Part shown: piece by piece, positions 1 to 64,000 of the stretch | Numbering within the stretch: position 1 is the first letter of the stretch | Layout of the letters: each line of letters begins with the position of its first letter | Virus record (IMG/VR): IMGVR_UViG_3300032397_000006 | Span: 40,086 to 104,085 of that record | Strand: one strand, 5' to 3' | Length of the DNA: 64,000 bases | Source: a virus | Program-made: the position numbers and the translations under genes | Notes under the pieces: model-generated | Seen by the model: the letters and a program-made list of their open reading frames with translations, nothing else | Database searches by the model: none | Told to the model about the DNA's origin: nothing

Positions 1-1775
1 AGATGCGAGGGGGCGACAGAGAGCCGCGTCGAGGAACTGTGCGCGTGCTGGTTTGCGTCGAGCGCTTTGAACCAATCGTTTCCCTGACTGAGCTGAAACA
101 CCGCACCGCCGATGCCCGCCGATCCTGTCGCCGTGTGGCTGTCCTCGTCGGTGGGTAGCGTGCTTTTCGCCGCCAGCGCTTCGGTCACACCGATGATTTG
201 TCGCTCGCGCAAGATCTTGGCTACCGCGTCCTGCGTGACCTTGTAGCGCGACGCGGCTGCTCGCAAATTCTTACTCGTGCCCAGCGACTGCACGAGCTGC
301 CCCATAATGGCTTGAGCCATTGCTTGCTCGTTGTACATTTGCTGCGGCGATTCTTGCGACACCACGCCGTAGCTCGTCTCGATAAAGCTCACGAGATACG
401 GCATGAGAAACCGCTCCGGAATCGCGACGTCGGTACCGTCGTCTGCAAAGCCGTCGAGTCCCTTGCGCAGCACGTTGCGCTGCAACGCGTGGAAAAGTGA
501 TTTCCCAAGAGCACGCGCGCTTTTCTTGACCCTGAACGGATTCTGCTTTTCTTGCTCAGCTGCGTACTCGCGATCGAGGCGCTCTGCATACTCGCGCGCT
601 TCCGCTTGCGGTTCGTACGTGTCCAGGTGTTCCTTGGCTGCGGCCTCGTGCTTCTCCGCTTCAGAATGAAAGCCGTACTTCCTGTGATCCTCTGCGACGA
701 TCAAATGCGCTTCTGCTGCGCGTTTGTGTAGCACTTTCTTGTTTTTTGCGCGCTTATTCGACGCTTCCATATCCGCAATCTCTGCGTCTGCTTTCTTAGC
801 GCGCAGCAGACGGTGGATTTTCTCGTCGACCGCAACGGGCGCGGGAGGCGCAGAGCCCTCGATATACGCGTATTGCCAGCCTCCCTTACCGTCTGGCTTG
901 CGCGTAATGTACTTGTGCCCAGGTCGCTCCGAATTCCAGCTCGATCCCTCCGCCTTAAACATGGAGGATTTTCCGAACGGCTTCTTTCCGCCGAACGCGG
1001 GAGGCTTCTTTTTCGGCTTGGCCTGATCGCCACCGAACGGCTTAGCCTTTGGCTTCGCGCCGAACTGCTGCGCGGGCTTTCCTGTACCGCCGTCTGCATC
1101 CTGATCGTCAGGTACGCCGTCGTCGTCGGCATCCACGTCCTGATCGTCGGGCACGCCGTCCCCGTCCTGATCAGCATCCTGATCGTCAGGCACACCGTCC
1201 CCGTCCTGATCGGGCGCGTCCTGATCGGGCTGCTCGTCGCCGGGACCACCGCCGCCAGCCTCGAGCCCTTGCCCGCCCTGCACCGCACGCACGAGCTTGC
1301 GCACAAGCTTGTGGTACGTGTCGAGCAGCGCCATGGAGTTATGGTGCTGCGCGCCGTGAAATCCCTTCGCGGCGTAGTAGTCGCGCTCTGCATCGGCGAT
1401 TTGCTGCACGAGTGCCTGAGGGTCTTCGCTCGCGTCGCCACCTGCGTCCGCGCCGTCGTCGCCCTCCGGCAGATCCTCCCCATCGCCCTCGTCGTCGAAG
1501 CCCTCGTCGTCGCCTTCCTCGCCCGCGCCGTCGTCGAGCTCGTCACCGTCACCATCACCAGGCCCGGGCTCGCCCTCGTCGCCATCGGGCTCCTCGCCCT
1601 GATCGTCGCCCTGCCCGTCGTCGGGTGCCGTGTCAGACGCGTCCGGAGCTCCGCTGTTCGGATCCTGATCGTCGGGCACACCGTCCCCGTCCTGATCATT
1701 CTCCTCGTCAGCGCCCGCCTTTTTCTTGGCGAACGGCGGCACGGCTTTCAGCAAAAGATCGATCGCGTCTAGCAT
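1..1775 (-). CDS. Large Asp-rich protein with TSP3-type repeats and a GHKY module (3' end outside window)
   Basis: Open from an ATG at 1775 to the window edge, about 591 codons with no stop. It begins MLDAIDLLLKAVPPFAKKKA. A very acidic region follows, with thrombospondin type-3-like calcium-binding motifs (DQDGDGVPDDQD) once near residues 27-38 and three times in tandem near residues 190-225. A short helical segment lies between them. A Lys/Pro-rich linker leads to one GHKYITRKPDGKGGWQYAY module near residues 281-300. Beyond it lie a Lys/Ala/Glu-rich helical stretch and a globular region containing MPYLVSFIETSYG. The module is shared with the next proteins downstream of the operon start, which suggests a virion-associated or head-region protein. 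The TSP3 motif is known to bind calcium in bacterial surface proteins. Its role here is unknown. No portal or capsid signature is visible in the part seen. Confidence 0.8.
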   Translation of the reverse strand, partial: MLDAIDLLLKAVPPFAKKKAGADEENDQDGDGVPDDQDPNSGAPDASDTAPDDGQGDDQGEEPDGDEGEPGPGDGDGDELDDGAGEEGDDEGFDDEGDGEDLPEGDDGADAGGDASEDPQALVQQIADAERDYYAAKGFHGAQHHNSMALLDTYHKLVRKLVRAVQGGQGLEAGGGGPGDEQPDQDAPDQDGDGVPDDQDADQDGDGVPDDQDVDADDDGVPDDQDADGGTGKPAQQFGAKPKAKPFGGDQAKPKKKPPAFGGKKPFGKSSMFKAEGSSWNSERPGHKYITRKPDGKGGWQYAYIEGSAPPAPVAVDEKIHRLLRAKKADAEIADMEASNKRAKNKKVLHKRAAEAHLIVAEDHRKYGFHSEAEKHEAAAKEHLDTYEPQAEAREYAERLDREYAAEQEKQNPFRVKKSARALGKSLFHALQRNVLRKGLDGFADDGTDVAIPERFLMPYLVSFIETSYGVVSQESPQQMYNEQAMAQAIMGQLVQSLGTSKNLRAAASRYKVTQDAVAKILRERQIIGVTEALAAKSTLPTDEDSHTATGSAGIGGAVFQLSQGNDWFKALDANQHAHSSSTRLSVAPSH

Positions 1776-1836
1776 AGGTCTCCCCTCGGATTCTCGCCGA
1801 GAGTACCCTAGCGCCTACGCGAGCGCGAGCGTTGAC

Positions 1837-2007
1837 CTACTTCGCCGCGGACTCGCGTGCAACGCACGCACGGAATCGGACAACATCCTCGCTATCCTCG
1901 AGACTTGAATCCGCCCTGTCGTCGCTGTCGTCGCGCACGTAGTTTTTCAAGCGTTCAAGCATATCCTCGCGACTGAACGAGGCCTTTCTTGGTTTCTGAT
2001 CCTCCAT
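1837..2007 (-). CDS. Small acidic protein, unknown function
   Basis: A 56-residue protein starting MEDQKPRKASFSREDMLERL. Its ATG overlaps the TGA of the upstream kinase gene (TGATG), and a strong GGAGGG site lies just upstream, which favours this start over an in-frame ATG at 2055. It is rich in Asp, Glu, Arg and Ser, with no membrane segment or recognisable domain. It sits between two genes for GHKY-module proteins and is probably co-translated with them. Function cannot be assigned. It could be a small chaperone or scaffold-like partner, but nothing in the sequence shows that. Confidence 0.6.
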   Translation of the reverse strand: MEDQKPRKASFSREDMLERLKNYVRDDSDDRADSSLEDSEDVVRFRACVARESAAK

Positions 2008-3302
2008 CACACCCTCCGGAGCACGAGCTTTACAGCTCGCATAGACTTCATCCAACCACGGGCGCGCGCGATCAAATGTCGGCGTAATCCCGTCTGTTTG
2101 AATTTTCGCACATAGTTCGGATCAATAACAACGTCGGGCTGATTTTCTCCGCCCGCCCACACTAGGCGCGGTTTCGGGCCTGCGTTGTCAAATAGCGAGA
2201 ATTCATGAGCTCTACGCGCTATCTGCTCGAAATTCCCAGGAATGACGTGGTGCGCTTCCCGCACGAAATTGTCAGGCACGTAACGCCCGGTATTCCGCGC
2301 TCGGGAGCCCACGCGGGAGACAGCCTCAGCGAGCGGAATGTGTGGCATCACGAGGTGCACGTGGTAGCCCGCGGCTTTCAGTGCCTCGATTCGCCCAATG
2401 AATTTCTCCGTGTTTTTCCCCGTGCCGTCGAGAATCAAATTCTTGCGCTCTGCCACAGCGCGAGCTCGGACCTTTTCGCCGAGGTCGCTGGACTCCTCGT
2501 GTGCCATGGCCGCGGCATCTTTCGCCGTCACCGTCGATCCGTCCGCTGTGAGTCCGTACGCGAGAGCTCGCTGATACTCAGGTAGCTTTTCCTTACACGC
2601 GTCTGGATCGGACACGACGAAATCATTGTGGTCGCCCACTAGCGTGGCGAGGATCGAGCCCTTGCCGACGCCGGAGCCTCCCATGGTGACGATCGCCGTG
2701 GGCGTGCGATCGAGCGGCACGGGCTTCACGTGCTTGGTAAATGAATCCACGATCGCCGCGTGGAGCGCTTTACGCTCAGGCGTGTAATCCTTGAAGCGCA
2801 CCGGGCGAATACGACCGACCTCGATTGTGTGCGCGGTTTTCGTTTCCGCAGGAAGCCCGATCGAAGTCGCGGATTCGAGCCAAGCGCGATCGCGCTTGGT
2901 TGCGTGCGTTGCGCGCTCCGCGTCTGAAAATACGTGCACCACTTCGGCCGGGCTCACGATCGGGAAACTGCTGGGCGCCTCGCGACGCTGCACCGGCTTT
3001 GTGCCCGTGTGTCCGTAGTCGTAGTTCCAGCCGCCCTTACCATCTGGCGTGCGACGAATGTATTTATGCCCGGGCCGCTCCTCGCCCTTTTCCGACTTGA
3101 GCAAATCGAGCGGGATCACGTGCGCCTTTTGTGTCGGCTGCTGCTGCGCTTGCTGTCGAGGAAAGCGAGCTCGAAATCCGCGCTCCCTCGAGCGTCGGAT
3201 GTCCGAATATTTCTTAGGCTGCGCGAGCCCTTGTGCGAGGCCTCCGCGCAGCATATCGGCGAGGCGTGCCGTCTCGCGTGGATCCTTCGGCGGTAGGCTC
3301 AC
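2007..3302 (-). CDS. GHKY-module protein with zeta-toxin-like P-loop kinase domain
   Basis: About 431 residues from a GTG at 3302, which overlaps the upstream stop as GTGA and sits behind GGGGGA. An in-frame TTG at 3314 is less likely. A GHKYIRRTPDGKGGWNYDY module lies near residues 71-92. The C-terminal half is zeta-toxin/AAA-kinase-like: Walker A GGSGVGKGS near residue 206, then SDPD, a LILDGTGKN strand and an Arg-rich helix (SRVGSRARNTGRYV) with the spacing of zeta-family kinases. Zeta toxins phosphorylate UDP-N-acetylglucosamine and block cell-wall synthesis, and related domains occur in phage polyvalent proteins. Whether this one is toxic, or a nucleotide kinase used after ejection, cannot be told. 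No epsilon-like antitoxin is obvious nearby. The kinase fold assignment is strong and the substrate is inferred. Confidence 0.85.
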   Translation of the reverse strand: MSLPPKDPRETARLADMLRGGLAQGLAQPKKYSDIRRSRERGFRARFPRQQAQQQPTQKAHVIPLDLLKSEKGEERPGHKYIRRTPDGKGGWNYDYGHTGTKPVQRREAPSSFPIVSPAEVVHVFSDAERATHATKRDRAWLESATSIGLPAETKTAHTIEVGRIRPVRFKDYTPERKALHAAIVDSFTKHVKPVPLDRTPTAIVTMGGSGVGKGSILATLVGDHNDFVVSDPDACKEKLPEYQRALAYGLTADGSTVTAKDAAAMAHEESSDLGEKVRARAVAERKNLILDGTGKNTEKFIGRIEALKAAGYHVHLVMPHIPLAEAVSRVGSRARNTGRYVPDNFVREAHHVIPGNFEQIARRAHEFSLFDNAGPKPRLVWAGGENQPDVVIDPNYVRKFKQTGLRRHLIARARGWMKSMRAVKLVLRRV

Positions 3303-6300
3303 GTGTCCCCCCAAATGCGCTTTCCTGCGGTCGCGCCCTGATAAATGTGCGAGGCGATTTTGCCTGCACGGTGCTGATCTTCAATGTAACTCATGGAGTC
3401 TCGATAAATCGAGTCTGCATTTATTGCGCGCGCACTGTCTGGCATGCTGTCGCCCAACGCTACGTTCGGTTTGCCCCCTGGAAATGTCACCTCAGCGAAT
3501 ACGAAATCCGCGTGATCCTTGTGCGCTTCGTGGAATTTCGAGAAGTTTTTCGCGCCCTCTGCGTAGCTGTCGGCGAATACGCGTGCGTCGACCATACGCC
3601 CCGCGCCCACCGCACGTGCGACAGCGCCTGGCCAAGCGCGCTTTGGATCCGAGTGCACAAACATGAACGTGGGCTTTATCCCACGTTTCGCGCACTCAGA
3701 AATCAACCACTCGTTCTCCGTTGCGTTCTGCTCGCCTGCCGCGTCCCAGGTAGCAGCTACTGACTTCGGCAGATCAGGACGCGCGGCAAGGCCTACGCCT
3801 TTGCCCGCCGCACAGCCGCCGCTCGTGACCAAGATCTTACGGTCTCCCGGTGCCATTTTCGCGATCTCGTCAAGGCGCGTGATAAAGGCACGCTTCGCGA
3901 TCGCGTTCGCAGTCTGATGCAGCGCAGTGTTGTACAAGCTCCGCGCCTTGGCACGCTCGAGATTCATCGGCTCGCCTGGCTTATCCGGAGGCAAGTCGTC
4001 GCGCTTCCAGTCGGCGAGCAATGCCTTCGCGCCATCTGTTTCGAACACGTAATTGTTCTTTTTCGCGATCTCGCCGAAAGCCTGAGCTGTACCGTTCGGG
4101 TCGCGCTCGAATGCGTCCGCGAAACGCGTCTCGATCGCACGCTCCTCGTGCGTGAGGTTAGGCAGCTTCGGCACACCAGGCGGGGGCAGCACAGCATCGC
4201 CCGGAATGCCGACGCGTGCGGCTTTCTCGTTCGGCTTCTGCGGCGTGGCGCTCCTCGAGAGCGGCTTACGCTTGACGGCTTGGCCTTGCGCAGATCGCGC
4301 CGTGCGTGGTGGCGCGTTCGTGTAGAAATACTGCCAGCCGCCCTTACCATCTGGCTTGCGCCGCATGTACTTGTGGCCGGCGCGTTCTTGCCCCGGTACA
4401 AATGCCTTTTTCATCGCACGACGGCGCACGCAAAACGTCGTCTGCGATTCCTTCGCACCGGCTTCTACACTGCGCAGTTTCTTGTAGTAGTCCGGACGCT
4501 CGCACAGGTGATCGAGGGCGATATCCGCGGCTTTCTCGAGATCCTTTGTGTGCTCGAGCTCGACCTGCATTCCTGCCTGTAGATCGGTCGCTGTCCAGCG
4601 CGCATGCTCCCACTCCACACCGAGGCGCTTCGCAGCGCTCATAGCTGCATCGTGCGAAACACGAAGTGCTTTCGACTTCCGCGTAGTGTCAGTGGCGCAG
4701 CTCGCGCAAGGCACAACGGGATCGCAGCCAGAGCAGCTCTTTTTCAGCCCCTTTTTCGCCTTCGCGCGAGCTCGGGCCTTACGCCCCTTTGCGCGGTGCG
4801 ACCACTCGAGCGCCTTACCTTCTGGCAGCTTGCCCTCAGCTTCTGCAGCGAAAGCCCAACGGCGCTGCTTTTCGCTAAACGGGTGCTGCATCTTGCCCTT
4901 CGCGAAAGCTTCAAGCTCGTCGAGCGGATCGAGTGATTTCTTTTTCTCAGCTGCCGCCAGCTGCTTTGCTACGCCGTGCGCATAGCTTTCAGCCAGCAGA
5001 GAAGCTCCGCCAAATTCGACATCCTTTGGTGCCACGTGCGACATCTCGCGCACAAAGTGCTCGGCCTCCGCTTTGCTCGTGAGTGCTCCGCCCGCGTTGA
5101 TGGAGTATCCGCTCGGAATATGCGTGACGTGGTAAATGCCGTACTGCCCGCGCGTGATTCCGTAATCGCCGATCGCCGGCATGGACGTGACCTCAGGATC
5201 GCGGATTTCCTTACCGTCTTTATCGCGGATCGCCAAGTGCACGTCGACCGTGCGCAGCTTCTCAGGCTTGATGCCCGCGACCTTTTCAGCTGCGCGCATA
5301 GCGTCGCGGTGCTTCGCGACCTTTTCGAATGCAGATTCCATCGCCTCGTTCAGACCAGGCGCCGCTTTGCGTGAAAACACGTAGGGGTGGCTGTTCTCCC
5401 AAGACTCGCGCCGCGCCTTTGAAGCGACGTCGAGATCCTTACGCGCTTCGGAGAGCTGCTGACTGTGGGAGGCAGCCTCGCGCGCGTGCTCGTGTGGCGT
5501 ATCGCCCGCGACGACGTGTGAATAGACGTAGTGCCAGCCCCCGCGACCATCGGGCTTGCGAGTCAGGTATTTGTGCCCTGCAACCTCGTCGCCCTTCGCG
5601 GCCTTGCTGAGCTCGCCGAGATTGTCTAGCGCATCGCCACTCTTGAGAGCCAGCATTCCCCATTTTTGCGACTCGGCGAGGCCTGCGCGCATGCCTGAGA
5701 ACGCACCCTCAGACATACCTGCCCGCTCGAGAGCAGCATCTAAACGCTCGCGTGTGACCTTCGCATGCGCCTTGGCCTCAGCGTGCCGCGTCGAACCCGG
5801 AGTGTGCGCGTATTGGCTGGCGACACGCTCTGCGCTCGCGCGCTCGTGCTCGCGCGACGCTGCCACCACAGCGCGCTGTGCAAGTGGCGCCTTACGCTTC
5901 GCATGCGCGTCTGCGTAGTCGTAGCGCCAGCCGCCGTGCCCGTTCGGCTCGCGCTTGAGATACTTGTGGCTGGTTGCCTCGTCGCCCTTGGAGGCCTTGA
6001 TCAAAGGCAAGAGTGCATCGATCGCGTCGGCTGATTTATACGCGAGCGAAGTCGTCTTGAGGGCAACCCTACGCACGGTGCTAGGACTCGCGCGCAAACG
6101 GGACACGGTTTGCTTGTTCCAGAAATGCTCGATCTTACGTTTCGCTTTGCGCTTGGCTTTACGCGCAGCGAGCGCGCCCTTGATCTTTGCGTAGACGTAA
6201 CTCCAACCGCCCTTACCGTCAGGCTTGCGCTCCGTGTACTGATGCCCTGCCTGCTCCCCGCCGCGTACAGCATCAGCCTTCGCTGCTTTAATAAACAGCA

Positions 6301-7501
6301 CAGGTGCCGATTTCTCGACTTTTGCCGGACGCCACGCATCGGGCTTCGTGTCAGGCTTTACGCCGTCTGCATTCTTGTCGTAGGAGCTGTCTTTTATGTA
6401 GCCACGCGGCACGACGTCGAACGTGCAGTAGATGCCCATAATACCGATCGTGCTCCCCCAATTTTCGGTTGTGATCGGCGACGCTTTGTAGACGCTGTGC
6501 CGCTCAGTAAGGATCTTTTTTCGCATCTCTTTCACAGCACCCCACAGAGCATCTTTCTCGCCCTTGTTCGCGTAGGTGCTGTGGAACTTGATCGTCGCCT
6601 TAGCAGTCGGGCGAAATGTCTTCGGGTGCGTTTCGCGTATCACGCTAACGGTCCCTTTTTCGCCGAACGTCTTCGGTCCTTTCTCGATATCAGAGAGCAG
6701 CTTGTCTATTTCCGGTGGCGGCAGCTCGCCCTCTTTTTTAGAGGCCGCATGCTCCGCGCTACCCTCTGCGGGATATTCATAATCCCAGCCGCCCTTACCG
6801 TCTGGCTTGCGCGTAAGGTATTTGTGCCCCGGGCGCTCCTCGCCCTTGGCTAGAGATTTCTCGTATTTGAATTCCGCGGTCTCCCGCTCGTATTTCGGCA
6901 CTTGATAAGGATCTACGTGTTTCCACCGCCCCTCGTGCCATACGGGCTCGAGATTCTTTTTCTTGCGCGCAGCTGGTAAAGGCGCCGTAAATAGCGGCGT
7001 AGCCGGCTTGTGCTCATCGATTCGCGCTTCGGAATAGCCGCCAGGCAAGCGCCGCGTGCGCACATACGAAGGGTAATTGCCGAGACTGCGCGGCATGTCG
7101 AAATCAACGTTGTCGGAAGTCGCGCCGTCTCCCTCCAATAGGTGCCCGAAAACCTTAATCTCTTTCGAGTGCCAGCTCCCGCCCGCCGTGGCCAGGTACA
7201 CCTTACCGTTATGCGGCAGCAGAAAAGGCGCGCTGTGCCCCTCGGTCGCGGCTTGCTCGATCGCTTGCTTGAGCACGCTCGGATCAAAGGCGCCCACTTG
7301 TTTCTTGTGATCGGCGGGAGGCTTGTAGCTGTATTTCCATCCGCCTTTACCATCTGGCGAGCGCAGCAGATATTTGTGCCCCTCGACCTCTACGCCCTTC
7401 GCCGCTTTCTCGAGTAGCGCTAGGGGATCGAGCTCAGGCTGAGCTCTCACAAGGCTCAAGCCGATTGCGTGCTTTCGAAGTGCTGAGATCGCATCAGTCA
7501 T
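3299..7501 (-). CDS. Giant polyvalent protein with six GHKY modules, DUF5661-like and second zeta-like kinase domains
   Basis: A 1400-residue protein. The ATG at 7501 overlaps the upstream TGA (ATGA), so I prefer it to the in-frame ATG at 7540. Six copies of the GHKY/PDGKGGW module lie near residues 35-56, 218-240, 413-433, 505-526, 635-657 and 1036-1056 and divide the chain into segments. Between modules 5 and 6 there is a Cys cluster (CSGCDPVVPCASC, near 923-935) and a DUF5661-like segment near 971-1008 (VELEHTKDLEKAADIALDHL). The C-terminus holds a P-loop kinase-like domain with Walker A TSGGCAAGKG near 1225, similar in layout to the zeta-like domain of the next gene. Several segments are rich in Lys, Arg and Ala. 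The architecture resembles phage polyvalent proteins carried in virions. Location in the particle is inferred from neighbours only. Confidence 0.88.
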   Translation of the reverse strand: MTDAISALRKHAIGLSLVRAQPELDPLALLEKAAKGVEVEGHKYLLRSPDGKGGWKYSYKPPADHKKQVGAFDPSVLKQAIEQAATEGHSAPFLLPHNGKVYLATAGGSWHSKEIKVFGHLLEGDGATSDNVDFDMPRSLGNYPSYVRTRRLPGGYSEARIDEHKPATPLFTAPLPAARKKKNLEPVWHEGRWKHVDPYQVPKYERETAEFKYEKSLAKGEERPGHKYLTRKPDGKGGWDYEYPAEGSAEHAASKKEGELPPPEIDKLLSDIEKGPKTFGEKGTVSVIRETHPKTFRPTAKATIKFHSTYANKGEKDALWGAVKEMRKKILTERHSVYKASPITTENWGSTIGIMGIYCTFDVVPRGYIKDSSYDKNADGVKPDTKPDAWRPAKVEKSAPVLFIKAAKADAVRGGEQAGHQYTERKPDGKGGWSYVYAKIKGALAARKAKRKAKRKIEHFWNKQTVSRLRASPSTVRRVALKTTSLAYKSADAIDALLPLIKASKGDEATSHKYLKREPNGHGGWRYDYADAHAKRKAPLAQRAVVAASREHERASAERVASQYAHTPGSTRHAEAKAHAKVTRERLDAALERAGMSEGAFSGMRAGLAESQKWGMLALKSGDALDNLGELSKAAKGDEVAGHKYLTRKPDGRGGWHYVYSHVVAGDTPHEHAREAASHSQQLSEARKDLDVASKARRESWENSHPYVFSRKAAPGLNEAMESAFEKVAKHRDAMRAAEKVAGIKPEKLRTVDVHLAIRDKDGKEIRDPEVTSMPAIGDYGITRGQYGIYHVTHIPSGYSINAGGALTSKAEAEHFVREMSHVAPKDVEFGGASLLAESYAHGVAKQLAAAEKKKSLDPLDELEAFAKGKMQHPFSEKQRRWAFAAEAEGKLPEGKALEWSHRAKGRKARARAKAKKGLKKSCSGCDPVVPCASCATDTTRKSKALRVSHDAAMSAAKRLGVEWEHARWTATDLQAGMQVELEHTKDLEKAADIALDHLCERPDYYKKLRSVEAGAKESQTTFCVRRRAMKKAFVPGQERAGHKYMRRKPDGKGGWQYFYTNAPPRTARSAQGQAVKRKPLSRSATPQKPNEKAARVGIPGDAVLPPPGVPKLPNLTHEERAIETRFADAFERDPNGTAQAFGEIAKKNNYVFETDGAKALLADWKRDDLPPDKPGEPMNLERAKARSLYNTALHQTANAIAKRAFITRLDEIAKMAPGDRKILVTSGGCAAGKGVGLAARPDLPKSVAATWDAAGEQNATENEWLISECAKRGIKPTFMFVHSDPKRAWPGAVARAVGAGRMVDARVFADSYAEGAKNFSKFHEAHKDHADFVFAEVTFPGGKPNVALGDSMPDSARAINADSIYRDSMSYIEDQHRAGKIASHIYQGATAGKRIWGDT

Positions 7502-10500
7502 CGCTTCCCCGTTTCCACAGCGTCCCGGATCGTAGCCCATTCTCGCACGTTGAAGCGTATCGAAGGCTTCTGCGGCGCCGCCCCATGGAAAGCGTATTTA
7601 CCACTGTTCCGGCGTGCGAGGGCCTTCCTTCGGCGCCTGGAGGCCTTCACTTCCTTTTCGGTCTGCACGGTCCCGTAGATGCCCTCGAAATCGGGGGACT
7701 CCTGCGAAGGGCTGTAGCGCTGCACGACGTAGGATTTCACGAGAGCTCCGTGGTTGCTCGGGTCGGTCACGAACGCGGCGAAATCTTCGAACGCGACCGC
7801 GCGCACTTGCCCCAAGAATCGAGGATCGTCGTAGTGCGCTTGGTAAGCCTGCACCGCGGCACCGAGATTCGAAAACCCGAGCATGCACTTCTGTTCGTCT
7901 ACGTGCACGAAGTCGGGCGACTTGAGCTGATCGATCACGAACACGTAAGGCGCCATCTTGTCGGGCCCGACGTAGACGTCCACGTGATCGCCATCCGTGC
8001 CTTGCGTGCGCCGCACATAGCCGTAGTCGTGCACCATCTTTGTTTTGCCTGCGCGCTTCGCGTGTGCGTCGTACCAGTGCCGGTAAGATCCTGCCTGGTT
8101 TTCGACGCTCACCTTTAGCCCGCGGAAATCCCGACGCCTGTGCAGCTTGCGCGACTTCTCGAGCGGAGCTTTCAAGCTGTCGATCACTTCTGTAATCGCA
8201 TCGTCGCTGTCCTCAATATGCGCGCCGAAACGCGCGAAAGCCTGCCTGATCGCAGGTTCAATCATGCGCCGCCCCCCGGGCTCGCTCGCGAGCTCTGCGT
8301 ACTCCTCTCGATATTCAGCCAGCGCATTGATCGCGTGCGACACTGCTTGCTTTCTGCCCTCAGGCGAAGCAATAGGCTGCAGCTCGTAGGAGCGTTGATC
8401 CTCTTTTGATAGAGGCGCGTCGTAGGTCACGGTGCCGTGCCGAAAAGCAGGATGCTTTCCAATCGAGGAAAATCCTTTAGGCGCTGTGAACGTACCGATC
8501 GGCCTATTCTGCATACCGTACACGTAGTGCCAGCCTCCCTTACCATCAGGGTGACGCTCCGCGTAAAGGTGCCCCGCTTGCTCCTCGCCCTTTGCCGCTT
8601 TACGCAACACGAGCAGCGCCTTCAATACAGCATCCTGAAACGCGTGGCGCTTATCCCAATCGAAATCGAGCGCGAATTTCGACGGTCTGCCGGGTGTCTC
8701 GACGCGCGTATAGAAATCCTCAGCTGCGGGCTTATATTCGTAGCCCTTGCCTTTATGGTGCTCGCCCGCGTGTCCGCCCGTCGTGAAATGCATCTCATGC
8801 GCTCCGCGGTGCGAATGAATTACTGAGTCTTGATTAAACTGCTTTCCGAGCGCGCGCATAACACCAAACTCGCTAGGCGAATCGTGGTGCACCATGAAGG
8901 CATTACTTTTCTGCGGCTTCGCGCTCTCGTGATGCACGATAAAGCTCGCCTCACGCGAACCATAATGCCCCTCGACCTCGGTATAGCGGAGCTTGCGCTT
9001 TTTCAGCTCGCCTCGCAGGCGTTCGTGTCGCGCTTTGAATTCCGCGTGATCCTCAGACATGTCCTTTTCGCGCGCGTCGTTTCCGTTGCGACCTGCGCTG
9101 ATAATCGAATAGGTGCCGTGCTCGAGCAGATCGTCCAGCTGCGGACGCGTGAGACGCACCTCGCCCGCGGGTTTGCGTGGAGGTCTGTCGCTCGGGTGCC
9201 CGGGCAGATCATAGCCGTAGCGCCAGCCTCCCTTACCGTCTGGCGTGCGGCGCACGTACTTGTGCCCCGGACGCTCGCCTTCGCTGCCCTCGCGCGCTTT
9301 ACGGATCGCTTCGCCCCACGGAATGATATGCATACTTTTCTCCGTACCCTCTGCGCGGGCTTTGACGGCTGCGTAAGTGTCAGGGTGCACCGCAGGCGCA
9401 TCGCCATCGTCGCGCGTCGCGTTGCCCTTCATGTCCACGCCCAGCCACATTCGCCAGTGTCGATCAAGCTGCCCGATCGAGGAAATCACTCCGGGCTTAG
9501 CGAGCAGTTCCTTTGCCATCTTTTCGCGCTCGGCCTTCGGCAGCTTGCTCGCGTGATACTGCTCGACCTCGAGTTTCTGTTGCTGCTCTGCGGCAACCTT
9601 GTCCTGCGCTGCGCGCTTCGCTTGCGCCGCTTCGCGTTCGGCCTGCGCGGCTGCCTCGCGTGCTGGAGCGCCCGCTTCCCACTCCGCTTGCTTTTGCTTC
9701 TCTGCAGCCTTCGCGGATTTCTTTTCAGCCTCTCGCCGCGCTTCGCGTTCGGCCTCGACCTTCTCTGTCTCGTGCGGCAACGAAATACGATGGCGCTTGA
9801 AAGCATCCGGATCCGGATCGCCGAGCTCCCCTTGTGCTTCCTGAATCGCTGCTGCGGGGACCTGCAAATCATCGCGTGCCATCACGAGCGTTTCTTCTTC
9901 GCCCTCGTACGCACCTAGATCAGCCTCGTGCTCCGCGTGAAACAAGACGGCTTCAACAGGCACGTCGAGCGTGACCACGGCGCCGCGCGTTGCGTACTGC
10001 GTGCCGAAGTCGTGCGCGCTTTCGTGGTCGCTGGTCCAGCTCGACAAGCTGCGCACTGCAACGGGAACGGTGCCGCCCTGCGCTTGCTTCGCTTGCTCGA
10101 CAAGGGCCTTACCCTGGTCGTGCGCAATGCCGCGATGAATGCGCACTGTGCGCTCGCCCTTGGCAGCGAATAGCGCCTGCGTCGCTGCGTACTGCCTGAT
10201 CGCCATCGCTTCGCAGTCGTCGATTTCCTTTTTCGAGATACGGGACGCACGCGTAACCGCTTCTGCAAACGTACGCTTTTCGTCTGCGCTTGCGCGACCT
10301 CGAGCGATCTTGCCGATCAACGCGAGTTGTGGCGTGGTTTTCGTCATCCATTCATTTCGCCAAGCGTTACGCACGTGTGACTCGTCGGAATGATCGGCGA
10401 AAGCATCATCCGTGTGGGAAATGCCTTTCATGGACGCGGCGAGCGCTGCGATTTTCTTTTTATGCGCAGGCGACATGCCGAGATCAGGAGATACCGCGTA

Positions 10501-12750
10501 AGTGTTCTGCGCTGCCGGCGTGCGCACGCCCTTACTGTCCTCGTAGAAGTAGTTATGCCCGCCCTTACCATCGGGCTCACGGCGAATGTATTTGTGTCCC
10601 GGGCGCTCGCTGCCTTCGCTCTTTTTCAGTTTGAATCTGGCGAGCACTTCTGGCTTGCGCATTACGCGCTCGATCGGACGCCCAAAACGGTCAGTATCTT
10701 CTCCCTCCTCGGATGATTGCGAGCCCAGCAGGAGGGCGTACTTTCCTTGATAGGCTTTTGCGTGATCTAATGCCCGCGAGACGTCGCTACCGTCTCGGCT
10801 ACCTAGATCAATTGCGCTAGTCCCGTCGAGAACATCATCCGTAGGTTCACCATCCTCCCAGCGGCGGGACTCTGCTAAAATAGAACCGACCTCAGGTGGA
10901 TCTGCGTCGTCAACAATGCGCAAGCCGATCGTATGAAATTCAGGCGCATATTCTTTCAGTATCGACTTCACGGCGTCTATGTGCAACGGCGAGATGTCAG
11001 TTCTCTCGCGCTGCTTGAGTCTATCTTCGAATTGGAGGTCGGAGAATTGCCGCGTAGGCGCGAGCTCGCGCACTTTCGCAACATGCTCGCGCAGCTGATC
11101 GAGCGACATCGCGCCTTCATCGAAAGTCGCGAATAAATCGAGGCTCAAGTCGAGCGCGAGGTGCGGCTCAATCTGAAAATCAATTGCGCGTAGCCCTTTG
11201 ATCTTGGTGTTGAGCTCTGCTGCTGCACGCTTACCGATCGGCTGCACGTAGCCGATATCGATCATCTTCGGTTTATCGCCCTCGATCACGAATGAGTTTT
11301 CCTTGAATTCAGGCGCTGTGAATTCGTGCTCGCGCAGCACCTTCGCAATCGTCTGGTGCGCCTCCCACAAGCCTTTCGAACCCCACCCCCCGGGTCTGCC
11401 CTCGACCTCAGCGCGCACGAGCGTGTCAGTGTCCGCGTCGTATTTTTCGAACGAGGGCACGAGGTCTTTCGTGCGCGGATCCTTGCTCAGCACCTCGAGA
11501 GCGTGCGCTTCATTCTTGCGCGAGCTCACGCCGCGGCGACCGACCTTGTACGCGGAGGCTCCATCCGTGAACACGATGCCCTCAGCGCCCGCCCCTAGCA
11601 GGCTCAGGGTGCCCGCTCTCGCGCCAGCCTTCACGGCACGTGCCGCAGCCTGCGGGAGCTCCGCGTGGACGGCGGCAGGCGCGTCCTCGAGTAACTTTGC
11701 GACGTCGACCTGTTCCGGGCGCTCCAACTTTTTCAGCGCTTCGGCCAGATCCTGATCAATGACCAGCTTACCGAAGGCGTCGGCATCCTTGCGGAGCGCG
11801 TGCGACATATCGATCAACTCGAGTGCGAATTTGTCCCGTTGCGCGTCTTGCTTCGGCGGGAACTTCAACACGTGTCGTAGCTGCGCTTCCCACTCATATT
11901 CGAGATTCGCGCCGCGAGGCGTGTAACGCTGTCCATTGCGTGCGTACAGACTCTCAAGTCCGTCGAGATCACTCTGCTGCGGAGACAGATGCCGGTAGCC
12001 GTCGTAGGGCTCCGCCTTGCCCGCCTTGCCTACGTCGAACATGAAGGCCTTACCGTCGTCATCGACACCGATCTGCGGCGTGTCGCCGAGCACGTAGCCG
12101 GCTTTGTGCATCGCGAGCACCGTATCGTGGGCCGCGTCGAGCTGCTCTAGCGTGAGCTTGTCGGGAATGCCGAGATAGCGCTTGATCGTGTAGCCGCGCC
12201 CGTCGTGCTCCACGAAGCGCTCAGGCAGTAGCCCGGGCACTCCGGCATCGCGGAGAGCTTGCTGTGTCTCGTGCTGCTCGCGTGCGACCTCGACAGCTTT
12301 CTGCGCTGTCTTGTACCAGGGGTTTGACGGCTGATAGGGGACAACCGTGCTGACTTTGACAACGTTGTCCCCTGACTTGAAAACAAGACCGTCGTCGCCC
12401 TTACCAAGAAACTCGGCAGTACCTCCGGTCACGGCGTCGATATCCGGATCTCCGCTTTTCTTATCGCTGACTACGCGGCCTTCTAAATCATCCTTGTACA
12501 TAGCAAGCGCGTCGTGCGAAATCTTGTGCCCGTAGCCAGGCACCGTCGCGTGAAAGCCGACGCTCGCGTGCGTGTCGTCGGAATCAAATACTTTCCATTT
12601 GAGCGTGCCGCGCATTCCGAGCTTTTCGTGCGGCGTAATGTCGATCTCATGCCCCGCTAAATAGCGATAGAGCCAGCCGCCCTTACCATCAGGATGGCGC
12701 TCGAGATACTTGTGCCCCTCTACGGTTTCGCCCTTGGCTGCCTTCTGCAT
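7498..12750 (-). CDS. Giant polyvalent protein: kinase-like x2, ADP-ribosyltransferase-like, DUF3293-like and InPase-like domains with four GHKY modules
   Basis: A 1750-residue protein starting MQKAAKGETV. GHKY/PDGKGGW modules lie near residues 5-29, 714-736, 1154-1177 and 1387-1409. Two protein-kinase-like lobes are visible. The first has LGKGDDGLVF...VVKVS at 115-134 and a later DDDGKAFMFDVGKAG. The second has LLGAGAEGIVF...YKV near 381-400 and KPKMIDIGY near 490. Both lack a clear HRD motif, so they may be degenerate. Residues about 860-960 fit an ADP-ribosyltransferase: IHRG, SLSSWTSDHESAHDF, then GEEETLVM as the ExE turn. An Ala/Glu/Lys coiled coil follows (about 990-1070), then a DUF3293-like region (about 1207-1354) and an inorganic-pyrophosphatase-like (InPase) domain with DGDHVDVYVGP (about 1544-1671). 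Such domain strings are typical of polyvalent phage proteins thought to be ejected with DNA. Activities are not proven. Confidence 0.88.
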   Translation of the reverse strand: MQKAAKGETVEGHKYLERHPDGKGGWLYRYLAGHEIDITPHEKLGMRGTLKWKVFDSDDTHASVGFHATVPGYGHKISHDALAMYKDDLEGRVVSDKKSGDPDIDAVTGGTAEFLGKGDDGLVFKSGDNVVKVSTVVPYQPSNPWYKTAQKAVEVAREQHETQQALRDAGVPGLLPERFVEHDGRGYTIKRYLGIPDKLTLEQLDAAHDTVLAMHKAGYVLGDTPQIGVDDDGKAFMFDVGKAGKAEPYDGYRHLSPQQSDLDGLESLYARNGQRYTPRGANLEYEWEAQLRHVLKFPPKQDAQRDKFALELIDMSHALRKDADAFGKLVIDQDLAEALKKLERPEQVDVAKLLEDAPAAVHAELPQAAARAVKAGARAGTLSLLGAGAEGIVFTDGASAYKVGRRGVSSRKNEAHALEVLSKDPRTKDLVPSFEKYDADTDTLVRAEVEGRPGGWGSKGLWEAHQTIAKVLREHEFTAPEFKENSFVIEGDKPKMIDIGYVQPIGKRAAAELNTKIKGLRAIDFQIEPHLALDLSLDLFATFDEGAMSLDQLREHVAKVRELAPTRQFSDLQFEDRLKQRERTDISPLHIDAVKSILKEYAPEFHTIGLRIVDDADPPEVGSILAESRRWEDGEPTDDVLDGTSAIDLGSRDGSDVSRALDHAKAYQGKYALLLGSQSSEEGEDTDRFGRPIERVMRKPEVLARFKLKKSEGSERPGHKYIRREPDGKGGHNYFYEDSKGVRTPAAQNTYAVSPDLGMSPAHKKKIAALAASMKGISHTDDAFADHSDESHVRNAWRNEWMTKTTPQLALIGKIARGRASADEKRTFAEAVTRASRISKKEIDDCEAMAIRQYAATQALFAAKGERTVRIHRGIAHDQGKALVEQAKQAQGGTVPVAVRSLSSWTSDHESAHDFGTQYATRGAVVTLDVPVEAVLFHAEHEADLGAYEGEEETLVMARDDLQVPAAAIQEAQGELGDPDPDAFKRHRISLPHETEKVEAEREARREAEKKSAKAAEKQKQAEWEAGAPAREAAAQAEREAAQAKRAAQDKVAAEQQQKLEVEQYHASKLPKAEREKMAKELLAKPGVISSIGQLDRHWRMWLGVDMKGNATRDDGDAPAVHPDTYAAVKARAEGTEKSMHIIPWGEAIRKAREGSEGERPGHKYVRRTPDGKGGWRYGYDLPGHPSDRPPRKPAGEVRLTRPQLDDLLEHGTYSIISAGRNGNDAREKDMSEDHAEFKARHERLRGELKKRKLRYTEVEGHYGSREASFIVHHESAKPQKSNAFMVHHDSPSEFGVMRALGKQFNQDSVIHSHRGAHEMHFTTGGHAGEHHKGKGYEYKPAAEDFYTRVETPGRPSKFALDFDWDKRHAFQDAVLKALLVLRKAAKGEEQAGHLYAERHPDGKGGWHYVYGMQNRPIGTFTAPKGFSSIGKHPAFRHGTVTYDAPLSKEDQRSYELQPIASPEGRKQAVSHAINALAEYREEYAELASEPGGRRMIEPAIRQAFARFGAHIEDSDDAITEVIDSLKAPLEKSRKLHRRRDFRGLKVSVENQAGSYRHWYDAHAKRAGKTKMVHDYGYVRRTQGTDGDHVDVYVGPDKMAPYVFVIDQLKSPDFVHVDEQKCMLGFSNLGAAVQAYQAHYDDPRFLGQVRAVAFEDFAAFVTDPSNHGALVKSYVVQRYSPSQESPDFEGIYGTVQTEKEVKASRRRRKALARRNSGKYAFHGAAPQKPSIRFNVREWATIRDAVETGKR

Positions 12751-12765
12751 GGGCGAGAGCGTAGC

Positions 12766-12802
12766 AAAAGGCCTGACACGCGTGCGGTTTGAATGTCAGG
12801 CC
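12766..12802 (-). terminator. Rho-independent-type hairpin upstream of the giant-protein operon
   Basis: A perfect 9-bp inverted repeat, GGCCTGACA at 12770-12778 and TGTCAGGCC at 12794-12802, with a 15-nt loop. Read leftward it is followed by TTTTGC. It would end or attenuate transcripts from the 13-24 kb accessory block before the giant-protein genes that begin at 12750. The U-run is short, so attenuation or an mRNA-stabilising hairpin is also possible. Confidence 0.6.
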
Positions 12803-12814
12803 CGGGGGAAGCTG

Positions 12815-13114
12815 TTATGTAACCTCAACTGCCCGGCAATTAAAACAGCACACCGAGAACACCTGAGGGGCGGGCGCAACCCGCGCGCATAAACCCGGAG
12901 TAGGTTTTGCCCTAATGGCACAGCGCTTATATTGCCTGGTGTGTATGGATGCGGCAAACCGCGTTTCAGCGCGCGGGCGCAAGTGGCAAGTGACGTGGCG
13001 CGGCTGTGGGCTGATCTCGCAGTGCTGCGGCGTAGCTCGGTCTATTTTCGAAGGTGGCGGCAAAGCTCCCGCGAAAACGAGAAAGCAAATCAGCAGTGCG
13101 AAGATCAGCGCCAC
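12815..13114 (-). CDS. Possible small secreted protein (weak call)
   Basis: A 99-codon open frame from GTG at 13114. Its first 20 residues (ALLICFLVFAGALPPPS) look like a signal peptide or membrane anchor. The rest is Cys-, Arg- and Pro-rich without a recognisable domain. A second open frame, about 55 codons, overlaps it on the same strand, and two plus-strand frames (12915-13121, 12932-13360) also exist here, so coding evidence is weak. The nested, signal-bearing layout is loosely reminiscent of spanin pairs, but no lipobox is seen. The 12803-13214 stretch otherwise holds nothing I recognise and may include the promoter for the giant-protein operon. Confidence 0.3.
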   Translation of the reverse strand: MALIFALLICFLVFAGALPPPSKIDRATPQHCEISPQPRHVTCHLRPRAETRFAASIHTRQYKRCAIRAKPTPGLCARVAPAPQVFSVCCFNCRAVEVT

Positions 13115-13214
13115 GCGTTGATCCGTACACGAAGGGAGGCTGCGCTGTCTAGTCGATCAGTACGGGCCGATTATCCCCGTGCGGTCTGTGTTAATTGCAG
13201 AGGCGTTTTTGCGT

Positions 13215-13955
13215 TCAGAGCTCGTCGAGCGCGATATGAGCCGCTTCGTGATCGGGCAGCCCTTGCGAGACGAGGCGGTAAAAATCACTCAGCAGTTTCG
13301 GCGCCAGTATGCGCGACGAGTAAGAAATCATGTAATCAGCCCACGTATCGTAATCGCTAGGCACCGTCGCAAATCCTGTCCATTCCATATGGCAGCCGCG
13401 GCAGTGGAAGCGCCCTACCGCACACGCGCTCGAGAGCGAGATATGAAGGCAGCGCTCGTAAAGCTCCTCGTGCAGATGCCGGTACTCGACTTCGCGCCCT
13501 TCGCTCAGCGCAGCCTTTATGGCCATTTGCATACCAGGAGAAACACCTCGATCCCTGTAAACAACGTGTGCCGCAGAGGCCGCACGAGCCCAGGCAAAGC
13601 CCGCATTCATACCCTGTGCACGCTCGCCCGGATCGAGATCGTCGAGCGCCTCTGTGTACATCTGGTGCGACGCGAAAGGGGCCTCGCCACGCAGGATGCT
13701 GTCTCGAATACAGCGCTGCAGATATTCCCTATTCGCTGCGACGTCTACAGCTTTATTCTCTGTCGCACCGCTCGCGTAGGGACTCTCGATCACTACGAGC
13801 CTAGGCACGCGCGGCACAACGAGCGTTTCGCTCGGCAGCGGTTCACCCAGACAGTTAACAGCGTGCGTCTGCTCCATCCGAGACAAGCGATAGTCAGGAT
13901 CGACGATGGAGTAGTAAATAGAGTTGCGACATTTTTTGCAGATGAAGTGAGCCAT
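13215..13955 (-). CDS. DUF7768-like protein (nucleoside deoxyribosyltransferase-like fold) with Cys motifs
   Basis: About 246 residues starting MAHFICKKCRN. The ATG overlaps the upstream stop as TAATG, which favours it over the ATG at 13976. An N-terminal CxxC precedes a domain containing VVIESPYASG, APFASHQMYT, DPGERAQGM and SPGMQMAIKAA. This order matches the DUF7768/DUF4406-type family, whose fold resembles nucleoside 2-deoxyribosyltransferases. A second Cys pair (CRGCHMEW) lies near the C-terminus. Family members are common in phages and their reaction is not established. It is the last gene of the accessory operon, before the terminator-like hairpin. A role in nucleotide metabolism is inference. 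Confidence 0.65.
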   Translation of the reverse strand: MAHFICKKCRNSIYYSIVDPDYRLSRMEQTHAVNCLGEPLPSETLVVPRVPRLVVIESPYASGATENKAVDVAANREYLQRCIRDSILRGEAPFASHQMYTEALDDLDPGERAQGMNAGFAWARAASAAHVVYRDRGVSPGMQMAIKAALSEGREVEYRHLHEELYERCLHISLSSACAVGRFHCRGCHMEWTGFATVPSDYDTWADYMISYSSRILAPKLLSDFYRLVSQGLPDHEAAHIALDEL

Positions 13956-14368
13956 TACGCCTCTTTTGATAACCAATATTTTCGCACCACGCGAGGCGAC
14001 ACACCGAGCTCACGCCCCGCAGCGCGTGCCGAACCTGAGTGCACTCGGATCCTGCGAATAAGCGACGAGGGCAGTTTCTTGCACGCGCGCTTGTCCTCTT
14101 TCGATCGTGTGTTCTGGAATGACGCGGGTACCTTACGCGGCTGATCTGTACGCCCGTGCTCGAGCAGCCACGATGCCAAAGGCATGCACGCGAAACCCTC
14201 GTTGATCACCCAGCGTGTCTCGAAATCATCCTCGCTGATTAGCGCGGCGACCGGACGCACGACTACTTCGACACTTCCGCGTGTACCTTGGTAATGCCAG
14301 CCGAAACCATTTCGCACCGCGCACCATTCCCAGTCCGGAGCTCGCTCGCGAAGGTAGGCCGCGTTCAC
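13955..14368 (-). CDS. Small protein with C-terminal helix-turn-helix
   Basis: About 137 residues. The GTG at 14368 overlaps the upstream TGA (GTGA) and is preferred to the ATG at 14389. The N-terminal half is a beta-rich domain (RNGFGWHYQGTRGSVEVVVR). The C-terminal 40 residues (SLIRRIRVHSGSARAAGREL then GVSPRVVRKYW) read as a helix-turn-helix of the type found in homing endonuclease or recombinase accessory regions and small regulators. A similar C-terminal HTH closes the DUF6283-like protein at 16049-16720. DNA binding is likely and the target is unknown. It is a possible regulator of the dispersed palindromes described elsewhere, without direct evidence. Confidence 0.6.
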   Translation of the reverse strand: MNAAYLRERAPDWEWCAVRNGFGWHYQGTRGSVEVVVRPVAALISEDDFETRWVINEGFACMPLASWLLEHGRTDQPRKVPASFQNTRSKEDKRACKKLPSSLIRRIRVHSGSARAAGRELGVSPRVVRKYWLSKEA

Positions 14369-14640
14369 GGTATCGACTCCGCGTCCCATATAGGTTCGAA
14401 CGAAGTAATTCCTACCCTGAAACGATAAAGCTCGCCGCTAGCAGCACGCACTGATATCGGCTGTCCTTGCCCTTGCCCTGTGGCGATCTCCCTTCCGTGG
14501 TCAGCGCAATACAACTCCTCGCGCAGGCCCTCAGTATCCTGTTTTGCGTACGCGATCGCCGCGTCGTAGGGCTCCTCAACAAAAAACTCTTTCGCGTCCG
14601 ACTCGTCCGCATTTAGCTCATCCCACACTCGATAAATCAT
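14365..14640 (-). CDS. Hypothetical protein
   Basis: About 91 residues starting MIYRVWDELNADESDAKEFF. The ATG overlaps the upstream TGA (ATGA), so an in-frame ATG at 14715 is probably not used. The protein is acidic and likely alpha/beta, containing EELYCADHGREIATGQ and ending in a strand-rich VRAASGELYRFRVGITSFEP. No membrane segment or catalytic motif is evident and I do not recognise the family. It belongs to the translationally coupled chain running from about 19.3 to 13.2 kb. Confidence 0.6.
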   Translation of the reverse strand: MIYRVWDELNADESDAKEFFVEEPYDAAIAYAKQDTEGLREELYCADHGREIATGQGQGQPISVRAASGELYRFRVGITSFEPIWDAESIP

Positions 14641-14954
14641 ACGCTCTGATTCCCTTCGCTCGGCATAAATGACAGATCGATAGCGCAATCGCCGTGCCCC
14701 ACTGAAAGCGTCCACGCAACGCGCCCGTGATTCTTTTTCTCAGAAGCACCCACGACAATAATCGCGAACGTGCGCGTGATAGCGGCGACGACAAGAGACG
14801 GATCGGCAACACGCTCAGCCCAGGGGACACAAATCAGATCCATGTCGCGCCCGAGTGTCCCGTGTATCGCTAACGCGTAACCATAGGAACGCGCGATCAC
14901 AGCGAGCTCCGGATAAAGCGCGCAGTACACGGGCGCGTAGGTCGGATCTTTCAC
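14637..14954 (-). CDS. Nucleotidyltransferase-like small phage protein
   Basis: 105 residues. The segment YGYALAIHGTLGRDMDLICV followed by PWAERVADPSLVV, and a later HGRVAW...IDLSFMP, match a family of small phage proteins that look like minimal nucleotidyltransferases. The G-T-L...D-x-D pattern supplies the metal-binding Asp pair and a third Asp sits in the DLS strand. Substrate is unknown. MNT-like enzymes transfer nucleotides to proteins or RNAs. Genes on both sides overlap by four bases. The family assignment is moderately sure and the activity inferred. Confidence 0.6.
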   Translation of the reverse strand: MKDPTYAPVYCALYPELAVIARSYGYALAIHGTLGRDMDLICVPWAERVADPSLVVAAITRTFAIIVVGASEKKNHGRVAWTLSVGHGDCAIDLSFMPSEGNQSV

Positions 14955-15190
14955 GGCTCGTCTCCCTGCTCCTCCGCTAGCTCGGCCTCGACTTGCGCGA
15001 GAATCCGATCGAGCAAGAGTTTCGTTTCCAGCAGCGCATTACGCTGCATGCTCGAACCCCACACTCCCTCAAGCGACGTCTGCGAAATGTAGTGCTGCAT
15101 TAATTCTTTCACTGATCCGAACACGTCAACCTTTACGGTGCTCGGACTGTGAATAATCAGAGTCACGTGACCTTGCTTGATCATTCCCAC
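14951..15190 (-). CDS. Hypothetical protein
   Basis: 79 residues from GTG at 15190, or 77 from ATG at 15184. It starts GMIKQGHVTLIIHSPSTVKV, a beta strand pair, then a helical C-terminal half (ALLETKLLLDRILAQVEAEL) ending in acidic residues. No motif is recognised. Its end overlaps the nucleotidyltransferase-like gene by four bases, implying coupling. It could be a small binding partner of that protein. Confidence 0.55.
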   Translation of the reverse strand: MGMIKQGHVTLIIHSPSTVKVDVFGSVKELMQHYISQTSLEGVWGSSMQRNALLETKLLLDRILAQVEAELAEEQGDEP

Positions 15191-15194
15191 GGTA

Positions 15195-15395
15195 TTACTC
15201 CCATCCGATCGGCGCGCAGACGCACACCTGTTCGTACTGAGTCACAACAAATTCCGGACGCAGGCCTAGCGGGCATTTCGTACGCGCGCATTCGCGATGC
15301 TTATACGTCAAGCCCGCCACAGCACCGATTATCGCGACGATTAGGACGATCCAGATCGCGACGAAATACTTTTTAGTCGCTTGTACGCTGTCCAT
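15195..15395 (-). CDS. Small single-pass membrane protein
   Basis: 66 residues. After nine polar residues there is one clear transmembrane helix (YFVAIWIVLIVAIIGAVAGL), then a short tail with four cysteines (ECARTKC and CVCAP). If the tail is periplasmic, the cysteines could form disulphides. The function is unknown. Small membrane proteins in phage accessory blocks often act in superinfection exclusion or host takeover, but nothing here proves either. Confidence 0.6.
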   Translation of the reverse strand: MDSVQATKKYFVAIWIVLIVAIIGAVAGLTYKHRECARTKCPLGLRPEFVVTQYEQVCVCAPIGWE

Positions 15396-15407
15396 ACGGC
15401 GGAGCTC

Positions 15408-16052
15408 CTACTCGTTATCTAGTATCGCGAGCGCTGACAGTAACTGCACAGGCGCGTACGCAAATGAAACGACGTCAGCGTGAGACATAATGCGCCCTCG
15501 CAACGCGTGCCCCACACCGAGATCGAGCACGTCTACTTTGGTGCCTGATGGAGCTCCGCAAAGCGCGGGATCGGAGGTCACGAAATACGTGCGGCATGCG
15601 ACGGGACGCACCGCGTACACGCTGCACGTATTGTCCGGCCGCAAGAACACGCAGGCTTCGTTTTCCTCCCACCACAACGTGCACAGTGCGTCGTTCTTTT
15701 TCGTGTAGTCGTCGAGGTCTTCGGTGCTCGCCAATTCCGTGTCAGGATTATCGCCGAACGTCTTCGCGTAATGCGGCTTGAGCTTTTCGACTTGAGCTAG
15801 CAGCTGCTTTCGCTTCGCGCGTAGCTTGTGCGGATAGGCCGCTGCGATGGCGAGAGCTTCCTCCGCGCTGATCAGAATCAGCATCTTGCAACAGTGCGCG
15901 CAGCCTTTTGTACACGAGGGCTCGGCCTGCGCGAGCACCGCATCCATCGCAAGATCGGCGCGTAAGTATTCGTGCGTCAGCTGCTGTCCGATTATCGCCA
16001 ACGAGCGCTTTCTTGATTCAGGGACACCAGGAGCTTTCATGTGTCCCCTCAT
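15408..16052 (-). CDS. YkgJ-family cysteine cluster protein
   Basis: About 214 residues. The N-terminal cluster CTKGCAHCC and the later C...CSVYAVRPVACR are the hallmarks of the YkgJ/UPF0153 zinc- or iron-chelating family. The first ATG (16052) overlaps the upstream stop as ATGA. A second ATG at 16040 has the better-placed GAGGGG site, so the true start may be either. The family is widespread in bacteria, and its members are proposed oxidoreductase- or modification-related metal proteins without firm biochemistry. A phage copy is unusual but not unique. Confidence 0.8.
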   Translation of the reverse strand: MRGHMKAPGVPESRKRSLAIIGQQLTHEYLRADLAMDAVLAQAEPSCTKGCAHCCKMLILISAEEALAIAAAYPHKLRAKRKQLLAQVEKLKPHYAKTFGDNPDTELASTEDLDDYTKKNDALCTLWWEENEACVFLRPDNTCSVYAVRPVACRTYFVTSDPALCGAPSGTKVDVLDLGVGHALRGRIMSHADVVSFAYAPVQLLSALAILDNE

Positions 16053-16720
16053 AGCGCGTCGAGCTGCTTACTCTTGAATTGGCCAGGGTTGCTCCGCGGT
16101 GAGTTGCGGTATTTCTTGATCGTACTCTCTGCAACGCCGAGCTCTTTCGCCGCGGCCTTCACGGTGCCTTCGTGTTGTTTGATTTGCGTGATTAGCTCCG
16201 CAGACAGCACCTTGCGCGTGGACGCAGGTAGCTTGTGCCCCGTGACGGCACCGTGGCTCACGCCACGCTTAATGCAACCTACGTGCGCGGGAGACAGATC
16301 GTATTTCTGCCCGATCTCCTGCAGCGTCCCCTTTGCAGCGTAGATCTCGAGCACCTGTTTCTTGGTCAGCTTTTCCGGCATCTTTTCCCCCAATGTGGCC
16401 GCGAACGTCTTGTGCTGCTCTCCTACTGTCACCATTTTACCGAAGCGCCCACCGAGAGCAGCAAAGCGCAGCGCTATATTGTTGCCCGGGCCTGCCTGAT
16501 TTACGAACCAACCGACGCACACTTGCTCGGCACCCGCCTCTGTTTCGTGGCACGCCATTAAGCGTAAGGCGCCGTCGCTGTTATAACCGCGATTCTCTGG
16601 CGTCGCGATCGTGCGCACGAGCGCAGCGTGTTTCGTTGCGCAATAGTTACCCGGGATATCGCGCTCGGGAACAGTGCTCGTTTTCCACGGGCACGCTTTA
16701 CACTGCACGCGCGTTTTCAT
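16049..16720 (-). CDS. DUF6283-like protein with C-terminal helix-turn-helix region
   Basis: 223 residues. The N-terminus has the DUF6283 pattern: CKACPWK, a conserved His (KHAALVRT), MACHET, then CVGWFVNQAGPGNNIALR. The Cys/His set suggests a metal site. The C-terminal half is not part of the usual short DUF6283 protein. It contains two likely helix-turn-helix segments (LQEIGQKYDLSPAHVGCIKR and VKAAAKELGVAESTIKKYR). A DNA-binding fusion is therefore likely. It ends in an ATGA overlap with the YkgJ-like gene. Role unknown; a transcription regulator of the accessory genes is a reasonable inference. Confidence 0.7.
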   Translation of the reverse strand: MKTRVQCKACPWKTSTVPERDIPGNYCATKHAALVRTIATPENRGYNSDGALRLMACHETEAGAEQVCVGWFVNQAGPGNNIALRFAALGGRFGKMVTVGEQHKTFAATLGEKMPEKLTKKQVLEIYAAKGTLQEIGQKYDLSPAHVGCIKRGVSHGAVTGHKLPASTRKVLSAELITQIKQHEGTVKAAAKELGVAESTIKKYRNSPRSNPGQFKSKQLDAL

Positions 16721-16732
16721 TCGATCACCTCA

Positions 16733-16996
16733 CTAGGGACTCAAAACGCTGCGTACCGCGCAGTCCTTCGACTCCAGCAGCTTGCGCAACGCTACCGTCG
16801 CCTCAGCGTTGGCAGGCATTGTATCCGCCATCTCGTACGCGAGCTCGCAGTAAGGCCTACTCACTTCCTGCAGGTTCTTCGGCAAGTGCTCGTACTTAAA
16901 GAAGCTCAAAAGCTTCCGTACGACGGGGTTATCGGACGCACAACCATTCACCTTGTACAAATCCTCAACGCTTTGCTTTACATCATCGTTACTCAT
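16733..16996 (-). CDS. Small helical protein related to both halves of the protein at 20043-20468
   Basis: 87 residues. The core DNPVVRKLLSFFKYEHLP, then MPANAEATVALRKLLESKD and CAVRS, recurs twice in the gene at 20043-20468 (LPANAEATTMVRKLLESQD and LTVNAESVVAVRRLLEARD). The C-terminal helical hairpin resembles the small sponge-type Acb2/Tad1-like hairpin proteins of phages. Those bind cyclic (oligo)nucleotides made by CBASS or Thoeris defences. That link is my inference from pattern and size, not a match. Three related domains within 4 kb suggest selection for copy number or for different ligands. Confidence 0.65.
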   Translation of the reverse strand: MSNDDVKQSVEDLYKVNGCASDNPVVRKLLSFFKYEHLPKNLQEVSRPYCELAYEMADTMPANAEATVALRKLLESKDCAVRSVLSP

Positions 16997-17042
16997 TCTG
17001 TCACCTTTCTACACTGCACGTCCTCATCGCTAAGCGTGCGCG

Positions 17043-17414
17043 TCATATAACGTTCGTGCCTTCCACACCGCGTGCCACGCGCGCCCTCGTTCGTTCCTGC
17101 AGCCAGCGCATTGCATTAAGCAAGCACGCGAGCACTTCGCGGTTATCCTCGCAAGCAAACGCTCCGGACTGAAATCCATCCATGCGATCAATAAGGATCG
17201 CTAAAAGCGCTTCGTTCGTAACGCCGTTGACGCCGACTTCCTTGATCGGGCCTCGCTGGAACTCGATGTCGCAGCCCTGAGGGTCGCCGTGCTTAGGCTG
17301 AAACCGAACCTTGTAGACGTGGCTCGCGTTGCCGTACTGCTCATCGCGCGCGTCCGCAATGATCGTGATCGCCTCGTTGCAGGCGTTGCTTTTATGTGAC
17401 GTTACTTCGTGCAT
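17043..17414 (-). CDS. Acb2/Tad1-like phage protein (FQxGPI...GVNGVT...RGVEGT family)
   Basis: 123 residues. The segments FQRGPIKEVGVNGVTNEALL then AILIDRM, a helix containing CEDNREVLACLLNAMRWLQE, and the ending RTRARVARGVEGTN are characteristic of a widespread small phage family. I associate it with the Acb2/Tad1 hairpin group, which are anti-CBASS/anti-Thoeris sponges. The N-terminal half is beta-rich (HVYKVRFQPKHG). A diverged paralogue lies at 19331-19852. Function as a nucleotide sponge is inferred from family memory. Other possibilities are a structural or DNA-mimic role. Confidence 0.6.
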   Translation of the reverse strand: MHEVTSHKSNACNEAITIIADARDEQYGNASHVYKVRFQPKHGDPQGCDIEFQRGPIKEVGVNGVTNEALLAILIDRMDGFQSGAFACEDNREVLACLLNAMRWLQERTRARVARGVEGTNVI

Positions 17415-17439
17415 TACTCGAGTACCCTTTCGCTATGGC

Positions 17440-17676
17440 TTACGGCATCACTCCCACAGACACGATCTCCGCGTAGCCCTGTGAGCGGATCGCGTGCTCT
17501 GCGAATTTCGCTCCGTGGAATACGCGCACGACATAGCAGCCGTCGCGACGCTCGGGCCCCTCAGGCGTCCCGCAACCCACGACGCGCGCCATACATACAG
17601 GCAGCATGGTTAGCGTCGCGTCGAGCGCATCAGGATTCGCCACGCGCACCAAGATCTCTACAATTTCATCCGCCAT
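17440..17676 (-). CDS. Hypothetical protein
   Basis: 78 residues from the ATG at 17676 (MADEIVEILVRVANPDALD). An upstream in-frame ATG at 17763 would add a stretch that does not look coding. The protein is alpha/beta with two or three cysteines (LPVCMARVVGCGTPEG) and a C-terminal strand pair. No family recognised. It follows the small membrane protein at 17778-17933 with about 100 bp between, which may hold a promoter. Confidence 0.5.
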   Translation of the reverse strand: MADEIVEILVRVANPDALDATLTMLPVCMARVVGCGTPEGPERRDGCYVVRVFHGAKFAEHAIRSQGYAEIVSVGVMP

Positions 17677-17777
17677 ACGCACCCCGCAATTTCGGCGGTT
17701 ATCGCGCGCAAGGGTAAGCTTGTCAAGCTGCGTGATTGCGTAGCAGGGCAAGCGCCTACGCATTCGCTACGCAATCT

Positions 17778-17933
17778 TTACGGGCCGCGCCTGCGCTGCG
17801 TGTACGCCTCATAGAGGCGCAGCGCGACCTTGAACAGGGCAGCACTCGCCCGCGAGCCTAGGGCGCCTGCAAGGAACAGCGCGAGGGCAAGCAACGCGTA
17901 CAAAAGCCAGTCGTGCACTGTCAGAGATTCCAC
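17778..17933 (-). CDS. Small membrane protein (51 aa)
   Basis: A 51-codon frame from GTG at 17933, or 46 codons from GTG at 17918. It encodes a hydrophobic helix (WLLYALLALALFLAGALG) followed by an amphipathic basic tail (FKVALRLYEAYTQRRRG). It overlaps the end of the HExxH membrane protein gene, which suggests co-translation and perhaps a shared membrane complex. The helix, charged tail and dense coding support a real gene. Function unknown; a phospholamban-like small regulator or accessory subunit is speculative. Confidence 0.5.
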   Translation of the reverse strand: MESLTVHDWLLYALLALALFLAGALGSRASAALFKVALRLYEAYTQRRRGP

Positions 17934-18562
17934 GCTCGTGCCTCCGCGCTATCGCGCCCTCCGGACATCTCCCACACAAAAGCGTTCGCGTGCAGCACGT
18001 CGCCGTCTGCGGCCAGCCCCGTGCACATTAATAGCACGTGCAAAGTCTCGTGCCGGATCGACGAAAGCACGTGCGTATTGTCTGGCGCGAGGTGCGCCGT
18101 GTAAACGACCGCTTGCCACGGTGCGTGGCTGAAAACCGAAGTTATGCAGCTCGTTGCACGCAGCGGATCGTCGTGCCTCAGCGCAGCAGCACACGTCTCT
18201 GCAAATGCCATGGAGTTGAGCTCACGCACAACGCGCAAATCGTCAATGCAGCTCGACCTTGGCATCGGGAGGCCTACGGCAAGCCACGCGTTACGCGCCG
18301 AAATGATCGCTGCTGTGTCCTGAATATCGCGCTCCGGTGTACAGCTCTCGAGCAGCACGATCACGCACACGAGAAACACGAACGCAGCGAAGGCCCACAC
18401 CAGGCGGCGCACACGTTGAATGCGTTCACGCTCGCGCTCACGAAGTTGAGGGTGTTCGAACAGCACGCGATTACGGGCAGCGTTTCGAGCTCGGCGCCGT
18501 TCGAATTCATTCGTCGACAGTCGAATCGCGCGCAGTGCTCGCTCTCGTTCCGGACGGCTCAT
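17921..18562 (-). CDS. Membrane-anchored protein with HExxH zinc-peptidase-like motif
   Basis: 213 residues. A strongly Arg-rich N-terminus (1-53) is followed by one transmembrane helix (54-72) and an extracytoplasmic region of about 140 residues. That region contains IRHETLHVLL (His171-Glu172...His175), matching HExxH, with a further His at 191 in VLHANAFVWEM as a possible third ligand. Four or more cysteines lie in the outer domain. The gene begins 9 bp after the ECF sigma factor gene ends. ECF sigma genes are usually followed by membrane anti-sigma factors, so this protein may sense or control that sigma factor, or act on the envelope. Neither role is proven. Confidence 0.6.
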   Translation of the reverse strand: MSRPERERALRAIRLSTNEFERRRARNAARNRVLFEHPQLRERERERIQRVRRLVWAFAAFVFLVCVIVLLESCTPERDIQDTAAIISARNAWLAVGLPMPRSSCIDDLRVVRELNSMAFAETCAAALRHDDPLRATSCITSVFSHAPWQAVVYTAHLAPDNTHVLSSIRHETLHVLLMCTGLAADGDVLHANAFVWEMSGGRDSAEARAWNL

Positions 18563-18571
18563 GATTCCCCC

Positions 18572-19069
18572 TCAGTCGTCATAGGCAGCACGCAGTAGTT
18601 TACGCGCAGTGTGGAGCCTCGAGTACACGGTGCCTACCGGGATATCGAGCTCTGCCGCGATATCCTCGCACGTGTAGCCCATGGCAAACGACAGCAGCGC
18701 GTCTCGGTAGTGTGCGGGTATCGCGTCGAGCTCCGCACGTAGGCGCGCTACGGCTTGCTCTTGTCCTAGCTGCGCGTCCTGTGATGGCGTGCTGGCGACA
18801 CGGTAGCGTGCGTAGCTCATTTCGCTGAATATCTTACGCTGTCTTGCTCGCCGCATATTCGCCGCGATTCGAATTGCGATAGCGCCAAGCCACGTGCGCG
18901 GTGCTGCAGCGCCTGGGCGATATCCGCCGTAGTGATTCGCCACAATAAACACGGACTGCACGCCGTCGTCGACCGCGGACGGGTGCACGCCTGAACGCAA
19001 CAGTAAGGCCGCAACGTAGTGCGAGTGCTGCCGGAATAACTGCCCCGCGTCTGCGGCTGCGTGTTCCAC
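18572..19069 (-). CDS. ECF-type RNA polymerase sigma factor
   Basis: About 165 residues from GTG at 19069. Region 2 is visible near residues 10-75 (AVDDGVQSVFIVANHY, then APRTWLGAIAIRIAANMRRA) and region 4 near 110-163 (LDAIPAHYRDALLSFAMGYT followed by EDIAAELDIPVGTVYSRLHT). The short form without regions 1 and 3 is diagnostic of ECF (RpoE-like) sigma factors. It should redirect host RNA polymerase to a set of promoters, probably phage ones, and would act in the cytoplasm. The neighbour downstream is a membrane protein in the position of an anti-sigma factor. Phage-encoded ECF sigma factors are uncommon. Confidence 0.85.
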   Translation of the reverse strand: MEHAAADAGQLFRQHSHYVAALLLRSGVHPSAVDDGVQSVFIVANHYGGYRPGAAAPRTWLGAIAIRIAANMRRARQRKIFSEMSYARYRVASTPSQDAQLGQEQAVARLRAELDAIPAHYRDALLSFAMGYTCEDIAAELDIPVGTVYSRLHTARKLLRAAYDD

Positions 19070-19085
19070 AGCTGCAAGAGTAACA

Positions 19086-19334
19086 CTACGGCAACTTTCG
19101 GATCTCGCGCTGAATCTCTAGCAGGAAGTTCTGCACTTCCTTGGCTAAGCCTGAGAATTTCGGCTGCAACGAAACGAGACGCAAGTCTTGATCAAATTCG
19201 AGCATTTCCCCGCACGCTACACAGAACGTAGCGTCCCCCGCTTCAGGCGCACTCTCGCCGGCAACGCGCATTGCGCCTACTGCCGCAAGCGGTGCGCTGC
19301 ACGTCGGGCACAGGTCTCTGTCAGGCACTTTCAT
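19086..19334 (-). CDS. Small zinc-ribbon protein
   Basis: 82 residues. Two Cys pairs, CPTC near residue 9 and CVAC near residue 38, form a likely zinc ribbon. The C-terminal third is helical (LAKEVQNFLLEIQREIRKL). The start overlaps the upstream stop as ATGA, and the sigma factor gene follows within 20 bp. Position suggests a partner of the sigma factor or polymerase, but this is inference only. No wider family recognised. Confidence 0.6.
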   Translation of the reverse strand: MKVPDRDLCPTCSAPLAAVGAMRVAGESAPEAGDATFCVACGEMLEFDQDLRLVSLQPKFSGLAKEVQNFLLEIQREIRKLP

Positions 19335-19852
19335 TTCGTAGCTCTCATGCGATTCTCGAGTCCAGCGATGTCCCTATCGCGCAGGTGCACTTGCTCTGTG
19401 AGCGCGTCGACCGTGGCGTGCAGTCGGATAAATTCGCGGTCCCTCTGCGCGAGCACCGTTTGCAGCCTGACGATCTCTTTATCCTGTGCCTCGACCACCA
19501 AGCGCGTCACCTGCAGACGTAACGTGTCAGCGAGCGAAACAGGATCGGAAGGCTCCGCTGCAGTAATTCCGCGCATTACGTTACGTGCGAGCACAAGGTA
19601 GTGGAGCGCATCCTGTTTATGCAGCACCTCAACCATGCGTAGCCGATCGATCAGGATAGCGAGCAGTACGTCCTCAGTGATTCCATTGACGCTGCCGTTC
19701 GGCATTTCGCCTTCGTGAAACTCAAGTACGAAGCCGCAGCACTTGTTATCCGGGCCGCGCCACGTCACGGCATAGACGCGACTGGCGGTCACATCATCAC
19801 CGTTACCCGTGATTGCGATCGCTGAATTGCTCGCGTGTTTTACGTCGCGCAT
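19331..19852 (-). CDS. Paralogue of the 17043-17414 protein with coiled-coil C-terminus
   Basis: 173 residues. The N-terminal 100 residues parallel the protein at 17043-17414: NSAIAI near the start, a strand RVYAVTW, then FHEGEMPNGSVNGITEDVLL and AILIDRL. The RGVEGT tail is absent. In its place is a long heptad-like helix (EIVRLQTVLAQRDREFIRLH). This looks like a family member whose hairpin has been replaced by a coiled coil, perhaps for oligomerisation. If the family binds nucleotide signals, this copy may have altered affinity or act as a scaffold. Assignment by internal similarity is sound. Function is inference. Confidence 0.55.
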   Translation of the reverse strand: MRDVKHASNSAIAITGNGDDVTASRVYAVTWRGPDNKCCGFVLEFHEGEMPNGSVNGITEDVLLAILIDRLRMVEVLHKQDALHYLVLARNVMRGITAAEPSDPVSLADTLRLQVTRLVVEAQDKEIVRLQTVLAQRDREFIRLHATVDALTEQVHLRDRDIAGLENRMRATK

Positions 19853-19857
19853 TAGCG

Positions 19858-20046
19858 CTAGCCTTTCCGCTTGCCCGGAGCTCGGATCACGAGGCGTGAA
19901 CCATCCGTGAATTCGATTGTCGTTCCTACGCCCGGATTAAGCCTGCGGTAGGCCTGCACGAGCTGCGCGGCTGCAGTGACCATATTATCCGCGCGAATGT
20001 TGTACGCCCACGCGTGCTCTGGCGCTTCGTCCTCAGTCGACATCAC
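19858..20046 (-). CDS. Hypothetical protein
   Basis: 62 residues from the ATG at 20046, or 61 from the next ATG, overlapping the upstream stop by four bases. It has a helix (NMVTAAAQLVQAYRRLNPG), then a strand pair and a basic tail ending APGKRKG. No motif recognised. Dense packing and overlap support it as a gene. Confidence 0.5.
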   Translation of the reverse strand: MMSTEDEAPEHAWAYNIRADNMVTAAAQLVQAYRRLNPGVGTTIEFTDGSRLVIRAPGKRKG

Positions 20047-20468
20047 GTCACCCTCAGTGCGCGTAGTGCGCAGTCCCGGGCCTCGAGCAGTCTGCGCACT
20101 GCAACCACTGACTCAGCGTTCACGGTCAGGTATTGCGCGAGCATTTGCGCAAACTCGAAAAAGTCGCGAGTTACGTTCGGAGATTCAGGGCTGTACTCGA
20201 AAAAGCTCAAGATGGTTTGCACTGAGCTGTGCTCGCTTGCTGCACGTAGGCCGTGCTGCACGGCGCTGCGATCCAGGCGCTGCGAACGTAGCGCACAGTC
20301 CTGTGACTCAAGTAGCTTGCGCACCATCGTTGTTGCCTCTGCATTTGCCGGCAGCTGTGCGGCGATTACGCGTGCGAATACTCCAAACAGTGTTTCCTCG
20401 AAAAGCTGTAGCAAGCTCTGCACTGAGGGGTGCTGTGCCGCCGTTACCTTGTTATCGTCAGGTGTCAT
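20043..20468 (-). CDS. Tandem duplicated helical-domain protein (Acb2/Tad1-like candidate)
   Basis: 141 residues made of two copies of one 60-70-residue unit. Copy 1 has HPSVQSLLQLFEET and LPANAEATTMVRKLLESQD, then CALRS. Copy 2 has HSSVQTILSFFEYSPE and LTVNAESVVAVRRLLEARD, then CALRA. The single-domain relative is at 16733-16996. The unit ends in a conserved helix with KLLE(S/A)(K/Q/R)DCA(V/L)R. I suspect a relationship to the hairpin sponges that counter cyclic-nucleotide defences. A fused dimer would fit proteins that bind ligands at an interface. Gene fusion and duplication are seen directly. The anti-defence role is inference. Confidence 0.65.
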   Translation of the reverse strand: MTPDDNKVTAAQHPSVQSLLQLFEETLFGVFARVIAAQLPANAEATTMVRKLLESQDCALRSQRLDRSAVQHGLRAASEHSSVQTILSFFEYSPESPNVTRDFFEFAQMLAQYLTVNAESVVAVRRLLEARDCALRALRVT

Positions 20469-20734
20469 TCGCTCCCTTTACTCGCGGGTTGCGGCATCGC
20501 GTCTTTCAAGAGTTGCAACATGCGTTCTTGTACAGGCGCCACTTCTCCTACGTGCGACGCCACTTCCTTTTCTTTTCGTCCTACGACCAGAATGCGCGCC
20601 GTAATCGCTTCCGGCTGCACACTCACTCGCGGGAACTGCACGTGCAACAGGCTACCTGTGATCCTGACGATCTCGCCTGTATGCTGCTCACCTGCATATT
20701 CGAAGTCGACGATATCTCCCACTGAGAAACTCAC
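20465..20734 (-). CDS. Small beta-barrel-like protein
   Basis: 89 residues. The start MSFSVGDIVDFEYAGEQHTG then EIVRI reads as a KOW/SH3-like barrel of the type that binds nucleic acid or protein. The C-terminal part is helical (PVQERMLQLLKDAMPQ). ATGA-type overlaps link it to both neighbours. A comparable KOW/SH3-like small protein is encoded at 23368-23625. Function not assignable. Confidence 0.55.
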   Translation of the reverse strand: MSFSVGDIVDFEYAGEQHTGEIVRITGSLLHVQFPRVSVQPEAITARILVVGRKEKEVASHVGEVAPVQERMLQLLKDAMPQPASKGSE

Positions 20735-20958
20735 GGCTTATACCTTTCTAACGCGTCGACTAGGACATCGGTCAACGCGTCGGGCTCGTCCCTTACGTGT
20801 ATGTGATTCGTTAGAATGCCAGCAAGCTCGAGTAGCGTTTTACGCATAGCGGCATTCTCTTTTCGTAGCCGCTCCACCGTACCAGGCTCCTCGACATCCG
20901 CCAACTTTCCGAATGCTGCGTGTAGGGCTCTTACTATTCCGCGCTCGGTTTCGTCCAT
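20731..20958 (-). CDS. Small helical protein
   Basis: 75 residues, almost entirely helical: MDETERGIVRALHAAFGKLA, then a heptad-like RLRKENAAMRKTLLELAGIL. It is likely a short coiled coil that oligomerises. No family recognised. It overlaps the barrel-like gene downstream by four bases. The 80 bp before its start contain no other open frame of interest. Confidence 0.5.
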   Translation of the reverse strand: MDETERGIVRALHAAFGKLADVEEPGTVERLRKENAAMRKTLLELAGILTNHIHVRDEPDALTDVLVDALERYKP

Positions 20959-21039
20959 TTTATACCTCTACGCTGGCGCCTTATCGCACGGTATTATAAG
21001 TGTGCATTGATCGACTGCGCGGGATTTCCGAGTCTTGGT

Positions 21040-21087
21040 TTATGCGCTCCACTCGAGAGCCTTATCGCAGCGAGGACAAGCAATCAT
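21040..21087 (-). CDS. Possible 15-residue microprotein with CxxC
   Basis: The frame MIACPRCDKALEWSA starts at an ATG overlapping the TGA of the 30-residue membrane protein (ATGA), continuing the coupled chain. The CPRC pair resembles half of a zinc ribbon. At this size chance is a serious alternative. Overlap geometry and the Cys motif are the only support. Confidence 0.25.
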   Translation of the reverse strand: MIACPRCDKALEWSA

Positions 21088-21176
21088 CGCCCGTTATCGA
21101 AATGCGCCCACGTCCACACCAACCAGCACAGCAGCAGCGCTAACGAAAAAACAATTAGCGCATCGTAGCGTGTCAT
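21084..21176 (-). CDS. Possible 30-residue membrane microprotein
   Basis: MTRYDALIVFSLALLLCWLV followed by WTWAHFDNGR: one hydrophobic helix of about 18 residues with short polar ends. The ATG overlaps the stop of the 127-residue gene upstream (ATGA). Length is far below the usual gene-calling cut-off. The clean helix and coupled start support translation. Function unknown. Confidence 0.4.
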   Translation of the reverse strand: MTRYDALIVFSLALLLCWLVWTWAHFDNGR

Positions 21177-21556
21177 TTGTAGCGATCACTCAGCGTGCGG
21201 GCTGCGTCTAACCACTCGTCGAGATCGCGTGCGAGACGCGCTGCGCTTTCATCCTGCAACGTGTACGTACCTATTCCGAACGCGAGCGAAGTCGAGTATC
21301 CGATCAGCCGGCCTTCGCCATCATGTAGTGGGAAATGATGCTGTCCGGATACGTGCTGAATCGCATCTTGCTCGTAGAGCTCGCACGCTCGCTTATGCGC
21401 CTCCATTTGTTCCGGTGCGCAGCTCTCTGGATCAGGGAAAAAGTCGCGCGGATCTCCGCCTGGAAAAAAGCCGTAGCTTACTATGCCGCTCTCCTCGCGG
21501 ATCTTGTCTGCGATAGCGCGGAGCATGGTGATTTCGTCCTCGGGCAGTTCGTACAC
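21173..21556 (-). CDS. Hypothetical protein
   Basis: 127 residues. The N-terminus is helical (EDEITMLRAIADKIREESG), followed by FFPGGDPRDFFPDPESC, and a beta-rich segment (YSTSLAFGIGTYTLQDE) with a last helix rich in Asp/Arg. No catalytic motif recognised. It heads the pair of tiny downstream frames by overlap. Confidence 0.55.
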   Translation of the reverse strand: MYELPEDEITMLRAIADKIREESGIVSYGFFPGGDPRDFFPDPESCAPEQMEAHKRACELYEQDAIQHVSGQHHFPLHDGEGRLIGYSTSLAFGIGTYTLQDESAARLARDLDEWLDAARTLSDRYK

Positions 21557-21566
21557 CGCGCGCCTT

Positions 21567-21863
21567 TCAGTGCGTTGCCGAATCCACGCGCTCCGAGATA
21601 GCCGCGAGCGCGATCTTTGCCGTGTCTGCTACGAACGTCTTTTCGTCGGCTAATTTAGCGCTCGCTCCCGTTAGCAGGAACAGCACGGCATTATGTCTAC
21701 GGTGCCAGCGCTCGTGATCGAGCTTCGCCGTGCACTCGCTATCGTTGTCCGCATTCAGCACGCCCTCGTGTGCGTCCTGCCACTCCGTATCGAGCAGCAT
21801 TAACGCCACTGCTAGCGTCACGACTCCGGTAAATAGACCCGTTGCATCCTCGTCAGTTTCCAT
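21567..21863 (-). CDS. Hypothetical helical protein
   Basis: 98 residues from the ATG at 21863, two bases after the methyltransferase gene ends. The in-frame ATG at 21926 lies inside that gene and is less likely. The sequence is helical with a hydrophobic stretch (GLFTGVVTLAVALMLLDTEW) that could be a buried helix or weak membrane segment, then ERWHRRHNAVLFLLTGASAK. Family unknown. Confidence 0.55.
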   Translation of the reverse strand: METDEDATGLFTGVVTLAVALMLLDTEWQDAHEGVLNADNDSECTAKLDHERWHRRHNAVLFLLTGASAKLADEKTFVADTAKIALAAISERVDSATH

Positions 21864-21864
21864 T

Positions 21865-22428
21865 TTAGCTAGTCTCCATTCCCCACGCGTCCCAGCCGCT
21901 GACACGCGCACGCGCAAACAATTCAATTCGCGGCCTGTCGCCGTACAGACTCACGATCTTGTCGCGAATCACCGGAGGCTTCTCCGAGTGCCTTCCGCGA
22001 CCGTGCAGCACGACCTGCCCCATTGCACAGTCCAGCAACGGAAAAGGTCGCCCGCGAGGCCTCAGCGTCGCCAGCAGGCATAATTCAGTCGTGGGCTTGG
22101 TGCACGTCGGAGGCACGCCTTGCCCGTTGATTATCGCGCCTGATTTATTCGTTTTCACCCACACGAACGCGACACCTCGATAGTGCAAGCCCCACGATGC
22201 GATCGCGCGAAATGCGAGGTCCGCACGAGGACACGTGCACCACAGAAACAACGCACCTTCGCGCCCTCGAAACAGCGCGCGGATCGGCATGTCGCAAATC
22301 TCGTCGATCGACATCAGATCGTAGTGCTTACCCGCAGCTCCATCCTTTGTCGCCGAGCCGTACATAGGCCAGGGCGGATCGGCGTAGATCAGATCGTAGC
22401 CGGCTGCGTGCTCACTGAGCGCGATCAT
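21865..22428 (-). CDS. MT-A70-family adenine methyltransferase
   Basis: 187 residues from the ATG at 22428, which overlaps the upstream TGA. The longer frame from 22596 adds non-coding-looking sequence. DPPW at residues 17-20 in YDLIYADPPWPMYG is the catalytic motif of MT-A70-like N6-adenine methyltransferases. LFLWCTC, FVWVKTN and the C-terminal IELFAR strand also fit. MT-A70-like phage enzymes methylate DNA, protecting against host restriction. There is no cognate nuclease nearby, so it is an orphan. Confidence in the class is high. The target sequence is unknown. Confidence 0.88.
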   Translation of the reverse strand: MIALSEHAAGYDLIYADPPWPMYGSATKDGAAGKHYDLMSIDEICDMPIRALFRGREGALFLWCTCPRADLAFRAIASWGLHYRGVAFVWVKTNKSGAIINGQGVPPTCTKPTTELCLLATLRPRGRPFPLLDCAMGQVVLHGRGRHSEKPPVIRDKIVSLYGDRPRIELFARARVSGWDAWGMETS

Positions 22429-22718
22429 TTGCGACACCGCGGCATCCTGCGCGCTAGCGGCACGGTGCGAAGTGCTGCCGTGTGCTCGCGTAGAAAATCG
22501 AGCACGTACCGCGTGGCCTCGGCCTTCGCGTCCTCGATTCCCTTGTGCTCTAACGGCACGCGCGAGATCCCTAGTCGGGGGCAGCTCAACAGCCACTGCG
22601 TAGCGGCAAAATCAATATGCCGGTGCACGCACAGCTCGCACTGCCCGAATTTCACGCGATGCGCGTACGCGATCGTCGTGCCTGCCCTCGTGTCCTCGAT
22701 CCAATCGCCCACGCTCAC
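22425..22718 (-). CDS. Small Cys/His protein
   Basis: 97 residues. CELCVHRHID near residue 27 and a later SCPRLG suggest a metal site. A helix (KGIEDAKAEATRYVLDFLRE) and an Arg-rich tail follow. It overlaps the methyltransferase start by four bases and may be co-translated with it. No recognised family. Confidence 0.5.
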   Translation of the reverse strand: MSVGDWIEDTRAGTTIAYAHRVKFGQCELCVHRHIDFAATQWLLSCPRLGISRVPLEHKGIEDAKAEATRYVLDFLREHTAALRTVPLARRMPRCRK

Positions 22719-22766
22719 CCCTGCGCGCGGCTTTACTACGGCGTACGATAACCGTCAAGCTGCAGA

Positions 22767-23345
22767 TCAACGCTCGATAAACGCGAGCAAACGATCTATT
22801 GCTTCGACCTCCGGATCGGGCGCTTGCGCGGGCACTAGGCGGAGCACCGCGGCTTGCCTAGGCGCGTGCAGCAGTCGCACCGGAGGTGCTGCTACAGGCG
22901 CTTCGAACGAGGCCAAGGTGCGCGCCTTATCGTCGCGCTCAAGCTCCCAATCAAACGAGACCGAACCGTAAAAGTTCACGTCGAAATAGTCGGTCATCCT
23001 GTCCGATCGGTCATAGTTGTAAGCGTCTCGAATGCCCTCTAGCGCGTCCAGCAAAGCCCGCGCTGCGTCGGTGTAGCGGCCTCCCGGGTGCGAGGTCGAG
23101 TGCGGGTAATCCCGTTCGTACAGCACGCGTTCAGGGCTGCAAATCACGAAACCCTCAGGCGCCGCAGTGACCTCCACGTCGAGACTGCGCCCTCCGCTAT
23201 ATTTTCGTACGCGCACCGAGATTTTGCAGTCCGGCATCGCGCCCGACTTGATCGAGGCCTTGATCTCCGCGCGCACACGCTTTGCGATGGCCACGATCGA
23301 CAAGTCGCGATCGTATTTCGAACCTGAGCTATTGCAGTTTTCCAT
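22767..23345 (-). CDS. LPD29-like protein
   Basis: About 192 residues (MENCNSSGSKYD). IAKRVRAEIKASIKSG then KISVRVRKYSGGRSLDVEVT, and a later MTDYFDVNFYGSVSF, match the large polyvalent protein-associated domain LPD29, found in phage and conjugative-element proteins. The C-terminal 50 residues are Pro/Ala-rich and probably flexible. Upstream is the common AAGGGAAGGG ribosome site but no palindrome, so this start may be read from the next module upstream. The family's biochemical role is unknown. Confidence 0.7.
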   Translation of the reverse strand: MENCNSSGSKYDRDLSIVAIAKRVRAEIKASIKSGAMPDCKISVRVRKYSGGRSLDVEVTAAPEGFVICSPERVLYERDYPHSTSHPGGRYTDAARALLDALEGIRDAYNYDRSDRMTDYFDVNFYGSVSFDWELERDDKARTLASFEAPVAAPPVRLLHAPRQAAVLRLVPAQAPDPEVEAIDRLLAFIER

Positions 23346-23367
23346 CACGGTACCCTTCCCTTTTTAT

Positions 23368-23625
23368 TCACACGCGCTTGTACGAACTGCTCAGTGCGTA
23401 CTCAGCGGCAACGCGCCGGCACGCGGATTTCAGAAAGCTTTTCGAGTACCCGCGCAGCACCTTCAACTCGTGCGCCCAGCATCCAAGAATACTCCCGCCA
23501 AGCACCTTCACTTCGACGCGAACATCGTCCGCCCAAACCACTTCGCCCTCGAGACCAGCCCAGCTCGGACACTGCACACCGACGTACCGAACGATCGCGC
23601 CTTTTTTGACTTCCTTGTTTCCCAC
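23368..23625 (-). CDS. Small KOW/SH3-like protein
   Basis: 85 residues from GTG at 23625, fixed by the palindrome/ribosome-site module directly upstream; the frame extends to 23739 only by reading through that module. KKGAIVRYVGVQCPSWAGLE then GEVVWADDVRVEV reads as an SH3/KOW barrel. The CWAHELKVL strand and a basic helix follow. It is likely to bind nucleic acid or a protein. Function unknown. Confidence 0.6.
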   Translation of the reverse strand: MGNKEVKKGAIVRYVGVQCPSWAGLEGEVVWADDVRVEVKVLGGSILGCWAHELKVLRGYSKSFLKSACRRVAAEYALSSSYKRV

Positions 23626-23680
23626 AAAGCACCTTCCCTTCAATCTAGTTATCTCACGACGCGATAACTCGCGCAAGCGG
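23626..23680 (-). promoter_or_regulatory. Repeated promoter/palindrome/RBS module, copy 1
   Basis: Palindrome 23648-23668 (GTTATCTC, 5 nt, GCGATAAC). TTGCGC lies 17 bases upstream of GATAAC as a -35/-10-like pair, and CTAGATTGAAGGGAAGGTG leads into the GTG start at 23625. Confidence 0.75.
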
Positions 23681-23692
23681 AAACGCCCGCGG

Positions 23693-24115
23693 TCAGGAGA
23701 CCGAGCGCGCCAGATCTTCGACCGCTCGCCGCAAGTCAAACCGATTCAAGTCTTCGTCCAGACTTTCGCGCCCGAGTACGCGCTCAGCGAGAGCTCGCAC
23801 TTTCAAGATGTCGTCACTGAATTCCTCGTTCACACACTCGAGTTTTTCCACCTGATCTTCGAGCTCGCTGATCTCGCCGCGCAAGCGCTCGATCACGTTG
23901 CGTTCACTCACGAGCTCGTCAACCAAGCACTGCGCCAGCTTCGCAAACTGCAGCGCGATAGGCCCCACGTCCCGCGCCACGCCGTTATCGACAACACACA
24001 CGCCTTCACTTTGGAGCACTGAGACGAACGCCCGAAAATCCTCGATCTTCCGGTCAGCCGCTTCCTCGAGTGACAGCGCCTTCGGTCGCGCCTTCGCTTT
24101 TACGTTCCTTGCCAC
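23693..24115 (-). CDS. Coiled-coil protein
   Basis: 140 residues from GTG at 24115, directly after a conserved module. A basic N-terminus (ARNVKAKARPKAL) precedes a helical body with a heptad-rich stretch (VIERLRGEISELEDQVEKLE), followed by an acidic C-terminal half. It is likely an elongated dimer. No family recognised. Its own promoter-like module implies independent regulation with the 50-55 kb genes. Confidence 0.55.
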   Translation of the reverse strand: MARNVKAKARPKALSLEEAADRKIEDFRAFVSVLQSEGVCVVDNGVARDVGPIALQFAKLAQCLVDELVSERNVIERLRGEISELEDQVEKLECVNEEFSDDILKVRALAERVLGRESLDEDLNRFDLRRAVEDLARSVS

Positions 24116-24172
24116 GACTCACCTTCCCTTCGATTTAGTTATCGCATGTTCCGATAAGCTATGCAAGATCAA
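24116..24172 (-). promoter_or_regulatory. Repeated promoter/palindrome/RBS module, copy 2
   Basis: Palindrome 24138-24158 (imperfect right arm). TTGCAT lies 17 bases from GATAAC, then CTAAATCGAAGGGAAGGTG leads to the GTG at 24115. Confidence 0.75.
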
Positions 24173-24175
24173 AAG

Positions 24176-24499
24176 CTAGTCGCTTGCGGCATCATCGTAC
24201 GCTGCGATTCCGTGCCGATTCAGCACCTCAGCGAACACGCGCGCTCGTCCGAGAGCTCGGCCGTCCGCATTGTCGTAGCCCATGTAAATCGCGTTCTTGC
24301 CCACGCCGTAGCCTTGCGCGTTGAAGATCAGGCCAGACTGCTCACACACCTTTTTGACCGCTTTGATCAGAGCGCGGTCACCCGACACGCATACGTAAGC
24401 ACGACCGCAGCCGGACGCGCGAGCAGCAATGTAGGGCGCGTCATTTGCCTCGCGGATTGCTACGGCCACCTTGCTCTCGAGCTCTGAATTCTTTCCCAT
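24176..24499 (-). CDS. Hypothetical alpha/beta protein
   Basis: 107 residues from the ATG at 24499, fixed by the module upstream (reading further to 24550 would cross it). SELESKVAVAIREANDAPYI, then an alternation of strands and helices (AYVCVSGDRALIKAVKKVCE) and YGVGKNAIYMGYDN. The fold resembles a small ACT-like or ferredoxin-like domain. Family not recognised. Confidence 0.55.
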   Translation of the reverse strand: MGKNSELESKVAVAIREANDAPYIAARASGCGRAYVCVSGDRALIKAVKKVCEQSGLIFNAQGYGVGKNAIYMGYDNADGRALGRARVFAEVLNRHGIAAYDDAASD

Positions 24500-24555
24500 G
24501 AAACACCTACCCTTCAATCTAGTTATCGCACGAGACGATAACAGCGGCAACGCTT
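24500..24555 (-). promoter_or_regulatory. Repeated promoter/palindrome/RBS module, copy 3
   Basis: Palindrome 24522-24542 (GTTATCGT, 5 nt, GCGATAAC on the minus strand). TTGCCG lies 17 bases from GATAAC, followed by CTAGATTGAAGGGTAGGTG and the ATG at 24499. Confidence 0.75.
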
Positions 24556-24582
24556 TTCGACCGCTAACGTAGGAGCGCTCGC

Positions 24583-25992
24583 TTAACTCTCGACGCTGTG
24601 TCTGTGAGCGGCGTGCCTCTCGGCTGCCTGCCGGCTGCCGGTCTCTGCGATCACGCTGCCTGCGCGGCGCACTTGCCAGAGCCCGTCCGATCCACGCTGT
24701 ACCGTGTGCTGCCCGTGCGTCGCCACGACGGGCCCTGTAGCGCTCGCTGGATCGCGCACGGGCAAAGGGGGTGGCGTACCGCCAGCCTTGCCCGGAAGGG
24801 GCGGAGGCTTGGCGGCGTCGGCCTGTTTCGGCAACGGCGGAGGCACGCCCGCGGCACGCGTCGGAGGTGTCTCGCGCTTGCGCTGATCCACAGCCGCGAG
24901 CGCTGCCGCTTGCGCCGCAGCACGCTTTGCCTTCGCACCTCGAGGCTTCGCGCCCTTCGCGCCCTGCAACGAGGCCAACAGCTTCGCGTGCTGCGCGAGC
25001 TGCGCGCCTTGCTGCGCGAGCTGCGCCTGTAGCTTGCCCTCCCTGCGCGTCGATTTCGCATGCTCCGCGGTCAGTGCTGCGTGTCCATTCGCTTGCGCTG
25101 CTGCGTGCTCTCGCAATTGCGAGCGTGCCGCTTTCGCTGCTCTCTGATCGCCTGAGCGTTTCGCCTGCACGAGTGCACTGCGCGCGATCTTGTGCTCGCG
25201 CACGAGCGCTTGCGTCGAGGCCTGATGCTGCGCGTGCTGTTGCGCGAGCTGACCGTGCAACGCCTTAAGCTGAACCTGAGTCTGTTTATGGGCTGCGATC
25301 AAATGCTGTTGCGCGATCGCGTGCGCCTGCATTTGTTTCGCATTACGTTTCTTCGACTCTGCGAGCCGTCCCGACGCGGTGCGCTTATGTGCCTGCAGTT
25401 TTTTCGCGAACGCTTTCTGATGCGAAAGCAACGCGCCCGCAGAGATTCGCTTCTGCTGCTCGAGTCTCTTACTGTGTGCGCGAACCGTAAGCTTGAGCTT
25501 TTTCTTGAAGGCCTTCTGATGCGCGAGGAGCTTCTCTGTGTGCTGCTTTTTCTGCTGCTCAAGTTTCTGCTTAGGCGTGAGCTTTTTCGCCTTACTGCGC
25601 GCAGGCACGTGCAACGGCATGCGGGCAAGCTTGCTCCACTTACCGCCAGCTTTACGACCTACCCATTTCTTACCGTCGAAACGAAACTCGTGCCGCTGGC
25701 CGCGCGACTTGACGTGAAAGGTGCTCGCCTTTCCGGAGTGCTCGATCTTGTGCACCATGCCCGCGGCACCCGTCCGCATCGCAACGGCGGTACCTACGCC
25801 TAGTCGTCGAGGAGCGCCCTGCGGCGCTGCGTAGACGTAATTCCAACCACCCTTACCGTCTGCTTTACGCGTAAGGTATTTATGACCAGGCATTTCCTGC
25901 CCGGGCACAGCAGCTTTACGCAAGGGCTCCGCAAAAGACAGCACGTCGAAGTGCGTCACGTCTTGTGCAGTCAACGGAATTACCAGGAGCAT
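24583..25992 (-). CDS. Long coiled-coil, Pro-rich protein with one GHKY module
   Basis: 469 residues. A GHKYLTRKADGKGGWNYVY module lies near residues 36-54. It is followed by a short beta-rich domain (FHVKSRGQRHEFRFDGKKWV) and a Lys/Gln/His/Ala-rich coiled coil of about 230 residues. A Pro-rich segment (PPPLPKQ, PPPLPGK, PPPLPVR) and a final small domain (LWQVRRAGSVIAETGS...) close the chain. The module links it to the giant proteins left of 12.75 kb although 12 kb of other genes lie between. The length and regularity of the coil suggest a fibrous virion or scaffold element. Its start overlaps the upstream stop (TAATG). Confidence 0.75.
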   Translation of the reverse strand: MLLVIPLTAQDVTHFDVLSFAEPLRKAAVPGQEMPGHKYLTRKADGKGGWNYVYAAPQGAPRRLGVGTAVAMRTGAAGMVHKIEHSGKASTFHVKSRGQRHEFRFDGKKWVGRKAGGKWSKLARMPLHVPARSKAKKLTPKQKLEQQKKQHTEKLLAHQKAFKKKLKLTVRAHSKRLEQQKRISAGALLSHQKAFAKKLQAHKRTASGRLAESKKRNAKQMQAHAIAQQHLIAAHKQTQVQLKALHGQLAQQHAQHQASTQALVREHKIARSALVQAKRSGDQRAAKAARSQLREHAAAQANGHAALTAEHAKSTRREGKLQAQLAQQGAQLAQHAKLLASLQGAKGAKPRGAKAKRAAAQAAALAAVDQRKRETPPTRAAGVPPPLPKQADAAKPPPLPGKAGGTPPPLPVRDPASATGPVVATHGQHTVQRGSDGLWQVRRAGSVIAETGSRQAAERHAAHRHSVES

Positions 25993-26513
25993 TATCCGGC
26001 GTCTCGCTTGCGCGTTACCATGATCACCAGGCGCTTCTGTGCAGGCGCGTAGAACTGCTCTGCCTTGATCACCGTACGTAGCGCAGGCGCGCGCTTTACG
26101 TCAGTGCTCTGATTTTTCCGCCAGAACGCGAGAGCTCTGCGCGTGATTTCGCCGCGCACGTCAGGATCAGGCACCATCACGCGCAGCGATTCGATCAAAT
26201 GTCCTCGCCCGAGCGCGAGCCTTTGCTGACCTGCACGTGGCGCGTACTGCACGTTACTGCCTGCGACCAAGCGCTGCACTCGATCGCTCACGGTCGCGTC
26301 AAGGCCGAGCCCGCGCGTGATGTCCGCAACCGTGACAACGTGCCGCGGTTGCGGTGACGAGAAATCTTCGATCTCAGTCTCGAAAAGACGCGAAGGTCCG
26401 ATCTCCGACTGCATCTCACCGAGGCCCATTCCAGCGCGAGCTCGCATCTTGTGCGAGCTCAGAGCGCTACCGAAACCGGGCTCGCTTAGACTGCGTAGCG
26501 GCTCTTTAATCAC
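25992..26513 (-). CDS. Hypothetical, possibly structural protein
   Basis: 173 residues from GTG at 26513. It contains FSSPQPRHVVTVADITRGLG, an Arg-rich central region and a C-terminal VIKAEQFYAPAQKRLVIMVT. No family recognised. It lies between the small structural protein and the GHKY coiled-coil gene, within the head-region cluster, so a head or connector role is possible. The TAATG overlap with the next gene supports co-translation. Confidence 0.5.
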   Translation of the reverse strand: MIKEPLRSLSEPGFGSALSSHKMRARAGMGLGEMQSEIGPSRLFETEIEDFSSPQPRHVVTVADITRGLGLDATVSDRVQRLVAGSNVQYAPRAGQQRLALGRGHLIESLRVMVPDPDVRGEITRRALAFWRKNQSTDVKRAPALRTVIKAEQFYAPAQKRLVIMVTRKRDAG

Positions 26514-26585
26514 GCAACCTCCAGAAAGTGCCGCCCAGCCCCCACCCTACCGGGTAGCGTGCCACGCTGCTAAGCGCGGCGCCCT

Positions 26586-26621
26586 ATGCTGCGCGATTGG
26601 GGGACGCCGATCGCGCAGCAT
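26586..26621 (-). terminator. 12-bp perfect hairpin after the small structural protein gene
   Basis: ATGCTGCGCGAT at 26586-26597 and its exact complement ATCGCGCAGCAT at 26610-26621, with a 12-nt loop, lie 14 bp after the stop of the 26636-27037 gene. There is no U-run, so a 3'-end stabiliser, processing site or factor-dependent stop is as likely as an intrinsic terminator. The rest of 26514-26635 shows nothing else. Confidence 0.5.
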
Positions 26622-26635
26622 CACGCCAACAGCGC

Positions 26636-27037
26636 TTACTTCGATCCGTTCACGTCACGGAAGCCATACGCGATCACCTGCACCACTTCGGTGTTCGCTG
26701 CAACGGCGACGGCAAGCGTGACACGGCGTGGCTTTCCAGCTGCGTCGTTCGCGATGCTCAATCCCGTGGCTGCCGCGCCCGTGGCATCCACTTGCACCGC
26801 GGTACCCACGAACAGCTGCCGCTTGCGCGGAGTGCCTGCCGGGTTGACGATTTCGACGTAGCCGGGATCGAAGGGCAGATCCAGCGTACCTCCGACGCCG
26901 CCCGCACCCGTGATGGTCCCTGCGAAGATTTCGCAGGCGTGCTGCATGTAGCCCTGCGCGACCTTGTAATGATCGGTCGTCGGCACATCCGCTTTCGCGG
27001 TGGGAATGAGACTCTGCGCAAACGTAGTTCGTGGCAT
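26636..27037 (-). CDS. Small virion structural protein candidate
   Basis: 133 residues. After a short polar N-terminus there is a beta-rich body: FAGTITGAGGVGGTLDLPFD, PGYVEIVNPAG, KRQLFVGTAVQVDATG, RRVTLAVAVAANTEVVQVIA. Composition (Gly, Ala, Val, Thr) and size fit head decoration or capsid-stabilising proteins. It has its own promoter-like site upstream and a strong hairpin downstream, as expected for an abundantly made structural protein. It immediately follows the large terminase. Precise role unknown. Confidence 0.6.
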   Translation of the reverse strand: MPRTTFAQSLIPTAKADVPTTDHYKVAQGYMQHACEIFAGTITGAGGVGGTLDLPFDPGYVEIVNPAGTPRKRQLFVGTAVQVDATGAAATGLSIANDAAGKPRRVTLAVAVAANTEVVQVIAYGFRDVNGSK

Positions 27038-27100
27038 CTGATTTTTCTCCCCTTGGTTTCAGTGAGCCGCGCACTCAGCGCGAGATCCCCAACGCGGGAA

Positions 27101-27129
27101 AAGGTATCGCGATCCTGCATAGCGGTCAA
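27101..27129 (-). promoter_or_regulatory. Sigma70-like promoter candidate for the structural protein
   Basis: On the minus strand TTGACC (27124-27129), a 17-base spacer, and TACCTT (27101-27106). The -35 is good and the -10 weak. The site lies 64 bases before the gene at 27037. Confidence 0.35.
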
Positions 27130-27142
27130 CGCTGACAAATAG

Positions 27143-28726
27143 TCAGAATAATGGAGCGTCCTCAACAACCTCGCTATCGCCTAGCAGCACAGACTCCCAA
27201 TTTTCGCCCAACACCTCGTCATCATCGTCCGCGTCCGCATCATCGAACGCAAAACCGAACCCACCCAGACGGGACGCCTCGGTCGCGATCCACCACGCCA
27301 TAACGGTGTCATCATGCGATCCAACGCCCTGCAATTTACCGTCGATATAACCGAATTGTCGCGACTCCTGAATCCATATATCGGTCTGCACGATGCTGTA
27401 CTCGTCGCCCCTAGGGATCACGAGCTTACGATTCTCGAGCAGTAGCCGCTGACCAGGCACGCCTCGATCAAGCGGGTATTTGTTCGTCGCAAGCGTCACG
27501 AATTCCTTGATCGGTAAATCCGTTTCACGACGCAGCTCCGAACTGTAGAGCTGCTGCATAGCGTTCGACTCGATCAAAATCAGCGCCGGATCGTAAAGCT
27601 GCGCAGCGAGCTCGATCTCATGCAACTGCGCGCGGAACGGAAGCCCTTTGCTACGCCGAATATCGAGCACGTATTGATTACCCTTACGATCGCGCCCGAT
27701 CACGAAGATCACAAAGTAGTCGGCGCCTACGCTCGCACTGCGTGCGATATCCACGCCGAAATAAACAGTAAGGCCGTGCGCCTGAATCTCCGCCTTCGAC
27801 ATGCGCAAGCGCAAAGTATCGTCAAAGCACGGCGGAAACAGATGCTCAGGAAAGATCGAGACGTCATCAGAGATCGGTTCGCACATAATCTCGCGAGCAA
27901 AGGAAACGCTCCCGATTTCAGCACGCCTTGCTTTCAGCTGCGGGAGCGTCCAGCGATAAGGGAACAGCGCGCGCTCAGTACCATCAGAAGATCGAACGAT
28001 GCCTGGAAATTTCGCGAACACGTAAGAGCGATTCTTACGCAGGTACCCGTAAAGATCATTCGAGCTAAACGGCGTACCTACCACGACCAGCTGCCCGTCA
28101 GGCGGCACCATGTTAGTTATGGCGCTCTTAAAATATTCGATATTCTTTCGCCGTACCGTCTCGCTCCACATATCCTCGTCGTTAATCGGATCGTCGAGCA
28201 CGACGTACTTAGGATGCCGTCCGCGCATGGCTTTACCGTAGCCGGCCACTCGGATACGCGAGCCGTTGGTAAATCGAGCGTCGCTCCTATTCAGACGCAA
28301 ACGGGGATCACTGCGGTGAAAGCCGACGCGCTCAGGTACCATTTTCGCAACGAGCGGAATATCGACCATTCCTTTCAGGTTGTTGCGCCCGTAAAGAATA
28401 ATGTCTAGGAATTCCTGCGCCTGCTCGAGCGTGTTCGAAAAGACGTAGACCTCGCAGCCTGGCTCACGCCATGCACGCCAGATTGGATACGCGTACGAAA
28501 AGAACGCGGATTTTCCGTGGTCCCGAGCTGCGTTCAGTCCGATCCTGTTCTGCGCTGAAACGAGGTCGGACCACGCCACAATATGCGGGCCGATCTCGAG
28601 ATTAAGCACCTCTTTTGAAAACAGGGCTAAATCCGTACGCAGCAAAGCTTCGAATAACTGAGCTCGATCCTTCTCGTCCAGCGACTCGTACAGCTCTGTG
28701 AAATAAGCCTCATCCCGAGCACTCAC
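27143..28726 (-). CDS. terL: Terminase large subunit
   Basis: About 527 residues from GTG at 28726, overlapping the upstream TGA (GTGA); a TTG at 28735 is the alternative. The ATPase half has an atypical Walker A-like ARDHGKSA near residues 67-74, Walker B YVVLDDP near 175-180 and a coupling VVVGTPFSSNDL. The nuclease half has FGVDIARS (Asp near 326), LILIES (Glu near 386) and GSHDDTVMAW (Asp pair near 472), the acidic triad of RNase H-fold terminases. It packages DNA into the procapsid as the motor of the portal vertex. A candidate small subunit lies at 33094-33861. Confidence 0.95.
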   Translation of the reverse strand: MSARDEAYFTELYESLDEKDRAQLFEALLRTDLALFSKEVLNLEIGPHIVAWSDLVSAQNRIGLNAARDHGKSAFFSYAYPIWRAWREPGCEVYVFSNTLEQAQEFLDIILYGRNNLKGMVDIPLVAKMVPERVGFHRSDPRLRLNRSDARFTNGSRIRVAGYGKAMRGRHPKYVVLDDPINDEDMWSETVRRKNIEYFKSAITNMVPPDGQLVVVGTPFSSNDLYGYLRKNRSYVFAKFPGIVRSSDGTERALFPYRWTLPQLKARRAEIGSVSFAREIMCEPISDDVSIFPEHLFPPCFDDTLRLRMSKAEIQAHGLTVYFGVDIARSASVGADYFVIFVIGRDRKGNQYVLDIRRSKGLPFRAQLHEIELAAQLYDPALILIESNAMQQLYSSELRRETDLPIKEFVTLATNKYPLDRGVPGQRLLLENRKLVIPRGDEYSIVQTDIWIQESRQFGYIDGKLQGVGSHDDTVMAWWIATEASRLGGFGFAFDDADADDDDEVLGENWESVLLGDSEVVEDAPLF

Positions 28727-28959
28727 GGCGAGCAATCCCCTCTGCGAAATCTAACCGCGCAAATGTCAGAGCAAACTTCAAAGTGCCCAATCCACCCGGG
28801 TAGCGAGAACGCACGCCACGGCAATCGCAGCGGCACGTCGACCTCAAGGCAGATAGAAGCACCGCAGCAGTCGCAACGATACAAGATCAGCTTGCCTATT
28901 TCACGGTGCACCACACCGCGAACGTAACACGTAAGGGCTCCTCGCAAGTTCGAGGACAT
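28723..28959 (-). CDS. Small Cys-rich protein
   Basis: 78 residues. YRCDCCGASICLEVDV followed by VCSDICAVRF provides about six cysteines in a zinc-ribbon-like arrangement. GTGA overlap with the terminase start implies co-translation. No family recognised. It may assist packaging or be unrelated. Upstream (28960-29072) there is only a hairpin, CAGCGG/CCGCTG near 29000. Confidence 0.55.
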   Translation of the reverse strand: MSSNLRGALTCYVRGVVHREIGKLILYRCDCCGASICLEVDVPLRLPWRAFSLPGWIGHFEVCSDICAVRFRRGDCSP

Positions 28960-29072
28960 GCGAGGAGCGCGGACACGGCAGCAAGCAATAAAGCTTACCA
29001 GCGGCGGGACCGCTGATTTACCGCTATGTCTACGCTGGGCAGTCTAGCCCGGGACTACGCCAGTACAGAAAC

Positions 29073-29252
29073 TCATTTCCAGAACGCGACAGCCTGGCAG
29101 CTCGTGCAGAAGTAGGGACCTCGACCGTCCCGACTCTTAGGCGGGATCACCTTGCTCCGGCAGCACGGGGATATGTTCCGAGCGATCGCTATGCGTCTCT
29201 GCTTCTCAGCTGCCTGCGCGGCAACATCGTCTTGCTGCTCCACACTTTGCAT
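29073..29252 (-). CDS. 59-residue zinc-ribbon protein
   Basis: MQSVEQQDDVAAQAAEKQRR begins a helix, followed by ISPCCRSKVIPPKSRDGRGP and YFCTSCQAVAFWK, giving two Cys pairs of a zinc ribbon. An AAGG site lies 7 bases before the ATG, and the frame starts 30 bp after the preceding gene ends. Below usual length cut-offs but convincing. A DNA- or RNA-binding role is possible. Confidence 0.6.
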   Translation of the reverse strand: MQSVEQQDDVAAQAAEKQRRIAIARNISPCCRSKVIPPKSRDGRGPYFCTSCQAVAFWK

Positions 29253-29282
29253 GCGCCTTATTACCCTTATCGCTGCGTGCAG

Positions 29283-29489
29283 TCAAACAACACGATCTGC
29301 GCACGCGGGAGTGTCGACGCGCAGGCTCCAAACAATTTCGCTCGTCCAGTAGCAGCGCACCTCGAGCGACTCTGCATTGGCAGCAAACGATCGCAAGCAT
29401 GCTTTCGCCGCAGAAAGCGTCGCGAAAGGTGCCGCTGCTACGTAGCCGTCTACCTCGGCTATATAGCGATATTCGATCAGCTGGCCCAT
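29283..29489 (-). CDS. Hypothetical protein
   Basis: 68 residues: MGQLIEYRYIAEVDGYVAAA, a helix with SAAKACLRSF, then ESLEVRCYWTSEIVWSLRVD. A beta-alpha-beta-beta layout of a small compact domain. No motif recognised. The overlapping frame at 29206-29538 on the same strand looks like a shadow. Confidence 0.5.
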   Translation of the reverse strand: MGQLIEYRYIAEVDGYVAAAPFATLSAAKACLRSFAANAESLEVRCYWTSEIVWSLRVDTPACADRVV

Positions 29490-29519
29490 GGGGGATAAAC
29501 ATAGCAGGCCAACCGGGCT

Positions 29520-29708
29520 TTATCCAACGCAACGCCAACGGCGCGACACCCTATCGAACGAAACACGCCCTGATTTTTTCAGCCGGCGAAGCGCGAGATC
29601 GATTTCGTTGTCCGCAAATGGGCCCACCTCCAATCGAACACGACTTAGCGTCGTGCCCAATTTTCCAGCTTCCTTGATCACCCGTGCGACCCGTTCCTCG
29701 TCTAGCAT
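29520..29708 (-). CDS. Small winged-helix-like protein
   Basis: 62 residues: MLDEERVARVIKEAGKLGTT, SRVRLEVGPFADNEIDLALR and RLKKSGRVSFDRVSRRW. Three helices followed by a basic beta-hairpin are the pattern of a winged helix DNA-binding domain. GGAGTGATAA precedes the ATG. It could be a local repressor. The 94 bp between it and the MazG-like gene contain no other frame of interest. Confidence 0.5.
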   Translation of the reverse strand: MLDEERVARVIKEAGKLGTTLSRVRLEVGPFADNEIDLALRRLKKSGRVSFDRVSRRWRCVG

Positions 29709-29802
29709 TTATCACTCCGTAACGTAACTGCGCGCGGCACCGAGCACACACGGCCAAACGCGCGGTGTGTACCAGGCGCCGCGTACGGCGCGCAAGCATT
29801 CC

Positions 29803-30171
29803 TCAGCCTAGCCGCTTCCCGCCGTGCCGATACGATCGCGTCGCATTAAACGCGATCTTCTCAGCGAGCACAGGAGCAAGGATCAAACCTCGCGAAACGG
29901 CTGTGCTTGCTACGCGTAGCAGGACGTCCGCCAATTCAGAGCGCACCCCCTCAGGACCGCGATCAGACGACAACCGATCTGCAAATCCGAGCTCGCGATA
30001 CGCCTCGAGCGCTTCGCTACACTCGGAATGCAACAGCGCCACCTGATCTCCGAACGTAAGCGGCTGATCGTACCATCCGCGCGCACGAGCTTCCTCGTAG
30101 ACAAGGATCGCAAATCGATCGAACGCTTCTCCGAATTCAAGTGCCGCTGCTAGCGTGGCCTCCGAAATCAC
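29803..30171 (-). CDS. MazG-like nucleotide pyrophosphohydrolase
   Basis: 122 residues from GTG at 30171 (GTGA overlap). LLHSECSEALEAYRE gives the ExxE metal motif of the MazG/HisE all-alpha NTP-PPase superfamily, and SELADVLLRVASTAVSRG the second ExxD-type motif. The C-terminal NATRSYRHGGKRLG also matches family endings. Family enzymes hydrolyse non-canonical NTPs or ppGpp-related alarmones. In phages they are thought to rewire nucleotide pools or stringent signalling. It is coupled to the AT-hook gene. Confidence 0.8.
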   Translation of the reverse strand: MISEATLAAALEFGEAFDRFAILVYEEARARGWYDQPLTFGDQVALLHSECSEALEAYRELGFADRLSSDRGPEGVRSELADVLLRVASTAVSRGLILAPVLAEKIAFNATRSYRHGGKRLG

Positions 30172-30803
30172 GCAGACGGGCTGCCGTGGAAGTCGACGAA
30201 GCCCCCCTCAAATTTCAGACGAAGCCCACCACCTTCGATCAACTCGACAGCGGCACCTTCGGCACGCAGCCTGTGCCCGCCAAGGGCCATCATGAATCCG
30301 GGGACCGCGATCGACGTCGCAATCGACGCCTTCGCGGGCTTTTCGACACGCACCTTAGGTGCGGCAGCCTTAGCCGGGGACGCGGGAGACGCCTCGATTT
30401 TCGCGGGAGCCTCGGCTGTTCGCAACTTCGGCGGACGTCCGCGACGCTTCGGTGCGGCAGCCGCAAGCTCGGAATGATGCCCGTTGCCGTTGCTGTGCCC
30501 GTTGCCGTTAGAAGCTGCGGCAGCCTTCGGCGGACGTCCGCGACGCTTCGGCGCGACAGCCGCAGGCGCAGCGGACGCTGCAGACGCAGCCGCCTTCGGA
30601 GGCCTGCCCCGACGCTTCGGCGCCGCGGCCCCATCGTCCGAAACAGCGGGTAGCTTTTGCTGCGCCGCAAGGCCCAGCGCAAACATACGCACCTGCACTG
30701 CGGTCGGCGTGCGACCAAGAGTGCTTGCGATCTGCTCATAAGACTGTCCGGCCGCGAGCCCTTCGCGCACCGCAGCATCATCCGTTGAATTCCACTCAGC
30801 CAT
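30168..30803 (-). CDS. AT-hook DNA-binding protein with SANT/Myb-like N-terminus
   Basis: 211 residues. The N-terminal 45 residues (WNSTDDAAVREGLAAGQSYE, QIASTLGRTPTAVQVRM) form a SANT/Myb-like or HTH unit. Three AT-hooks follow, each with PKRRGRPPK, separated by Ala- or Asn/Gly/His-rich linkers, then a Pro/Ala/Lys linker and a compact C-terminal domain (MALGGHRLRAEGAAVELIEG). AT-hooks bind the minor groove of AT-rich DNA. HMGA-like AT-hook factors are well known in myxobacteria (CarD). It may bend host or phage DNA or regulate transcription. The GGACG/CGTCC hairpin near 30830 lies in its leader. Confidence 0.8.
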   Translation of the reverse strand: MAEWNSTDDAAVREGLAAGQSYEQIASTLGRTPTAVQVRMFALGLAAQQKLPAVSDDGAAAPKRRGRPPKAAASAASAAPAAVAPKRRGRPPKAAAASNGNGHSNGNGHHSELAAAAPKRRGRPPKLRTAEAPAKIEASPASPAKAAAPKVRVEKPAKASIATSIAVPGFMMALGGHRLRAEGAAVELIEGGGLRLKFEGGFVDFHGSPSA

Positions 30804-30950
30804 TTTTTCGTCCCCTTATCCGCAACTCAGGGACGATCCCCCGTCCGGAAGGTTGCGCTAGCGCGAAGCTCGATAATTCAGCGCGCCGTGTATTCCTATC
30901 ACGTTAACTGCGGCCCTAATGAAAATCAAGCTACGCGTGTCTTTTGCGCG

Positions 30951-31328
30951 CTAGTGCAACTGCGAATTCGTAGGTAGCGCAAACAAAGCCTCCCGCAGCC
31001 CAGGGGGGAGATCTGAAAGTAACGCGGGCTGTGAGTCGAGCATGCGAACGACCTCCGCCAACGTATCGGCCTCGTCGACATCCGCGCAGTTTTCGACCAG
31101 TCGCGCAAACGCTACCGCTCTAACAAGGCCAACGACGACAGCCAGATAAGGCGCACGCGCTCCAATTGCCACGTGCACGTGTCCGTGCGCGCACACCGAA
31201 AGATCAACAGTGAGGGTCTCAAGTTCCACACTCACGTAAATCGGCACTCTCGACATGCAGGGCGCAAGCTGCTGCAGCAACGCAGGCACACCCAGCGAAT
31301 CCCAGAAAATAGATCTGCCCTTACTCAC
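30951..31328 (-). CDS. Hypothetical protein
   Basis: 125 residues from GTG at 31328, overlapping the end of the methyltransferase gene. RVPIYVSVELETLTVDLSVC then AHGHVHVAIGARAPYLAVVV gives a beta-rich centre; the C-terminal third is helical with LSDLPPGLREALFAL. No family recognised. The 147 bp after its end (30804-30950) contain only the presumed promoter and leader of the AT-hook gene. Confidence 0.5.
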   Translation of the reverse strand: MSKGRSIFWDSLGVPALLQQLAPCMSRVPIYVSVELETLTVDLSVCAHGHVHVAIGARAPYLAVVVGLVRAVAFARLVENCADVDEADTLAEVVRMLDSQPALLSDLPPGLREALFALPTNSQLH

Positions 31329-32082
31329 GCAGGCACCCGGAGCGCGGCTTGGTCACGAATGGTGTTTTCGAGGCGCGAGGCAACACGCTGTGCGGACGCG
31401 CGTGGTCAATCGTCAATTGCGCAAGTGCTGCCACCTCAGGATCAATCTCGTAACCAAGGCCTGCACGTCCGAGCTCTGCCGCAGCTAATAACGTCGAACC
31501 GCCTCCCGCAAAGGGATCAAGGATCAGTTCCCCGGGTTGCGTGAAGTCAGCGATCAGCTGGCGCATCAGAGACGCGGGCTTCTGCGTGGAGTGCCGCCGA
31601 TAGCGACGCTCGGCCGCGTCTCGGTAGACGCCAGCCATGCCGCGGCAGTTCCAGATACTGCGCTCTTGCCCTGCCCATACGGCGACGATCGCCTCTGCTG
31701 CTGCCGCGGGCCCGTCCCCTGAAAATTTAGGCGCTACGTTCGGCTTTACCCAAACCATCGTAGTTCGGCGCCGAGCTCCCGCAGCCAGTAGCAACTTTTG
31801 CCAGGCGGCAACTCCCTCGAGAGCGCTAAACACGAGGATCCACCCACGGCTCAGTCGCACAAACTCATGCGCGCACGCAAACCGCTCAGCCTCCGTAATT
31901 GCCGCAAACGGCATAGCCGGCTTAACGATTACGCCTCCATTGTAAGATCGCCTGTTCCCCGGAGCGTGCACGAACTCCTCGTAAGGCGGATCAGTGATCA
32001 CGTGATTCACGCTCTTGTCCGCAAGCTGCGTGAGCCCGCGGGCAGGATCGAAACACGACAGCGGGTGCACGATGCTATTCAC
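31321..32082 (-). CDS. Beta-class site-specific DNA methyltransferase (N6A or N4C)
   Basis: 253 residues from GTG at 32082, which overlaps the upstream TGA (GTGA). Catalytic DPPY at residues 31-34 (VITDPPYEEF) comes before the AdoMet-binding ILDPFAGGGSTLLAAAELGR near residues 188-207, the order of beta-class amino-methyltransferases. LVFSALEG and the TQKPASLMRQLI motif also fit. No restriction partner is seen, so it probably protects phage DNA. This is a second, different methyltransferase besides the MT-A70 enzyme at 22 kb. Sequence specificity is unknown. Confidence 0.9.
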   Translation of the reverse strand: MNSIVHPLSCFDPARGLTQLADKSVNHVITDPPYEEFVHAPGNRRSYNGGVIVKPAMPFAAITEAERFACAHEFVRLSRGWILVFSALEGVAAWQKLLLAAGARRRTTMVWVKPNVAPKFSGDGPAAAAEAIVAVWAGQERSIWNCRGMAGVYRDAAERRYRRHSTQKPASLMRQLIADFTQPGELILDPFAGGGSTLLAAAELGRAGLGYEIDPEVAALAQLTIDHARPHSVLPRASKTPFVTKPRSGCLRE

Positions 32083-32363
32083 AACCCGAGCACCTGATAC
32101 TGCCACTCCTCGACCGCGCAGACCTCAGCCTCTGAAACTTGATCCGGGTAGCGAAACGCTTTCAGCTCCACCACATCCATCTCAATGCCCTGATCTTGCG
32201 GCTTGCTCACGACCGAAATCAAACCAGGCTCACGCGCGCACACGCGGGCAATCTGTTTGCCGTCCACCTCGACGATCACCGTGATCGATTTCGCTGCGTC
32301 TAAGCCAGCACCTTCAATCACGTAACGGCGTCGCTGAAAATACGCACGTGTCCACTCAGTCAT
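32079..32363 (-). CDS. Hypothetical beta-rich protein
   Basis: 94 residues: MTEWTRAYFQRRRYVIEGAG, VEVDGKQIARVCAREPG, ending VEEWQYQVLGL. Mostly beta strands with a Trp/Tyr-rich N-terminus. It overlaps both neighbours by four bases or fewer. Family unknown. Confidence 0.5.
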   Translation of the reverse strand: MTEWTRAYFQRRRYVIEGAGLDAAKSITVIVEVDGKQIARVCAREPGLISVVSKPQDQGIEMDVVELKAFRYPDQVSEAEVCAVEEWQYQVLGL

Positions 32364-32869
32364 CAGTGCCCCTTCACCTGCCAGAACTCATTCATAGCCT
32401 GCCCGCACGGGATTTGCGTCCAGCCTGCACGCACAGCGCGCTCGTGATCCCCGCGGGAGTCTCCCCAATGGTCAGGATCGCATGCCGCGCGCACGCGCCC
32501 GTCGACGATCTCTGTCGCATGCGCAAGCATGGATAGCCACTTACCGCGGTGCTTTTCCCAATCCACAGTATTGGGCCACGACGACGGCTTATTACCCTGT
32601 GCGTCCAGCTCCTCAAGCCACGCACGATTCGCGGCAATCTTGCTGTAACGCTCAAGCATTTGTTCGTAGTAGGTGTGGCTTTCCATATCGGCTCGCTTTT
32701 GCACCACGGCATGAATCGCTGCACAGTCGTCTGTGATTTTCCAGCCCGCTTCTTTTACGCAAGTGCGAGCTAGCAATAGTGCCGCCTGCAATCTCGACGC
32801 GGGCGGTAAAGCTCGAGCGGGAGACACACTGGCAAGTAGCACAAGACAGATCAATAGTGTTTTCGGCAT
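32363..32869 (-). CDS. Secreted protein, possible cell-wall-active enzyme
   Basis: 168 residues with a clear signal peptide (MPKTLLICLVLLASVSPARA, cleavage likely after residue 20). The mature part contains ARTCVKEAGWKITDDCAAIH, a helical Tyr/Glu-rich segment, and a C-terminal CDPDHWGDSRGDHERAV with conserved Trp and His and four cysteines. The Glu in VKEAGW and the distal HWG faintly recall SleB-like hydrolases or lytic enzymes, so it is a candidate endolysin. The match is weak. A periplasmic exclusion protein is the alternative. Confidence 0.5.
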   Translation of the reverse strand: MPKTLLICLVLLASVSPARALPPASRLQAALLLARTCVKEAGWKITDDCAAIHAVVQKRADMESHTYYEQMLERYSKIAANRAWLEELDAQGNKPSSWPNTVDWEKHRGKWLSMLAHATEIVDGRVRAACDPDHWGDSRGDHERAVRAGWTQIPCGQAMNEFWQVKGH

Positions 32870-33097
32870 TCAGTCCTCATCTTCGAAGAACCGAGGATAA
32901 CTGCGCGAGTCAGCTGCCCCCGGCTCCTCCGGTTGTTGTGCTCGCCGCTGTTCTAAAACAACAGCGAAGCCCTCCGTTGTCGCTGAAAAATGGATCGGCG
33001 CGTAGCCTTCCATAGCAGCCTTGTTTAGCCCAGAGATAAGTGCACGGAAACCATCGCTCGATAAATTATGCCAAGCTCCCGCATATCTCGGTTTCAC
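32870..33097 (-). CDS. Hypothetical protein
   Basis: 75 residues from GTG at 33097 (GTGA overlap). HNLSSDGFRALISGLNKAAM then HFSATTEGFAVVLEQRRAQQ, ending acidic (FFEDED). No family recognised. Small size and an acidic C-tail could fit a binding partner of the terminase candidate upstream. Confidence 0.5.
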   Translation of the reverse strand: MKPRYAGAWHNLSSDGFRALISGLNKAAMEGYAPIHFSATTEGFAVVLEQRRAQQPEEPGAADSRSYPRFFEDED

Positions 33098-33861
33098 TCG
33101 TCATCTCCCGATCGGCGCTCCGCATTAATCACGATCTCCGGTTGATCGTTTAGTTCGGGCTGCCGACGGCGCACGAGAACACGCGCCATAGCGCGCAGAT
33201 CCTCTGAGCTCATTGCGCTAACGCCACCGCTCTCGTGCGCGTCTACGTCAGGAAGGCGTTCATTCGCGCCAGCAGAGCGCTCGATCGCCTCTCCTCGCTT
33301 CAACATGATTTGCTTATCTAGCGCGATAAAAGCGGCAACAAACCGATCCAGCGACGGCATGCGCAAACCGTACATAGGAAGCCCTGCCAAAGGATTAGGC
33401 TCGTTATCCTCGAGAAACTCCGGATGCAGCTTGATCGCGCCGCCTCGCGAGGTCAGCGGGAATAGGTAGCGCGCCATATTATCGCGGGCGCTTTCCATCG
33501 CCTCAATCTCAGAAACACGTTGATTCGCGATTTGCTCGGCACGCTTCGCCAGAATCCGAGCCTCGATCTGGCTCCACCACTGCGCGCGCCGATCCTGCCA
33601 CTTACCGTCATTCGCCCAATTGTAAAACGTGGTCGTTGACACGTGCTTACGCCACGGGCGATCCAGCCTGGAGTAATGCTCCAACACGCTGCGTTGCTCT
33701 GGATCCGTGACGAAATCAATCGTCGCCATTTCGCGAAGGCGTGGGCCTGTAATCGGAGCATCAGGCCGCACCTCTAACTGCAGCGGTACACCCGACTCGA
33801 TCACAGTCGCTTCAGCGACACGCATAGCCCGCGCACGCTTTAACGGCTTCGGCTTAGTCAC
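33094..33861 (-). CDS. Candidate terminase small subunit
   Basis: About 255 residues from GTG at 33861, 8 bp inside the RuvC gene end; an ATG at 33825 is possible, and the open frame to 33981 is probably not used. LEHYSRLDRPWRKHVSTTTF then YNWANDGKWQDRRAQWW resembles the HTH of small terminases that recognise pac or cos DNA. A central helix-rich section (AKRAEQIANQRVSEIEAMES) and a C-terminal basic tail follow. It is 4 kb from the large subunit, with methyltransferase and regulatory genes between. The HTH is plausible and the role inferred. Confidence 0.55.
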   Translation of the reverse strand: MTKPKPLKRARAMRVAEATVIESGVPLQLEVRPDAPITGPRLREMATIDFVTDPEQRSVLEHYSRLDRPWRKHVSTTTFYNWANDGKWQDRRAQWWSQIEARILAKRAEQIANQRVSEIEAMESARDNMARYLFPLTSRGGAIKLHPEFLEDNEPNPLAGLPMYGLRMPSLDRFVAAFIALDKQIMLKRGEAIERSAGANERLPDVDAHESGGVSAMSSEDLRAMARVLVRRRQPELNDQPEIVINAERRSGDDE

Positions 33862-34414
33862 GACGACACGTCTGTAGCAAAGTGCGGAGTACGTCTGAGT
33901 CCCGTGCCGCAAGCACGCTCGCAGCGGCGTCGTAGCAATGCTCGCGCTTCCCCCGAGGTACCCGCGCGACCTCCACATCAATGCCGGACATGCGAGCAGC
34001 TACACCGCGGGCGACGTCTTCTTTCGAGGCACTCTTATTCGAGGCCACTGCGAGCTTGATAGCCTGCGGAGAAATCGAAACGATCGGCAACGAAAAGCGC
34101 TCGGCTTGTGCGGCAATTACTCCCCACGACATCGCCATTTTCGCAGCCACGCTCGAGCTCCGCGGAAAGCTCATAGCCTCGAGACACAAAGCAAGCGGCG
34201 TAAAGGCCTCGATCAATTCGCGGAGCAACGCTGCTATTTCTCGCGCCCTTCGCACGTTGTCATGCGCTGCGTACGTGTTCTGTTTTTTGTCGGCTTTCTC
34301 TGTGCTGATCAGACCAGCCAACACCGCGCGAGGCTGCACGTCAAATAGGTCCACGACAGCCCACCCGAAATTGGCAAACCCCGGATCGATGCCTATGACA
34401 CGCAGCGCTTTCAT
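33854..34414 (-). CDS. ruvC: RuvC-like Holliday junction resolvase
   Basis: 186 residues. RVIGIDPGFANFGWAVVD supplies the first catalytic Asp, LCLEAMSF the Glu, and EHCYDAAASVLAARD the C-terminal acidic pair of RuvC-family nucleases. Length matches the family. It cuts four-way junctions made by recombination-dependent replication and could also trim branched DNA before packaging. The ATG overlaps the stop of the Mre11-Rad50 fusion gene (ATGA), placing the resolvase directly after end-processing enzymes. Confidence 0.9.
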   Translation of the reverse strand: MKALRVIGIDPGFANFGWAVVDLFDVQPRAVLAGLISTEKADKKQNTYAAHDNVRRAREIAALLRELIEAFTPLALCLEAMSFPRSSSVAAKMAMSWGVIAAQAERFSLPIVSISPQAIKLAVASNKSASKEDVARGVAARMSGIDVEVARVPRGKREHCYDAAASVLAARDSDVLRTLLQTCRRD

Positions 34415-37332
34415 ACCCTCACCAGCACCGAACCTTGCGGCGTCGAGCGCATTTCGATCACGTGATCAAATTCACCCTGAACGCTCAGATCGTGATCCAC
34501 CACAATCACGGTATCACGCTGCAGCGTGCGCAGCAGATTCACAGCTAGCGCTTTCTGCTGCGCGCCCAAATGCGTAGTGAGCTCATCGATCAAAAGCAAC
34601 TTCAGGCGCGAGCCTAGCCGCGAGAAAATAAGGGCTGCGATTCCGAATGGCGAAAACGAGAGCTCCGCGCAGCGACGCTCGCCGCCTGACAATTGCTCGT
34701 AACGTCGTTCTCTGATCTGTCGCGTGAACGGATCAAACTGCCGGAACAGCACGCGCAGATCGTCGTCACCCATCTCGAGCGCTACGTAAATCGAGCCCTG
34801 TGTCAGCTCACCGAGAAAGCGATTTACGTGCATTTCAAGATCCGAGATCGCCGAGCGCAGCACGAGGACGGGCAGTCCCTTTGCGCTGAACGCGCGCACC
34901 CAGAAAGAAAGCGCGCTCTCCTCAAGCTCTAGCGCCTGCCTTTCGTCTGTTAGCCGTTGAAGCTCAAGCGTTAACGCGCGCTCGCGTTCTTTCTGCTCGC
35001 TTTGCTTCACCAACCACGGATTAATCGCGCCCTTCATTTGCGCGAAACTGGCCGTAATTCGCGCGGTCTGCTGCTCAGCATTCGCCAAATTTGAACGCAG
35101 CTGTGCGAACGTGGTCAACGCTTGCGCGATCTGCGCGAGCGCGCGCTGTACGTCGTCGAGCTGCGCACGCACGCCCTGCCTTTGCGCGTCGTGCTCCGCC
35201 GTGAGCGCGCCCAGGGCTACAACGGCGTCGCTCATGCGTATATCGTAAGATCGGAGCTGATCACTCAGACCGTTGATCTCTCTTTCGAGCAGCTCTAAGT
35301 GCTCCTCCGCTGCCGGCGCGTCGAACAAGCGTTTGCACGTAGGGCACGCAACGCCTTGCCCCGCCTGCCGCGATTCCATCGCCTTCTGCAAATGTCGGCG
35401 TTTTTCGAGGCCTGCATTCTCGAGCGCCGTCTTTTCGGCGCGGTGCCCTGCCAGCTGCTGCTGCAGCTGCGCGATGCGCTCCGCTGCGGGAAACCGCACG
35501 AGCTGATCAGACAGTAAGGTCCGGTGCGCCTCGTGCTGACCCCGCGAGAGCTGCCAGCTCTCCTCGCCCTCGAGCCCCTGTTTACACTGCGTAATCACAT
35601 TCTGATGATGCGCGTACTCTACAACGAGAGCATCCCATTGCGACGCTTGCTCACTATCCCAGCGCTGCGCGGCTGCGGTGTAGTCCTGCGTCTGAATTTC
35701 GCTAAGGCTCCCATTACAGGTAGAAACCTGATGCTTCGTTGTGTCGAGCCGCGTCAAAACACGTGCGAGACGTTCCCTTGTCAATTTCGCCGCGGGCTCA
35801 CACGCGTCAAGCCCGTACGCAGTCGACAGAATTTCTTTTCTCCGCTTGTCTGCTGCGATCAAGAAATTCCCGACTGCACCCTGACCGAGCGACACGCACG
35901 CGCGCCATAGCGTGAAATCGAGCCCTATTACTCGGTCAATCCGTTCCTGCTGATCACGCACACCGTCCGCGTCGGCCGCTCCCTCGATCGTTACCTTCGC
36001 GCCCTTACCTCGCTTTTTCACGCGCTCCACTGAAAAGGGCTGATCGTCTACGAGCAGAAAAACATGCACGCTCGTACTCGAGGCGTCATCGTGGATCACG
36101 TCGTCGCCAGATAATGACGGCGCATCAGCCCCTACTTTACGCGGGGTTGTTGCGCCGTAGAAACACCACGTGATCGCGTCGAGCAGCGCTGTTTTTCCAA
36201 CGCCTTGATCTCCGCGCAATAGCAGTAGCCCTTGCTCCGCAAGGTCAATGGAAACCTCCCCGCGCAACGCACAGAAGTCACGCGCGGTAGCTCTCACAAA
36301 TTGAACCGTCTGCCCGATCGGTGCGAGATTCCGGACCTGAGAAACATCGTGCAGTAGTGCGTGCCCGAGCTCGACAAGTTGTTCTGCCGGCATCGCGGGC
36401 AACGGATCAGCAAGCGACACGTAGACAGGCAGCGCCGCTTCAAGCGCCATCGCCGTAGCGGAGCTCGATTGGCTTTCCGCGCGCACAGGACGAGGGCGCA
36501 CGTCGCGCGCGGGCAGAAGTGCTAGCGACGACTCGAGTACGCCCTGAGGCGTCTCTGCTGGCCACAGCACCTCGACAACATCCTGTGCACGCACGCTTGC
36601 CGCACGCACGGGGATCTCGTGCAGATCCATCCGTACGTGTTTCGGCATGTCGTCGAAATCCACGAAATACGGCTTGATATCGTGCGACGTGACGATCGCA
36701 ACACCGTGAGGCGTGTCCCGCTCGCCAAAATTCATTTCAAACGGCGAACCTACGTACCAGGTGCAAGCGCCTAGCTGCTGGCGCTTATGATAATGCCCCA
36801 CGTAGCAAGCGCGAGCGCAGGCCTCGATATCAACGAGCGTCACTCTGCCGGCCGCGACGTGAGCCTGATTCGTAACCGCGCCCTGCACCTCAGCATGCGC
36901 AAAGATCGTCCACTTCTCATCTCCCGCAAGCGCCCAGAACAATTCAGCCTGCGCCTGCGGACTCTCACGCCACGGCAAGAACACCGTGCGTTCTTCGAAA
37001 CGCACCATCGGCTCGGTGGCGACTTGGATATTAGGAAACGCTGAAAACACGTCGACACCGTGCACGGTGCCGTCGACAGTCACCTGATCGTGGTTGCCCG
37101 GAATCAGGATCAGGTCGAGGTTATCCTTTTGCCACTGCTCGAATTCGCGCTGCACCGCGTGCAGCTGGCGCACCTGCAGAGTACCGCGCCGTTCCCAGAA
37201 ATCACCCAGGCACACAACCTTAGATCTCGTTTTCAACGCGAGTCGGCGAACACGCTGCAGCACTTCAAGGCAACGATCTAGCGTGCGCGCCTCGACGTGC
37301 AGATCTGTAAACACCACGTAGCTGAAATTCAC
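34411..37332 (-). CDS. Fused Mre11-Rad50 (SbcD-SbcC, gp47-gp46) recombination nuclease
   Basis: 973 residues. Residues 1-250 are an Mre11/SbcD calcineurin-like phosphoesterase: FTDLHVE (Asp10, His12), CLGDFWERRG (Asp44), IPGNHD (Asn80, His81) and later His motifs (FAHAEVQG, VGHYHKR). Residues about 350-973 are a Rad50/SbcC ATPase: Walker A LLRGDQGVGKTALL near 375, long coiled coil, zinc-hook CPTCKRLFD near 661-669, signature LSGGERR near 880 and Walker B LLLIDE near 911. In T4 and most bacteria the two are separate genes. Here both halves and all motifs sit in one open frame. The enzyme resects double-strand ends for RecA/UvsX loading. It starts at GTG overlapping the recombinase stop. Confidence 0.93.
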   Translation of the reverse strand: MNFSYVVFTDLHVEARTLDRCLEVLQRVRRLALKTRSKVVCLGDFWERRGTLQVRQLHAVQREFEQWQKDNLDLILIPGNHDQVTVDGTVHGVDVFSAFPNIQVATEPMVRFEERTVFLPWRESPQAQAELFWALAGDEKWTIFAHAEVQGAVTNQAHVAAGRVTLVDIEACARACYVGHYHKRQQLGACTWYVGSPFEMNFGERDTPHGVAIVTSHDIKPYFVDFDDMPKHVRMDLHEIPVRAASVRAQDVVEVLWPAETPQGVLESSLALLPARDVRPRPVRAESQSSSATAMALEAALPVYVSLADPLPAMPAEQLVELGHALLHDVSQVRNLAPIGQTVQFVRATARDFCALRGEVSIDLAEQGLLLLRGDQGVGKTALLDAITWCFYGATTPRKVGADAPSLSGDDVIHDDASSTSVHVFLLVDDQPFSVERVKKRGKGAKVTIEGAADADGVRDQQERIDRVIGLDFTLWRACVSLGQGAVGNFLIAADKRRKEILSTAYGLDACEPAAKLTRERLARVLTRLDTTKHQVSTCNGSLSEIQTQDYTAAAQRWDSEQASQWDALVVEYAHHQNVITQCKQGLEGEESWQLSRGQHEAHRTLLSDQLVRFPAAERIAQLQQQLAGHRAEKTALENAGLEKRRHLQKAMESRQAGQGVACPTCKRLFDAPAAEEHLELLEREINGLSDQLRSYDIRMSDAVVALGALTAEHDAQRQGVRAQLDDVQRALAQIAQALTTFAQLRSNLANAEQQTARITASFAQMKGAINPWLVKQSEQKERERALTLELQRLTDERQALELEESALSFWVRAFSAKGLPVLVLRSAISDLEMHVNRFLGELTQGSIYVALEMGDDDLRVLFRQFDPFTRQIRERRYEQLSGGERRCAELSFSPFGIAALIFSRLGSRLKLLLIDELTTHLGAQQKALAVNLLRTLQRDTVIVVDHDLSVQGEFDHVIEMRSTPQGSVLVRV

Positions 37333-38945
37333 GACTGCTCACTTTCCTGCAAGAACAGCGTAGCAAGCAACTCGTAAAGCTTCGGTTGCTCGCGCAGTAA
37401 TGCGCTGAATCCTAAATAGGTGCCTTGCCACTGCTGCACCTCGCCTGTATCCGGCATCGTCAGATAACACCAGGATCCGCGCTGCTCGATCCAGCGGTGT
37501 TTCTCCCCGACGCCATTTACCTTGCCCCATTCAAACAGCGTCCACGCGTTGTCGAAGCCACTACCGAAGATCAGCCCGAGCTCGATCGGAGGCTTCGGGC
37601 TGCCAAGGCGCGTCTTTCGCATCTTGACGTTGACGATCTGGCCTACGTCCGTTGTGCCCGACTTGAGATAATTCCCTTTTGTCATCCACAGGCGTAGTGA
37701 CGTAAAATAGCGAACGCCTGATCCTCCGGAAGTAGCGAGGCCTCCCATACCTCCTATTTTCTCGTAGAATTGATTCGCGAACACGAGGCAGCCGCGGAGC
37801 TCGTTAAGTCGCATACACAAGCGCCTGAAATTCTGCTTAATCATGATCGCTTGCGTTGCGACGTGCCGATCATCCGCTGCACCTTCGAGCTCTGCCTTCG
37901 TGGGAGTGCCGCCGAGCGAATCCCAAAACAACATGAAGGGTCGCGCCCGTGCTTCACCCTCGAGCATGATCGCTTCCTGCACCGCAAGCATACTGTCAGC
38001 CGCCTCGAAACCCTGTTCCAGTGTGTCGATCGAAGCGATAATCAATTCGTCGAGATTTACACCGAGGCGCCTCGTGTATTCGCGGTCGCGCGCTTTCTCG
38101 CTATCGATCAACGCCACGATCGCGCCAGACTGCTGCGCCATAGCAATGGACTGATCAATAAGGGTCGAATTGTGAGTAACGATAAAGTCTTCGATTACGA
38201 ACAAGCCGTCAGCCGCTTCGACACGAATACACTGACACTCGGCCTCCCCTGCAGGTTCAATCGAAGTTAGTACACGGGAAGGAAAAAGAGAATCTGTCCA
38301 CTTCAGCTCGTTTGTCGAAGATGCCGCGGACTGCATAATAGGAATCGAAACCTTAGTGTGCTGCAATTCACGTAGCGGTCTCGTGCTAACGGTACCGTCG
38401 TAATAATTACGCACTGTCCACAGATGATCGGCGGTGCTGTGTGTCTGCGCCCCGTCTGAAAACGTAAGCCTGTAAATAGGCTGCAGCCCTTGCGGATACA
38501 CGCCTAGCACCTTCGTCGGGAGCCCATTCTGCCCCAGCACAGAACTGCCCTCTTTAACATCCCGCATGGGAACAAAACCAGCCGGCGTGAGCACAGGCGT
38601 ATCCAGGCTGAGCGCTTTGCCGATATTCTCCCACGCGGCGAGCTCTACAATTCGACCTACCGGGTACCCTCCGCCGATGAATTTGTCGAGCTCTAGTAAT
38701 CCGGTACTTACGCGCTCTTTTACGGGCTGCAAACCCGCGTCCTCGTCGGCCGCGAGTACGAATGCGATATCGCTGTCAGCAGACCTCGATCTACTTTTCA
38801 GAGACATTAGCCGCGCTAAATAAGAGTCTACCGCGTAGCTTCCCCCTACTACCTTCGACGCTTTCTTTCTGCGCTTAGGTGCAGGATCGGCTAACTCAGC
38901 CTCGGCTGCCACAGCGGCAGCTTTCGGCTTCTTTCGTCCCTTCAC
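37329..38945 (-). CDS. RecA/UvsX-like recombinase interrupted by an intein
   Basis: 538 residues from GTG at 38945. The extein has LLELDKFIGGGYPVGRIVEL, then ENIGK, which is the first part of the P-loop. Residues 111-259 are an intein, and the P-loop resumes with STLIDQSIA. Downstream come IVALIDSEK, LMLFWDSLGG, a CLVFANQFYEKIGG strand and loop 2-like GGSGVRYFTSL. The spliced protein would be about 389 residues, the size of T4 UvsX. It performs strand exchange in recombination-dependent replication with the SSB-like and UvsY-like proteins just upstream and the Mre11-Rad50 fusion just downstream. The start region (residues 1-35) is basic. Without splicing the P-loop is broken, so activity depends on the intein. 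Confidence 0.93.
   Translation of the reverse strand: MKGRKKPKAAAVAAEAELADPAPKRRKKASKVVGGSYAVDSYLARLMSLKSRSRSADSDIAFVLAADEDAGLQPVKERVSTGLLELDKFIGGGYPVGRIVELAAWENIGKALSLDTPVLTPAGFVPMRDVKEGSSVLGQNGLPTKVLGVYPQGLQPIYRLTFSDGAQTHSTADHLWTVRNYYDGTVSTRPLRELQHTKVSIPIMQSAASSTNELKWTDSLFPSRVLTSIEPAGEAECQCIRVEAADGLFVIEDFIVTHNSTLIDQSIAMAQQSGAIVALIDSEKARDREYTRRLGVNLDELIIASIDTLEQGFEAADSMLAVQEAIMLEGEARARPFMLFWDSLGGTPTKAELEGAADDRHVATQAIMIKQNFRRLCMRLNELRGCLVFANQFYEKIGGMGGLATSGGSGVRYFTSLRLWMTKGNYLKSGTTDVGQIVNVKMRKTRLGSPKPPIELGLIFGSGFDNAWTLFEWGKVNGVGEKHRWIEQRGSWCYLTMPDTGEVQQWQGTYLGFSALLREQPKLYELLATLFLQESEQS
38169..38615 (-). other. Class 3-type mini-intein in the recombinase P-loop
   Basis: 149 residues, 111-259 of the host protein. 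It starts with Ala (ALSLDTPVLTPAGFVPM) rather than Cys or Ser, and ends VTHN before an extein Ser. Block B is STADHLWTVR (Trp176), block F is ECQCIRV (Cys239) and block G is FIVTHN (Thr257). This Trp-Cys-Thr triplet with no nucleophile at position 1 is the signature of class 3 inteins, which use the block F Cys. There is no room for a homing endonuclease. Insertion is between Lys and Ser of the Walker A motif. Confidence 0.88.
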
Positions 38946-38954
38946 GTTAACACC

Positions 38955-40499
38955 TCAGAACGGAATGGAATCTCTACCCACAAGCTGCTCAAGCTGATCA
39001 GGTGTCATCGGGCCGTTAGGCTGAGGCACAGCTCCTAGGCCAGGAGGTAAGCCCGGGGCTACTTGCTGCGGAAATGCCGGAGCTCCGGGCGGCCCTACAG
39101 GGGGCAAATTGGGAGCGGTACGCGGCGGCTGCCACGCCTGAGGTGGTTGCTGCGGTGGCGCCTGCGGCGGCTGCCACGCCTGAGGTGGTTGCTGCGGTGG
39201 CGCCTGCGGCGGCTGCCACGCCTGAGGTGGTTGCTGCGGTGGCGCCTGCGGCGGCTGCCCGTAGGAGGGAGGCTGCCCGTGCTGCGCGGGCTGCGGTGTG
39301 TACGCGGCAGCGTGCGGGGCAACCTGTCCGTAAGCTACAGGCGGAGGGGGCGCGGCCTGACCGTAAGGCGCCGCCGCACCCTGCATCGGTCGCGTCTGCT
39401 GGTAGCGCGGATTGTACTCAGTCCCCGGGCCCGGGTTGTTTTGCATCCAGTCGCCAGCCCCGCGGGACTGCACAAGCACCGCGCGCAGAACGTCCGCTAG
39501 CGCGTGCATTTCCTCCGCAGGCTTGAAATGGATCAACTGATCATAGAGCGGGAACAGGTGGTAAAGCGCACTCTCGTAAGTGCTGCCGCGAAGCGGCAAA
39601 ACATCCTCAATATAAGCTGCGTACTCGACCTCGAGGTCGCCCGCTCCCATTTTCGTACGCACTAGCTTGACGACGTAACCGCGATCCACGTGCGTAGGAT
39701 CGACGTTATGCGCACGTGGATCGTCCATCAGCTGAGCGACCTTACGGTACGCGGTATTGTTCATGCTGATCACGCCAGGCTGAATTTTCAGAACGGGCTG
39801 TCCGTTGGCGTCGTATTGCGGGCGTCCGTCCGGCTGCAGAACAGGCACGTAATGTCGAGCAGGATTCCCTAGATCGAGCACGAGGGCGTAGATCTTTTTC
39901 GTAGCACCGCAGACGCTACGGTAGCGCTTCAAGGCCTCGCCATCCTCGCCGAGCGATTTACGAATCGCGCAAATCGGACAATCCCCGGGACCGCCCACCG
40001 AATCGTAGCAGTCTACGAACAGCATCTGTCTTTTCGGATTCTGCGCTTGCAGTGCAGGGACGTGCTTAAGCATGATCTTGTGCTTCGCGCCGAGCACGAA
40101 GTGATCCCGTTTATCGAGGACGGGCAGAAAACGCAGATAAAGCACGTTCTGCGATCCGACATGGCGATCGAGCTTCCCCATGTCTACCCAGATCACATCT
40201 TCTCTGCTGTCCGACTGAAAGAAATTGTGCCTCATTTTCGGAGGCTCCTCGAAAGCGGGTAACGCTTTCGGCGGCTCTTGTCGCGGCTGCTGCGCGGGGG
40301 CATAGGCAGGCGCGGGAGGCTGAGCTCCGTAAGCGGGAGGCTGGTACGACGCAGGTGCAGGCGGTGCGCCGTACGGGGCCTGATACGGCGCGGGCGCGGG
40401 AGGGCGAGCCAATTCTTGAGCCTGCGCCTCAGAGATCCATTGATTCGTCTGTGTATCGAACAGGTAGCCCGGGTATTGTGGGTGTTGCTGAAATCTCAC
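38955..40499 (-). CDS. Single-stranded DNA-binding protein (gp32-like) with Pro/Gln repeat tail
   Basis: 514 residues. The Pro/Ala/Tyr/Gln-rich N-terminal 85 residues precede a folded core. The core includes WVDMGKLDRHVGSQNVLYLR, a zinc-type CPICAIRKSL region and LYHLFPLYDQLIHFKPAEEM, consistent with phage gp32-like SSBs. The C-terminal 180 residues are low complexity with three tandem QAPPQQPPQAWQPP units, and the chain ends GRDSIPF. That ending resembles the DDIPF tip by which bacterial SSB recruits partner proteins. It should coat single strands at the fork and in recombination. Context, next to UvsY-like and UvsX-like genes, supports this. Confidence 0.75.
   Translation of the reverse strand: MRFQQHPQYPGYLFDTQTNQWISEAQAQELARPPAPAPYQAPYGAPPAPASYQPPAYGAQPPAPAYAPAQQPRQEPPKALPAFEEPPKMRHNFFQSDSREDVIWVDMGKLDRHVGSQNVLYLRFLPVLDKRDHFVLGAKHKIMLKHVPALQAQNPKRQMLFVDCYDSVGGPGDCPICAIRKSLGEDGEALKRYRSVCGATKKIYALVLDLGNPARHYVPVLQPDGRPQYDANGQPVLKIQPGVISMNNTAYRKVAQLMDDPRAHNVDPTHVDRGYVVKLVRTKMGAGDLEVEYAAYIEDVLPLRGSTYESALYHLFPLYDQLIHFKPAEEMHALADVLRAVLVQSRGAGDWMQNNPGPGTEYNPRYQQTRPMQGAAAPYGQAAPPPPVAYGQVAPHAAAYTPQPAQHGQPPSYGQPPQAPPQQPPQAWQPPQAPPQQPPQAWQPPQAPPQQPPQAWQPPRTAPNLPPVGPPGAPAFPQQVAPGLPPGLGAVPQPNGPMTPDQLEQLVGRDSIPF
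39124..39259. repeat. Three tandem 42-bp repeats in the SSB gene
   Basis: Identical 42-bp units at 39124-39165, 39166-39207 and 39208-39249 plus a 10-bp partial copy. They encode 14-residue Gln/Pro/Trp units in the SSB tail. Exact identity implies recent expansion, and the copy number may vary between relatives. Confidence 0.95.
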
Positions 40500-40504
40500 G
40501 TTCG

Positions 40505-41089
40505 TTATCCCTTCGGCATGTACGGTTTAGGGGGCTGCGAAACCACGGGAGGCGCACCGCGTGGCATCTGGAATGTTTCCGGTACGCGATCTTCGACCGC
40601 GAAGTTAGCCTGCGAACGCGCGAGCGCTTGGTACTGATCGCGGATCACGTTGGCCTTAATGGCGAACGCCTTTTGTACGTCCTCCATCACGCCAGCGATA
40701 GCACGCAACCGAGCACCTTCCGTAGACATCGCCTGATAATCAGGCAGTCCGCGATAATGATCCTCGACCTCGGCGACTGTGAATTTCGTGCCCTTACTGC
40801 CCGCACGCAATTGCGCGCTCTGTCCACTTTTCCATTTCGCGTAGGCGAAGTCTGCGCGCTCGGCAGCGAGCTCAGCGCCGCGGCGAGCTCGTGAAAACGT
40901 CGCATACTGAGCTGCAACGAGCTGCGCCTCCTGATGCAAGTGCGGCGTATCCACGACAAGCGACGCTAATACGTCGTCGCGATCAAGCTGAAAAGGTTCG
41001 CCTGTAATCGGGTCAGGCAACGTGACTTGAATCGGCATCGTTGCGCGCAAGACGCGCACGAGCTCTGCCGCCGAGTAGTAAGGCCCCAT
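40505..41089 (-). CDS. UvsY-like recombination mediator candidate
   Basis: 194 residues. The centre is helical: ATFSRARRGAELAAERADFA then YAKWKSGQSAQLRAGSK, VEDHYRGLPDYQAMSTEGAR and VMEDVQKAFAIKANVIRDQ. Basic helices with this Tyr/Trp/Lys/Arg pattern and a position between the SSB-like and polymerase genes recall T4 UvsY, which loads UvsX onto SSB-coated DNA. The Pro-rich C-terminus (RGAPPVVSQPPKPYMPKG) may contact the Pro-rich SSB. Family assignment is mostly by context. Confidence 0.5.
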   Translation of the reverse strand: MGPYYSAAELVRVLRATMPIQVTLPDPITGEPFQLDRDDVLASLVVDTPHLHQEAQLVAAQYATFSRARRGAELAAERADFAYAKWKSGQSAQLRAGSKGTKFTVAEVEDHYRGLPDYQAMSTEGARLRAIAGVMEDVQKAFAIKANVIRDQYQALARSQANFAVEDRVPETFQMPRGAPPVVSQPPKPYMPKG

Positions 41090-41133
41090 CTCTTTATCGC
41101 TCCCCTCGAAAACGAGAGAGCGACACTAGCGAC

Positions 41134-43317
41134 TCACTCACCCAATTGCAAGCCTCCATCAGGCGTGATTTTCAATTCGCGCAAATGCTCCCAATCTACG
41201 GTCGCGAGTTTGCAAGCTACGCGGATCGGAACACCGCGATCCGAAAACATAGGCCAATCCTCCATCGTCCGCTTAATGTCGACCGCGAGGCTTGCCCAGC
41301 CGGCTGTGGCACGCAGATCGAACACAAGCTCGTCGTGAATAGACTGCACCATTTTCGACTCCGGCGACCGCGCACGCAGCAACGCATCGCAGCGCAGCAT
41401 GCACTCTTTCAGCAGATCAGCGGCTGTGCCTGAGATAATCGACGACATCATCCTGCGCTCGGCTCGCTCACGCTTCCACTGTTCAAATGCTCCGATTTCT
41501 GGCAAACGGCGCGGACGTCCGAACGGATTCACGAACATATTGCCGTGTGCACGCATGTCACGCGCGAATTCCAAACGAAAGCGTGGGACGCCTGCGTAGA
41601 CAATGAAGTAGCGGCGCAAGATCTGCCGTGCAAGCACGCGCGTGCCCTCAGGATCAGCGTAATAACCGCTAATTCTTTTCGCGAGCCCCACCTCAGTCAT
41701 GCCGTAGTTGTTTCCGAAATTGACCTGTTTCGCGATCTCCCGATCATCGTTCGTCACCTCGGCCGCGGTAATCGCGTGCACGTCGAGATCATTCGCGTAG
41801 CACTCGAGTAGCCGCGGATCGCGTGAAAACCAAGCGAGCACCCTCAGTTCGATCTGCGAGAAATCGAATAGCAGCCGCACAAATCCCTTCGGCACCGTAA
41901 AATAGCGACGAACCGAGATCGTGTCCGCGGGACCGATCAAAAGCTTTTCAGCCTCGTCGAGGTCCTTCGCCTGCTTACCTAGCTTTTCGGCGACACAAGC
42001 TGCGCAAGAACAACGGCGCAAGTGCACCGGCTTTTTCGCGCAGTTCTGAATGTTCGGATCACCTGAGGAAAGGCGGCCTGTTACAGGTACGCCTCCCTCG
42101 TCGCGGCGCTCGACCTGATTATAACTAGGGTGGATGCGCTCGGTCGTTTCAGACCAGTGACGCAAGAACGCATCGGTGTACGTCGACACGAGCTTTTCGA
42201 CACGGGCCGCTCGATCGACTGCCTTAATCAGTGGTGCAAATTCCGGGTACCTGTGCGCGAGCAATTGCCGGGCTTCCCGATCTGTACTGTCTGCGCCTGT
42301 TTTGGTTTGCTTTGGCGGCTCAAGCCCGAAGCGCTGGTAAAATAGCTCTTTTAGGAACTCAGGCGACAGCTCGATCGTCTCGATCGGAGCCTGCGGCGGG
42401 ACCGTTTCATCGAGCATGATATTAGCGAGACGTGTGGACTCGCCTACCCAATACGCTAAATCCTCGACACACGCGGCGTGCGCTCGCAAGATCTCCTGTC
42501 GGTCTGCGGGTAATCCCGTCCACTCCATTTCATGCAGTATGTGCATGACGCCGTGCTCGCGTTCGACGACGGCGGGATATTCATACTCGACCTTTGCGTA
42601 TTTGTCTGTGTACAGGTGCAGCGTGTAAAACACGTCCTTTGCGCCGTAGAAACCGCACAATGTAATGGGGGTGCGCGCGTAACCAAAACGCTCGAGATAG
42701 GTAGGCTCGTCGGGCTTATTTTTCGAGCGCTTCTTGTAGGAGAACTTCAAAATGCGCGCGTCTTTTTTCATCCACGCGTCGAGCTGCTTTTCCTCAGCCT
42801 CAGCATCTACGCAGCTGTATTTCGAAGCTAGTCGTTTCAGTCCGAAGCCTGTCTCATTCTCATTGTCGGCCGTCGCGAGAATCACAGTGTCTCGGATTTT
42901 CCGGCGTATGAAAATCCCGTCTGCCCGCGCCATAGCGAGATCGAATTTCGCATGATGCAGCACTGCCCTGTCCGTAGGCGAAATGCCGTCAAGCACTTCC
43001 TGCACCACAGGCACGACCACTTCGATCGGCAATTGCGGCAAACTCTCGTCATTCGTGTGCCGCACTGGAATGTAATAAGCGGTGATCACGTCCGGAGCGG
43101 TTAGCGCGGCCAAGCAATAGCCTATCGCTCGAGCTCCCAACGAGACCTTAAGCCCGCTTGTCTCCGTATCGAACGCAACCAGCGGCGCGTGCTTCAAGCG
43201 ACGAACGCCCTCGAGCTGCTCTGCCGTCGTGACGATCGTATACGAGAAAGTCAACAGCTTGCCGGTAACGGTCGGAATTACACAAGCGCCCTCAGTCGGT
43301 AGTTTCGCTGCCTCCAC
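41134..43317 (-). CDS. polA: Family A DNA polymerase with 3'-5' exonuclease
   Basis: 727 residues from GTG at 43317. The exonuclease domain starts with VAFDTETSG near residue 50 and continues LHHAKFDLAMA. Polymerase motif A is FDFSQIELRVLAWFSRDP near 482-499, motif B REIAKQVNFGNNYGM near 524-538 and motif C SIHDELVFD near 656-664. All catalytic residues are present. There is no 5'-3' exonuclease domain. An insertion of Cys-rich sequence (LRRCSCAACVAEK) precedes motif A. It is the replicative polymerase of the phage, working with the DnaB-like helicase and primase 1-4 kb upstream. The start overlaps the preceding gene by 26 bp. Confidence 0.97.
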   Translation of the reverse strand: MEAAKLPTEGACVIPTVTGKLLTFSYTIVTTAEQLEGVRRLKHAPLVAFDTETSGLKVSLGARAIGYCLAALTAPDVITAYYIPVRHTNDESLPQLPIEVVVPVVQEVLDGISPTDRAVLHHAKFDLAMARADGIFIRRKIRDTVILATADNENETGFGLKRLASKYSCVDAEAEEKQLDAWMKKDARILKFSYKKRSKNKPDEPTYLERFGYARTPITLCGFYGAKDVFYTLHLYTDKYAKVEYEYPAVVEREHGVMHILHEMEWTGLPADRQEILRAHAACVEDLAYWVGESTRLANIMLDETVPPQAPIETIELSPEFLKELFYQRFGLEPPKQTKTGADSTDREARQLLAHRYPEFAPLIKAVDRAARVEKLVSTYTDAFLRHWSETTERIHPSYNQVERRDEGGVPVTGRLSSGDPNIQNCAKKPVHLRRCSCAACVAEKLGKQAKDLDEAEKLLIGPADTISVRRYFTVPKGFVRLLFDFSQIELRVLAWFSRDPRLLECYANDLDVHAITAAEVTNDDREIAKQVNFGNNYGMTEVGLAKRISGYYADPEGTRVLARQILRRYFIVYAGVPRFRLEFARDMRAHGNMFVNPFGRPRRLPEIGAFEQWKRERAERRMMSSIISGTAADLLKECMLRCDALLRARSPESKMVQSIHDELVFDLRATAGWASLAVDIKRTMEDWPMFSDRGVPIRVACKLATVDWEHLRELKITPDGGLQLGE

Positions 43318-43987
43318 GTAAGATCACCTCTCCTAGTTCGTTTCGTACCTCCGTTCGCTTGTGCGAAAGGTGGAAAAACTCATTACCAGACACGCTGCGT
43401 TTTTCTAGCGCAATCGCTGCAGTGCTCAGCGAGGGATATTTCGTACCTTCAACCTCGAAACCGTCCTCGCGTAGTACCACAATACTTTCGCTGCCATTCA
43501 ATTTGCGGCGCACAAGCTGCATTCCGATACGCAGCGGAATCGACTGGCCTATGCGGACGCCGCGATCTTTATAGCCGTGGGGGCCCTGCAGCTGGGCGAG
43601 CATATACTCAGGCGCGATCGTGCCAGCCTGCGCTTTCCACTCGCGGCGCACTCGCTTTTTCGCCTTCGGCTCAATAGGCGTCGTGTGCCGCAACGCGAGC
43701 GGGATCGGAGCATCGCCCAGAGCATGCCTGCGCAGCATTCGATTAATCCCCGTGCTGTAATTGATCAGGCCTCGCGAAAGCGCGAGCACTTCCTGATCGA
43801 CCTCTAGCCCGTGAGAAGGGCCTAGGCCCTTTTCGATCGAAGCGGGTAAACACGAGAACTTATCGCGGCAATTAGGACACGCGGTGCTCCGTGCAGAATA
43901 GCCCTCAGGCGCTTCGCCTAACGCGTGGCATTCTGGAAGCCATTGCGGATCTACCGCAGGCACTCCTGGTAATAATCCCATCGTCAC
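43292..43987 (-). CDS. Protein with CPNC...C motif and DUF2924-like C-terminus
   Basis: 231 residues. Near residue 37 STACPNCRDKFSCLP forms a small metal motif that also occurs at the end of the 46418-47047 protein. The C-terminal 90 residues (IPLRIGMQLVRRKLNGSESI, REDGFEVEGTKYPSLSTAAI, GNEFFHL) follow the DUF2924 pattern, a domain of unknown role common in phages and mobile elements. Its leader has GTGATAACC...AAGGGGTGACG, a partial likeness of the palindromic modules. Position between primase and polymerase suggests a replication accessory role. Confidence 0.65.
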   Translation of the reverse strand: MTMGLLPGVPAVDPQWLPECHALGEAPEGYSARSTACPNCRDKFSCLPASIEKGLGPSHGLEVDQEVLALSRGLINYSTGINRMLRRHALGDAPIPLALRHTTPIEPKAKKRVRREWKAQAGTIAPEYMLAQLQGPHGYKDRGVRIGQSIPLRIGMQLVRRKLNGSESIVVLREDGFEVEGTKYPSLSTAAIALEKRSVSGNEFFHLSHKRTEVRNELGEVILRGGSETTD

Positions 43988-44048
43988 CCCTTGATCGAAC
44001 GGTTATCACTCCGAGCTATAGGGCAACGCGCGCGATTGCGCAAGAGAT

Positions 44049-45080
44049 CTACAGACCGACTCCAAGCAAGCGCGCGCGAGCAGCGTCGTAGCGTACAGCG
44101 CGCTCGATCACGTAGTTGTTCTGTTCGAACGTCAAAGCGCCTGGATCGTAGCCTTCCGGAGGCGTCGCGATGAATGTTGGCGCATACGTGCTCAGCTCCC
44201 CCGCAAGCTTCATTGCTGCTTTTGCTTCGGCTTCGCCGCGATCTAGATAGACCGTATAGCGAGCTGCGCGCATGCGTCTCAGCAAATTGATCTTGCCGTC
44301 GCTCGCCGATTTGCCGAGCAGCGCTACCGCGTGCGGCCCCACCTGCATAGCGTCGAACGGGCCCTCATTAATCACGACGTGTTGCGACTGGCAGGCGCGA
44401 TCGTAATTAAACAGCACGTCGGCAGCCGTCGCATTCTCGCCGACACTGACCGGATTCAGCGTCTTTCGAAAGTGATTTTCCTTAATCCATTCTTTCCGCT
44501 GCGCCGGATACAGCTGGGCAGGCGGATCCCATGTCGCGCGCGCCTGCCAATACACGAGGCGCCCGTCCTGATAACACGGAAAAACGAGGTACTTTTCCAG
44601 CCTCCCGAACCGCCCGATTCCCACGCGATACGAGAGCGCAGTAGCGGCAGACACGCCGCGCTTGGCAAGGTACCGCCACGCGAAGCGGTGCGCGTCCACG
44701 TCCGCGAGCACGTCTACGCCAGTAGGCCAGGGCATCGCAGGCAGATCGCCGATCGAGCGCACCGGACGTGCGACGACAAGCGGCGTGAGCTCTAGCGACG
44801 CGTCCCCGCCCACGTAGAGTTTCTCGACGTAGCGCATCGCCTCGAGCAGATCGAGTTTCTCTAGCGCCTGCACGAGATCGAGCGTCGATCCAGTGCGACG
44901 GCAGCCCCAACAGATCCAGAGCTGTTTCGTCGGATGATTCCAGCGCAAACGATCCGACGAGCAGTAAGGACACGGCAGTAGGTACTCACTCGACGACGGC
45001 GACGGACTCTCTTTATAGCCGCCGTGCCGCGCAACAAAAGCCCGCGCGTCAAAGGCGCGCAGTGCTCGATCGATATTCAC
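44049..45080 (-). CDS. DNA primase (CHC2 zinc finger plus TOPRIM)
   Basis: 343 residues from GTG at 45080 (GTGA overlap with the helicase gene). The zinc finger is CPYC at 37-40 and CWGC at 57-60. The TOPRIM region has VVINEGPFDAM near 230-240 and TVYLDRGEAEAKAA near 273-286, the Glu and Asp pair for metal binding. Length is close to T4 gp61. It makes RNA primers at the fork and acts with the DnaB-like helicase encoded just before it. Confidence 0.93.
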   Translation of the reverse strand: MNIDRALRAFDARAFVARHGGYKESPSPSSSEYLLPCPYCSSDRLRWNHPTKQLWICWGCRRTGSTLDLVQALEKLDLLEAMRYVEKLYVGGDASLELTPLVVARPVRSIGDLPAMPWPTGVDVLADVDAHRFAWRYLAKRGVSAATALSYRVGIGRFGRLEKYLVFPCYQDGRLVYWQARATWDPPAQLYPAQRKEWIKENHFRKTLNPVSVGENATAADVLFNYDRACQSQHVVINEGPFDAMQVGPHAVALLGKSASDGKINLLRRMRAARYTVYLDRGEAEAKAAMKLAGELSTYAPTFIATPPEGYDPGALTFEQNNYVIERAVRYDAARARLLGVGL

Positions 45081-46408
45081 GACTCCGCCCGCGGCGCCAT
45101 TTCTTCGGCCCAGTCCAGCATGCGCATGGTTGATAGATCATTGCGACACCCGTAAAGTTTATTGACGGCTGCGTCGCGGTGATTTTCCCAAAATACCCGC
45201 ATTTCCCCTCGTTCCCATTCTGAATCTGTTGCGTTGATCGATCCGTAAGAATCCACGATCCGAACTTTCGCAAATGCGTCTGCGACGCTTGCTGATGTCA
45301 GCACGTGCTCTTTCAGATTATCACCAGGCCGCCCGCGCTGTGCTTGCCAGGCTGTCCATCCTTGAATTTCCTCCTCGTTCACGAAGCGCTTCAAATCTCG
45401 GCTCGCTTCGACTTGGTGCTGTGTCTCCCCCTCGACACGGGTATCTCTACTTCGCAGCAAATCGACATAATCCACGATCAACCTACGAGGCTTGAATCCG
45501 CGGGCCTTCAATTCGCGATATTCAGCGAGCACGTGATCCATCGTCACGCGCCAGTCATTCAAGGTCCGGATCACGAGCAGCGATCGCAGTCTCATGAATT
45601 CGGCCACCATGTCATTGTACGTGTCTGGCCTTATTTCCCCTAACTTGACCAAGTTGTATTGCTCGCGTGAAAACCACGAATCATATTTCGCCGCGATCTG
45701 CTTACCGTGTCCCTCGAGCTGTATGTGCAGCGTAGGCTGTCGCTCAAGTCGGCACGAGCGCCCGCCCTGATTCACGAGAAACGTCGTCTTTCCGCGCTTC
45801 GCGTACGCCAGCACAGCCCAGAGCTCGCCCTCTTGCACGCCGCCATTTGTCGCGCGGTCAAGCTGCTCTATTCCCGTCGACCACGGCATTCTCGTTAGAT
45901 CGTTGCGCTCCTGAAAACGAGCAAGCTGCCGCTCGGCTAGCTCCTCGAAATACCATTGTCGCTTAGGCCGCTCGAATGTGATGTCGCGGATCTTATCAAG
46001 AGCCGTCGACATCACGTCGTAACTCTGCATGTACTGCCCTCGCGTAAAGAGCTCAGCACTCGAGCGGTGCGCCTGCGCAAACAGATTCACGCGCGCGAAT
46101 TCCGTTAGCCGTTCTTTCACGTAGTCGGCCTCAGGAACACCGCCCGGGTACAGGAGCCATTCGACCTCGACCTCGTAAAGCACCCGCTTTTCCGCGGCCA
46201 AGCGACGTAGCTCCTCACGCAGTACCATGCCTGGAGGCGCGGCGAGGTGCGCCTTCCAATAGCCAGCGAAGCACTTAAAACTCCAACCTAGCGCCTCGAC
46301 TGAGAAGAAACTCTCATCTATGTAGCGCAAAGTCTGTTGCGCGAAGATCTCATCGGACAGCATGAGTCGCAGCACTGAGCGCTGAAATCCTACTCCAAAG
46401 TCGTGCAC
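45077..46408 (-). CDS. DnaB-like replicative helicase
   Basis: 443 residues. The N-terminal helical part (FAQQTLRYIDESFFSVEALG) is shorter than bacterial DnaB. WSTGIEQLDRATNGGVQEGE leads to Walker A LAYAKRGKTTF near 200-210. Walker B RRLIVDYVDLLR lies near 303-313, and the C-terminus has the VFWENHRDA strand. This is the RecA-fold RecA/DnaB (SF4) ATPase with the gp41-like size. It unwinds DNA 5' to 3' as a hexamer and recruits primase. The DnaB WAQ/loader region is not visible, so loading may be by a phage factor. Confidence 0.92.
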   Translation of the reverse strand: MHDFGVGFQRSVLRLMLSDEIFAQQTLRYIDESFFSVEALGWSFKCFAGYWKAHLAAPPGMVLREELRRLAAEKRVLYEVEVEWLLYPGGVPEADYVKERLTEFARVNLFAQAHRSSAELFTRGQYMQSYDVMSTALDKIRDITFERPKRQWYFEELAERQLARFQERNDLTRMPWSTGIEQLDRATNGGVQEGELWAVLAYAKRGKTTFLVNQGGRSCRLERQPTLHIQLEGHGKQIAAKYDSWFSREQYNLVKLGEIRPDTYNDMVAEFMRLRSLLVIRTLNDWRVTMDHVLAEYRELKARGFKPRRLIVDYVDLLRSRDTRVEGETQHQVEASRDLKRFVNEEEIQGWTAWQAQRGRPGDNLKEHVLTSASVADAFAKVRIVDSYGSINATDSEWERGEMRVFWENHRDAAVNKLYGCRNDLSTMRMLDWAEEMAPRAES

Positions 46409-46417
46409 GGACAGACC

Positions 46418-47047
46418 TTACTTTTTGACCACGGCCAGCACCTCAGCGGGCAGCCTCGAAAAAAGCCCAACACGCAGCGCGCCTACGTCGAATCCATGCC
46501 GACGATTTGTGCCGAGCAGGCACCCGTATTTATTGGGGCAGGCGGGACATAAGCGCGAGCGCGGATCATATCCTCCGGTGGTCGGATCGAGCATGCACAA
46601 CGAATAGCGGTGAGAACCTGCGTAATCTGCGCGGGCGGCTTCCTGTGCTTTCGTTGGCTTTGCGCGAAGCCTCGTAACATCGCGCTCTAGCTTAGATCGT
46701 ACGACACGGACCTGTTTACGAAACGTCTCCTGCTCGAGAGCACGACCCTCGTATTTCTCGCGCCAAGCAGGTAACAACTTTTTCGCGCGCATTCCCGCGA
46801 GTCCTGGTGCGGCGCCTGAGCGAGCGTGCGCAAATATCTCGAAAACATAGCGCATAAACAAACGAGGATCTACGTGCTCCGCCTCCGCCCACGCTAAATA
46901 GCGAGCGCCGTATTCTAATGCCCGTTTTTTTGCACGTGCAGGCCGTGCTATTCGAGCGTACTCAAGCCTGAAATCGTAATAATCCGTGACAATAGCCCAC
47001 GCCGCGGGCTCTACCACTTGCGCTGTGTCCCCCATCATCTCCCCCAC
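46418..47047 (-). CDS. Protein with C-terminal CPAC...C motif
   Basis: 209 residues from GTG at 47047, or from ATG at 47038 or 47035. The body is Arg/Ala-rich and helical (IVTDYYDFRLEYARIARPAR). Near the C-terminus LCPACPNKYGCLLGTNRRHG repeats the CPxCxxKxxCL...HG motif of the 43292-43987 protein. It sits between the SF2 helicase and the DnaB-like helicase. No family recognised. The shared Cys motif hints that both replication-cluster proteins bind the same kind of partner or metal. Confidence 0.6.
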   Translation of the reverse strand: MGEMMGDTAQVVEPAAWAIVTDYYDFRLEYARIARPARAKKRALEYGARYLAWAEAEHVDPRLFMRYVFEIFAHARSGAAPGLAGMRAKKLLPAWREKYEGRALEQETFRKQVRVVRSKLERDVTRLRAKPTKAQEAARADYAGSHRYSLCMLDPTTGGYDPRSRLCPACPNKYGCLLGTNRRHGFDVGALRVGLFSRLPAEVLAVVKK

Positions 47048-47050
47048 TAA

Positions 47051-48436
47051 TCACGTTGCGTAAACATACCTCGCACCCAATTGCTCTCTTGCAAAGCGCA
47101 GACGATCCTCACTCTGCCCACGCAGCATTTCCGCATGGGAATCCCAGAGATCGTAAATCCGCCCAATAGGCTTACCACTGTGCCCCGTCAGTGGTCGAAA
47201 ATAAGACTGCATCATCTGCACGCCACCGTTGCCGCCCGCGGCATAGACAAGCGCACTCGCCCTTGGAAGGTCCACACCTTCGCCTATTACTGTCGTGCCG
47301 ATCAAGACAGAGTAACGTCCGGCTAGAAAATCACGGATCGCGTTCGCTGTCTGAGGGCCCTCACCGCCCTTCACGACGATTGAATCCGCGATCTCACGCC
47401 CTAGTAGATCCGCGTGCGCGCGACGCCTCGTTAGCACGATCGTAGGCTCGCCATGGTCACGCAGCGCGCTCGCGATATTCACGACGGCCGCATTGCGTGG
47501 CTCGTACTCAGCAATACCCGCTTTATAAATCGCTGGGAAGTTGTTGCCGGATGGCAGCTTGATCTTACCTTTGCTGTGCCTCATCCAGATCACACGAGGC
47601 ACGGCAAGAAAACCCCCGCTAATCAATTCGACGAGCGGAATATCCGCGATCACCTCGCCGAGCACGGCGTGCATAGCAAGCGCGTCCTCGCCCGATCGGT
47701 AATGCGTGCCTGTATAGCCGTAGCGATGGTAAATATGCTCAGCTCTCTGATTTATCGAGTGCCAAGTATCGGCCGCGGAATGGTGCACCTCGTCGAAAAT
47801 CAGCACCTGCCTCGTGTGCCACCACTCGAGCGGCAGCGCGAGCGCGCTCGGGATCGTCGCGACGACGATCGGGCGCGACGGATCACGCTCACTATCTGCA
47901 GCGTCCCCGTCGAGCCGCGACACTAGATCGGCGCCCCAGATCTCAGCGAAGCGTCGATAGGTCTGCGCCACGATAGCGACCGTGGGGGCAAGCACGATTG
48001 CGGGTAGTGCAAGCACGTCGAGCAAGCGCGCTTGCAGTAGCGTTTTGCCGGCGCGCGGTGGGGCCACGATCACACCCGATCCGTGCTCGACCGCGGCAGC
48101 GTGCGCGCGCTCCTGGTACGGCCTCCAGGCGACGCCGGAGAGCGAGTGCCACGGATAGCCCTGCGGCGGGCGAGCTCGTGTGTCCCGCAGGTCGCACGCG
48201 AGCCCGTAGTGACGCGCAATCGCCTGCGCGCGAGCCGCCAGACCAGCCGGCAAGCGGTCAGCCCAGACCATGGAGCCCCACCATTGATCCGCATGCAAAA
48301 ACGTCCGCGAAAACCGCACGCCCTGCGCGACAGTCGGGTTGATCGGCACAGCCAAGTGCCGAGCCAGGCACTGCAGAAGCCATTCCGGCGCGTCGCGGAC
48401 ATGAGCCCACGCGTTCCCCCTATCGATCGACACCAT
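47051..48436 (-). CDS. SF2 DNA helicase (UvsW-like)
   Basis: About 461 residues from the ATG at 48436. The frame is open to 48529, but that stretch contains a strong hairpin and looks non-coding. Motif I is VIVAPPRAGKT near 124-132, motif II VLIFDEVHH near 211-219, then GYTGTHYRSG, TIVLTRRRAHADLL, SVLIGTTVIGEGVDLP and MQSYFRPLTGHSGK as motifs III-VI. The layout matches T4 UvsW-type helicases that remodel branched DNA and resolve R-loops, allowing the switch to recombination-dependent replication. It is the first gene of the replication operon. Confidence 0.9.
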   Translation of the reverse strand: MVSIDRGNAWAHVRDAPEWLLQCLARHLAVPINPTVAQGVRFSRTFLHADQWWGSMVWADRLPAGLAARAQAIARHYGLACDLRDTRARPPQGYPWHSLSGVAWRPYQERAHAAAVEHGSGVIVAPPRAGKTLLQARLLDVLALPAIVLAPTVAIVAQTYRRFAEIWGADLVSRLDGDAADSERDPSRPIVVATIPSALALPLEWWHTRQVLIFDEVHHSAADTWHSINQRAEHIYHRYGYTGTHYRSGEDALAMHAVLGEVIADIPLVELISGGFLAVPRVIWMRHSKGKIKLPSGNNFPAIYKAGIAEYEPRNAAVVNIASALRDHGEPTIVLTRRRAHADLLGREIADSIVVKGGEGPQTANAIRDFLAGRYSVLIGTTVIGEGVDLPRASALVYAAGGNGGVQMMQSYFRPLTGHSGKPIGRIYDLWDSHAEMLRGQSEDRLRFAREQLGARYVYAT

Positions 48437-48440
48437 CCCA

Positions 48441-48482
48441 ATTAAGGGAAACCCCGATCCAGCGAACAGCACTGGATCGGGG
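48441..48482 (-). terminator. Leader hairpin/attenuator before the replication operon
   Basis: A perfect 11-bp inverted repeat, CCCCGATCCAG at 48452-48462 and CTGGATCGGGG at 48472-48482, with a 9-nt loop. On the minus strand it is followed by TTTCCCTTAATT. It lies 16 bases before the helicase ATG at 48436. An intrinsic terminator here would block the whole operon, so regulated antitermination or translational control is likely. Confidence 0.6.
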
Positions 48483-49017
48483 CAGGGGGGTGCGCGACTC
48501 CGCAGGGAAGCAAGTGTCGAACGAGGCAAACGTGCACTTATCGCAGACTGGAGTCAAGCGACTTTGTTTGCACTCGCGAAATCGCGAGGGTAGGCTCCGG
48601 CCGCCTGAATCGGTGATCTCCGAGGACACCGAGGACCACTGGGCACGATCTGGATACTGATCCTATGAATTCCACGAAAATGGAACTAGGCACGCGGGCG
48701 AGGGGTGGCTCCCCCCCGTGGATCACTACGTCGTGCACAGCCGTTACTCGTGCGCCAACGAGAGCTATCGCAGCCCCTAGCAAGGCCTCCTAAATTGTGA
48801 CCCGACACAAGTACCACCGTACCGCACCACGTGAAACGCTGACATTGGCGCAATTACGCGCCCAGCGGGGACGTGAGAGTGCGTGCGAATGGCGGGGTTA
48901 CAGGAGTGCACCGATTTCGGCGGTGCACGTCGCGCGTTCGCGCGTCGAAAAATGCGAGCTCTTTAAGCACACCACAAACCCGCTAGCGCATTTCTCTTTT
49001 CTGCTTTCTCCTGATCC

Positions 49018-49048
49018 GGAAACCGAAGGTTTCTCCGTGGTTTTTTTT
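49018..49048 (+). terminator. Possible plus-strand terminator
   Basis: GGAAACC (49018-49024), GAA loop, GGTTTC, then TCCGTGG and T8 (49041-49048). The stem is short with a gap before the T-run. No plus-strand gene upstream is evident, so its use is doubtful. Confidence 0.35.
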
Positions 49049-49077
49049 GAGCGCGAGCGCAAGCGAGCTCTCTGCTC

Positions 49078-49118
49078 AAAAAAAACTTCTTTAAGCGGGG
49101 ATTTATTCCCGCTTAAAG
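49078..49118 (-). terminator. Strong leftward rho-independent terminator
   Basis: CTTTAAGCGGG (49089-49099) and CCCGCTTAAAG (49108-49118) form a perfect 11-bp stem with an 8-nt loop. Read leftward it is followed by AAG and T8 (49078-49085). It should end transcripts from the 49401-49844 gene and everything upstream on the minus strand. Confidence 0.8.
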
Positions 49119-49145
49119 ACTGAGCCAGATCGAGTCTGATCAAGA

Positions 49146-49222
49146 TCCTAAGGTCCTTAGTTCCGGTTTCCCTAGAAGCTCACGAAGTGAACTTCAAACG
49201 AGTCCCGAACTGAACCTTAGGA
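49146..49222. other. Candidate structured RNA or DNA element (~77 nt)
   Basis: Outer stem TCCTAAGGT/ACCTTAGGA (9 bp, 49146-49154 and 49214-49222). Inner stem AGTTC/GAACT (49159-49163, 49207-49211). Apical hairpin GAAG-C-TCAC-GAA-GTGA-A-CTTC (49175-49195). An A8 tract follows. There is no tRNA signature, and the strand is undecided. Confidence 0.5.
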
Positions 49223-49262
49223 AAAAAAAGCAAAACGAGAAATGCACTAGCCGGGTGCCCGC

Positions 49263-49303
49263 GCTTTTCGCTATTGAACTTGGTTCAATAAGGAACGAAA
49301 AGC
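49263..49303. other. Two-tier perfect stem-loop
   Basis: Outer GCTTTTCG/CGAAAAGC (49263-49270, 49296-49303) and inner TATTGAAC/GTTCAATA (49272-49279, 49283-49290) with a TTG loop: 16 paired bases in 41 nt. This may be a transcript hairpin, a cruciform or a protein-binding site. Confidence 0.6.
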
Positions 49304-49400
49304 CCAACGATATCAGCAGCTTAGGCTACTGAACGCAGTTCCCACGAACCTTACTCTGTTTGACCAGACTTATTACAGCCTCGCCCGGTGAGTTACCGTG

Positions 49401-49844
49401 TCACTGCGACAAAGCGTAAGCTCCGGCTGCTACGGCTAATGCGCTTAGGGCAGCACCGACGCCGAACCATAGGGCGGGCGACCTGTGCCAGGCGTCGCGC
49501 TGTTTCTCGACCTCGAGTCTCGCGAACACTGCGCGGTCAAGCGCGTCCGACGCGCGCATTTCGCCCTGTTCGGCGAGCGCGAGTAATCGCTGAGACGCCG
49601 CAATCTCCTCGTCTAGTAATTCGATCTTACGCTCGTACAGCGTCTGCAGATCGATCGTGAGTTTTGCCGTTTGCAGATCGCGCAGCACTCGTTGCGCGAC
49701 GTCGGCACGAAACCATATCCCGTCGATACCCTCTCGGCGCATAGGCACTTGCGTAGCGCCTACAGGCGGATCTTCGCCGTGCTCAACATCAGCTCGAGCT
49801 GTGGCGCACGCGAGACTCAGCAAAACGATCAGAATTTTTGACAT
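49401..49844 (-). CDS. Secreted coiled-coil protein with C-terminal membrane helix
   Basis: 147 residues from the ATG at 49844; the frame to 50066 runs antisense to the plus-strand gene and is ignored. Signal peptide MSKILIVLLSLACATARA, a helical coiled-coil body (LYERKIELLDEEIAASQRLL, FARLEVEKQRDAWHRS) and a final hydrophobic helix (LWFGVGAALSALAVAAGAYA). Anchored at the C-terminus with a periplasmic coil, this is spanin-like or a baseplate-independent lysis accessory. No lipobox cysteine. The strong terminator at 49078-49118 follows. Its start lies 22 bp from the divergent plus-strand gene. Confidence 0.6.
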   Translation of the reverse strand: MSKILIVLLSLACATARADVEHGEDPPVGATQVPMRREGIDGIWFRADVAQRVLRDLQTAKLTIDLQTLYERKIELLDEEIAASQRLLALAEQGEMRASDALDRAVFARLEVEKQRDAWHRSPALWFGVGAALSALAVAAGAYALSQ

Positions 49845-49866
49845 AGCGCCCGTGTACCATGGGGGC

Positions 49867-50199
49867 ATGCTTTGGCTGTCGATACGCAAGCGCGCTCGGG
49901 CGTTGATCTGGGCAGTCCTCGGCCTGCTCGGCGTGGGCGCTCTGCTGTCGCTGCGGCGACGCAGGCAAGCGCTACTGCTCGCGAGCGCAGACAGTACCGT
50001 GATCGAGGCGCGGGCGAAGGTGCGCGAGCTTCGTGCGACACGAGCTGCACTTGCTGAGGACAGCACCGCACGCCTCGACGAGATCGCGCAGATCGATCAG
50101 TCGATCGAATCTCATAAATCGAGGATTGCAGCGGTGCAGAAACAGCACGGCCTCACGGCGGAGGAAATCTCCGCGGAGTTTTCGAAACTCGGCTACTGA
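49867..50199 (+). CDS. Membrane-anchored coiled-coil protein, spanin-like
   Basis: 110 residues from the ATG at 49867 (MLWLSIRKRARALIWAVLGL); the longer frame from 49657 runs antisense to the neighbouring gene. One N-terminal membrane helix (LIWAVLGLLGVGALLSL), then a coiled coil (LAEDSTARLDEIAQIDQSIE, SHKSRIAAVQKQHG). The type II topology with a periplasmic coil is that of i-spanins. Together with the divergent secreted protein it may form a two-part envelope system. It overlaps the end of the DUF3560 gene tail-to-tail by 7 bp. Confidence 0.6.
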   Translation: MLWLSIRKRARALIWAVLGLLGVGALLSLRRRRQALLLASADSTVIEARAKVRELRATRAALAEDSTARLDEIAQIDQSIESHKSRIAAVQKQHGLTAEEISAEFSKLGY

Positions 50200-50999
50200 C
50201 CTGCGTCCGCATACTCGCGGGCGATCAGCCTGGCCTCGTAACGAGCTCGCTCGCTCGACATGCGCTGCCACGCTCCGGTGGACGGGGCCCAGCGAAAGCC
50301 CGCGCGCTTCAAGCGCTCCCTGATTGCATCCGGGGGTTTGCCCGGAAACACGAGCTGAGTCCTATTGTCCTCGTCACGCAGGGTGACCTCGCCGATCTCC
50401 TCGTCTGCGATCTCGCCGCGCTTCTCTGCCGCCTCGAGTACGACCAAGCGCTTTCGCAGTCTCCGGATTTCGGCCCCGTCGTTAGTCAGCTGGTACGGGG
50501 CAAACCCGATCCGCCCTGCGAAATCCGGCGCTATGATTTGCGCGGCGAGCACTGGCGAAAATCCGAGCGCTTGCAGGCTAGTGCGTGCCTTACTGTTGTC
50601 GCCCTTGGCTGCGCGGATTGCTTTGTTCGCCGCCTTCATGCGCGCGACATCGTTCTCGAGTTTCGCGATTTTCTCGCGGATCCGATCTGCTGCACTCGGA
50701 TCGTCCGAGCTGATCATGTTGTTTCGCTCCGCGCTCGCTGCGCGGCTCACGAGAGCCTTGGCTTTATCGAGCGCTTCGAAGCCCGCGCGATAGCACGAAT
50801 CGATTCGTGCGAGGTCCTTGCGGTGCCTGCGCTCACTGTGATGCCCGATCAGGATCGGTTGCCCCATGGGAATCATCGCCCCGATCCTGCGTGCCGCGTT
50901 GATCCGGCTGTGCGCTGCGCCCTCGACCTCTGCCGCCCGTGAGCGCAAACGATCGATCCGCACGGCCTTACGCTCTGCGTAGTCTGCTCGACCAGTCAC
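50193..50999 (-). CDS. DUF3560-family protein
   Basis: 268 residues from GTG at 50999 (GTGA overlap). The Arg/Ala-rich N-terminus precedes MIPMGQPILIGHHSERRHRK then DLARID, the hallmark of DUF3560. The rest is helical, with KIAKLENDVARMKAANKAIR, and ends in a domain (ERLKRAGFRWAPSTGAWQRM) often found after DUF3560. The family is common on plasmids and phages and its role is unknown; the GHHSE motif suggests metal or nucleotide handling. It is the last gene of its leftward run. Confidence 0.85.
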   Translation of the reverse strand: MTGRADYAERKAVRIDRLRSRAAEVEGAAHSRINAARRIGAMIPMGQPILIGHHSERRHRKDLARIDSCYRAGFEALDKAKALVSRAASAERNNMISSDDPSAADRIREKIAKLENDVARMKAANKAIRAAKGDNSKARTSLQALGFSPVLAAQIIAPDFAGRIGFAPYQLTNDGAEIRRLRKRLVVLEAAEKRGEIADEEIGEVTLRDEDNRTQLVFPGKPPDAIRERLKRAGFRWAPSTGAWQRMSSERARYEARLIAREYADAGQ

Positions 51000-51235
51000 G
51001 ACACCACCGCAATTCGGCAGAGCTCAACCAGCTGTGCTTCGGCCGCGAGCTCCGCCACCACAGCAGCGTGATCTTCACAGCGCACCCAGCAGTCCTTATC
51101 TGCAACCCAGACCAACCTGCTAGCGCTGAACTCAACCCCCACGCAACCGACCAGCACGCGGTCAGCTCGCAATTCAGAGACAGTCCAGTAACCGCCGCAA
51201 CGCACCGCGTCTCCCACCGCTATTTTCTTTTCCAT
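50996..51235 (-). CDS. Small protein under a palindromic module
   Basis: 79 residues from the ATG at 51235 (MEKKIAVGDAVRCGGYWTVS), placed by the ribosome site of the module. Beta-rich N-terminal half (VLVGCVGVEFSASRLVWVAD), then a short helix with VVAELAAEAQLVELC. Likely a small barrel. Coupled to the DUF3560 gene. Family unknown. Confidence 0.55.
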   Translation of the reverse strand: MEKKIAVGDAVRCGGYWTVSELRADRVLVGCVGVEFSASRLVWVADKDCWVRCEDHAAVVAELAAEAQLVELCRIAVVS

Positions 51236-51286
51236 CGCACACCTTCCCTTCATTTCCAGATTATCATACGCCGCGATAACTGCAAG
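51236..51286 (-). promoter_or_regulatory. Repeated promoter/palindrome/RBS module, copy 4
   Basis: Palindrome 51260-51280, the most diverged copy (GTTATCGC, 5 nt, ATGATAAT on the minus strand). TTGCAG upstream, then GAAATGAAGGGAAGGTGTG before the ATG at 51235. Confidence 0.65.
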
Positions 51287-51610
51287 CTAGCCGTGCGCCG
51301 CCCCGTGATTTTTCCCGCCGCACGCGCACTCGCACACGTGACCAGTGGCGCCCATGCAGCGCCCGTCGCATTTTTTGTCTGCCACCACTTTGCCGAACAC
51401 GGGCTTGAGCCTCGCCGATCCACCGCAGCCGCACGGATATTCGAGCTCGAATACGTTGGTGCCCATCGGCGGAGAATAGAAAAGGGAGCTGCCGCTCACG
51501 AACTTCCCGCACCACGCACCGCGGTAAAAAACAGTGTTTTTCTCGCGCTCAGCCAGCACACTGAATCGCTTTTTGCAGCGGAGGCACTTCCCGTTGTAAC
51601 GCTTTTCCAT
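51287..51610 (-). CDS. Cys-rich zinc-binding protein (CDxRC...CxCxCGGxNH family)
   Basis: 107 residues from the ATG at 51610 (MEKRYNGKCLRCKKRFSVLA). CLRC near residue 9, YPCGCGGSARLKPV in the middle and KKCDGRCMGATGHVCECACG then GKNHG at the end. The last motif is a recurrent C-terminus of small phage and plasmid proteins of unknown role. Together there are about twelve cysteines and probably two or three zinc sites. An overlapping frame (51264-51515) is a shadow. Confidence 0.65.
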   Translation of the reverse strand: MEKRYNGKCLRCKKRFSVLAEREKNTVFYRGAWCGKFVSGSSLFYSPPMGTNVFELEYPCGCGGSARLKPVFGKVVADKKCDGRCMGATGHVCECACGGKNHGAAHG

Positions 51611-51665
51611 CACACACCTGCCCTTCACTCAGAAGCTTATCGCGTTACGCGATAACACGCAAGCA
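51611..51665 (-). promoter_or_regulatory. Repeated promoter/palindrome/RBS module, copy 5
   Basis: Palindrome 51636-51656 (GTTATCGC, 5 nt, GCGATAAG on the minus strand). TTGCGT lies 15 bases from GATAAG, then GAGTGAAGGGCAGGTGTG. It also lies 19 bp before the plus-strand gene at 51675, so it could control both directions. Confidence 0.7.
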
Positions 51666-51674
51666 CAAAGCCTC

Positions 51675-52175
51675 GTGATACCGTCACACGTGGCCTACGA
51701 CTCCGAACGTCCGACCATTCCGATCGCCGTGAGGCGTGAGGTGCGCCTCGCCCGGGCAAAGGACGCGCTAGCGGTACTCGGCACCTCTGGCGCGCTGATC
51801 GGGTCTGCGTGGGGCCTCGCGTGGTCCGCGATTGACCATTTCGCGACGGACGCTGAGGTCGCGACGGCGACCTCGACACACGACACGAGCGCGCAGGCCC
51901 ATTTACGCCTGCGCAATCGCATCGATGACCTCGAGTCCACGACGCGAGCTCAGCACGCGGCCTTGCTCGCTGCGCAAGATCAGCTGCTCGCACTCTGGCG
52001 ATGGCAAGTCGGATACGCAGCGGCTGACCGCGAGGACGATCACCGACTGCGCGCAGCTGCAGCATCTTACTATCGCGAGATTTTCGATCGGCTCGTCCGC
52101 GAAGGGGTGCCTCCGGAGCAAGCGTTTCGCGATAGCCTGACAGAGCGCTGGTCAGATCGGCCGCGCCTACGATAG
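51675..52175 (+). CDS. Membrane/coiled-coil protein
   Basis: 166 residues from GTG at 51675, or GTG at 51690. A basic N-terminus (AVRREVRLARAKDALAVLG) leads into a hydrophobic helix (LGTSGALIGSAWGLAWSAID), then a helical region with AQAHLRLRNRIDDLESTTRA and a second coil. One membrane pass with a coil outside is likely. It lies in a plus-strand pair with the peptidase-like gene 10 bp later. A lysis or exclusion role is possible. Confidence 0.55.
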   Translation: MIPSHVAYDSERPTIPIAVRREVRLARAKDALAVLGTSGALIGSAWGLAWSAIDHFATDAEVATATSTHDTSAQAHLRLRNRIDDLESTTRAQHAALLAAQDQLLALWRWQVGYAAADREDDHRLRAAAASYYREIFDRLVREGVPPEQAFRDSLTERWSDRPRLR

Positions 52176-52185
52176 GAGCTCCCCT

Positions 52186-52860
52186 GTGCTAGTTCTCGCT
52201 CCATTACGCGACACTGAGGGCAAGCGCGACGTAACCGGCGCATTCCTGCCTGAGGCTCGAGCGCTCGCCGATCGCCATGGCGGGACTCTGCGGCAGATCG
52301 AAAACACGGTGCCCTTCACCGCACGTCGTGCGCTGTCGCTGCGTGAGATCAATCGGTACGTACAAGAGCGCGGTGCGCTCGACGCATTTGCCATGTGCTG
52401 TCACGGATGGCCGCAGGGCGTGCAGCTCGGATTCAGGATCGAGGACGCGGGACTACTCGCGCGAGCTCTCGCGCAAAAGCGCAGCCTGCGCACCGAGCCG
52501 TTCGCGGTGGGGCTGCTCTGCTGCGATACGGCGCGCGACGCGGACGCGGATCGAGCTGACGATCTCGCGGATGGGCCCGGGGGCATCGGCGGGTTTGCGG
52601 ACACGTTGTGCGAGGCGATCGGGAATCTCGGATTCCACGCACGCGTGACAGCGCACGCAACGCTCGGCCACACGACCTCGAATCCACACGTGCGCGTATT
52701 CGACTCGGCCGATCGGACACCGGGAGGCGTCTGGATCGTGCCTCCGCGCTCGCCGCGGTGGGTGCGCTGGACTCGCGCGCTACGCGATACGGATTTGCGT
52801 CTGCGTGTGCCCTTCATGCAGCAGGACGCGATCGAGCGCGAGCTAGACGCCATCGCCTAG
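52186..52860 (+). CDS. Possible caspase-like (clan CD) cysteine peptidase-like protein
   Basis: 224 residues from GTG at 52186 with TAGGAGC upstream. Two hydrophobic strands end in the dyad-like motifs AFAMCCHGWPQGVQLGF and FAVGLLCCDTARD, the His-Gly then Cys order and spacing of clan CD peptidases. Later segments include GPGGIGGFADTLCEAI and VTAHATLGHTTSNPHVRVFD. The C-terminus (GGVWIVPPRSPRWVRW) is basic and Trp-rich. Substrate unknown. It may be a lysis enzyme, a virion protease or an effector. The catalytic reading is inference from motif order. Confidence 0.5.
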   Translation: MLVLAPLRDTEGKRDVTGAFLPEARALADRHGGTLRQIENTVPFTARRALSLREINRYVQERGALDAFAMCCHGWPQGVQLGFRIEDAGLLARALAQKRSLRTEPFAVGLLCCDTARDADADRADDLADGPGGIGGFADTLCEAIGNLGFHARVTAHATLGHTTSNPHVRVFDSADRTPGGVWIVPPRSPRWVRWTRALRDTDLRLRVPFMQQDAIERELDAIA

Positions 52861-53250
52861 GTAGTCGTAAATCTCAAGCGGCACTTTCGAGCGCTCTCGA
52901 AACGCCTGCAGCGACGCTCGGAATTCCTTGGTCCACTCCGGGCTGAACGAGCTGTGCCGAGTGATGCTGCTGCCGTCGCCGTTGGCCTCTAGCGCGCCCG
53001 CGATAAAGTCAGGGTGCCCCCACCCAGCGATCACCACTACGCTGTGCCCAGGCTCGTAACTTGAGGCCACGAAGCCCTCACGCGAGCGCTTGCGTGGCCT
53101 CCGGTAGCTCACGTGCAGGGCCTCTTTATATTGCGCGTAAGGGCCTTTCTCGACCGAGACATCGTTTGCCTCGACCGAGGTCCAGCCGAACATGCTGGAT
53201 CTGTAAACGGTCGCCTTCGCCAACTCGAGCACTTTGATTTTTTCTCCCAT
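52843..53250 (-). CDS. Hypothetical protein
   Basis: 135 residues: MGEKIKVLELAKATVYRSSM, FGWTSVEANDVSVEKG, VVVIAGWGHPDFIAGALEAN and a C-terminal helix with WTKEFRASLQAFRERSK. Alpha/beta, no motif. It overlaps the plus-strand gene tail-to-tail by 18 bp. AGGGGAG precedes the ATG, without the palindrome module. Confidence 0.55.
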   Translation of the reverse strand: MGEKIKVLELAKATVYRSSMFGWTSVEANDVSVEKGPYAQYKEALHVSYRRPRKRSREGFVASSYEPGHSVVVIAGWGHPDFIAGALEANGDGSSITRHSSFSPEWTKEFRASLQAFRERSKVPLEIYDYLGDGV

Positions 53251-53281
53251 GGCACTCCCCTAATCTGCTCGCCGCGCGAGC

Positions 53282-53473
53282 TCAACCCATTGCGGTGATC
53301 ACCAGAAAAGTTGCGAGGTCTGCGGGCTTGGTTTTCCCGATCTCGCTCGCGGCCAACTTCCGCACGATCGGAGCGTTGTGCTCCGAGGCTGCCCACGCGC
53401 GGATCGAGTTGCTCTCGATTGCCGCAAGAACCGCCGCTACGTACGCATCTAGTTTTTTCTCCGAGACCTTCAT
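53282..53473 (-). CDS. Small helical protein under a palindromic module
   Basis: 63 residues from the ATG at 53473 (MKVSEKKLDAYVAAVLAAIE), all helical, ending ADLATFLVITAMG. The module upstream fixes the start; the frame to 53524 crosses the palindrome. No family recognised. Confidence 0.55.
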   Translation of the reverse strand: MKVSEKKLDAYVAAVLAAIESNSIRAWAASEHNAPIVRKLAASEIGKTKPADLATFLVITAMG

Positions 53474-53525
53474 GACTTCAACCTCCGATCTAGTTATCGC
53501 ACGTCGCGATAACTCATGCAACACG
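53474..53525 (-). promoter_or_regulatory. Repeated promoter/palindrome/RBS module, copy 6
   Basis: Palindrome 53493-53513 (GTTATCGC, 5 nt, GCGATAAC, perfect). TTGCAT lies 17 bases from GATAAC, then TAGATCGGAGGTTGAAGTC before the ATG at 53473. The ribosome site differs from the other copies. Confidence 0.75.
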
Positions 53526-53528
53526 AAA

Positions 53529-53768
53529 TCAGCAGCCCTCGAAAAAGATGCTCAGGTCCAGTTCGGGCAGCGCAGGCTCCTCGAATACCGGGCCTGCGAA
53601 CGGCTCGACCACGGGCACCTCGGTGTAGCTGCCGTACGCGCCCTCCACGAAGCTGGTTACGACGCAGAAGCCCAGCGGTCTCTCTGCCGAGCGGGAGCGC
53701 GCTCCCGCGCACACGGTCACACGCACGGTCCCTTTTACGTCCTCGTAGCTCAGGATATCTTCGTACAC
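53529..53768 (-). CDS. Small acidic protein under a palindromic module
   Basis: 79 residues from GTG at 53768 (VYEDILSYEDVKGTVRVTVC). Beta-rich N-terminal half, then an acidic Pro/Glu-rich tail (VVEPFAGPVFEEPALPELDL) ending DLSIFFEGC. The negative tail could mimic DNA. No family recognised. Confidence 0.5.
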   Translation of the reverse strand: MYEDILSYEDVKGTVRVTVCAGARSRSAERPLGFCVVTSFVEGAYGSYTEVPVVEPFAGPVFEEPALPELDLSIFFEGC

Positions 53769-53818
53769 AAAACACCTTCCCTTCGATCTAGTTATCGCAC
53801 TTCGCGATAACTTGCAAT
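53769..53818 (-). promoter_or_regulatory. Repeated promoter/palindrome/RBS module, copy 7
   Basis: Palindrome 53791-53811 (perfect arms). TTGCAA lies 15 bases from GATAAC, then TAGATCGAAGGGAAGGTG before the GTG at 53768. Confidence 0.75.
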
Positions 53819-53821
53819 CCC

Positions 53822-54085
53822 TCATTCGCCTGGATGGCGGTAGTCGATCGCCATCACGAAGGGAGCAGCCTCCCCGCGAGCAGCGGCCTCGCTTTTGTGC
53901 GCCTTCACGAAAGCTTGCGCGTCTTTTTTGGCACGGAACAGCACTTGCTCGCCTGCGGCGTACACAAACCGCTTTTCCGGTACATCGCAGATTTTCGAAG
54001 TCACTCCGTTACAAACCGAAACAAGCTCAGTCGCAGGGATCACCTGTTCAAACGAGCGCACACAAACCACGATTGCCTTTGCCAT
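53822..54085 (-). CDS. Small protein under a palindromic module
   Basis: 87 residues from the ATG at 54085 (MAKAIVVCVRSFEQVIPATE). Beta strands alternate with a Lys/Ala helix (FRAKKDAQAFVKAHKSEAAA) and end VMAIDYRHPGE. Possibly a small ferredoxin-like fold. Family unknown. Confidence 0.5.
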   Translation of the reverse strand: MAKAIVVCVRSFEQVIPATELVSVCNGVTSKICDVPEKRFVYAAGEQVLFRAKKDAQAFVKAHKSEAAARGEAAPFVMAIDYRHPGE

Positions 54086-54140
54086 CACAACACCTTCCCT
54101 TCGATCTAGTTATCGCATATCTCGATAAGCCGCGCACCTG
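54086..54140 (-). promoter_or_regulatory. Repeated promoter/palindrome/RBS module, copy 8
   Basis: Palindrome 54109-54129 (one or two mismatches in one arm). GATAACTAGATCGAAGGGAA and GGTGTTGTG lead to the ATG at 54085. The -35-like hexamer is weak here. Confidence 0.7.
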
Positions 54141-54143
54141 AAA

Positions 54144-54611
54144 TCAACCGAGTGAGGCGATTACCTCGAGTTGCCGCGGCGAGGGCGCTTTGCCTGACCT
54201 GATCTGCCCCGCTACCGATTCCGCGAACATGCCAGGAAATCCTGGGCGCGCTGACATGCCGTCAAGCCTCTCGAGCAGCGATGCGAACCGCTCGCGCATC
54301 GCTGCCGCCTTGGCTGCCTTCCGGGCCTTCCTGAGCTCGCGTTCGTGTTTCTTCTGCCAGTCCTCGACTCGCTTCTGCATGCCTGCACCGCCCGCGCTCA
54401 GGGCGCAGTCGCACCCCACCTTGAAGCGAGCTCCACACGCACCCTGCAGCTGCGCGGCATACATGATCGAGGCGCCGCAGTAGTCGCACGATCCACCAGG
54501 CTTGATCGGCTCACCAGGCGCCGCCTGAAACTTGTGCTCGCTCACACCGAGAAATCTGTACGGGGCCTTGCCTAGCCCCGCCTTTTCGAACTTGTGCACC
54601 ATTTCGTCCAT
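54144..54611 (-). CDS. Cys-rich protein of the FEKAGLGKAPYRF family
   Basis: 155 residues. VHKFEKAGLGKAPYRFLGVS then GGSCDYCGASIMYAAQLQGA and FKVGCDCALS is the pattern of a small family found in phages and plasmids, with a zinc-ribbon-like Cys set. The C-terminal half is helical and basic (KKHERELRKARKAAKAAAMR). Role unknown; nucleic acid binding is likely. It is the largest of the palindrome-controlled genes. An ATG four codons later is an alternative start. Confidence 0.65.
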   Translation of the reverse strand: MDEMVHKFEKAGLGKAPYRFLGVSEHKFQAAPGEPIKPGGSCDYCGASIMYAAQLQGACGARFKVGCDCALSAGGAGMQKRVEDWQKKHERELRKARKAAKAAAMRERFASLLERLDGMSARPGFPGMFAESVAGQIRSGKAPSPRQLEVIASLG

Positions 54612-54662
54612 CTCGCTACCCGTCCCTTCGATCTAGTTATCGCATGTCGCGATAAGGCTTGC
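54612..54662 (-). promoter_or_regulatory. Repeated promoter/palindrome/RBS module, copy 9
   Basis: Palindrome 54636-54656 (one mismatch at the outer base). GCGATAACTAGATCGAAGGG and ACGGG lead to the ATG at 54611. Confidence 0.75.
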
Positions 54663-54670
54663 ACGCGAAA

Positions 54671-54940
54671 TCAGCCCACGACGACGATTTCGATGGCGCG
54701 TGTCGGGTTTCCGTCCAGCAAACGAAGGACGTTGGCCTGCAGTCTGTTAGGGTGCCGCGCCCACAACGTCTTACGCTTGCCCGCTTTGTAGCCGTTCGTG
54801 AATTCGAGCGTAACGGCCACGTTGTGGCAGTAGTCCGCGCCTAGCTCTTTAATCTCGGTCACTTTGGCCGAGGCGTTTTTAGCGATGTCCAGGGCTTTGC
54901 AGCCCCTGGAAATTTTGACTTTTGCTCCGACTGTAATCAT
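54671..54940 (-). CDS. Small beta-barrel-like protein
   Basis: 89 residues from the ATG at 54940 (ATGA overlap; the frame to 55120 is not used). MITVGAKVKISRGCKALDIA, VTEIKELGADYCHNVAVTLE, KRKTLWARHPNRL and a hydrophobic C-terminal strand. KOW/SH3-like nucleic-acid-binding barrel is plausible. Confidence 0.55.
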   Translation of the reverse strand: MITVGAKVKISRGCKALDIAKNASAKVTEIKELGADYCHNVAVTLEFTNGYKAGKRKTLWARHPNRLQANVLRLLDGNPTRAIEIVVVG

Positions 54941-55260
54941 ACGCCCCCCGCCTCTTTCTCGAGCTTCGCCGCGCAGCGTCCCGCCCACTCGCCCGCGGCA
55001 TGCTGATCGTCCTCGTCGAGAGCTGCATCCCAGCACGCTACGGCGATCTCCCACTCTTGCTCTGCGGAGTAGGGCGAGAACACCTCGAGCACGCGGTACG
55101 CGCTCAGCACGCGGATCCAAGGGCGCACCACGCGCCCGACTTCTGCCTCACTCAGGCGACACTGCACCTCGCTCTCGGTACCCTCGAGCAGACCCGAGAC
55201 GTACAACGCTTTGACTCGCACGAACGGGTCAACCCCCGCAGCTGGCTTTTTCGCTTCCAT
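54937..55260 (-). CDS. Hypothetical helical protein
   Basis: 107 residues: MEAKKPAAGVDPFVRVKALY, a helix with RLSEAEVGRVVRPWIRVLSA, then EWEIAVACWDAALDEDDQHA and a Lys/Glu helix. It could carry a winged-helix-like N-terminal half. Coupled to the downstream barrel-like gene. No family recognised. Confidence 0.5.
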   Translation of the reverse strand: MEAKKPAAGVDPFVRVKALYVSGLLEGTESEVQCRLSEAEVGRVVRPWIRVLSAYRVLEVFSPYSAEQEWEIAVACWDAALDEDDQHAAGEWAGRCAAKLEKEAGGV

Positions 55261-55263
55261 GAC

Positions 55264-55500
55264 CTACACCGCCTTTTCGAACTTGGGCGCAGTGCCCGAC
55301 GCAGCGCTTGCTTGAGCGTTTTTGATCGCGTCGTGACGTGCTGCCTTCGGAGTCGGGCCCCAACCGATCGCCACCGAGGTCCCGTGGTTGCTCACTTCTG
55401 CTACCCAGGCATACGCGGGATTGCGCCCGTGAAATTCTGCCGCTTTGCTGGCGCGCACGCCCACGCGCCCGGTTACGTTGTTTGAGAATCCCTTCGCCAT
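55264..55500 (-). CDS. Small protein under a palindromic module
   Basis: 78 residues from the ATG at 55500 (MAKGFSNNVTGRVGVRASKA). A Gly/Asn-rich beta part with PAYAWVAEVSNHGTSVAIGW then a basic helix (PKAARHDAIKNAQASAASG). The conserved module lies directly upstream. No family recognised. Confidence 0.5.
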   Translation of the reverse strand: MAKGFSNNVTGRVGVRASKAAEFHGRNPAYAWVAEVSNHGTSVAIGWGPTPKAARHDAIKNAQASAASGTAPKFEKAV

Positions 55501-55555
55501 CACAACACCTTCCCTTCACTCAAGAGGTTATCGGAGAACGCGATAACTGTCAACG
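55501..55555 (-). promoter_or_regulatory. Repeated promoter/palindrome/RBS module, copy 10
   Basis: Palindrome 55527-55547 (one arm diverged at its inner base). It has a perfect -35, TTGACA, 15 bases before GATAAC, and GAGTGAAGGGAAGGTGTTG before the ATG. The 80 bp to the next gene hold nothing else. Confidence 0.75.
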
Positions 55556-55636
55556 CTAAATCAGTGCCCGCTACGTGTGCCTCGCACGCCGCAACGGGAC
55601 TGAAAGGGCGCTCTGTCTGGATCGCCGGCTGCGACA

Positions 55637-56074
55637 CTAGCGCGCAGGGGGGCCCGGAGGCAACACGGGACGCTCCGAATCTCCGGGCAGCGTGAGCAGC
55701 ACGCCCTTGTGCTTCGCCCAGGCCTTGACCGCGATCCAGGCAAACAGCGAGGTCGCACCGCAGAACGTCCAGTAGACCGCGCTCACGATCCAGGCCCAGC
55801 CCTGGCCCTCAGGATCACGCCAGAGCAGCGCGAGCACGAGGCCAGCCGCGATCGGATGCGCGGGTAGCGTCTCGCGGCCCCACCAGAAAAATCCGTGCAG
55901 CCACGCACCGCGCCCTTTGCCGCGAAACAGATAGGCCTGCTCGCGTGTGAATACACGCGTGCTCGCGACCTGTCCGAGCACCGTAAGGATCAGACCCACG
56001 GCGAAAAACGGCCAGTGCTCCGGACTGAGCGCGCCCGCGAGCAATCCCCACAGCGCCTCGCTTAGCTGATCCAC
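55637..56074 (-). CDS. Multi-pass membrane protein, holin candidate
   Basis: 145 residues from GTG at 56074. Three or four membrane helices: WPFFAVGLILTVLGQVAS, AWLHGFFWWGRETLPAHPIA, AAGLVLALLW and WIVSAVYWTFCGATSLFAWI. FFWWGRETLPAHP recurs in small phage membrane proteins that I associate with putative holins. It directly follows the tail-fibre gene, a common site for lysis genes. Holins form the pores that time lysis. The endolysin partner is not identified with certainty. Confidence 0.6.
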   Translation of the reverse strand: MDQLSEALWGLLAGALSPEHWPFFAVGLILTVLGQVASTRVFTREQAYLFRGKGRGAWLHGFFWWGRETLPAHPIAAGLVLALLWRDPEGQGWAWIVSAVYWTFCGATSLFAWIAVKAWAKHKGVLLTLPGDSERPVLPPGPPAR

Positions 56075-56084
56075 TGAACCTCCC

Positions 56085-58841
56085 TTACGCCCACGCGGCG
56101 ACTAGATTCATTTGCGGCGTCGTGTTCCACCCGACGACGAAACCCGGCATTCCTGAGTCGTGAATGATGCGCCCGTCATTGCTCAGATCGTTGCCCATGA
56201 ATACCACGCGCGCGGGATCGCCGAGCTCGACAACCGTCCACGTTGCACCGGGAGGATTCAGCACCGTGTTGTCTCTAAACCGCACGACACTGCCCGTCTC
56301 GATCTTCGTATTAGCCTTGAATAGGCGCGCCGTATTGCTCGCAAAGGCGTCGAAAGTATTCCCGTCGAACGTGATCACCGAACGGGTCGGATTGATAAAC
56401 AGTAAGCCGTACGTGCAGGTTTCGAAATGGCAATTCAGCACTGAGAACCGTGACGCGTAGGTCGAGGTGTCGGTACCCGACTGCGCGATAGCCGCGGCCA
56501 GCACAGTGCCCGGGAAATACTGGAATGTGCACTTGCTAATGTGCACGTCAAAGCAGCGCGACGTGATCACGCCGAACATTTCGCTTGTGCCGTTCGACCA
56601 TACTGTCTTGTTGCTATTGCCTGCCAGCGTGGAGCAAGCGAATACGCATTTGTCGACCTTCACATCGTGCACGCGCGTTAGGTTCACGTGCCGAACGTCA
56701 GGCACGTAGGCTGCAGCGTCTGAGCTCGTGACGCGGCCAAATTGGCAATTGCTGATCGAAATATTCGACGTGGTGTAGCCCGTGTAATGCGCGTCGTGCA
56801 CAAACGACAGATAATAGAGCCGCCGAATGGGCGCAAATCCGGTATCGACGGGAAACGTCACGGATTCGAAAGTGCAGTTTTCAACCGAGCAGCTTACGGC
56901 GCCGTTCTTTAGCTTTACGCCACCCGAGTCGATCTGCGGGCAGCCATCCCATACGCAATTCTTGAATGAGATACTGCGCATGAAACAGGAAGTAAGGCCT
57001 GAGGTGATCGTAGTTGTGCTCAGCTTCGTTTCGCCGAACACGCACCACCCGGTGCCCTCTGCGCCGTTGTAGCCCGCGAGCACGTTGTGTCTGCTCGCGG
57101 ACGCGAAAGATCCAGACACCCGAAATACGCAGTTATTGAAGCCTATTTGCTCAGATCCGTTCGTCTGATCCACGCCGCTGTTACCGAGCAGGATCAAATT
57201 GGAATCGGCCCACGCTACGTAATTGCAATTTTCGAAGGTGACAGCGGCTGCGCCTCGCATGTCTACGCAGGCTTCTCTATTGACGCTTGCTGCCGTGGTG
57301 TTTCCGCCGTAGAAAAATTCGCAGTTCTTGAATAGCGCCTTATTGCTGAATGTCGTAGCGTTCGCGATTAGCGTGGTCGTACCGCGCCAAAAACGCATGT
57401 AGCCGTCGACATGAAAAGGCGTGGCGTTGATCGTCACGTCGAGCGTGCCGAACCTGCAGTTTTCAACAACGAGCCCGTCTATCTCGGAGTAGACCGGATC
57501 CGCAGAGATTCGGATTTCTCCGTAGATCTCCGAATTACGCCATTTAGACTGCGTGTGGTTCGCGCTGATCGTCACGCTTTGCGAAGACAGTAAGACGTTA
57601 TCGAGGTGGATGCGCCCGCTGTCTCCGCCGATGAATACAGACGCAGCCGGAACGTTCGCTGTGTGTATGTTGCAGAGTGTGAGAGCTCCCGCGGGCGTTG
57701 CTGTGAAATTGAAGGACGTCGCTGTTTCGGAGAACTTCACAGGTACGCGCTCGTTTGCACCCGCGCCGCTTAGGTCTCCGATAATCTCGATATGCTTCGA
57801 TGTCGTGAGCGTTAGCCCTGTCGTGATCGCCCAGATCTCCGTGTTAGAAATCGCGGTGCGCATCGACTTGAGCCTGATGCGAATTCGCTGCGGTAGTACC
57901 GCCTGCGCAGCTTGAATATGCGTAAGGCACAGCTGCAGCCCAGTCGATCCGCTGAAATCGCCCCACGTAGTAGTACCGTCGCCGATCGTATACTCAAGCG
58001 TGTCGAGCGTTGCGATCGACTTCGTTACGCCGGAGCCCAGCAGATTCGAGGGATCCATGGGCCTGAGCACACGGGAGTGAAAATCCCACTGTCCTGCCGC
58101 GTTCGGTCCTTTCAGATCTTGGATCTGCCGTCCGACCTTACGTAGTGCACTGTAGACGGCATCATTTGTGACGTCTGCTCGAGCAGCGCCGCGGTCGAAA
58201 TCCGGCATGCCGCCCGTGCCGGACTGCGTGGTCTGAAAGTTCGGGAATATGCCTTCGAACAGTAGATCGCGCTTATCCGTGATGGCGCCCGACGTGATGT
58301 TGGCCCCTGTCCACACGACGCTCGCAAGCGTGGTCCACTCGCCGCCCGCAGCGGAGGCCCTGCGTACGATGCTGAGCGTCGGAAGGCGCCTCGTAGGTAC
58401 CGAAGATATGTACTCGAGATTAGTCGAGTCGTTCCAAAACGCGCGATTATCGGACTCGCCATCGGAATACAGGAAAGTCGCCTCGACTACGTACGTACCG
58501 GGAGCGTCTGCCGAAAAGTCGATCGTGTAGGAAGCGTTGCCCTCGAGTGCCGCTTGAGCTCCGCGATCTCCCGCGAGTTGCCCCCTGGTAATGATGCTGC
58601 CGTCGTTCTCTGCAAGGACCGCAGCCCCCGGTTGCGTGCCCGGGTTGAGCCGCACACGCACCGTGAAATCAGGCACTGCTTGCGGCTCGACCTTGAAGCC
58701 TCGAATAATCCCTGTGGTCGTTTCGCTAGTCAGCAGTGCCGCGCGCACCAGTCGTCGAAACTCCCCTACTAAGAAATCATTCTGCGCTTCCATGTCGTTC
58801 TGATCGACGCGCTCTTGATCCTGCCACTTAACGGATTTCAT
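56085..58841 (-). CDS. Tail fibre or spike with parallel beta-helix
   Basis: 918 residues from the ATG at 58841, after the upstream gene ends; the frame to 58871 overlaps it. The N-terminal 240 residues (KWQDQERVDQNDMEAQNDFL...) look like a baseplate-attachment domain of the DUF4815 type. From about residue 300 the chain has recurring turns with N/C/F residues (VVENCRFGTLDV, LFKNCEFFYGG, SISNCQFGRV, SVLNCHFETC) typical of pectate-lyase-like right-handed beta-helices. These bind or cut surface polysaccharide. The trimer would be the host-recognition spike at the tail tip. Confidence 0.85.
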   Translation of the reverse strand: MKSVKWQDQERVDQNDMEAQNDFLVGEFRRLVRAALLTSETTTGIIRGFKVEPQAVPDFTVRVRLNPGTQPGAAVLAENDGSIITRGQLAGDRGAQAALEGNASYTIDFSADAPGTYVVEATFLYSDGESDNRAFWNDSTNLEYISSVPTRRLPTLSIVRRASAAGGEWTTLASVVWTGANITSGAITDKRDLLFEGIFPNFQTTQSGTGGMPDFDRGAARADVTNDAVYSALRKVGRQIQDLKGPNAAGQWDFHSRVLRPMDPSNLLGSGVTKSIATLDTLEYTIGDGTTTWGDFSGSTGLQLCLTHIQAAQAVLPQRIRIRLKSMRTAISNTEIWAITTGLTLTTSKHIEIIGDLSGAGANERVPVKFSETATSFNFTATPAGALTLCNIHTANVPAASVFIGGDSGRIHLDNVLLSSQSVTISANHTQSKWRNSEIYGEIRISADPVYSEIDGLVVENCRFGTLDVTINATPFHVDGYMRFWRGTTTLIANATTFSNKALFKNCEFFYGGNTTAASVNREACVDMRGAAAVTFENCNYVAWADSNLILLGNSGVDQTNGSEQIGFNNCVFRVSGSFASASRHNVLAGYNGAEGTGWCVFGETKLSTTTITSGLTSCFMRSISFKNCVWDGCPQIDSGGVKLKNGAVSCSVENCTFESVTFPVDTGFAPIRRLYYLSFVHDAHYTGYTTSNISISNCQFGRVTSSDAAAYVPDVRHVNLTRVHDVKVDKCVFACSTLAGNSNKTVWSNGTSEMFGVITSRCFDVHISKCTFQYFPGTVLAAAIAQSGTDTSTYASRFSVLNCHFETCTYGLLFINPTRSVITFDGNTFDAFASNTARLFKANTKIETGSVVRFRDNTVLNPPGATWTVVELGDPARVVFMGNDLSNDGRIIHDSGMPGFVVGWNTTPQMNLVAAWA

Positions 58842-58854
58842 CTTTTGTGCTCCC

Positions 58855-59862
58855 TCAGGGCAATCCGGCAACTCGAGTTAGTATCGTCACGCGCGTGCCT
58901 GCCGCGCGCACCTGATCGAGCAAGCATTGTAATATCGAGGTACTGTCGGAAAAATAGGCGTACCGATCGCCCGCGTTCACCGTACCTGTGTCCGGAGCGA
59001 GGTAGTGGAACGAATTGCTGGCTGGGCGCCAGTCGATCAGCACCTCAGTTCCGATTGCTCCAGGCGAAGCATTTAGCGTGATCGTGCTGCCTACAAACGA
59101 GCTGAAATAATTGGTGACGCCGAACCTGTGCCCGCGCCTCGTGTTCGTAGTCGCGAGCACCACGCGCAGCACGTGCCCAATCGGGTAAGGCGTCGTGACT
59201 GTGGTGAGTCCGGTTGTAAGGCGGGACAAGCCCCCATTCAGAAAAAACCGCCCCTGCACCGACGTGGCTAAGTCGACATCGACATCGACAAATATCTCGT
59301 ACGTCTTACGCGGGAGCTCGTAAATCTCCCACGACGTGGTGTTGTTGAAATAGGCCGTGAGTACGCGCTCGAATGCCGCGAGCGGCTGTTTCGGTAAATA
59401 GGCGACTGCCTTGATCACACGCCGCCATGTCTCTTGTGGCAAGCCCGCGCATTTATGCAGCCCTAAGTTTCTGCCGATCACGTCTAGGTCGGTGTCCTGC
59501 GCCGTGTCTACAAACAGGCCACGGCTCACCAGATCTCGAGCAGAGCTGTTTCCTGCTACGTCGTAAACAAGGGCCCCTGCAGGGTGCGCCTTTGCTTCGG
59601 TGCCTCGGGCACCTCGTGTCAGCGAAAGGAATTGGAAGTTGCCTGGCACCTGCGTGCGGGAAACCGCTTCTACGACCTCCCCTTCGATCAGCAGTAGCGC
59701 TTGCAGTGTGCCGTCAACGAGCAAACCGAATCCGATCGTGCTCTGCACGATTGCGACACTCGAGGTTGCGGTCAGCGGCGCAACGAGGCGCGTCACTGAC
59801 TGGCCCGCAATACGATCGTCCTCGCCGTGGATCGCCTCCACCACGCTTTGAATCAGCCCCAC
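58855..59862 (-). CDS. Tail/baseplate structural protein
   Basis: 335 residues from GTG at 59862, behind GGAGGG; the frame to 59916 crosses the preceding gene. VGLIQSVVEAIHGEDDRIAG, a beta-rich first third, LFVDTAQDTDLDVIGRNLGL (found in baseplate-associated proteins) and a long beta C-terminus (VGSTITLNASPGAIGTEVLI). Located between the TIG-domain protein and the spike, it probably links baseplate and fibre. Confidence 0.65.
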   Translation of the reverse strand: MGLIQSVVEAIHGEDDRIAGQSVTRLVAPLTATSSVAIVQSTIGFGLLVDGTLQALLLIEGEVVEAVSRTQVPGNFQFLSLTRGARGTEAKAHPAGALVYDVAGNSSARDLVSRGLFVDTAQDTDLDVIGRNLGLHKCAGLPQETWRRVIKAVAYLPKQPLAAFERVLTAYFNNTTSWEIYELPRKTYEIFVDVDVDLATSVQGRFFLNGGLSRLTTGLTTVTTPYPIGHVLRVVLATTNTRRGHRFGVTNYFSSFVGSTITLNASPGAIGTEVLIDWRPASNSFHYLAPDTGTVNAGDRYAYFSDSTSILQCLLDQVRAAGTRVTILTRVAGLP

Positions 59863-59864
59863 GG

Positions 59865-60353
59865 TTACCCTCCTACGCTCAGCTGCCGCACGCCGAGATT
59901 CCACGCGCGGCCCCATTTGCGCCGCACGTCTTCGGTCTTGAGCTCGTACGCAAAAGGCCGCGCTTCGATCGCGTTGTCGAGCGTGTAAAGCCCGCCGTTC
60001 GTGGTCACCCTCAGGGAGTAGAAGCCCGTCTCAAGCACCGGCATTCCGACATAAAGCTTGCTTGGAGTGAGATCAAATTGCAGGTCTGAGATCGAGGCCT
60101 GCCCCACGACCTGCGTGCCCTGCAAGAGCTCGACAAGGGCGCTCGCGTTGAAGTTGCTGCCCGTGATCAGCACGACCGTCCCGCCGAGCTCGTCTACGAC
60201 ATTGGGCAACGCGCTGTTGATCTGCGGAGGCGCAGCCTGACTCGCGCCCCAAGGTCCTGTGCCCCACTCGCCCGTGCCCCACCCACCGCTCGACACACCC
60301 AGAACAGGCGAAGGCGGAGTCGAGTAGATGATCGTGAAGCTAAAAATGCTCAC
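59865..60353 (-). CDS. IPT/TIG-domain tail protein
   Basis: 162 residues from GTG at 60353. A Gly/Trp-rich N-terminal stretch (GGWGTGEWGTGPWGASQAAP) precedes an Ig-like IPT/TIG domain (LGGTVVLITGSNFNASALVE, FYSLRVTTNGGLYTLDNAIE). TIG domains in tail proteins bind surface structures weakly and act as spacers. It is encoded between fibre and baseplate genes, as expected of an accessory fibre part. Confidence 0.65.
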   Translation of the reverse strand: MSIFSFTIIYSTPPSPVLGVSSGGWGTGEWGTGPWGASQAAPPQINSALPNVVDELGGTVVLITGSNFNASALVELLQGTQVVGQASISDLQFDLTPSKLYVGMPVLETGFYSLRVTTNGGLYTLDNAIEARPFAYELKTEDVRRKWGRAWNLGVRQLSVGG

Positions 60354-60544
60354 GTGAAGGCCTTCGCGTGGACGGCAGCGCGATCGGCAGCCTCGCCGGT
60401 ATGCGTTGCTGCAAACTCAGTAAGGTACGCGGCTGCCGTTTTTGGATCGAGTAGCGCCCCTGGTTTCGTGCGCATGTCATACGCAAAACAAACGCCGGAC
60501 GTGTAAATCACGATCTCTAAAAAATCGAATTGCTCTGTGATCAA
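60350..60544 (-). CDS. Small protein in the tail cluster
   Basis: 64 residues from a TTG at 60544 with GGGGGG seven bases upstream. MITEQFDFLEIVIYTSGVCF then AYDMRTKPGALLD and a helical C-terminus. Overlaps the TIG-domain gene by four bases (GTGA). It may be a tail-fibre chaperone or baseplate linker. No family recognised. Confidence 0.5.
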   Translation of the reverse strand: MITEQFDFLEIVIYTSGVCFAYDMRTKPGALLDPKTAAAYLTEFAATHTGEAADRAAVHAKAFT

Positions 60545-60554
60545 CGCGCCCCCC

Positions 60555-61400
60555 TTACTGCAGCCGCACTGCGGCCCCGAAACTGCGCCCCGCTTCGTAA
60601 TTCGAGATCGTACCTGTCAGGCTTTTTGTCCGGAGCTCGAATACGGTGGACACCGCAACGGTCACCAGGGCGCACGCGACACCTTGCAGGCTGTCCGTTG
60701 TGAACCCTGCGGAGCCTGCAAGGGCAGCCTCAGCGCCGACTGCAGCGGCGCCCGTGGCATTGAACCAGCCGAGCTTTGAAAGGCCCGACGACGCGCTGTA
60801 GTTCGCTCGGCAAGCACCGATCAGCAGGTAGGTCCCTGCGGCGAGTGTGAATTGTCCGCGCGTAGCACCCGCTGTTGTGACCACCGCTATTTTCGAGCCC
60901 ACCACGGTAGCGGTGTCGAATTCCACCTGATCTGCGGCAAGCAAGTTCGTGGTCTGGTTTGCCGCAAGCGTTGCAAGTGCGACGTCGGTAAGTAGCTGCG
61001 TTCGCACCGCCGCGAGGATGGCGTTTACCTCAGGCTTCCATCCTTTGCTGGCATCGAATTGGAGGGTCTCCCCTGCACCGGGTAAACGCCACGTGAACGA
61101 TCCGGAGTAGCGAACACCCGCGGCTTGATCGTCCCCGTCGTCGAGCACCGTGCGCGCAGCATCCGTGTAAGTGCTCAGCCGGATCATGTACGTTCCGGGC
61201 AGATCAGGCGTGATCGTCGAAGTCGCCGTGAGGGTCGCGCTCAGCGTGGCAGCGGAGCCCGCGGGCTTATCCACAAGCTCCCACTTCCAGCCCAGGACGC
61301 CGGTATTGTCGAAGTTGCTCAGCGTGATCAGCGTCGCCGCTGCGACCTCGATAGATCCCGTAACAGGCGATCCGGAATTCATGACGATTTGTGCGGCCAT
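60555..61400 (-). CDS. Tail fibre protein with Ig/PKD-like and C-terminal jelly-roll-like domains
   Basis: 281 residues. Residues 1-100 have GWKWELVDKPAGSAATLS and TYMIRLSTYTDAARTVLDDG, matching a PKD/Ig-like unit. A short linker leads to a helix and a C-terminal beta domain (GAGSS-free; VTTAGATRGQFTLAAGTYLL, CRANYSASSGLSKLGWFNAT) resembling C1q/TNF-type tips of phage fibres. It likely forms a trimeric receptor-binding fibre. The domain names rest on pattern only. Confidence 0.6.
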   Translation of the reverse strand: MAAQIVMNSGSPVTGSIEVAAATLITLSNFDNTGVLGWKWELVDKPAGSAATLSATLTATSTITPDLPGTYMIRLSTYTDAARTVLDDGDDQAAGVRYSGSFTWRLPGAGETLQFDASKGWKPEVNAILAAVRTQLLTDVALATLAANQTTNLLAADQVEFDTATVVGSKIAVVTTAGATRGQFTLAAGTYLLIGACRANYSASSGLSKLGWFNATGAAAVGAEAALAGSAGFTTDSLQGVACALVTVAVSTVFELRTKSLTGTISNYEAGRSFGAAVRLQ

Positions 61401-61412
61401 TTTCGCGCGTCC

Positions 61413-62801
61413 TTACAGTATGGAAATTGAAGCGCTCGCGATGCGCGCGACCTGTGCAGGAAGTATTACCTGATCTGCTGCGGGCGAAGATCCGCTCAGA
61501 TTCGAAAGCGTGAAATTCACAACGCCCGTTACGCTCATCACCACTTTGATTATGCTGGCGACGAACACTGCGGCCCCGATATCAAGGCCATTGATGTAGC
61601 CCTGGATTGCGGAAACAACTTCTGCGGTTACCACAGCCAAATCATAACCGTCGTCTACCGAGAGCTGCCCGTCTACGGACTGCAATACTCGAGTAGGAGG
61701 CAGCACGTAAACGCGCGTCGCGCCTGCGCGCACGCCCGGGTAGTTCTGCCGATCGGCAGCGTCCCCGTCGATAACCTTTTGTGCCTCTTGCACGAGTCCC
61801 GTGTAAAAGCGGTAATTCGCTTTCAGGCTTTGCCCTCCAGTAAGCGGAGTAAACAGTTCGACATCTCCGCCCGCAGTATTGACCGCGTAGTCTGTATTGC
61901 GCACGAGCAGTGATCCGTTACGGCGCAATTCGAAGGATCCGTCATCTCGAATCGGGCGCTGATTTGTGCGAAATCGAAACTCGCCGCCCGTTGCAGCTGC
62001 GATCAGGGTGTCATCGCTCGTGACGAAATCAGAGCTGTACACGTCCACTGCTCCGGTGCCGTCGTCGATGTAACAGCTTAGCGATCCGTTGGGCACAACG
62101 GGCTCCACGACGCTTGTAAAGAGCACGCGCTGCCCGTTGTCGAGCTGCACGGCGCGAGCGTAACTCGTGATGGCGAAAACGGTGCCTCGACTCATGCGCT
62201 GCACGTGCTGCTTAATGCGCGCACGAAAGTCAGGATCCGATTCCTGATCACGTCCAGGCGTCGCTGCTGCCGGATTCGTGACCGCTGTGACGCCAGCGAT
62301 CCGCGTTTCCATGCGCGAGATCGCGCCCGCTGCCACGCTGCCGCGTGTGCCTGCGATATCTGCGATCACAGGAATCAGCGCGCTCGTCGTGTTGCCCGGC
62401 GTGATGCTGCCCGAGGCCGTAGTCTTGAAACGGATCGTGCCCGTCGTATCACTCGCTGCGACGAACGATCCTGAGGCGATCGACACCGTGCCCACAGTGC
62501 CAGGCCGACTGAATTGCACGGTGACCACGGCCTTCTGTGCCGCGATCCTCAGTAAGGTGTCGTCAGTCGCGATTTCAGCCGCCCGCGCGTCGAGGTCCGA
62601 TCCCGTAGCGTCGTCGATTGAAAACACGTCACGCAGGCGTGCGAGCTGAAAATATTGCTCCGCGTCCTCGTCTGCGGCAGACGACAGCACGTGGTAGACG
62701 CCTGAATTCTTGCGCAAGCCCGAGAGCCCCGCCCGTGCAATTACGCGCGCTACCATGTCGCGCATGATTTCAACGCGTGTTCGTGGTCTGAAAACAGGCA
62801 C
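61413..62801 (-). CDS. Baseplate J/gp47-family protein
   Basis: 462 residues from GTG at 62801. The start VFRPRTRVEIMRDMVARVIA, then DLDARAAEIATDDTLLRIAA, TPGRDQESDPDFRARIKQHV and a C-terminal TAEVVSAIQGYINGLDIGAA then VFVASIIKVVMSV are typical of baseplate wedge proteins of contractile-tailed phages (P2 gpJ, Mu gp47). The central Ig-like part (about residues 250-340) is inserted as in related proteins. It builds the baseplate ring at the tail tip, and it is good evidence for a myovirus-type particle. Confidence 0.88.
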   Translation of the reverse strand: MPVFRPRTRVEIMRDMVARVIARAGLSGLRKNSGVYHVLSSAADEDAEQYFQLARLRDVFSIDDATGSDLDARAAEIATDDTLLRIAAQKAVVTVQFSRPGTVGTVSIASGSFVAASDTTGTIRFKTTASGSITPGNTTSALIPVIADIAGTRGSVAAGAISRMETRIAGVTAVTNPAAATPGRDQESDPDFRARIKQHVQRMSRGTVFAITSYARAVQLDNGQRVLFTSVVEPVVPNGSLSCYIDDGTGAVDVYSSDFVTSDDTLIAAATGGEFRFRTNQRPIRDDGSFELRRNGSLLVRNTDYAVNTAGGDVELFTPLTGGQSLKANYRFYTGLVQEAQKVIDGDAADRQNYPGVRAGATRVYVLPPTRVLQSVDGQLSVDDGYDLAVVTAEVVSAIQGYINGLDIGAAVFVASIIKVVMSVTGVVNFTLSNLSGSSPAADQVILPAQVARIASASISIL

Positions 62802-62804
62802 GCT

Positions 62805-64000
62805 TTAGCCCCCTGATGCTCGGCCTAACGGTAGCACTACCGTTAGACCTTCCCCGCCACCGCGAATCAATGGCGTGATTTCCTGCGTAAGCGTGTCGCC
62901 GTCGAGCACGAGACGCGACGACAAGATGCGCTCTATTCGATCGTCCGACAAGATCGAGCTACGCATGGACGTAGCAGCGAGCAGCACGTTTTGCAGAGTG
63001 CCTTTGCTCCCCACTGGTAAATTCAAACCCACGGACGGGACGTGCTGCGTTTCGCCTTGCTCTGTGTGCAGAATAATTTCGAGCCCGTTGGTAATGTTTG
63101 GGATCCCCGTTGCGTACTCGGCATCATCGTTGCCGTGCGACGCGTCGATCTTGAAATCTAATTTGCCTAGCGCGAGCTCTGTCTGATCTAGCGCAAAATC
63201 CATCCCATAAAGCGTCTGCTCGACGTCACGATAACTTGCTGTCGCTGTATCAGACACCGGAACACCGGAGGTCTGCGCAACGGGAATCAATATGTAGTCG
63301 CCTGGTTTCAGGGTGCCTAACCCGCCGCCCGGCGTGAAGTAGGGAGGCCTCAAATTATTGACGACAACGATCAATTCGCGGGACACGTTATAAAGTGAGG
63401 AAAGCGTGGAAAGCGTGGATGTCGCTGTGACCTGCACTCGTCGCAGCGCTTGGTATTCACCGAAGCTCGTACCCGCTTCGCTCTCTGCCCCCTTCGCTAC
63501 GCGCGCGGAGCTGTTCGCGGTAGCCCCCGCGCTATTCGTAAGCAGATCGTTTTCGGTCAACGCCCGCTCGCCTAGGTAGCTGCGCTCCGTCCGCTGCAGC
63601 ACTTCCTGTGAGGACTCCCGAAATTTCTGCACTCGCGAAATGATCCGGTCAAGGCAGCGCTCTAATGCTGCCAGCCAACGAGCGGCATTTGTATCGATCG
63701 CCTTGTAGCCGGTTGGCGTTGTGAATGTCGCTTGTGTCGTGTCTGCTAGCTGCAGCCCTGCGGTGCGTACCGCATCCGCGCTCGAGAGCGCGAGCTTGCG
63801 CGGGTAGTCGATCACCAGGTCCCGGCTGCTCGCGATGGAAACACCCACCTGCGTAAGAAAGCCCGAAACTCCGATCATTACCGCGTCGATATTCGCGACC
63901 TTACTGCGAATCTGCGCGATCACGGTATTGATGTCGTTCACGATCGACGTGGCTTCTGCCAAGGCCTGATTAATCACCTTGAAAACATCGTCCAGCGTAA
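62805..64000 (-). CDS. Baseplate protein with LysM and gp25-like parts (5' end outside window)
   Basis: Open from 62805 to the window edge. A GTG at 63977 is a possible start, but the in-frame sequence upstream (TLDDVFK) looks coding, so the gene probably begins beyond 64000. The N-terminal half is helical. A LysM-like unit follows (STLSTLSSLYNVSRELIVVV, then GTLKPGDYILIPV). The C-terminal 100 residues have ITNGLEIILHTEQGETQHVP, VGLNLPVGSKGT and LSDDRIERILSSRL, like the gp25/wedge lysozyme-like fold of baseplates. It sits next to the gpJ homologue, as in Mu and P2. Confidence 0.75.
   Translation of the reverse strand, partial: TLDDVFKVINQALAEATSIVNDINTVIAQIRSKVANIDAVMIGVSGFLTQVGVSIASSRDLVIDYPRKLALSSADAVRTAGLQLADTTQATFTTPTGYKAIDTNAARWLAALERCLDRIISRVQKFRESSQEVLQRTERSYLGERALTENDLLTNSAGATANSSARVAKGAESEAGTSFGEYQALRRVQVTATSTLSTLSSLYNVSRELIVVVNNLRPPYFTPGGGLGTLKPGDYILIPVAQTSGVPVSDTATASYRDVEQTLYGMDFALDQTELALGKLDFKIDASHGNDDAEYATGIPNITNGLEIILHTEQGETQHVPSVGLNLPVGSKGTLQNVLLAATSMRSSILSDDRIERILSSRLVLDGDTLTQEITPLIRGGGEGLTVVLPLGRASGG

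Follow-up and report, generated by a model that had tools for sequence, protein, structure and literature searches.

The window analyzed here is a 64-kb stretch of DNA, bases 40086–104085 of a 104,085-bp virus record (G000). The record belongs to a tailed phage whose identified genes all lie on the minus strand, as do all features of the window described below. In transcription order, the large terminase gene (27143–28735; PF17289, E = 6.2e-7), which forms one border of the head cluster, is followed by g73, a run of small genes, g48, g47, g46, g44, and the portal gene. Genes for a MuF-like protein, an S78-like protease, a scaffold-like protein, and a capsid protein of the SU10 MCP family come after the portal; the block of portal (PF04860), MuF-like, protease, scaffold, and capsid (PF17236) genes occupies G000:24862–39877, outside the window. 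The match of the protease (G000:27227–27967) to Pfam S78 lies below the curated cutoff. Calling g28 MuF-like is our own reading; it lacks a Pfam match of its own, and a homolog occupies the same place in relatives. The capsid protein and the protease both have homologs in Herelleviridae (SPO1, A511-like, and K/812), with 627 and 611 matching phage records, respectively, and the capsid protein aligns with SPO1 gp6.1 over its length.

A six-frame search of the window revealed 13 copies of a short module, on the minus strand only and confined to five ORFs: one copy each in g44 (3–1775), g46 (2007–3302), and g73 (24583–25992), six in g47 (3299–7501), and four in g48 (7498–12750). The preliminary description had reported 13 copies in five proteins, and the positions found are the same. 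The module is bipartite, consisting of a hydrophobic-x-Lys-(Ala/Ser) site and then a β-hairpin, GHKYxxRxPDGKGGWxYxY. In g44, module 1 spans 864–962 (hairpin, 864–920; site MFK↓A, 951–962, with the arrow marking the putative cut), and in g46, module 2 spans 3015–3104 (hairpin, 3015–3071; LLK↓S). The six copies in g47 are module 3 (4322–4414; hairpin, 4322–4378; MKK↓A), module 4 (5522–5611; hairpin, 5522–5578; LSK↓A), module 5 (5915–6004; hairpin, 5915–5971; LIK↓A), module 6 (6191–6295; hairpin, 6191–6247; FIK↓A), module 7 (6773–6865; hairpin, 6773–6829; YEK↓S), and module 8 (7325–7414; hairpin, 7325–7381; LEK↓A). Those in g48 are module 9 (8518–8607; hairpin, 8518–8574; LRK↓A), module 10 (9211–9306; hairpin, 9211–9267; IRK↓A), module 11 (10543–10629; hairpin, 10543–10599; LKK↓S), and module 12 (12661–12750; hairpin, 12661–12717), whose site, MQK↓A, stands at the extreme start of the protein. 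Module 13 (25831–25923; hairpin, 25831–25887; LRK↓A) is in g73.

Eight hairpin positions (H, Y, R, G, G, G, Y, Y) are invariant across the 13 copies, and P, D, W, and the leading G have one exception each. The motif as originally worded holds overall but has to admit single-copy variants: SHKY..PNGHGG (5915), GHQY (6191), GHLY (8518), GGH for GGW (10543), and KADG for KPDG (25831). Likewise, the upstream element described as KAAKGEE exists but in a looser form, hydrophobic-x-K-(A/S), which ends 8–13 residues before GHKY in 13/13 copies. Mean identity among the copies is 72% at the protein level and 71% at the DNA level, and where two copies agree in an amino acid, they use the same codon 55% of the time, compared with the 44% that codon usage alone would give. 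At residues held in common, codon choice is thus close to random, indicating that the copies are old and that selection has maintained the protein sequence; recent gene-internal duplication as their origin was rejected on this codon divergence. The 13 copies are neither chance occurrences nor recent repeats. A profile of the 13 matched the same 13 in the whole 104,085-bp record and none besides at E ≤ 10; because it was built from these copies, what is informative is that the rest of the record has none.

The five tagged ORFs differ widely in what accompanies the module. The g44 protein, 657 amino acids in full and extending past the window edge (G000:39887–41860), is acidic, has DxDxDG repeats, and weakly matches the internal virion protein PHROG 11550 (E = 1.9e-4). 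In g46 the module is followed by a zeta-toxin domain (amino acids 191–365; PF06414, E = 1.7e-24). Besides DUF5661 (PF18905, E = 1.5e-12), g47 contains several segments with no domain match. In g48 we found an ADP-ribosyltransferase-like domain (PF07357, below the curated cutoff), an S-AdoMet lyase (PF23780), and DarA_C and InPase domains (PF18789 and PF18823), the DarA_C match being just under the cutoff. The g73 gene, beside that of the terminase, encodes one module near the N terminus and an otherwise coiled-coil-like protein. In our own reading of the sequences, the first segment of g48 appears kinase-like and the last segment of g47 P-loop kinase-like. Two g48 segments gave no match to PDB sequences. 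All modules lie outside the identified Pfam domains, and predicted cuts at their sites would separate each domain found in g48 and g46 except DarA_C and InPase, which would stay together. The g48 InPase domain (residues 1538–1660) is flanked by two more hydrophobic-x-K-S sites, after Lys-1532 and Lys-1672.

The tagged proteins themselves are of an already known kind, the polyvalent proteins (PMC5512222): g48 joins at least two disparate activities in one polypeptide (ADP-ribosyltransferase-like, S-AdoMet lyase, DarA_C, and InPase), and the tagged ORFs are encoded among virion genes, between those of the terminase and the portal. They are not MuF polymorphic toxins by domain content, as a Pfam search found no match to the MuF domain (PF04233) in the five window proteins.

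The module is not peculiar to this phage. The profile search proposed in the preliminary description did find relatives in other viral records, and searching IMG/VR and annotated phages by pattern and by profile gave 60 nonredundant copies in total, 13 from the window and 47 from more than 30 other viral records. Of 30 further records, most hold several. Tagged ORFs in these relatives often stand several in a row. InPase, ART-PolyVal, Kinase-PolyVal, zeta toxin, Nudix, RNA ligase, tRNA nucleotidyltransferase, GNAT, RadC, portal, and MuF are among the domains of tagged proteins; the module precedes zeta toxin, InPase, ART, Nudix, and tRNA nucleotidyltransferase domains. In four relatives (G001, G002, G004, and G011), the head clusters that contain tagged ORFs also contain homologs of the window phage's head genes. 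Among annotated phages, gp4 of Thermus phage Lalka8 is tagged and shares a region with DarB-like and portal genes, and the tagged gp26 of Leptospira phage LE1 adjoins a gene annotated as tail that itself neighbors the major head protein. The domain order is portal, tag, DUF5661, and InPase in one record (L069) and MuF, HATPase, tag, and PolyA polymerase in another (L068), which places the tag between a virion protein and an effector. The His, Lys, Tyr, and Arg residues and the Gly-rich turn are nearly fixed in very different phages. Co-evolution with a phage-specific partner was considered and rejected: a greater likeness of copies from the same phage is seen in the window phage, and once the window phage is left out the difference is not significant (permutation, 0.18). 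Plasmid matches were weak and to unrelated ATPases.

The upstream site, a short motif, was examined across all 60 copies. The spacing between site and hairpin ranges from 3 to about 13 residues, mostly 3–4 or 8–11. A hydrophobic-x-K-(A/S) site lies within 29 residues of the hairpin in 37/60 copies, compared with a mean of 5.2 in shuffled sequences (maximum 13 in 2000 shuffles) and 7.5 in random windows of the same ORFs; the count rises to 48/60 when Gly is allowed after the Lys. A further nine copies, independent of those from which the site was recognized, had it in four (A/S) or eight (A/S/G) cases. About one-fifth of the relatives have a hairpin with no K-(A/S/G) nearby; among them are L069 (portal-InPase fusion) and L049 and L052 (small tagged proteins). 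A G-x-E cut site of the T4/phiKZ type (KGEE↓) was also considered; it is present in most window copies and is not conserved in relatives, and K-(A/S) was preferred.

An AlphaFold2 model of 56 aligned copies predicts a helix, a loop, and the hairpin, with a pLDDT of about 89 for the hairpin block and a modest overall confidence (mean pLDDT 67). A small tagged protein from another phage, predicted whole, has a disordered leader, the hairpin, and a helical domain (one of five models was good). The module corresponds to no known domain in Pfam, PHROGs, NCBIfam, or the PDB, whether PDB entries are compared by sequence or by fold. Weak matches to DUF3892 and otubain were judged to be due to chance, and a literature search for the hairpin motif strings returned nothing relevant.

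Sites of the same form as those of the modules are carried by the capsid protein, the protease, and the scaffold. The structural reference is phage 812, whose capsid precursor contains EDVVKSFQTG (longer stretch, EDVVKSFQTGYG). In virion structures (PDB entries 9row, 9rox, and 9roz; 48 chains), the 812 capsid protein comprises residues 25–463, the first residue being the Ser of VVK↓S. We take this Ser to be the probable mature N terminus of the protein; a paper on the phage 812 neck contains no discussion of the capsid-protein N terminus. Residues 165–207 of the 812 protease match the 812 capsid protein beginning at this same Ser. The window phage has a corresponding pair of LxK(A/S)LxA... segments, LRK-ALYAGNAVTDPGVAPGEGFPLRPQSLE in the capsid protein and LAK-SLSAGSAVTDPGVAPGEGFPLRRQSLE in the protease, and further relatives have their own versions of a segment common to both proteins. 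Scaffold ORFs of seven phages contain 3–9 hydrophobic-x-K-(A/S) sites each, above shuffles in 6/7. Site density per 1000 amino acids is 8.2 in head and 6.8 in tagged proteins, against 1.7 in tail and 2.0 in replication proteins. Away from the modules, tagged ORFs still have 3.4 sites per 1000 amino acids against a background of about 2, and folding would have to protect such sites. The simplest reading of these sequences is that hydrophobic-x-K↓(A/S) represents the cut consensus of the SPO1-like group of head proteases. This consensus, which we infer from phage 812 homologs, is present at 13/13 modules of the window.

These findings suggest, with somewhat better than even confidence, that the module serves as a processing junction in polyproteins of virion cargo, where the prohead protease cuts as the head matures. 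According to this model, g48, g47, g46, g44, and g73 would enter the prohead along with the scaffold and capsid protein, and the S78-like protease would cut after Lys at the junctions while the head ripens. About a dozen effectors would result, including a zeta-like kinase, an ADP-ribosyltransferase, an S-AdoMet lyase, a DarA-like protein, and InPase. Each would keep the common hairpin as its new N terminus in the capsid, ready for ejection with the DNA. Cutting, packaging, and the role of the hairpin as a retained docking or ejection handle are all deduced from sequence and context. Because the site occurs in the capsid protein, protease, and scaffold and the hairpin does not, the hairpin would not be needed for cutting; because it would stay on the cargo, we prefer, as a guess, a handle for retention or ejection. 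Alternatively, it may act as an exosite, promoting cleavage at selected junctions. The module had been proposed to be a targeting, ejection, or cleavage signal for virion-packaged proteins, and this is partly supported, the cleavage option being favored by the apparent head-protease site directly upstream of the hairpin. Packaging as virion cargo fits the terminase-portal context, the polyvalent domains, and the portal and MuF fusions. Not all of the tagged proteins can be recognized as enzymes: g73 is coiled-coil-like, and g44 is acidic with a weak internal-virion-protein match.

Could the module instead direct proteins into the capsid, as the N-terminal targeting sequences of T4 internal proteins and P1 DarB do, its leader helix and hairpin being recognized by scaffold, portal, or capsid protein? 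Cutting would then be secondary or absent. The same tag does precede unrelated cargo, near the N terminus in many tagged ORFs; g48, g73, and many relatives have it there, and other copies are internal. The first 30 residues of P1 DarB are enough to target a reporter (PMC9024508). In T4, targeting sequences are themselves substrates of the head protease, so that the two roles are compatible. However, a polypeptide would need only one signal, and the six copies in g47 and four in g48 are distributed between domains; moreover, the tag occurs on cargo already fused to portal or MuF, where no targeting would be needed. We judge a targeting signal to be rather unlikely.

A structural spacer or fold cap, insulating domains or stiffening the chain for tail passage with no specific partner, would be compatible with a module that always lies outside recognized domains and is predicted as an isolated hairpin. 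Neither the near-invariance of the hairpin's His, Lys, Tyr, and Arg residues and Gly-rich turn in phages that differ greatly nor its coupling to a Lys-Ala/Ser site would be expected of such an element, which makes a mere spacer improbable. We attach very little weight to a nucleic acid–binding hairpin that holds cargo on the packaged genome: the conserved residues are basic and aromatic, and such domains are frequent in polyvalent proteins (PMC5512222), but no known DNA-binding family was matched in Pfam, PDB sequence, or fold searches, and the turn also holds acidic residues.

For the processing junction, a more far-reaching version can be put forward only tentatively and is itself doubtful: in many unrelated tailed phages, one portable junction would make a true polyprotein, giving a dozen individually ejected effectors whose hairpin handle is recognized by the ejection machinery. 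In earlier accounts of the loading and separation of multidomain effectors in phages, processing is attributed to embedded metallopeptidases, and the targeting signals share no consensus. With a recognizable junction, effector cargo in unannotated phages could be located and divided into its domains, and cargo release would be tied to maturation of the head. For SPO1-like head proteases, the junction provides a cut-site rule that can be tested.

In the libraries and papers searched, we found no description of the junction module, its spread, or its coupling to a Lys-(Ala/Ser) site. Polyvalent proteins were described by Iyer et al. (2017; PMC5512222) as multidomain effectors (zeta toxin, ART, InPase, and DarA-type) encoded with head genes, and an analogy with polyproteins and proteolytic release was proposed. 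The consulted part of that paper makes no mention of the module and assigns processing to embedded zincin metallopeptidases, whereas here a short junction is repeated and a head-protease-like site precedes the cargo. In T4 and SPN3US, the head protease matures ejected head proteins at a short consensus (PMC10052503 and PMC7411985). The cuts in those phages take off N-terminal propeptides and fall at E-terminated motifs; in the window phage, several internal junctions, each a cut after Lys followed by a hairpin, would split the chain into several effectors. T4 internal proteins and P1 DarB exemplify unrelated proteins directed into the head by a short N-terminal sequence (PMC9024508). No targeting consensus was found for Dar proteins (PMC9024508), in contrast to the clear consensus of the module, repeated within proteins and across phages. 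Finally, MuF polymorphic toxins join a head-packaged domain to variable effectors (PMC5576092), and some tagged ORFs in relatives are likewise MuF fusions. The tagged proteins of the window differ from these toxins in having no MuF domain; their common element is the hairpin module.

In g48, the tagged ORF with four modules, within the part at window 7501–8598, the InPase domain has a hydrophobic-x-Lys-Ser site close on either side, after Lys-1532 and Lys-1672. Neither of these sites is accompanied by a hairpin, as if the domain could be released from both sides without one. A second hairpin subtype, present in three other sequence records (L010:4852–5004, L023, and L040), runs straight into a YxYTxxxYxxxxG/K stretch that reads as a strand followed by a probable helix, and this subtype is perhaps the module in a larger domain form.

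The portal-adjacent tagged ORF contains 39-base tandem repeats (window 1096–1211) encoding DQDGDGVPDD repeats, which resemble calcium-binding thrombospondin type 3 repeats. Within the replication region, the ORF at 38955–40499 holds a 42-base unit repeated 3.3 times with 100% identity (window 39122–39259) and encoding an alanine-rich stretch.

Outside the window, the MuF-like protein of the same virus (L013:9147–10889) carries an LEHEIGHS motif at its C-terminal part, suggesting that it is likely a zincin metallopeptidase. Polyvalent systems frequently include such an enzyme for processing; the putative zincin could be a second protease acting on the effectors.

The capsid protein (L013:4862–6262) and the protease (L013:7227–7967), also encoded by this virus outside the window, have in common a near-identical segment of 25 residues after LxK(A/S), located at the N terminus of the former and in the C-terminal region of the latter. 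Relatives and Herelleviridae show an equivalent pairing of capsid protein and protease segments, composed of other residue letters.

Follow-up and report, generated by a model that had tools for sequence, protein, structure and literature searches.

Among the closest described systems are the phage polyvalent proteins, of which ART, kinase-type and InPase domains as well as DarA relatives are named parts, and for which Iyer et al. proposed that built-in peptidase domains separate the chain into working units (Iyer 2017, PMC5512222). In phage P1, DarA and DdrB are processed head proteins, with processing before packaging having been reported (PMC5512222). Early effectors that are packaged and injected are described in T4, including the ART in Alt and the anti-restriction IPs (PMC12373910). 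Cleavage next to a lysine is exemplified by the HK97 capsid protein, which is cut at K103/S104 (PMC10275583).

The protein under study, P0001, is encoded by a 1750-residue ORF on the minus strand (7498..12750, ATG at 12750 and stop at 7498) of a 64,000-nucleotide stretch of viral DNA, hereafter the window, which spans positions 40086-104085 of a virus record 104,085 bases long; the ORF named in the original prediction was confirmed. Like the polyvalent proteins of Iyer et al., P0001 unites several enzyme domains of unrelated kinds in a single chain encoded close to head genes, comprising a DRAT-type ART, a SAM-lyase-family domain, DarA_C and InPase, and its gene lies between TerL and the portal. 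It departs from that set in that its kinase lobes do not match Kinase-PolyVal and in that its joints bear putative cleavage sites of a separate head protease; the searches detected neither an MPTase nor an assemblin-like peptidase domain in it. P0001 is a new phage polyvalent protein of a known kind, and its domain mixing alone is not surprising. What is new here is the Φ-x-K-[A/S/G] joint upstream of the GHKY modules.

From its sequence, we are inclined to regard P0001 as a virion polyprotein, predicted to yield effector units on cleavage by the head protease; its packaging, cleavage and ejection we infer as follows. The precursor would be incorporated into the procapsid as one of its internal head proteins and be cut there by an S78-like prohead protease, after the Lys of Φ-x-K|[A/S], at sites that precede every GHKY module and flank InPase on either side. 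The pieces thus freed would be the kinase-like pair with region X, GHKY-ART, GHKY-SAM-lyase-family, GHKY-DarA_C and the pyrophosphatase, with each GHKY piece beginning with the same basic module of ~19 residues. Ejected with the DNA, they would act on early host defences and host proteins, the proposed actions being DarA-linked anti-restriction, SAM binding or depletion, and ADP-ribosylation. In T4, the internal proteins and Alt are cleaved by the head protease; single effectors carry short N-terminal targeting tags there, whereas P0001 would be a polyprotein with repeated internal modules. P0001 shares with P1 DarA and DdrB a DarA C-terminal domain and a head-gene context, but DarA_C takes up only ~52 of its 1750 residues and, unlike in P1 DarA, processing is predicted, at a different type of site; DarA-N was not found in P0001.

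Gene order around P0001

In gene direction, the 104-kb phage contig runs from TerL through P0001 to the portal, with the MCP further along. First comes the large terminase (TerL, 28735-27143, minus strand), near which the module scan located a protein with a GHKY module and a long Ala/Lys/Gln-rich helical part (24583..25992, minus). P0001 is directly followed by P0002 (3299..7540, minus), a protein of 1413 residues with six GHKY modules and DUF5661, by a GHKY protein with a zeta-toxin-like kinase (2007..3314, minus; PF06414, E 1.7e-24) and by the GHKY-bearing P0004 (3..1775, minus), which adjoins the portal gene and extends beyond the window edge. Past that edge are found the portal (L010:18129-19877), a MuF-like protein, an S78-like protease, a scaffold candidate and an SU10-type capsid protein, the last assigned by a match to PF17236. 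The P0001 and P0002 genes share 43 bases and those for P0002 and the zeta protein share 16, an arrangement resembling a head operon whose genes are translated together.

The original prediction took P0001 for a polyvalent protein that could act on entry, and such action is probable in view of its gene position, DarA_C, InPase and the modules shared with portal-side proteins. The head-gene position, DarA_C and the modules common to portal-fused and portal-neighbour proteins argue against the proposal that P0001 is a late product that works inside the infected cell and is left out of the virion, which we hold to be very improbable.

Several other features of the region were recorded. The C-terminal part of P0002 contains, by eye, a P-loop-like GGCAAGKG stretch resembling a second zeta-type kinase and adjoins the zeta-toxin gene; the stretch gave no Pfam match. 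The MuF-like head protein (L010:9150-10859, minus; record 29150-30859), for which the family match is weak, has a zinc-metallopeptidase-type HExxH near its C-terminus, kept as HEIGHS, HEIGHT or HEFGHA across L010, L012 and L013. Genes for a DNA methyltransferase, a dATP/dGTP diphosphohydrolase-type protein and an HD-domain protein (L010:10889-11812, 11828-12307 and 12313-12954) lie within the head region and suggest that the DNA could be modified or purine-swapped. Elsewhere in the window (34411-37332, minus), a 973-residue ORF joins SbcD-like (1-242) and SbcC-like (341-971) parts, which are usually encoded by two genes.

Domains and relatives of P0001

Two kinase-like lobes were delimited by motifs read by eye and by their likeness to each other, K1 at residues ~110-345 (11716..12423, minus) and K2 at ~375-545 (11116..11628, minus), followed by region X (546-707; 10630..11115, minus), which gave no convincing family match. 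Gly-rich loops (GKGDDGLVF and GAGAEGIVF), lysines of the invariant type (K132 and K402) and DFG-like motifs (D239-V-G and D498-I-G) were recognised in K1 and K2, respectively. Their catalytic loops, D223...Q226 and E481...N485, depart by eye from the normal HxD...N spacing, in agreement with the description of the lobes as degenerate in the original prediction. The shuffle similarity between K1 and K2 (z 5.4) does not settle their homology, since K2 and the SAM segment, an unrelated pair, reached z 6.2 by chance. Neither lobe was matched to a kinase in Pfam, PHROG or NCBIfam profile searches, and Kinase-PolyVal (PF18762) was rejected as their identity, with no Pfam match and an hhalign probability under 1%. 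A two-row AlphaFold model of K1/K2 was unusable (pLDDT 36), and its best Foldseek matches were kinases at E 0.56 and worse. The two proposed lobes are supported by their motifs and mutual likeness, and a kinase fold is likely but, in contrast to the other domains, unproven.

The ART-like domain occupies residues ~780-970 (9841..10413, minus). DRAT (PF07357) matched it at E 2.3e-6, scoring 27.5 bits on the segment against a cut-off of 25 and 22.5 bits, below the cut-off, on the whole protein, and the expected residues follow in order by eye (R873, S904-W-T-S907 and E951-x-E953), so that the R...STS...ExE pattern originally described for an ART holds. Structure predictions of P0001 segments were poor because few relatives are available: a single-sequence AlphaFold model of residues 731-1380 reached a pLDDT of 45, too low for use, with NarE as the top Foldseek match at E 0.55; at such E values, neither this match nor those of the K1/K2 model to kinases were taken as evidence. 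Residues 995-1075 (9526..9768, minus), a charged Ala/Glu/Lys-rich stretch that is helical in the low-confidence model, probably form a coiled coil.

The next domain, at residues ~1206-1360 (8671..9135, minus), had been described as DUF3293-like, a likeness that is real but scored below the cut-off (20.3 bits against 25); it is better assigned to S-AdoMet_lyase (PF23780, E 2.5e-8), with 34.4 bits on the same segment against a cut-off of 28. When aligned with eight phage SAMases, P0001 was found to keep G1261, Y1263, Q1307 and D1308, among which G1261, Y1263 and Q1307 are the ligand-site Gly, Tyr and Gln of the SAM lyase. P0001 resembles T3 SAMase and Svi3-3 in this above-threshold match and in these residues, but differs in that the domain is fused into a polyvalent chain and has Gln at the essential Glu position: the catalytic Glu (Svi3-3 E69, T3 E68), present in 8/8 of the aligned phage SAMases, falls on Q1280, which is placed in a gapped loop of the alignment with E1275 and E1267 nearby. 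E1267 had been the first guess for the catalytic Glu and was dropped after the eight-sequence alignment. Svi3-3 E69Q loses lyase activity while still binding SAM (PMC7877911), so the domain in P0001 may bind SAM without cleaving it. Membership of the family is clear from the profile, and lyase activity appears doubtful from the alignment, unless E1267 or E1275 substitutes or the loop is misaligned. SAM-AMP lyases of phages belong to the same superfamily (PMC12255297), and such a function is a possible alternative for this domain. Iyer et al. 2017 (PMC5512222) make no mention of a 'SAM lyase'. If delivered in the virion, a SAM-lyase-family domain would act earlier than T3 SAMase, which must first be made.

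The Gln at the position of T3 E68 and Svi3-3 E69, a substitution that in E69Q abolishes lyase activity and leaves SAM binding (PMC7877911), together with the abnormal catalytic loops that K1 and K2 show by eye, could also be accommodated by a P0001 that mainly fills the head or coats DNA without catalysis, its degenerate kinases and Gln-substituted SAM lyase being pseudo-enzymes that bind ligands or partners. Against this, the ART retains its R, S and ExE, the InPase profile score is strong, and the SAM-lyase family match retains G, Y, Q and D, with Q1280 lying in a gapped loop close to E1275 and E1267. We judge a mainly non-catalytic role to be improbable, and continue to favour the release of effector units from a polyprotein.

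The DarA C-terminal domain follows at residues 1409-1460 (8371..8526, minus; PF18789, E 9.4e-8), overlapping and then extending past the fourth GHKY module; it scored 32.9 bits on the segment against a cut-off of 27 and 26.3, just below, on the whole protein, with NCBIfam anti_RE_DarA matching at E 3.2e-6. The polyvalent-protein InPase domain lies at residues 1538-1660 (7771..8139, minus), where PF18823 matched at E 2.1e-33 and bore out the InPase-like domain of the original prediction, in which the SAM-lyase-family and DarA_C domains and the GHKY-linked putative sites had not appeared.

No close relative of the whole of P0001 was found in the search of viral contigs, and, among the matches listed, phage records align with P0001 at InPase only. 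Queries with the kinase region and the ART-plus-SAM region returned no relatives, the ART query against plasmids gave four chance-level matches only, and no kinase or ART relative emerged from pattern searches. The combination of kinase and ART in one chain, originally thought unusual, loses its oddity because both are established polyvalent parts (PMC5512222) and because in a different phage (L028) a chain with a GHKY module joins Kinase-PolyVal to an R-STS-ExE-like C-terminus, an ART by eye; the combination is probably not unique to P0001.

The GHKY module and the Φ-x-K joint

The four GHKY modules originally counted in P0001 were all recovered by the module scan on the minus strand, at residues 12-30 (12661..12717), 718-736 (10543..10599), 1162-1180 (9211..9267) and 1393-1411 (8518..8574). 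The module, for which the name GHKY was not found in the literature searched, has the consensus KAxKGxExxGHKYxxRxPDGKGGWxYxY and is probably a basic hairpin of ~19 residues. Its 13 copies in the record are spread over five proteins, and their mean identity of 64% in DNA and 61% in protein marks them as old rather than recent repeats.

A scan of viral contigs yielded 22 loci matching the module, and genome_contigs only two. Its neighbours elsewhere comprise Kinase-PolyVal with NUDIX, ART-PolyVal, InPase, portal, GNAT, zeta toxin and CCA-adding enzyme, and in a related phage group (L024) the portal protein itself carries it, next to InPase. In another phage contig (L014:1813-3291), it is fused to a CCA-adding tRNA nucleotidyltransferase with an HD domain.

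Putative cleavage sites were located in P0001 by motif scan, all on the minus strand: MQK|A at the N-terminus (12739..12750), LKK|S (708-711; 10618..10629), IRK|A (1149-1152; 9295..9306), LRK|A (1382-1385; 8596..8607) and, on the N-side and C-side of InPase, LEK|S (1530-1533; 8152..8163) and LVK|S (1670-1673; 7732..7743). In the homologous phage G001, InPase is likewise flanked by LAK|A on its N-side and LVK|A on its C-side. Cuts at the joints would divide P0001 into pieces of ~4-710, 711-1151, 1152-1384, 1385-1532, 1533-1672 and 1673-1750, a list that disregards three sites inside K1 as well as those at 1072 and 1377.

Upstream of the modules of this phage, [LIVMF]xK[ASG] was found within 22 residues in 13/13 cases (null mean 1.7, maximum 6 in 2000 draws), a count that overstates independence as the 13 modules are paralogous; among foreign modules, it was found in 19/22 (null mean 3.1, maximum 9). 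The narrower [LIVMF]xK[AS] was in excess in P0001 (11 against 4.7 expected, P 0.008), in the portal neighbour P0004 (5 against 1.3, P 0.009), in the scaffold (4 against 0.9, P 0.011) and in the prohead-protease candidate (7 against 0.66, a count reached in 0/2000 shuffles), while P0002 had 10 against 5.1 expected. No excess was seen in 20 pooled non-head genes (11 against 13.2 expected). Of the 11 sites in P0001, K1 contains three (125, 216 and 242), and the surplus outside assigned domains (8/11, P 0.09) is not significant.

The putative head-protease site borne by the GHKY modules suggests that P0001 is divided into pieces and does not act as a single protein. The strong linkage of site and module could also mean that the site is structural, and three foreign modules do without it; on such grounds P0001 might be packaged and injected whole as one multi-enzyme, with K[ASG] a conserved part of GHKY and the module serving for docking or retention. 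The same tetrapeptide is, however, enriched in the scaffold and the protease and kept at the MCP N-terminus, all of which lack the module, and in P0001 it flanks InPase away from any module. Moreover, two of the three exceptions (L014 and L018_10240) have the module at or adjoining the protein N-terminus, so that no cut would be needed. Injection of an intact chain is on balance unlikely, and the cut polyprotein remains our preferred reading.

More tentatively, and with less than even confidence, Φ-x-K|[A/S/G] plus GHKY may be a general 'cut and start' joint, through which effector arrays become virion polyproteins diced by the capsid-maturation protease as the head is assembled, and may mark packaged effectors across many uncultivated phages. 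Should the head protease indeed cut at the joint, phages would have, besides built-in peptidases, a second solution in which cutting is coupled to assembly of the capsid. Injected effectors could then be traced through the 19-residue module, independent of their effector domains, and the module would help to name their mature pieces.

Head protease, scaffold and capsid protein

The S78-like prohead protease candidate (L010:7230-8030) was assigned from gene order and from NDNHS/GFSVEG motifs read by eye, its match to PF04586 being sub-threshold (E 0.01, 16.4 bits against a cut-off of 21). The homologous protease of G001, 56% identical over 200 residues, is also below the cut-off for the S78 profile (E 0.23, 12.0 bits). 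Four of the seven sites in the candidate lie inside its presumed catalytic part. In G001, the scaffold has seven [LIVMF]xK[AS] sites against 1.0 expected, and the protease six against 1.0 with the slightly wider [ASG] motif.

The MCP N-terminus, ELRKALYAGNAVTDPGVAPGEGFPLRPQSLE, is nearly repeated at the protease C-terminus, VLAKSLSAGSAVTDPGVAPGEGFPLRRQSLE, over ~28 residues that start at the site (LRKA and LAKS), and NLRKALFAG is kept at the same N-terminal place in the MCP of G001. The putative cut at the MCP N-terminus, between Lys and a small residue, is reminiscent of HK97; this phage differs in having a separate scaffold protein, an SU10-type MCP (PF17236) and similar sites across its effector proteins too. 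The stretch shared by the capsid N-terminus and the protease C-terminus (L010:6331-7221 and L010:4865-6262) is AVTDPGVAPGEGFPLR, and G001 clearly keeps the capsid copy only.

The P0001 InPase is matched by the portal of Pseudomonas phage Pa193 at residues 636-732. Residues 529-765 of that portal gave no density (PMC11042391), a gap compatible with an effector tail that is freed or flexible.

Outside the head cluster (54147-54611 of the window, minus), a protein of 155 residues bears three ΦxK[AS] sites against 0.6 expected and, judged by these sites, might be another packaged protein.
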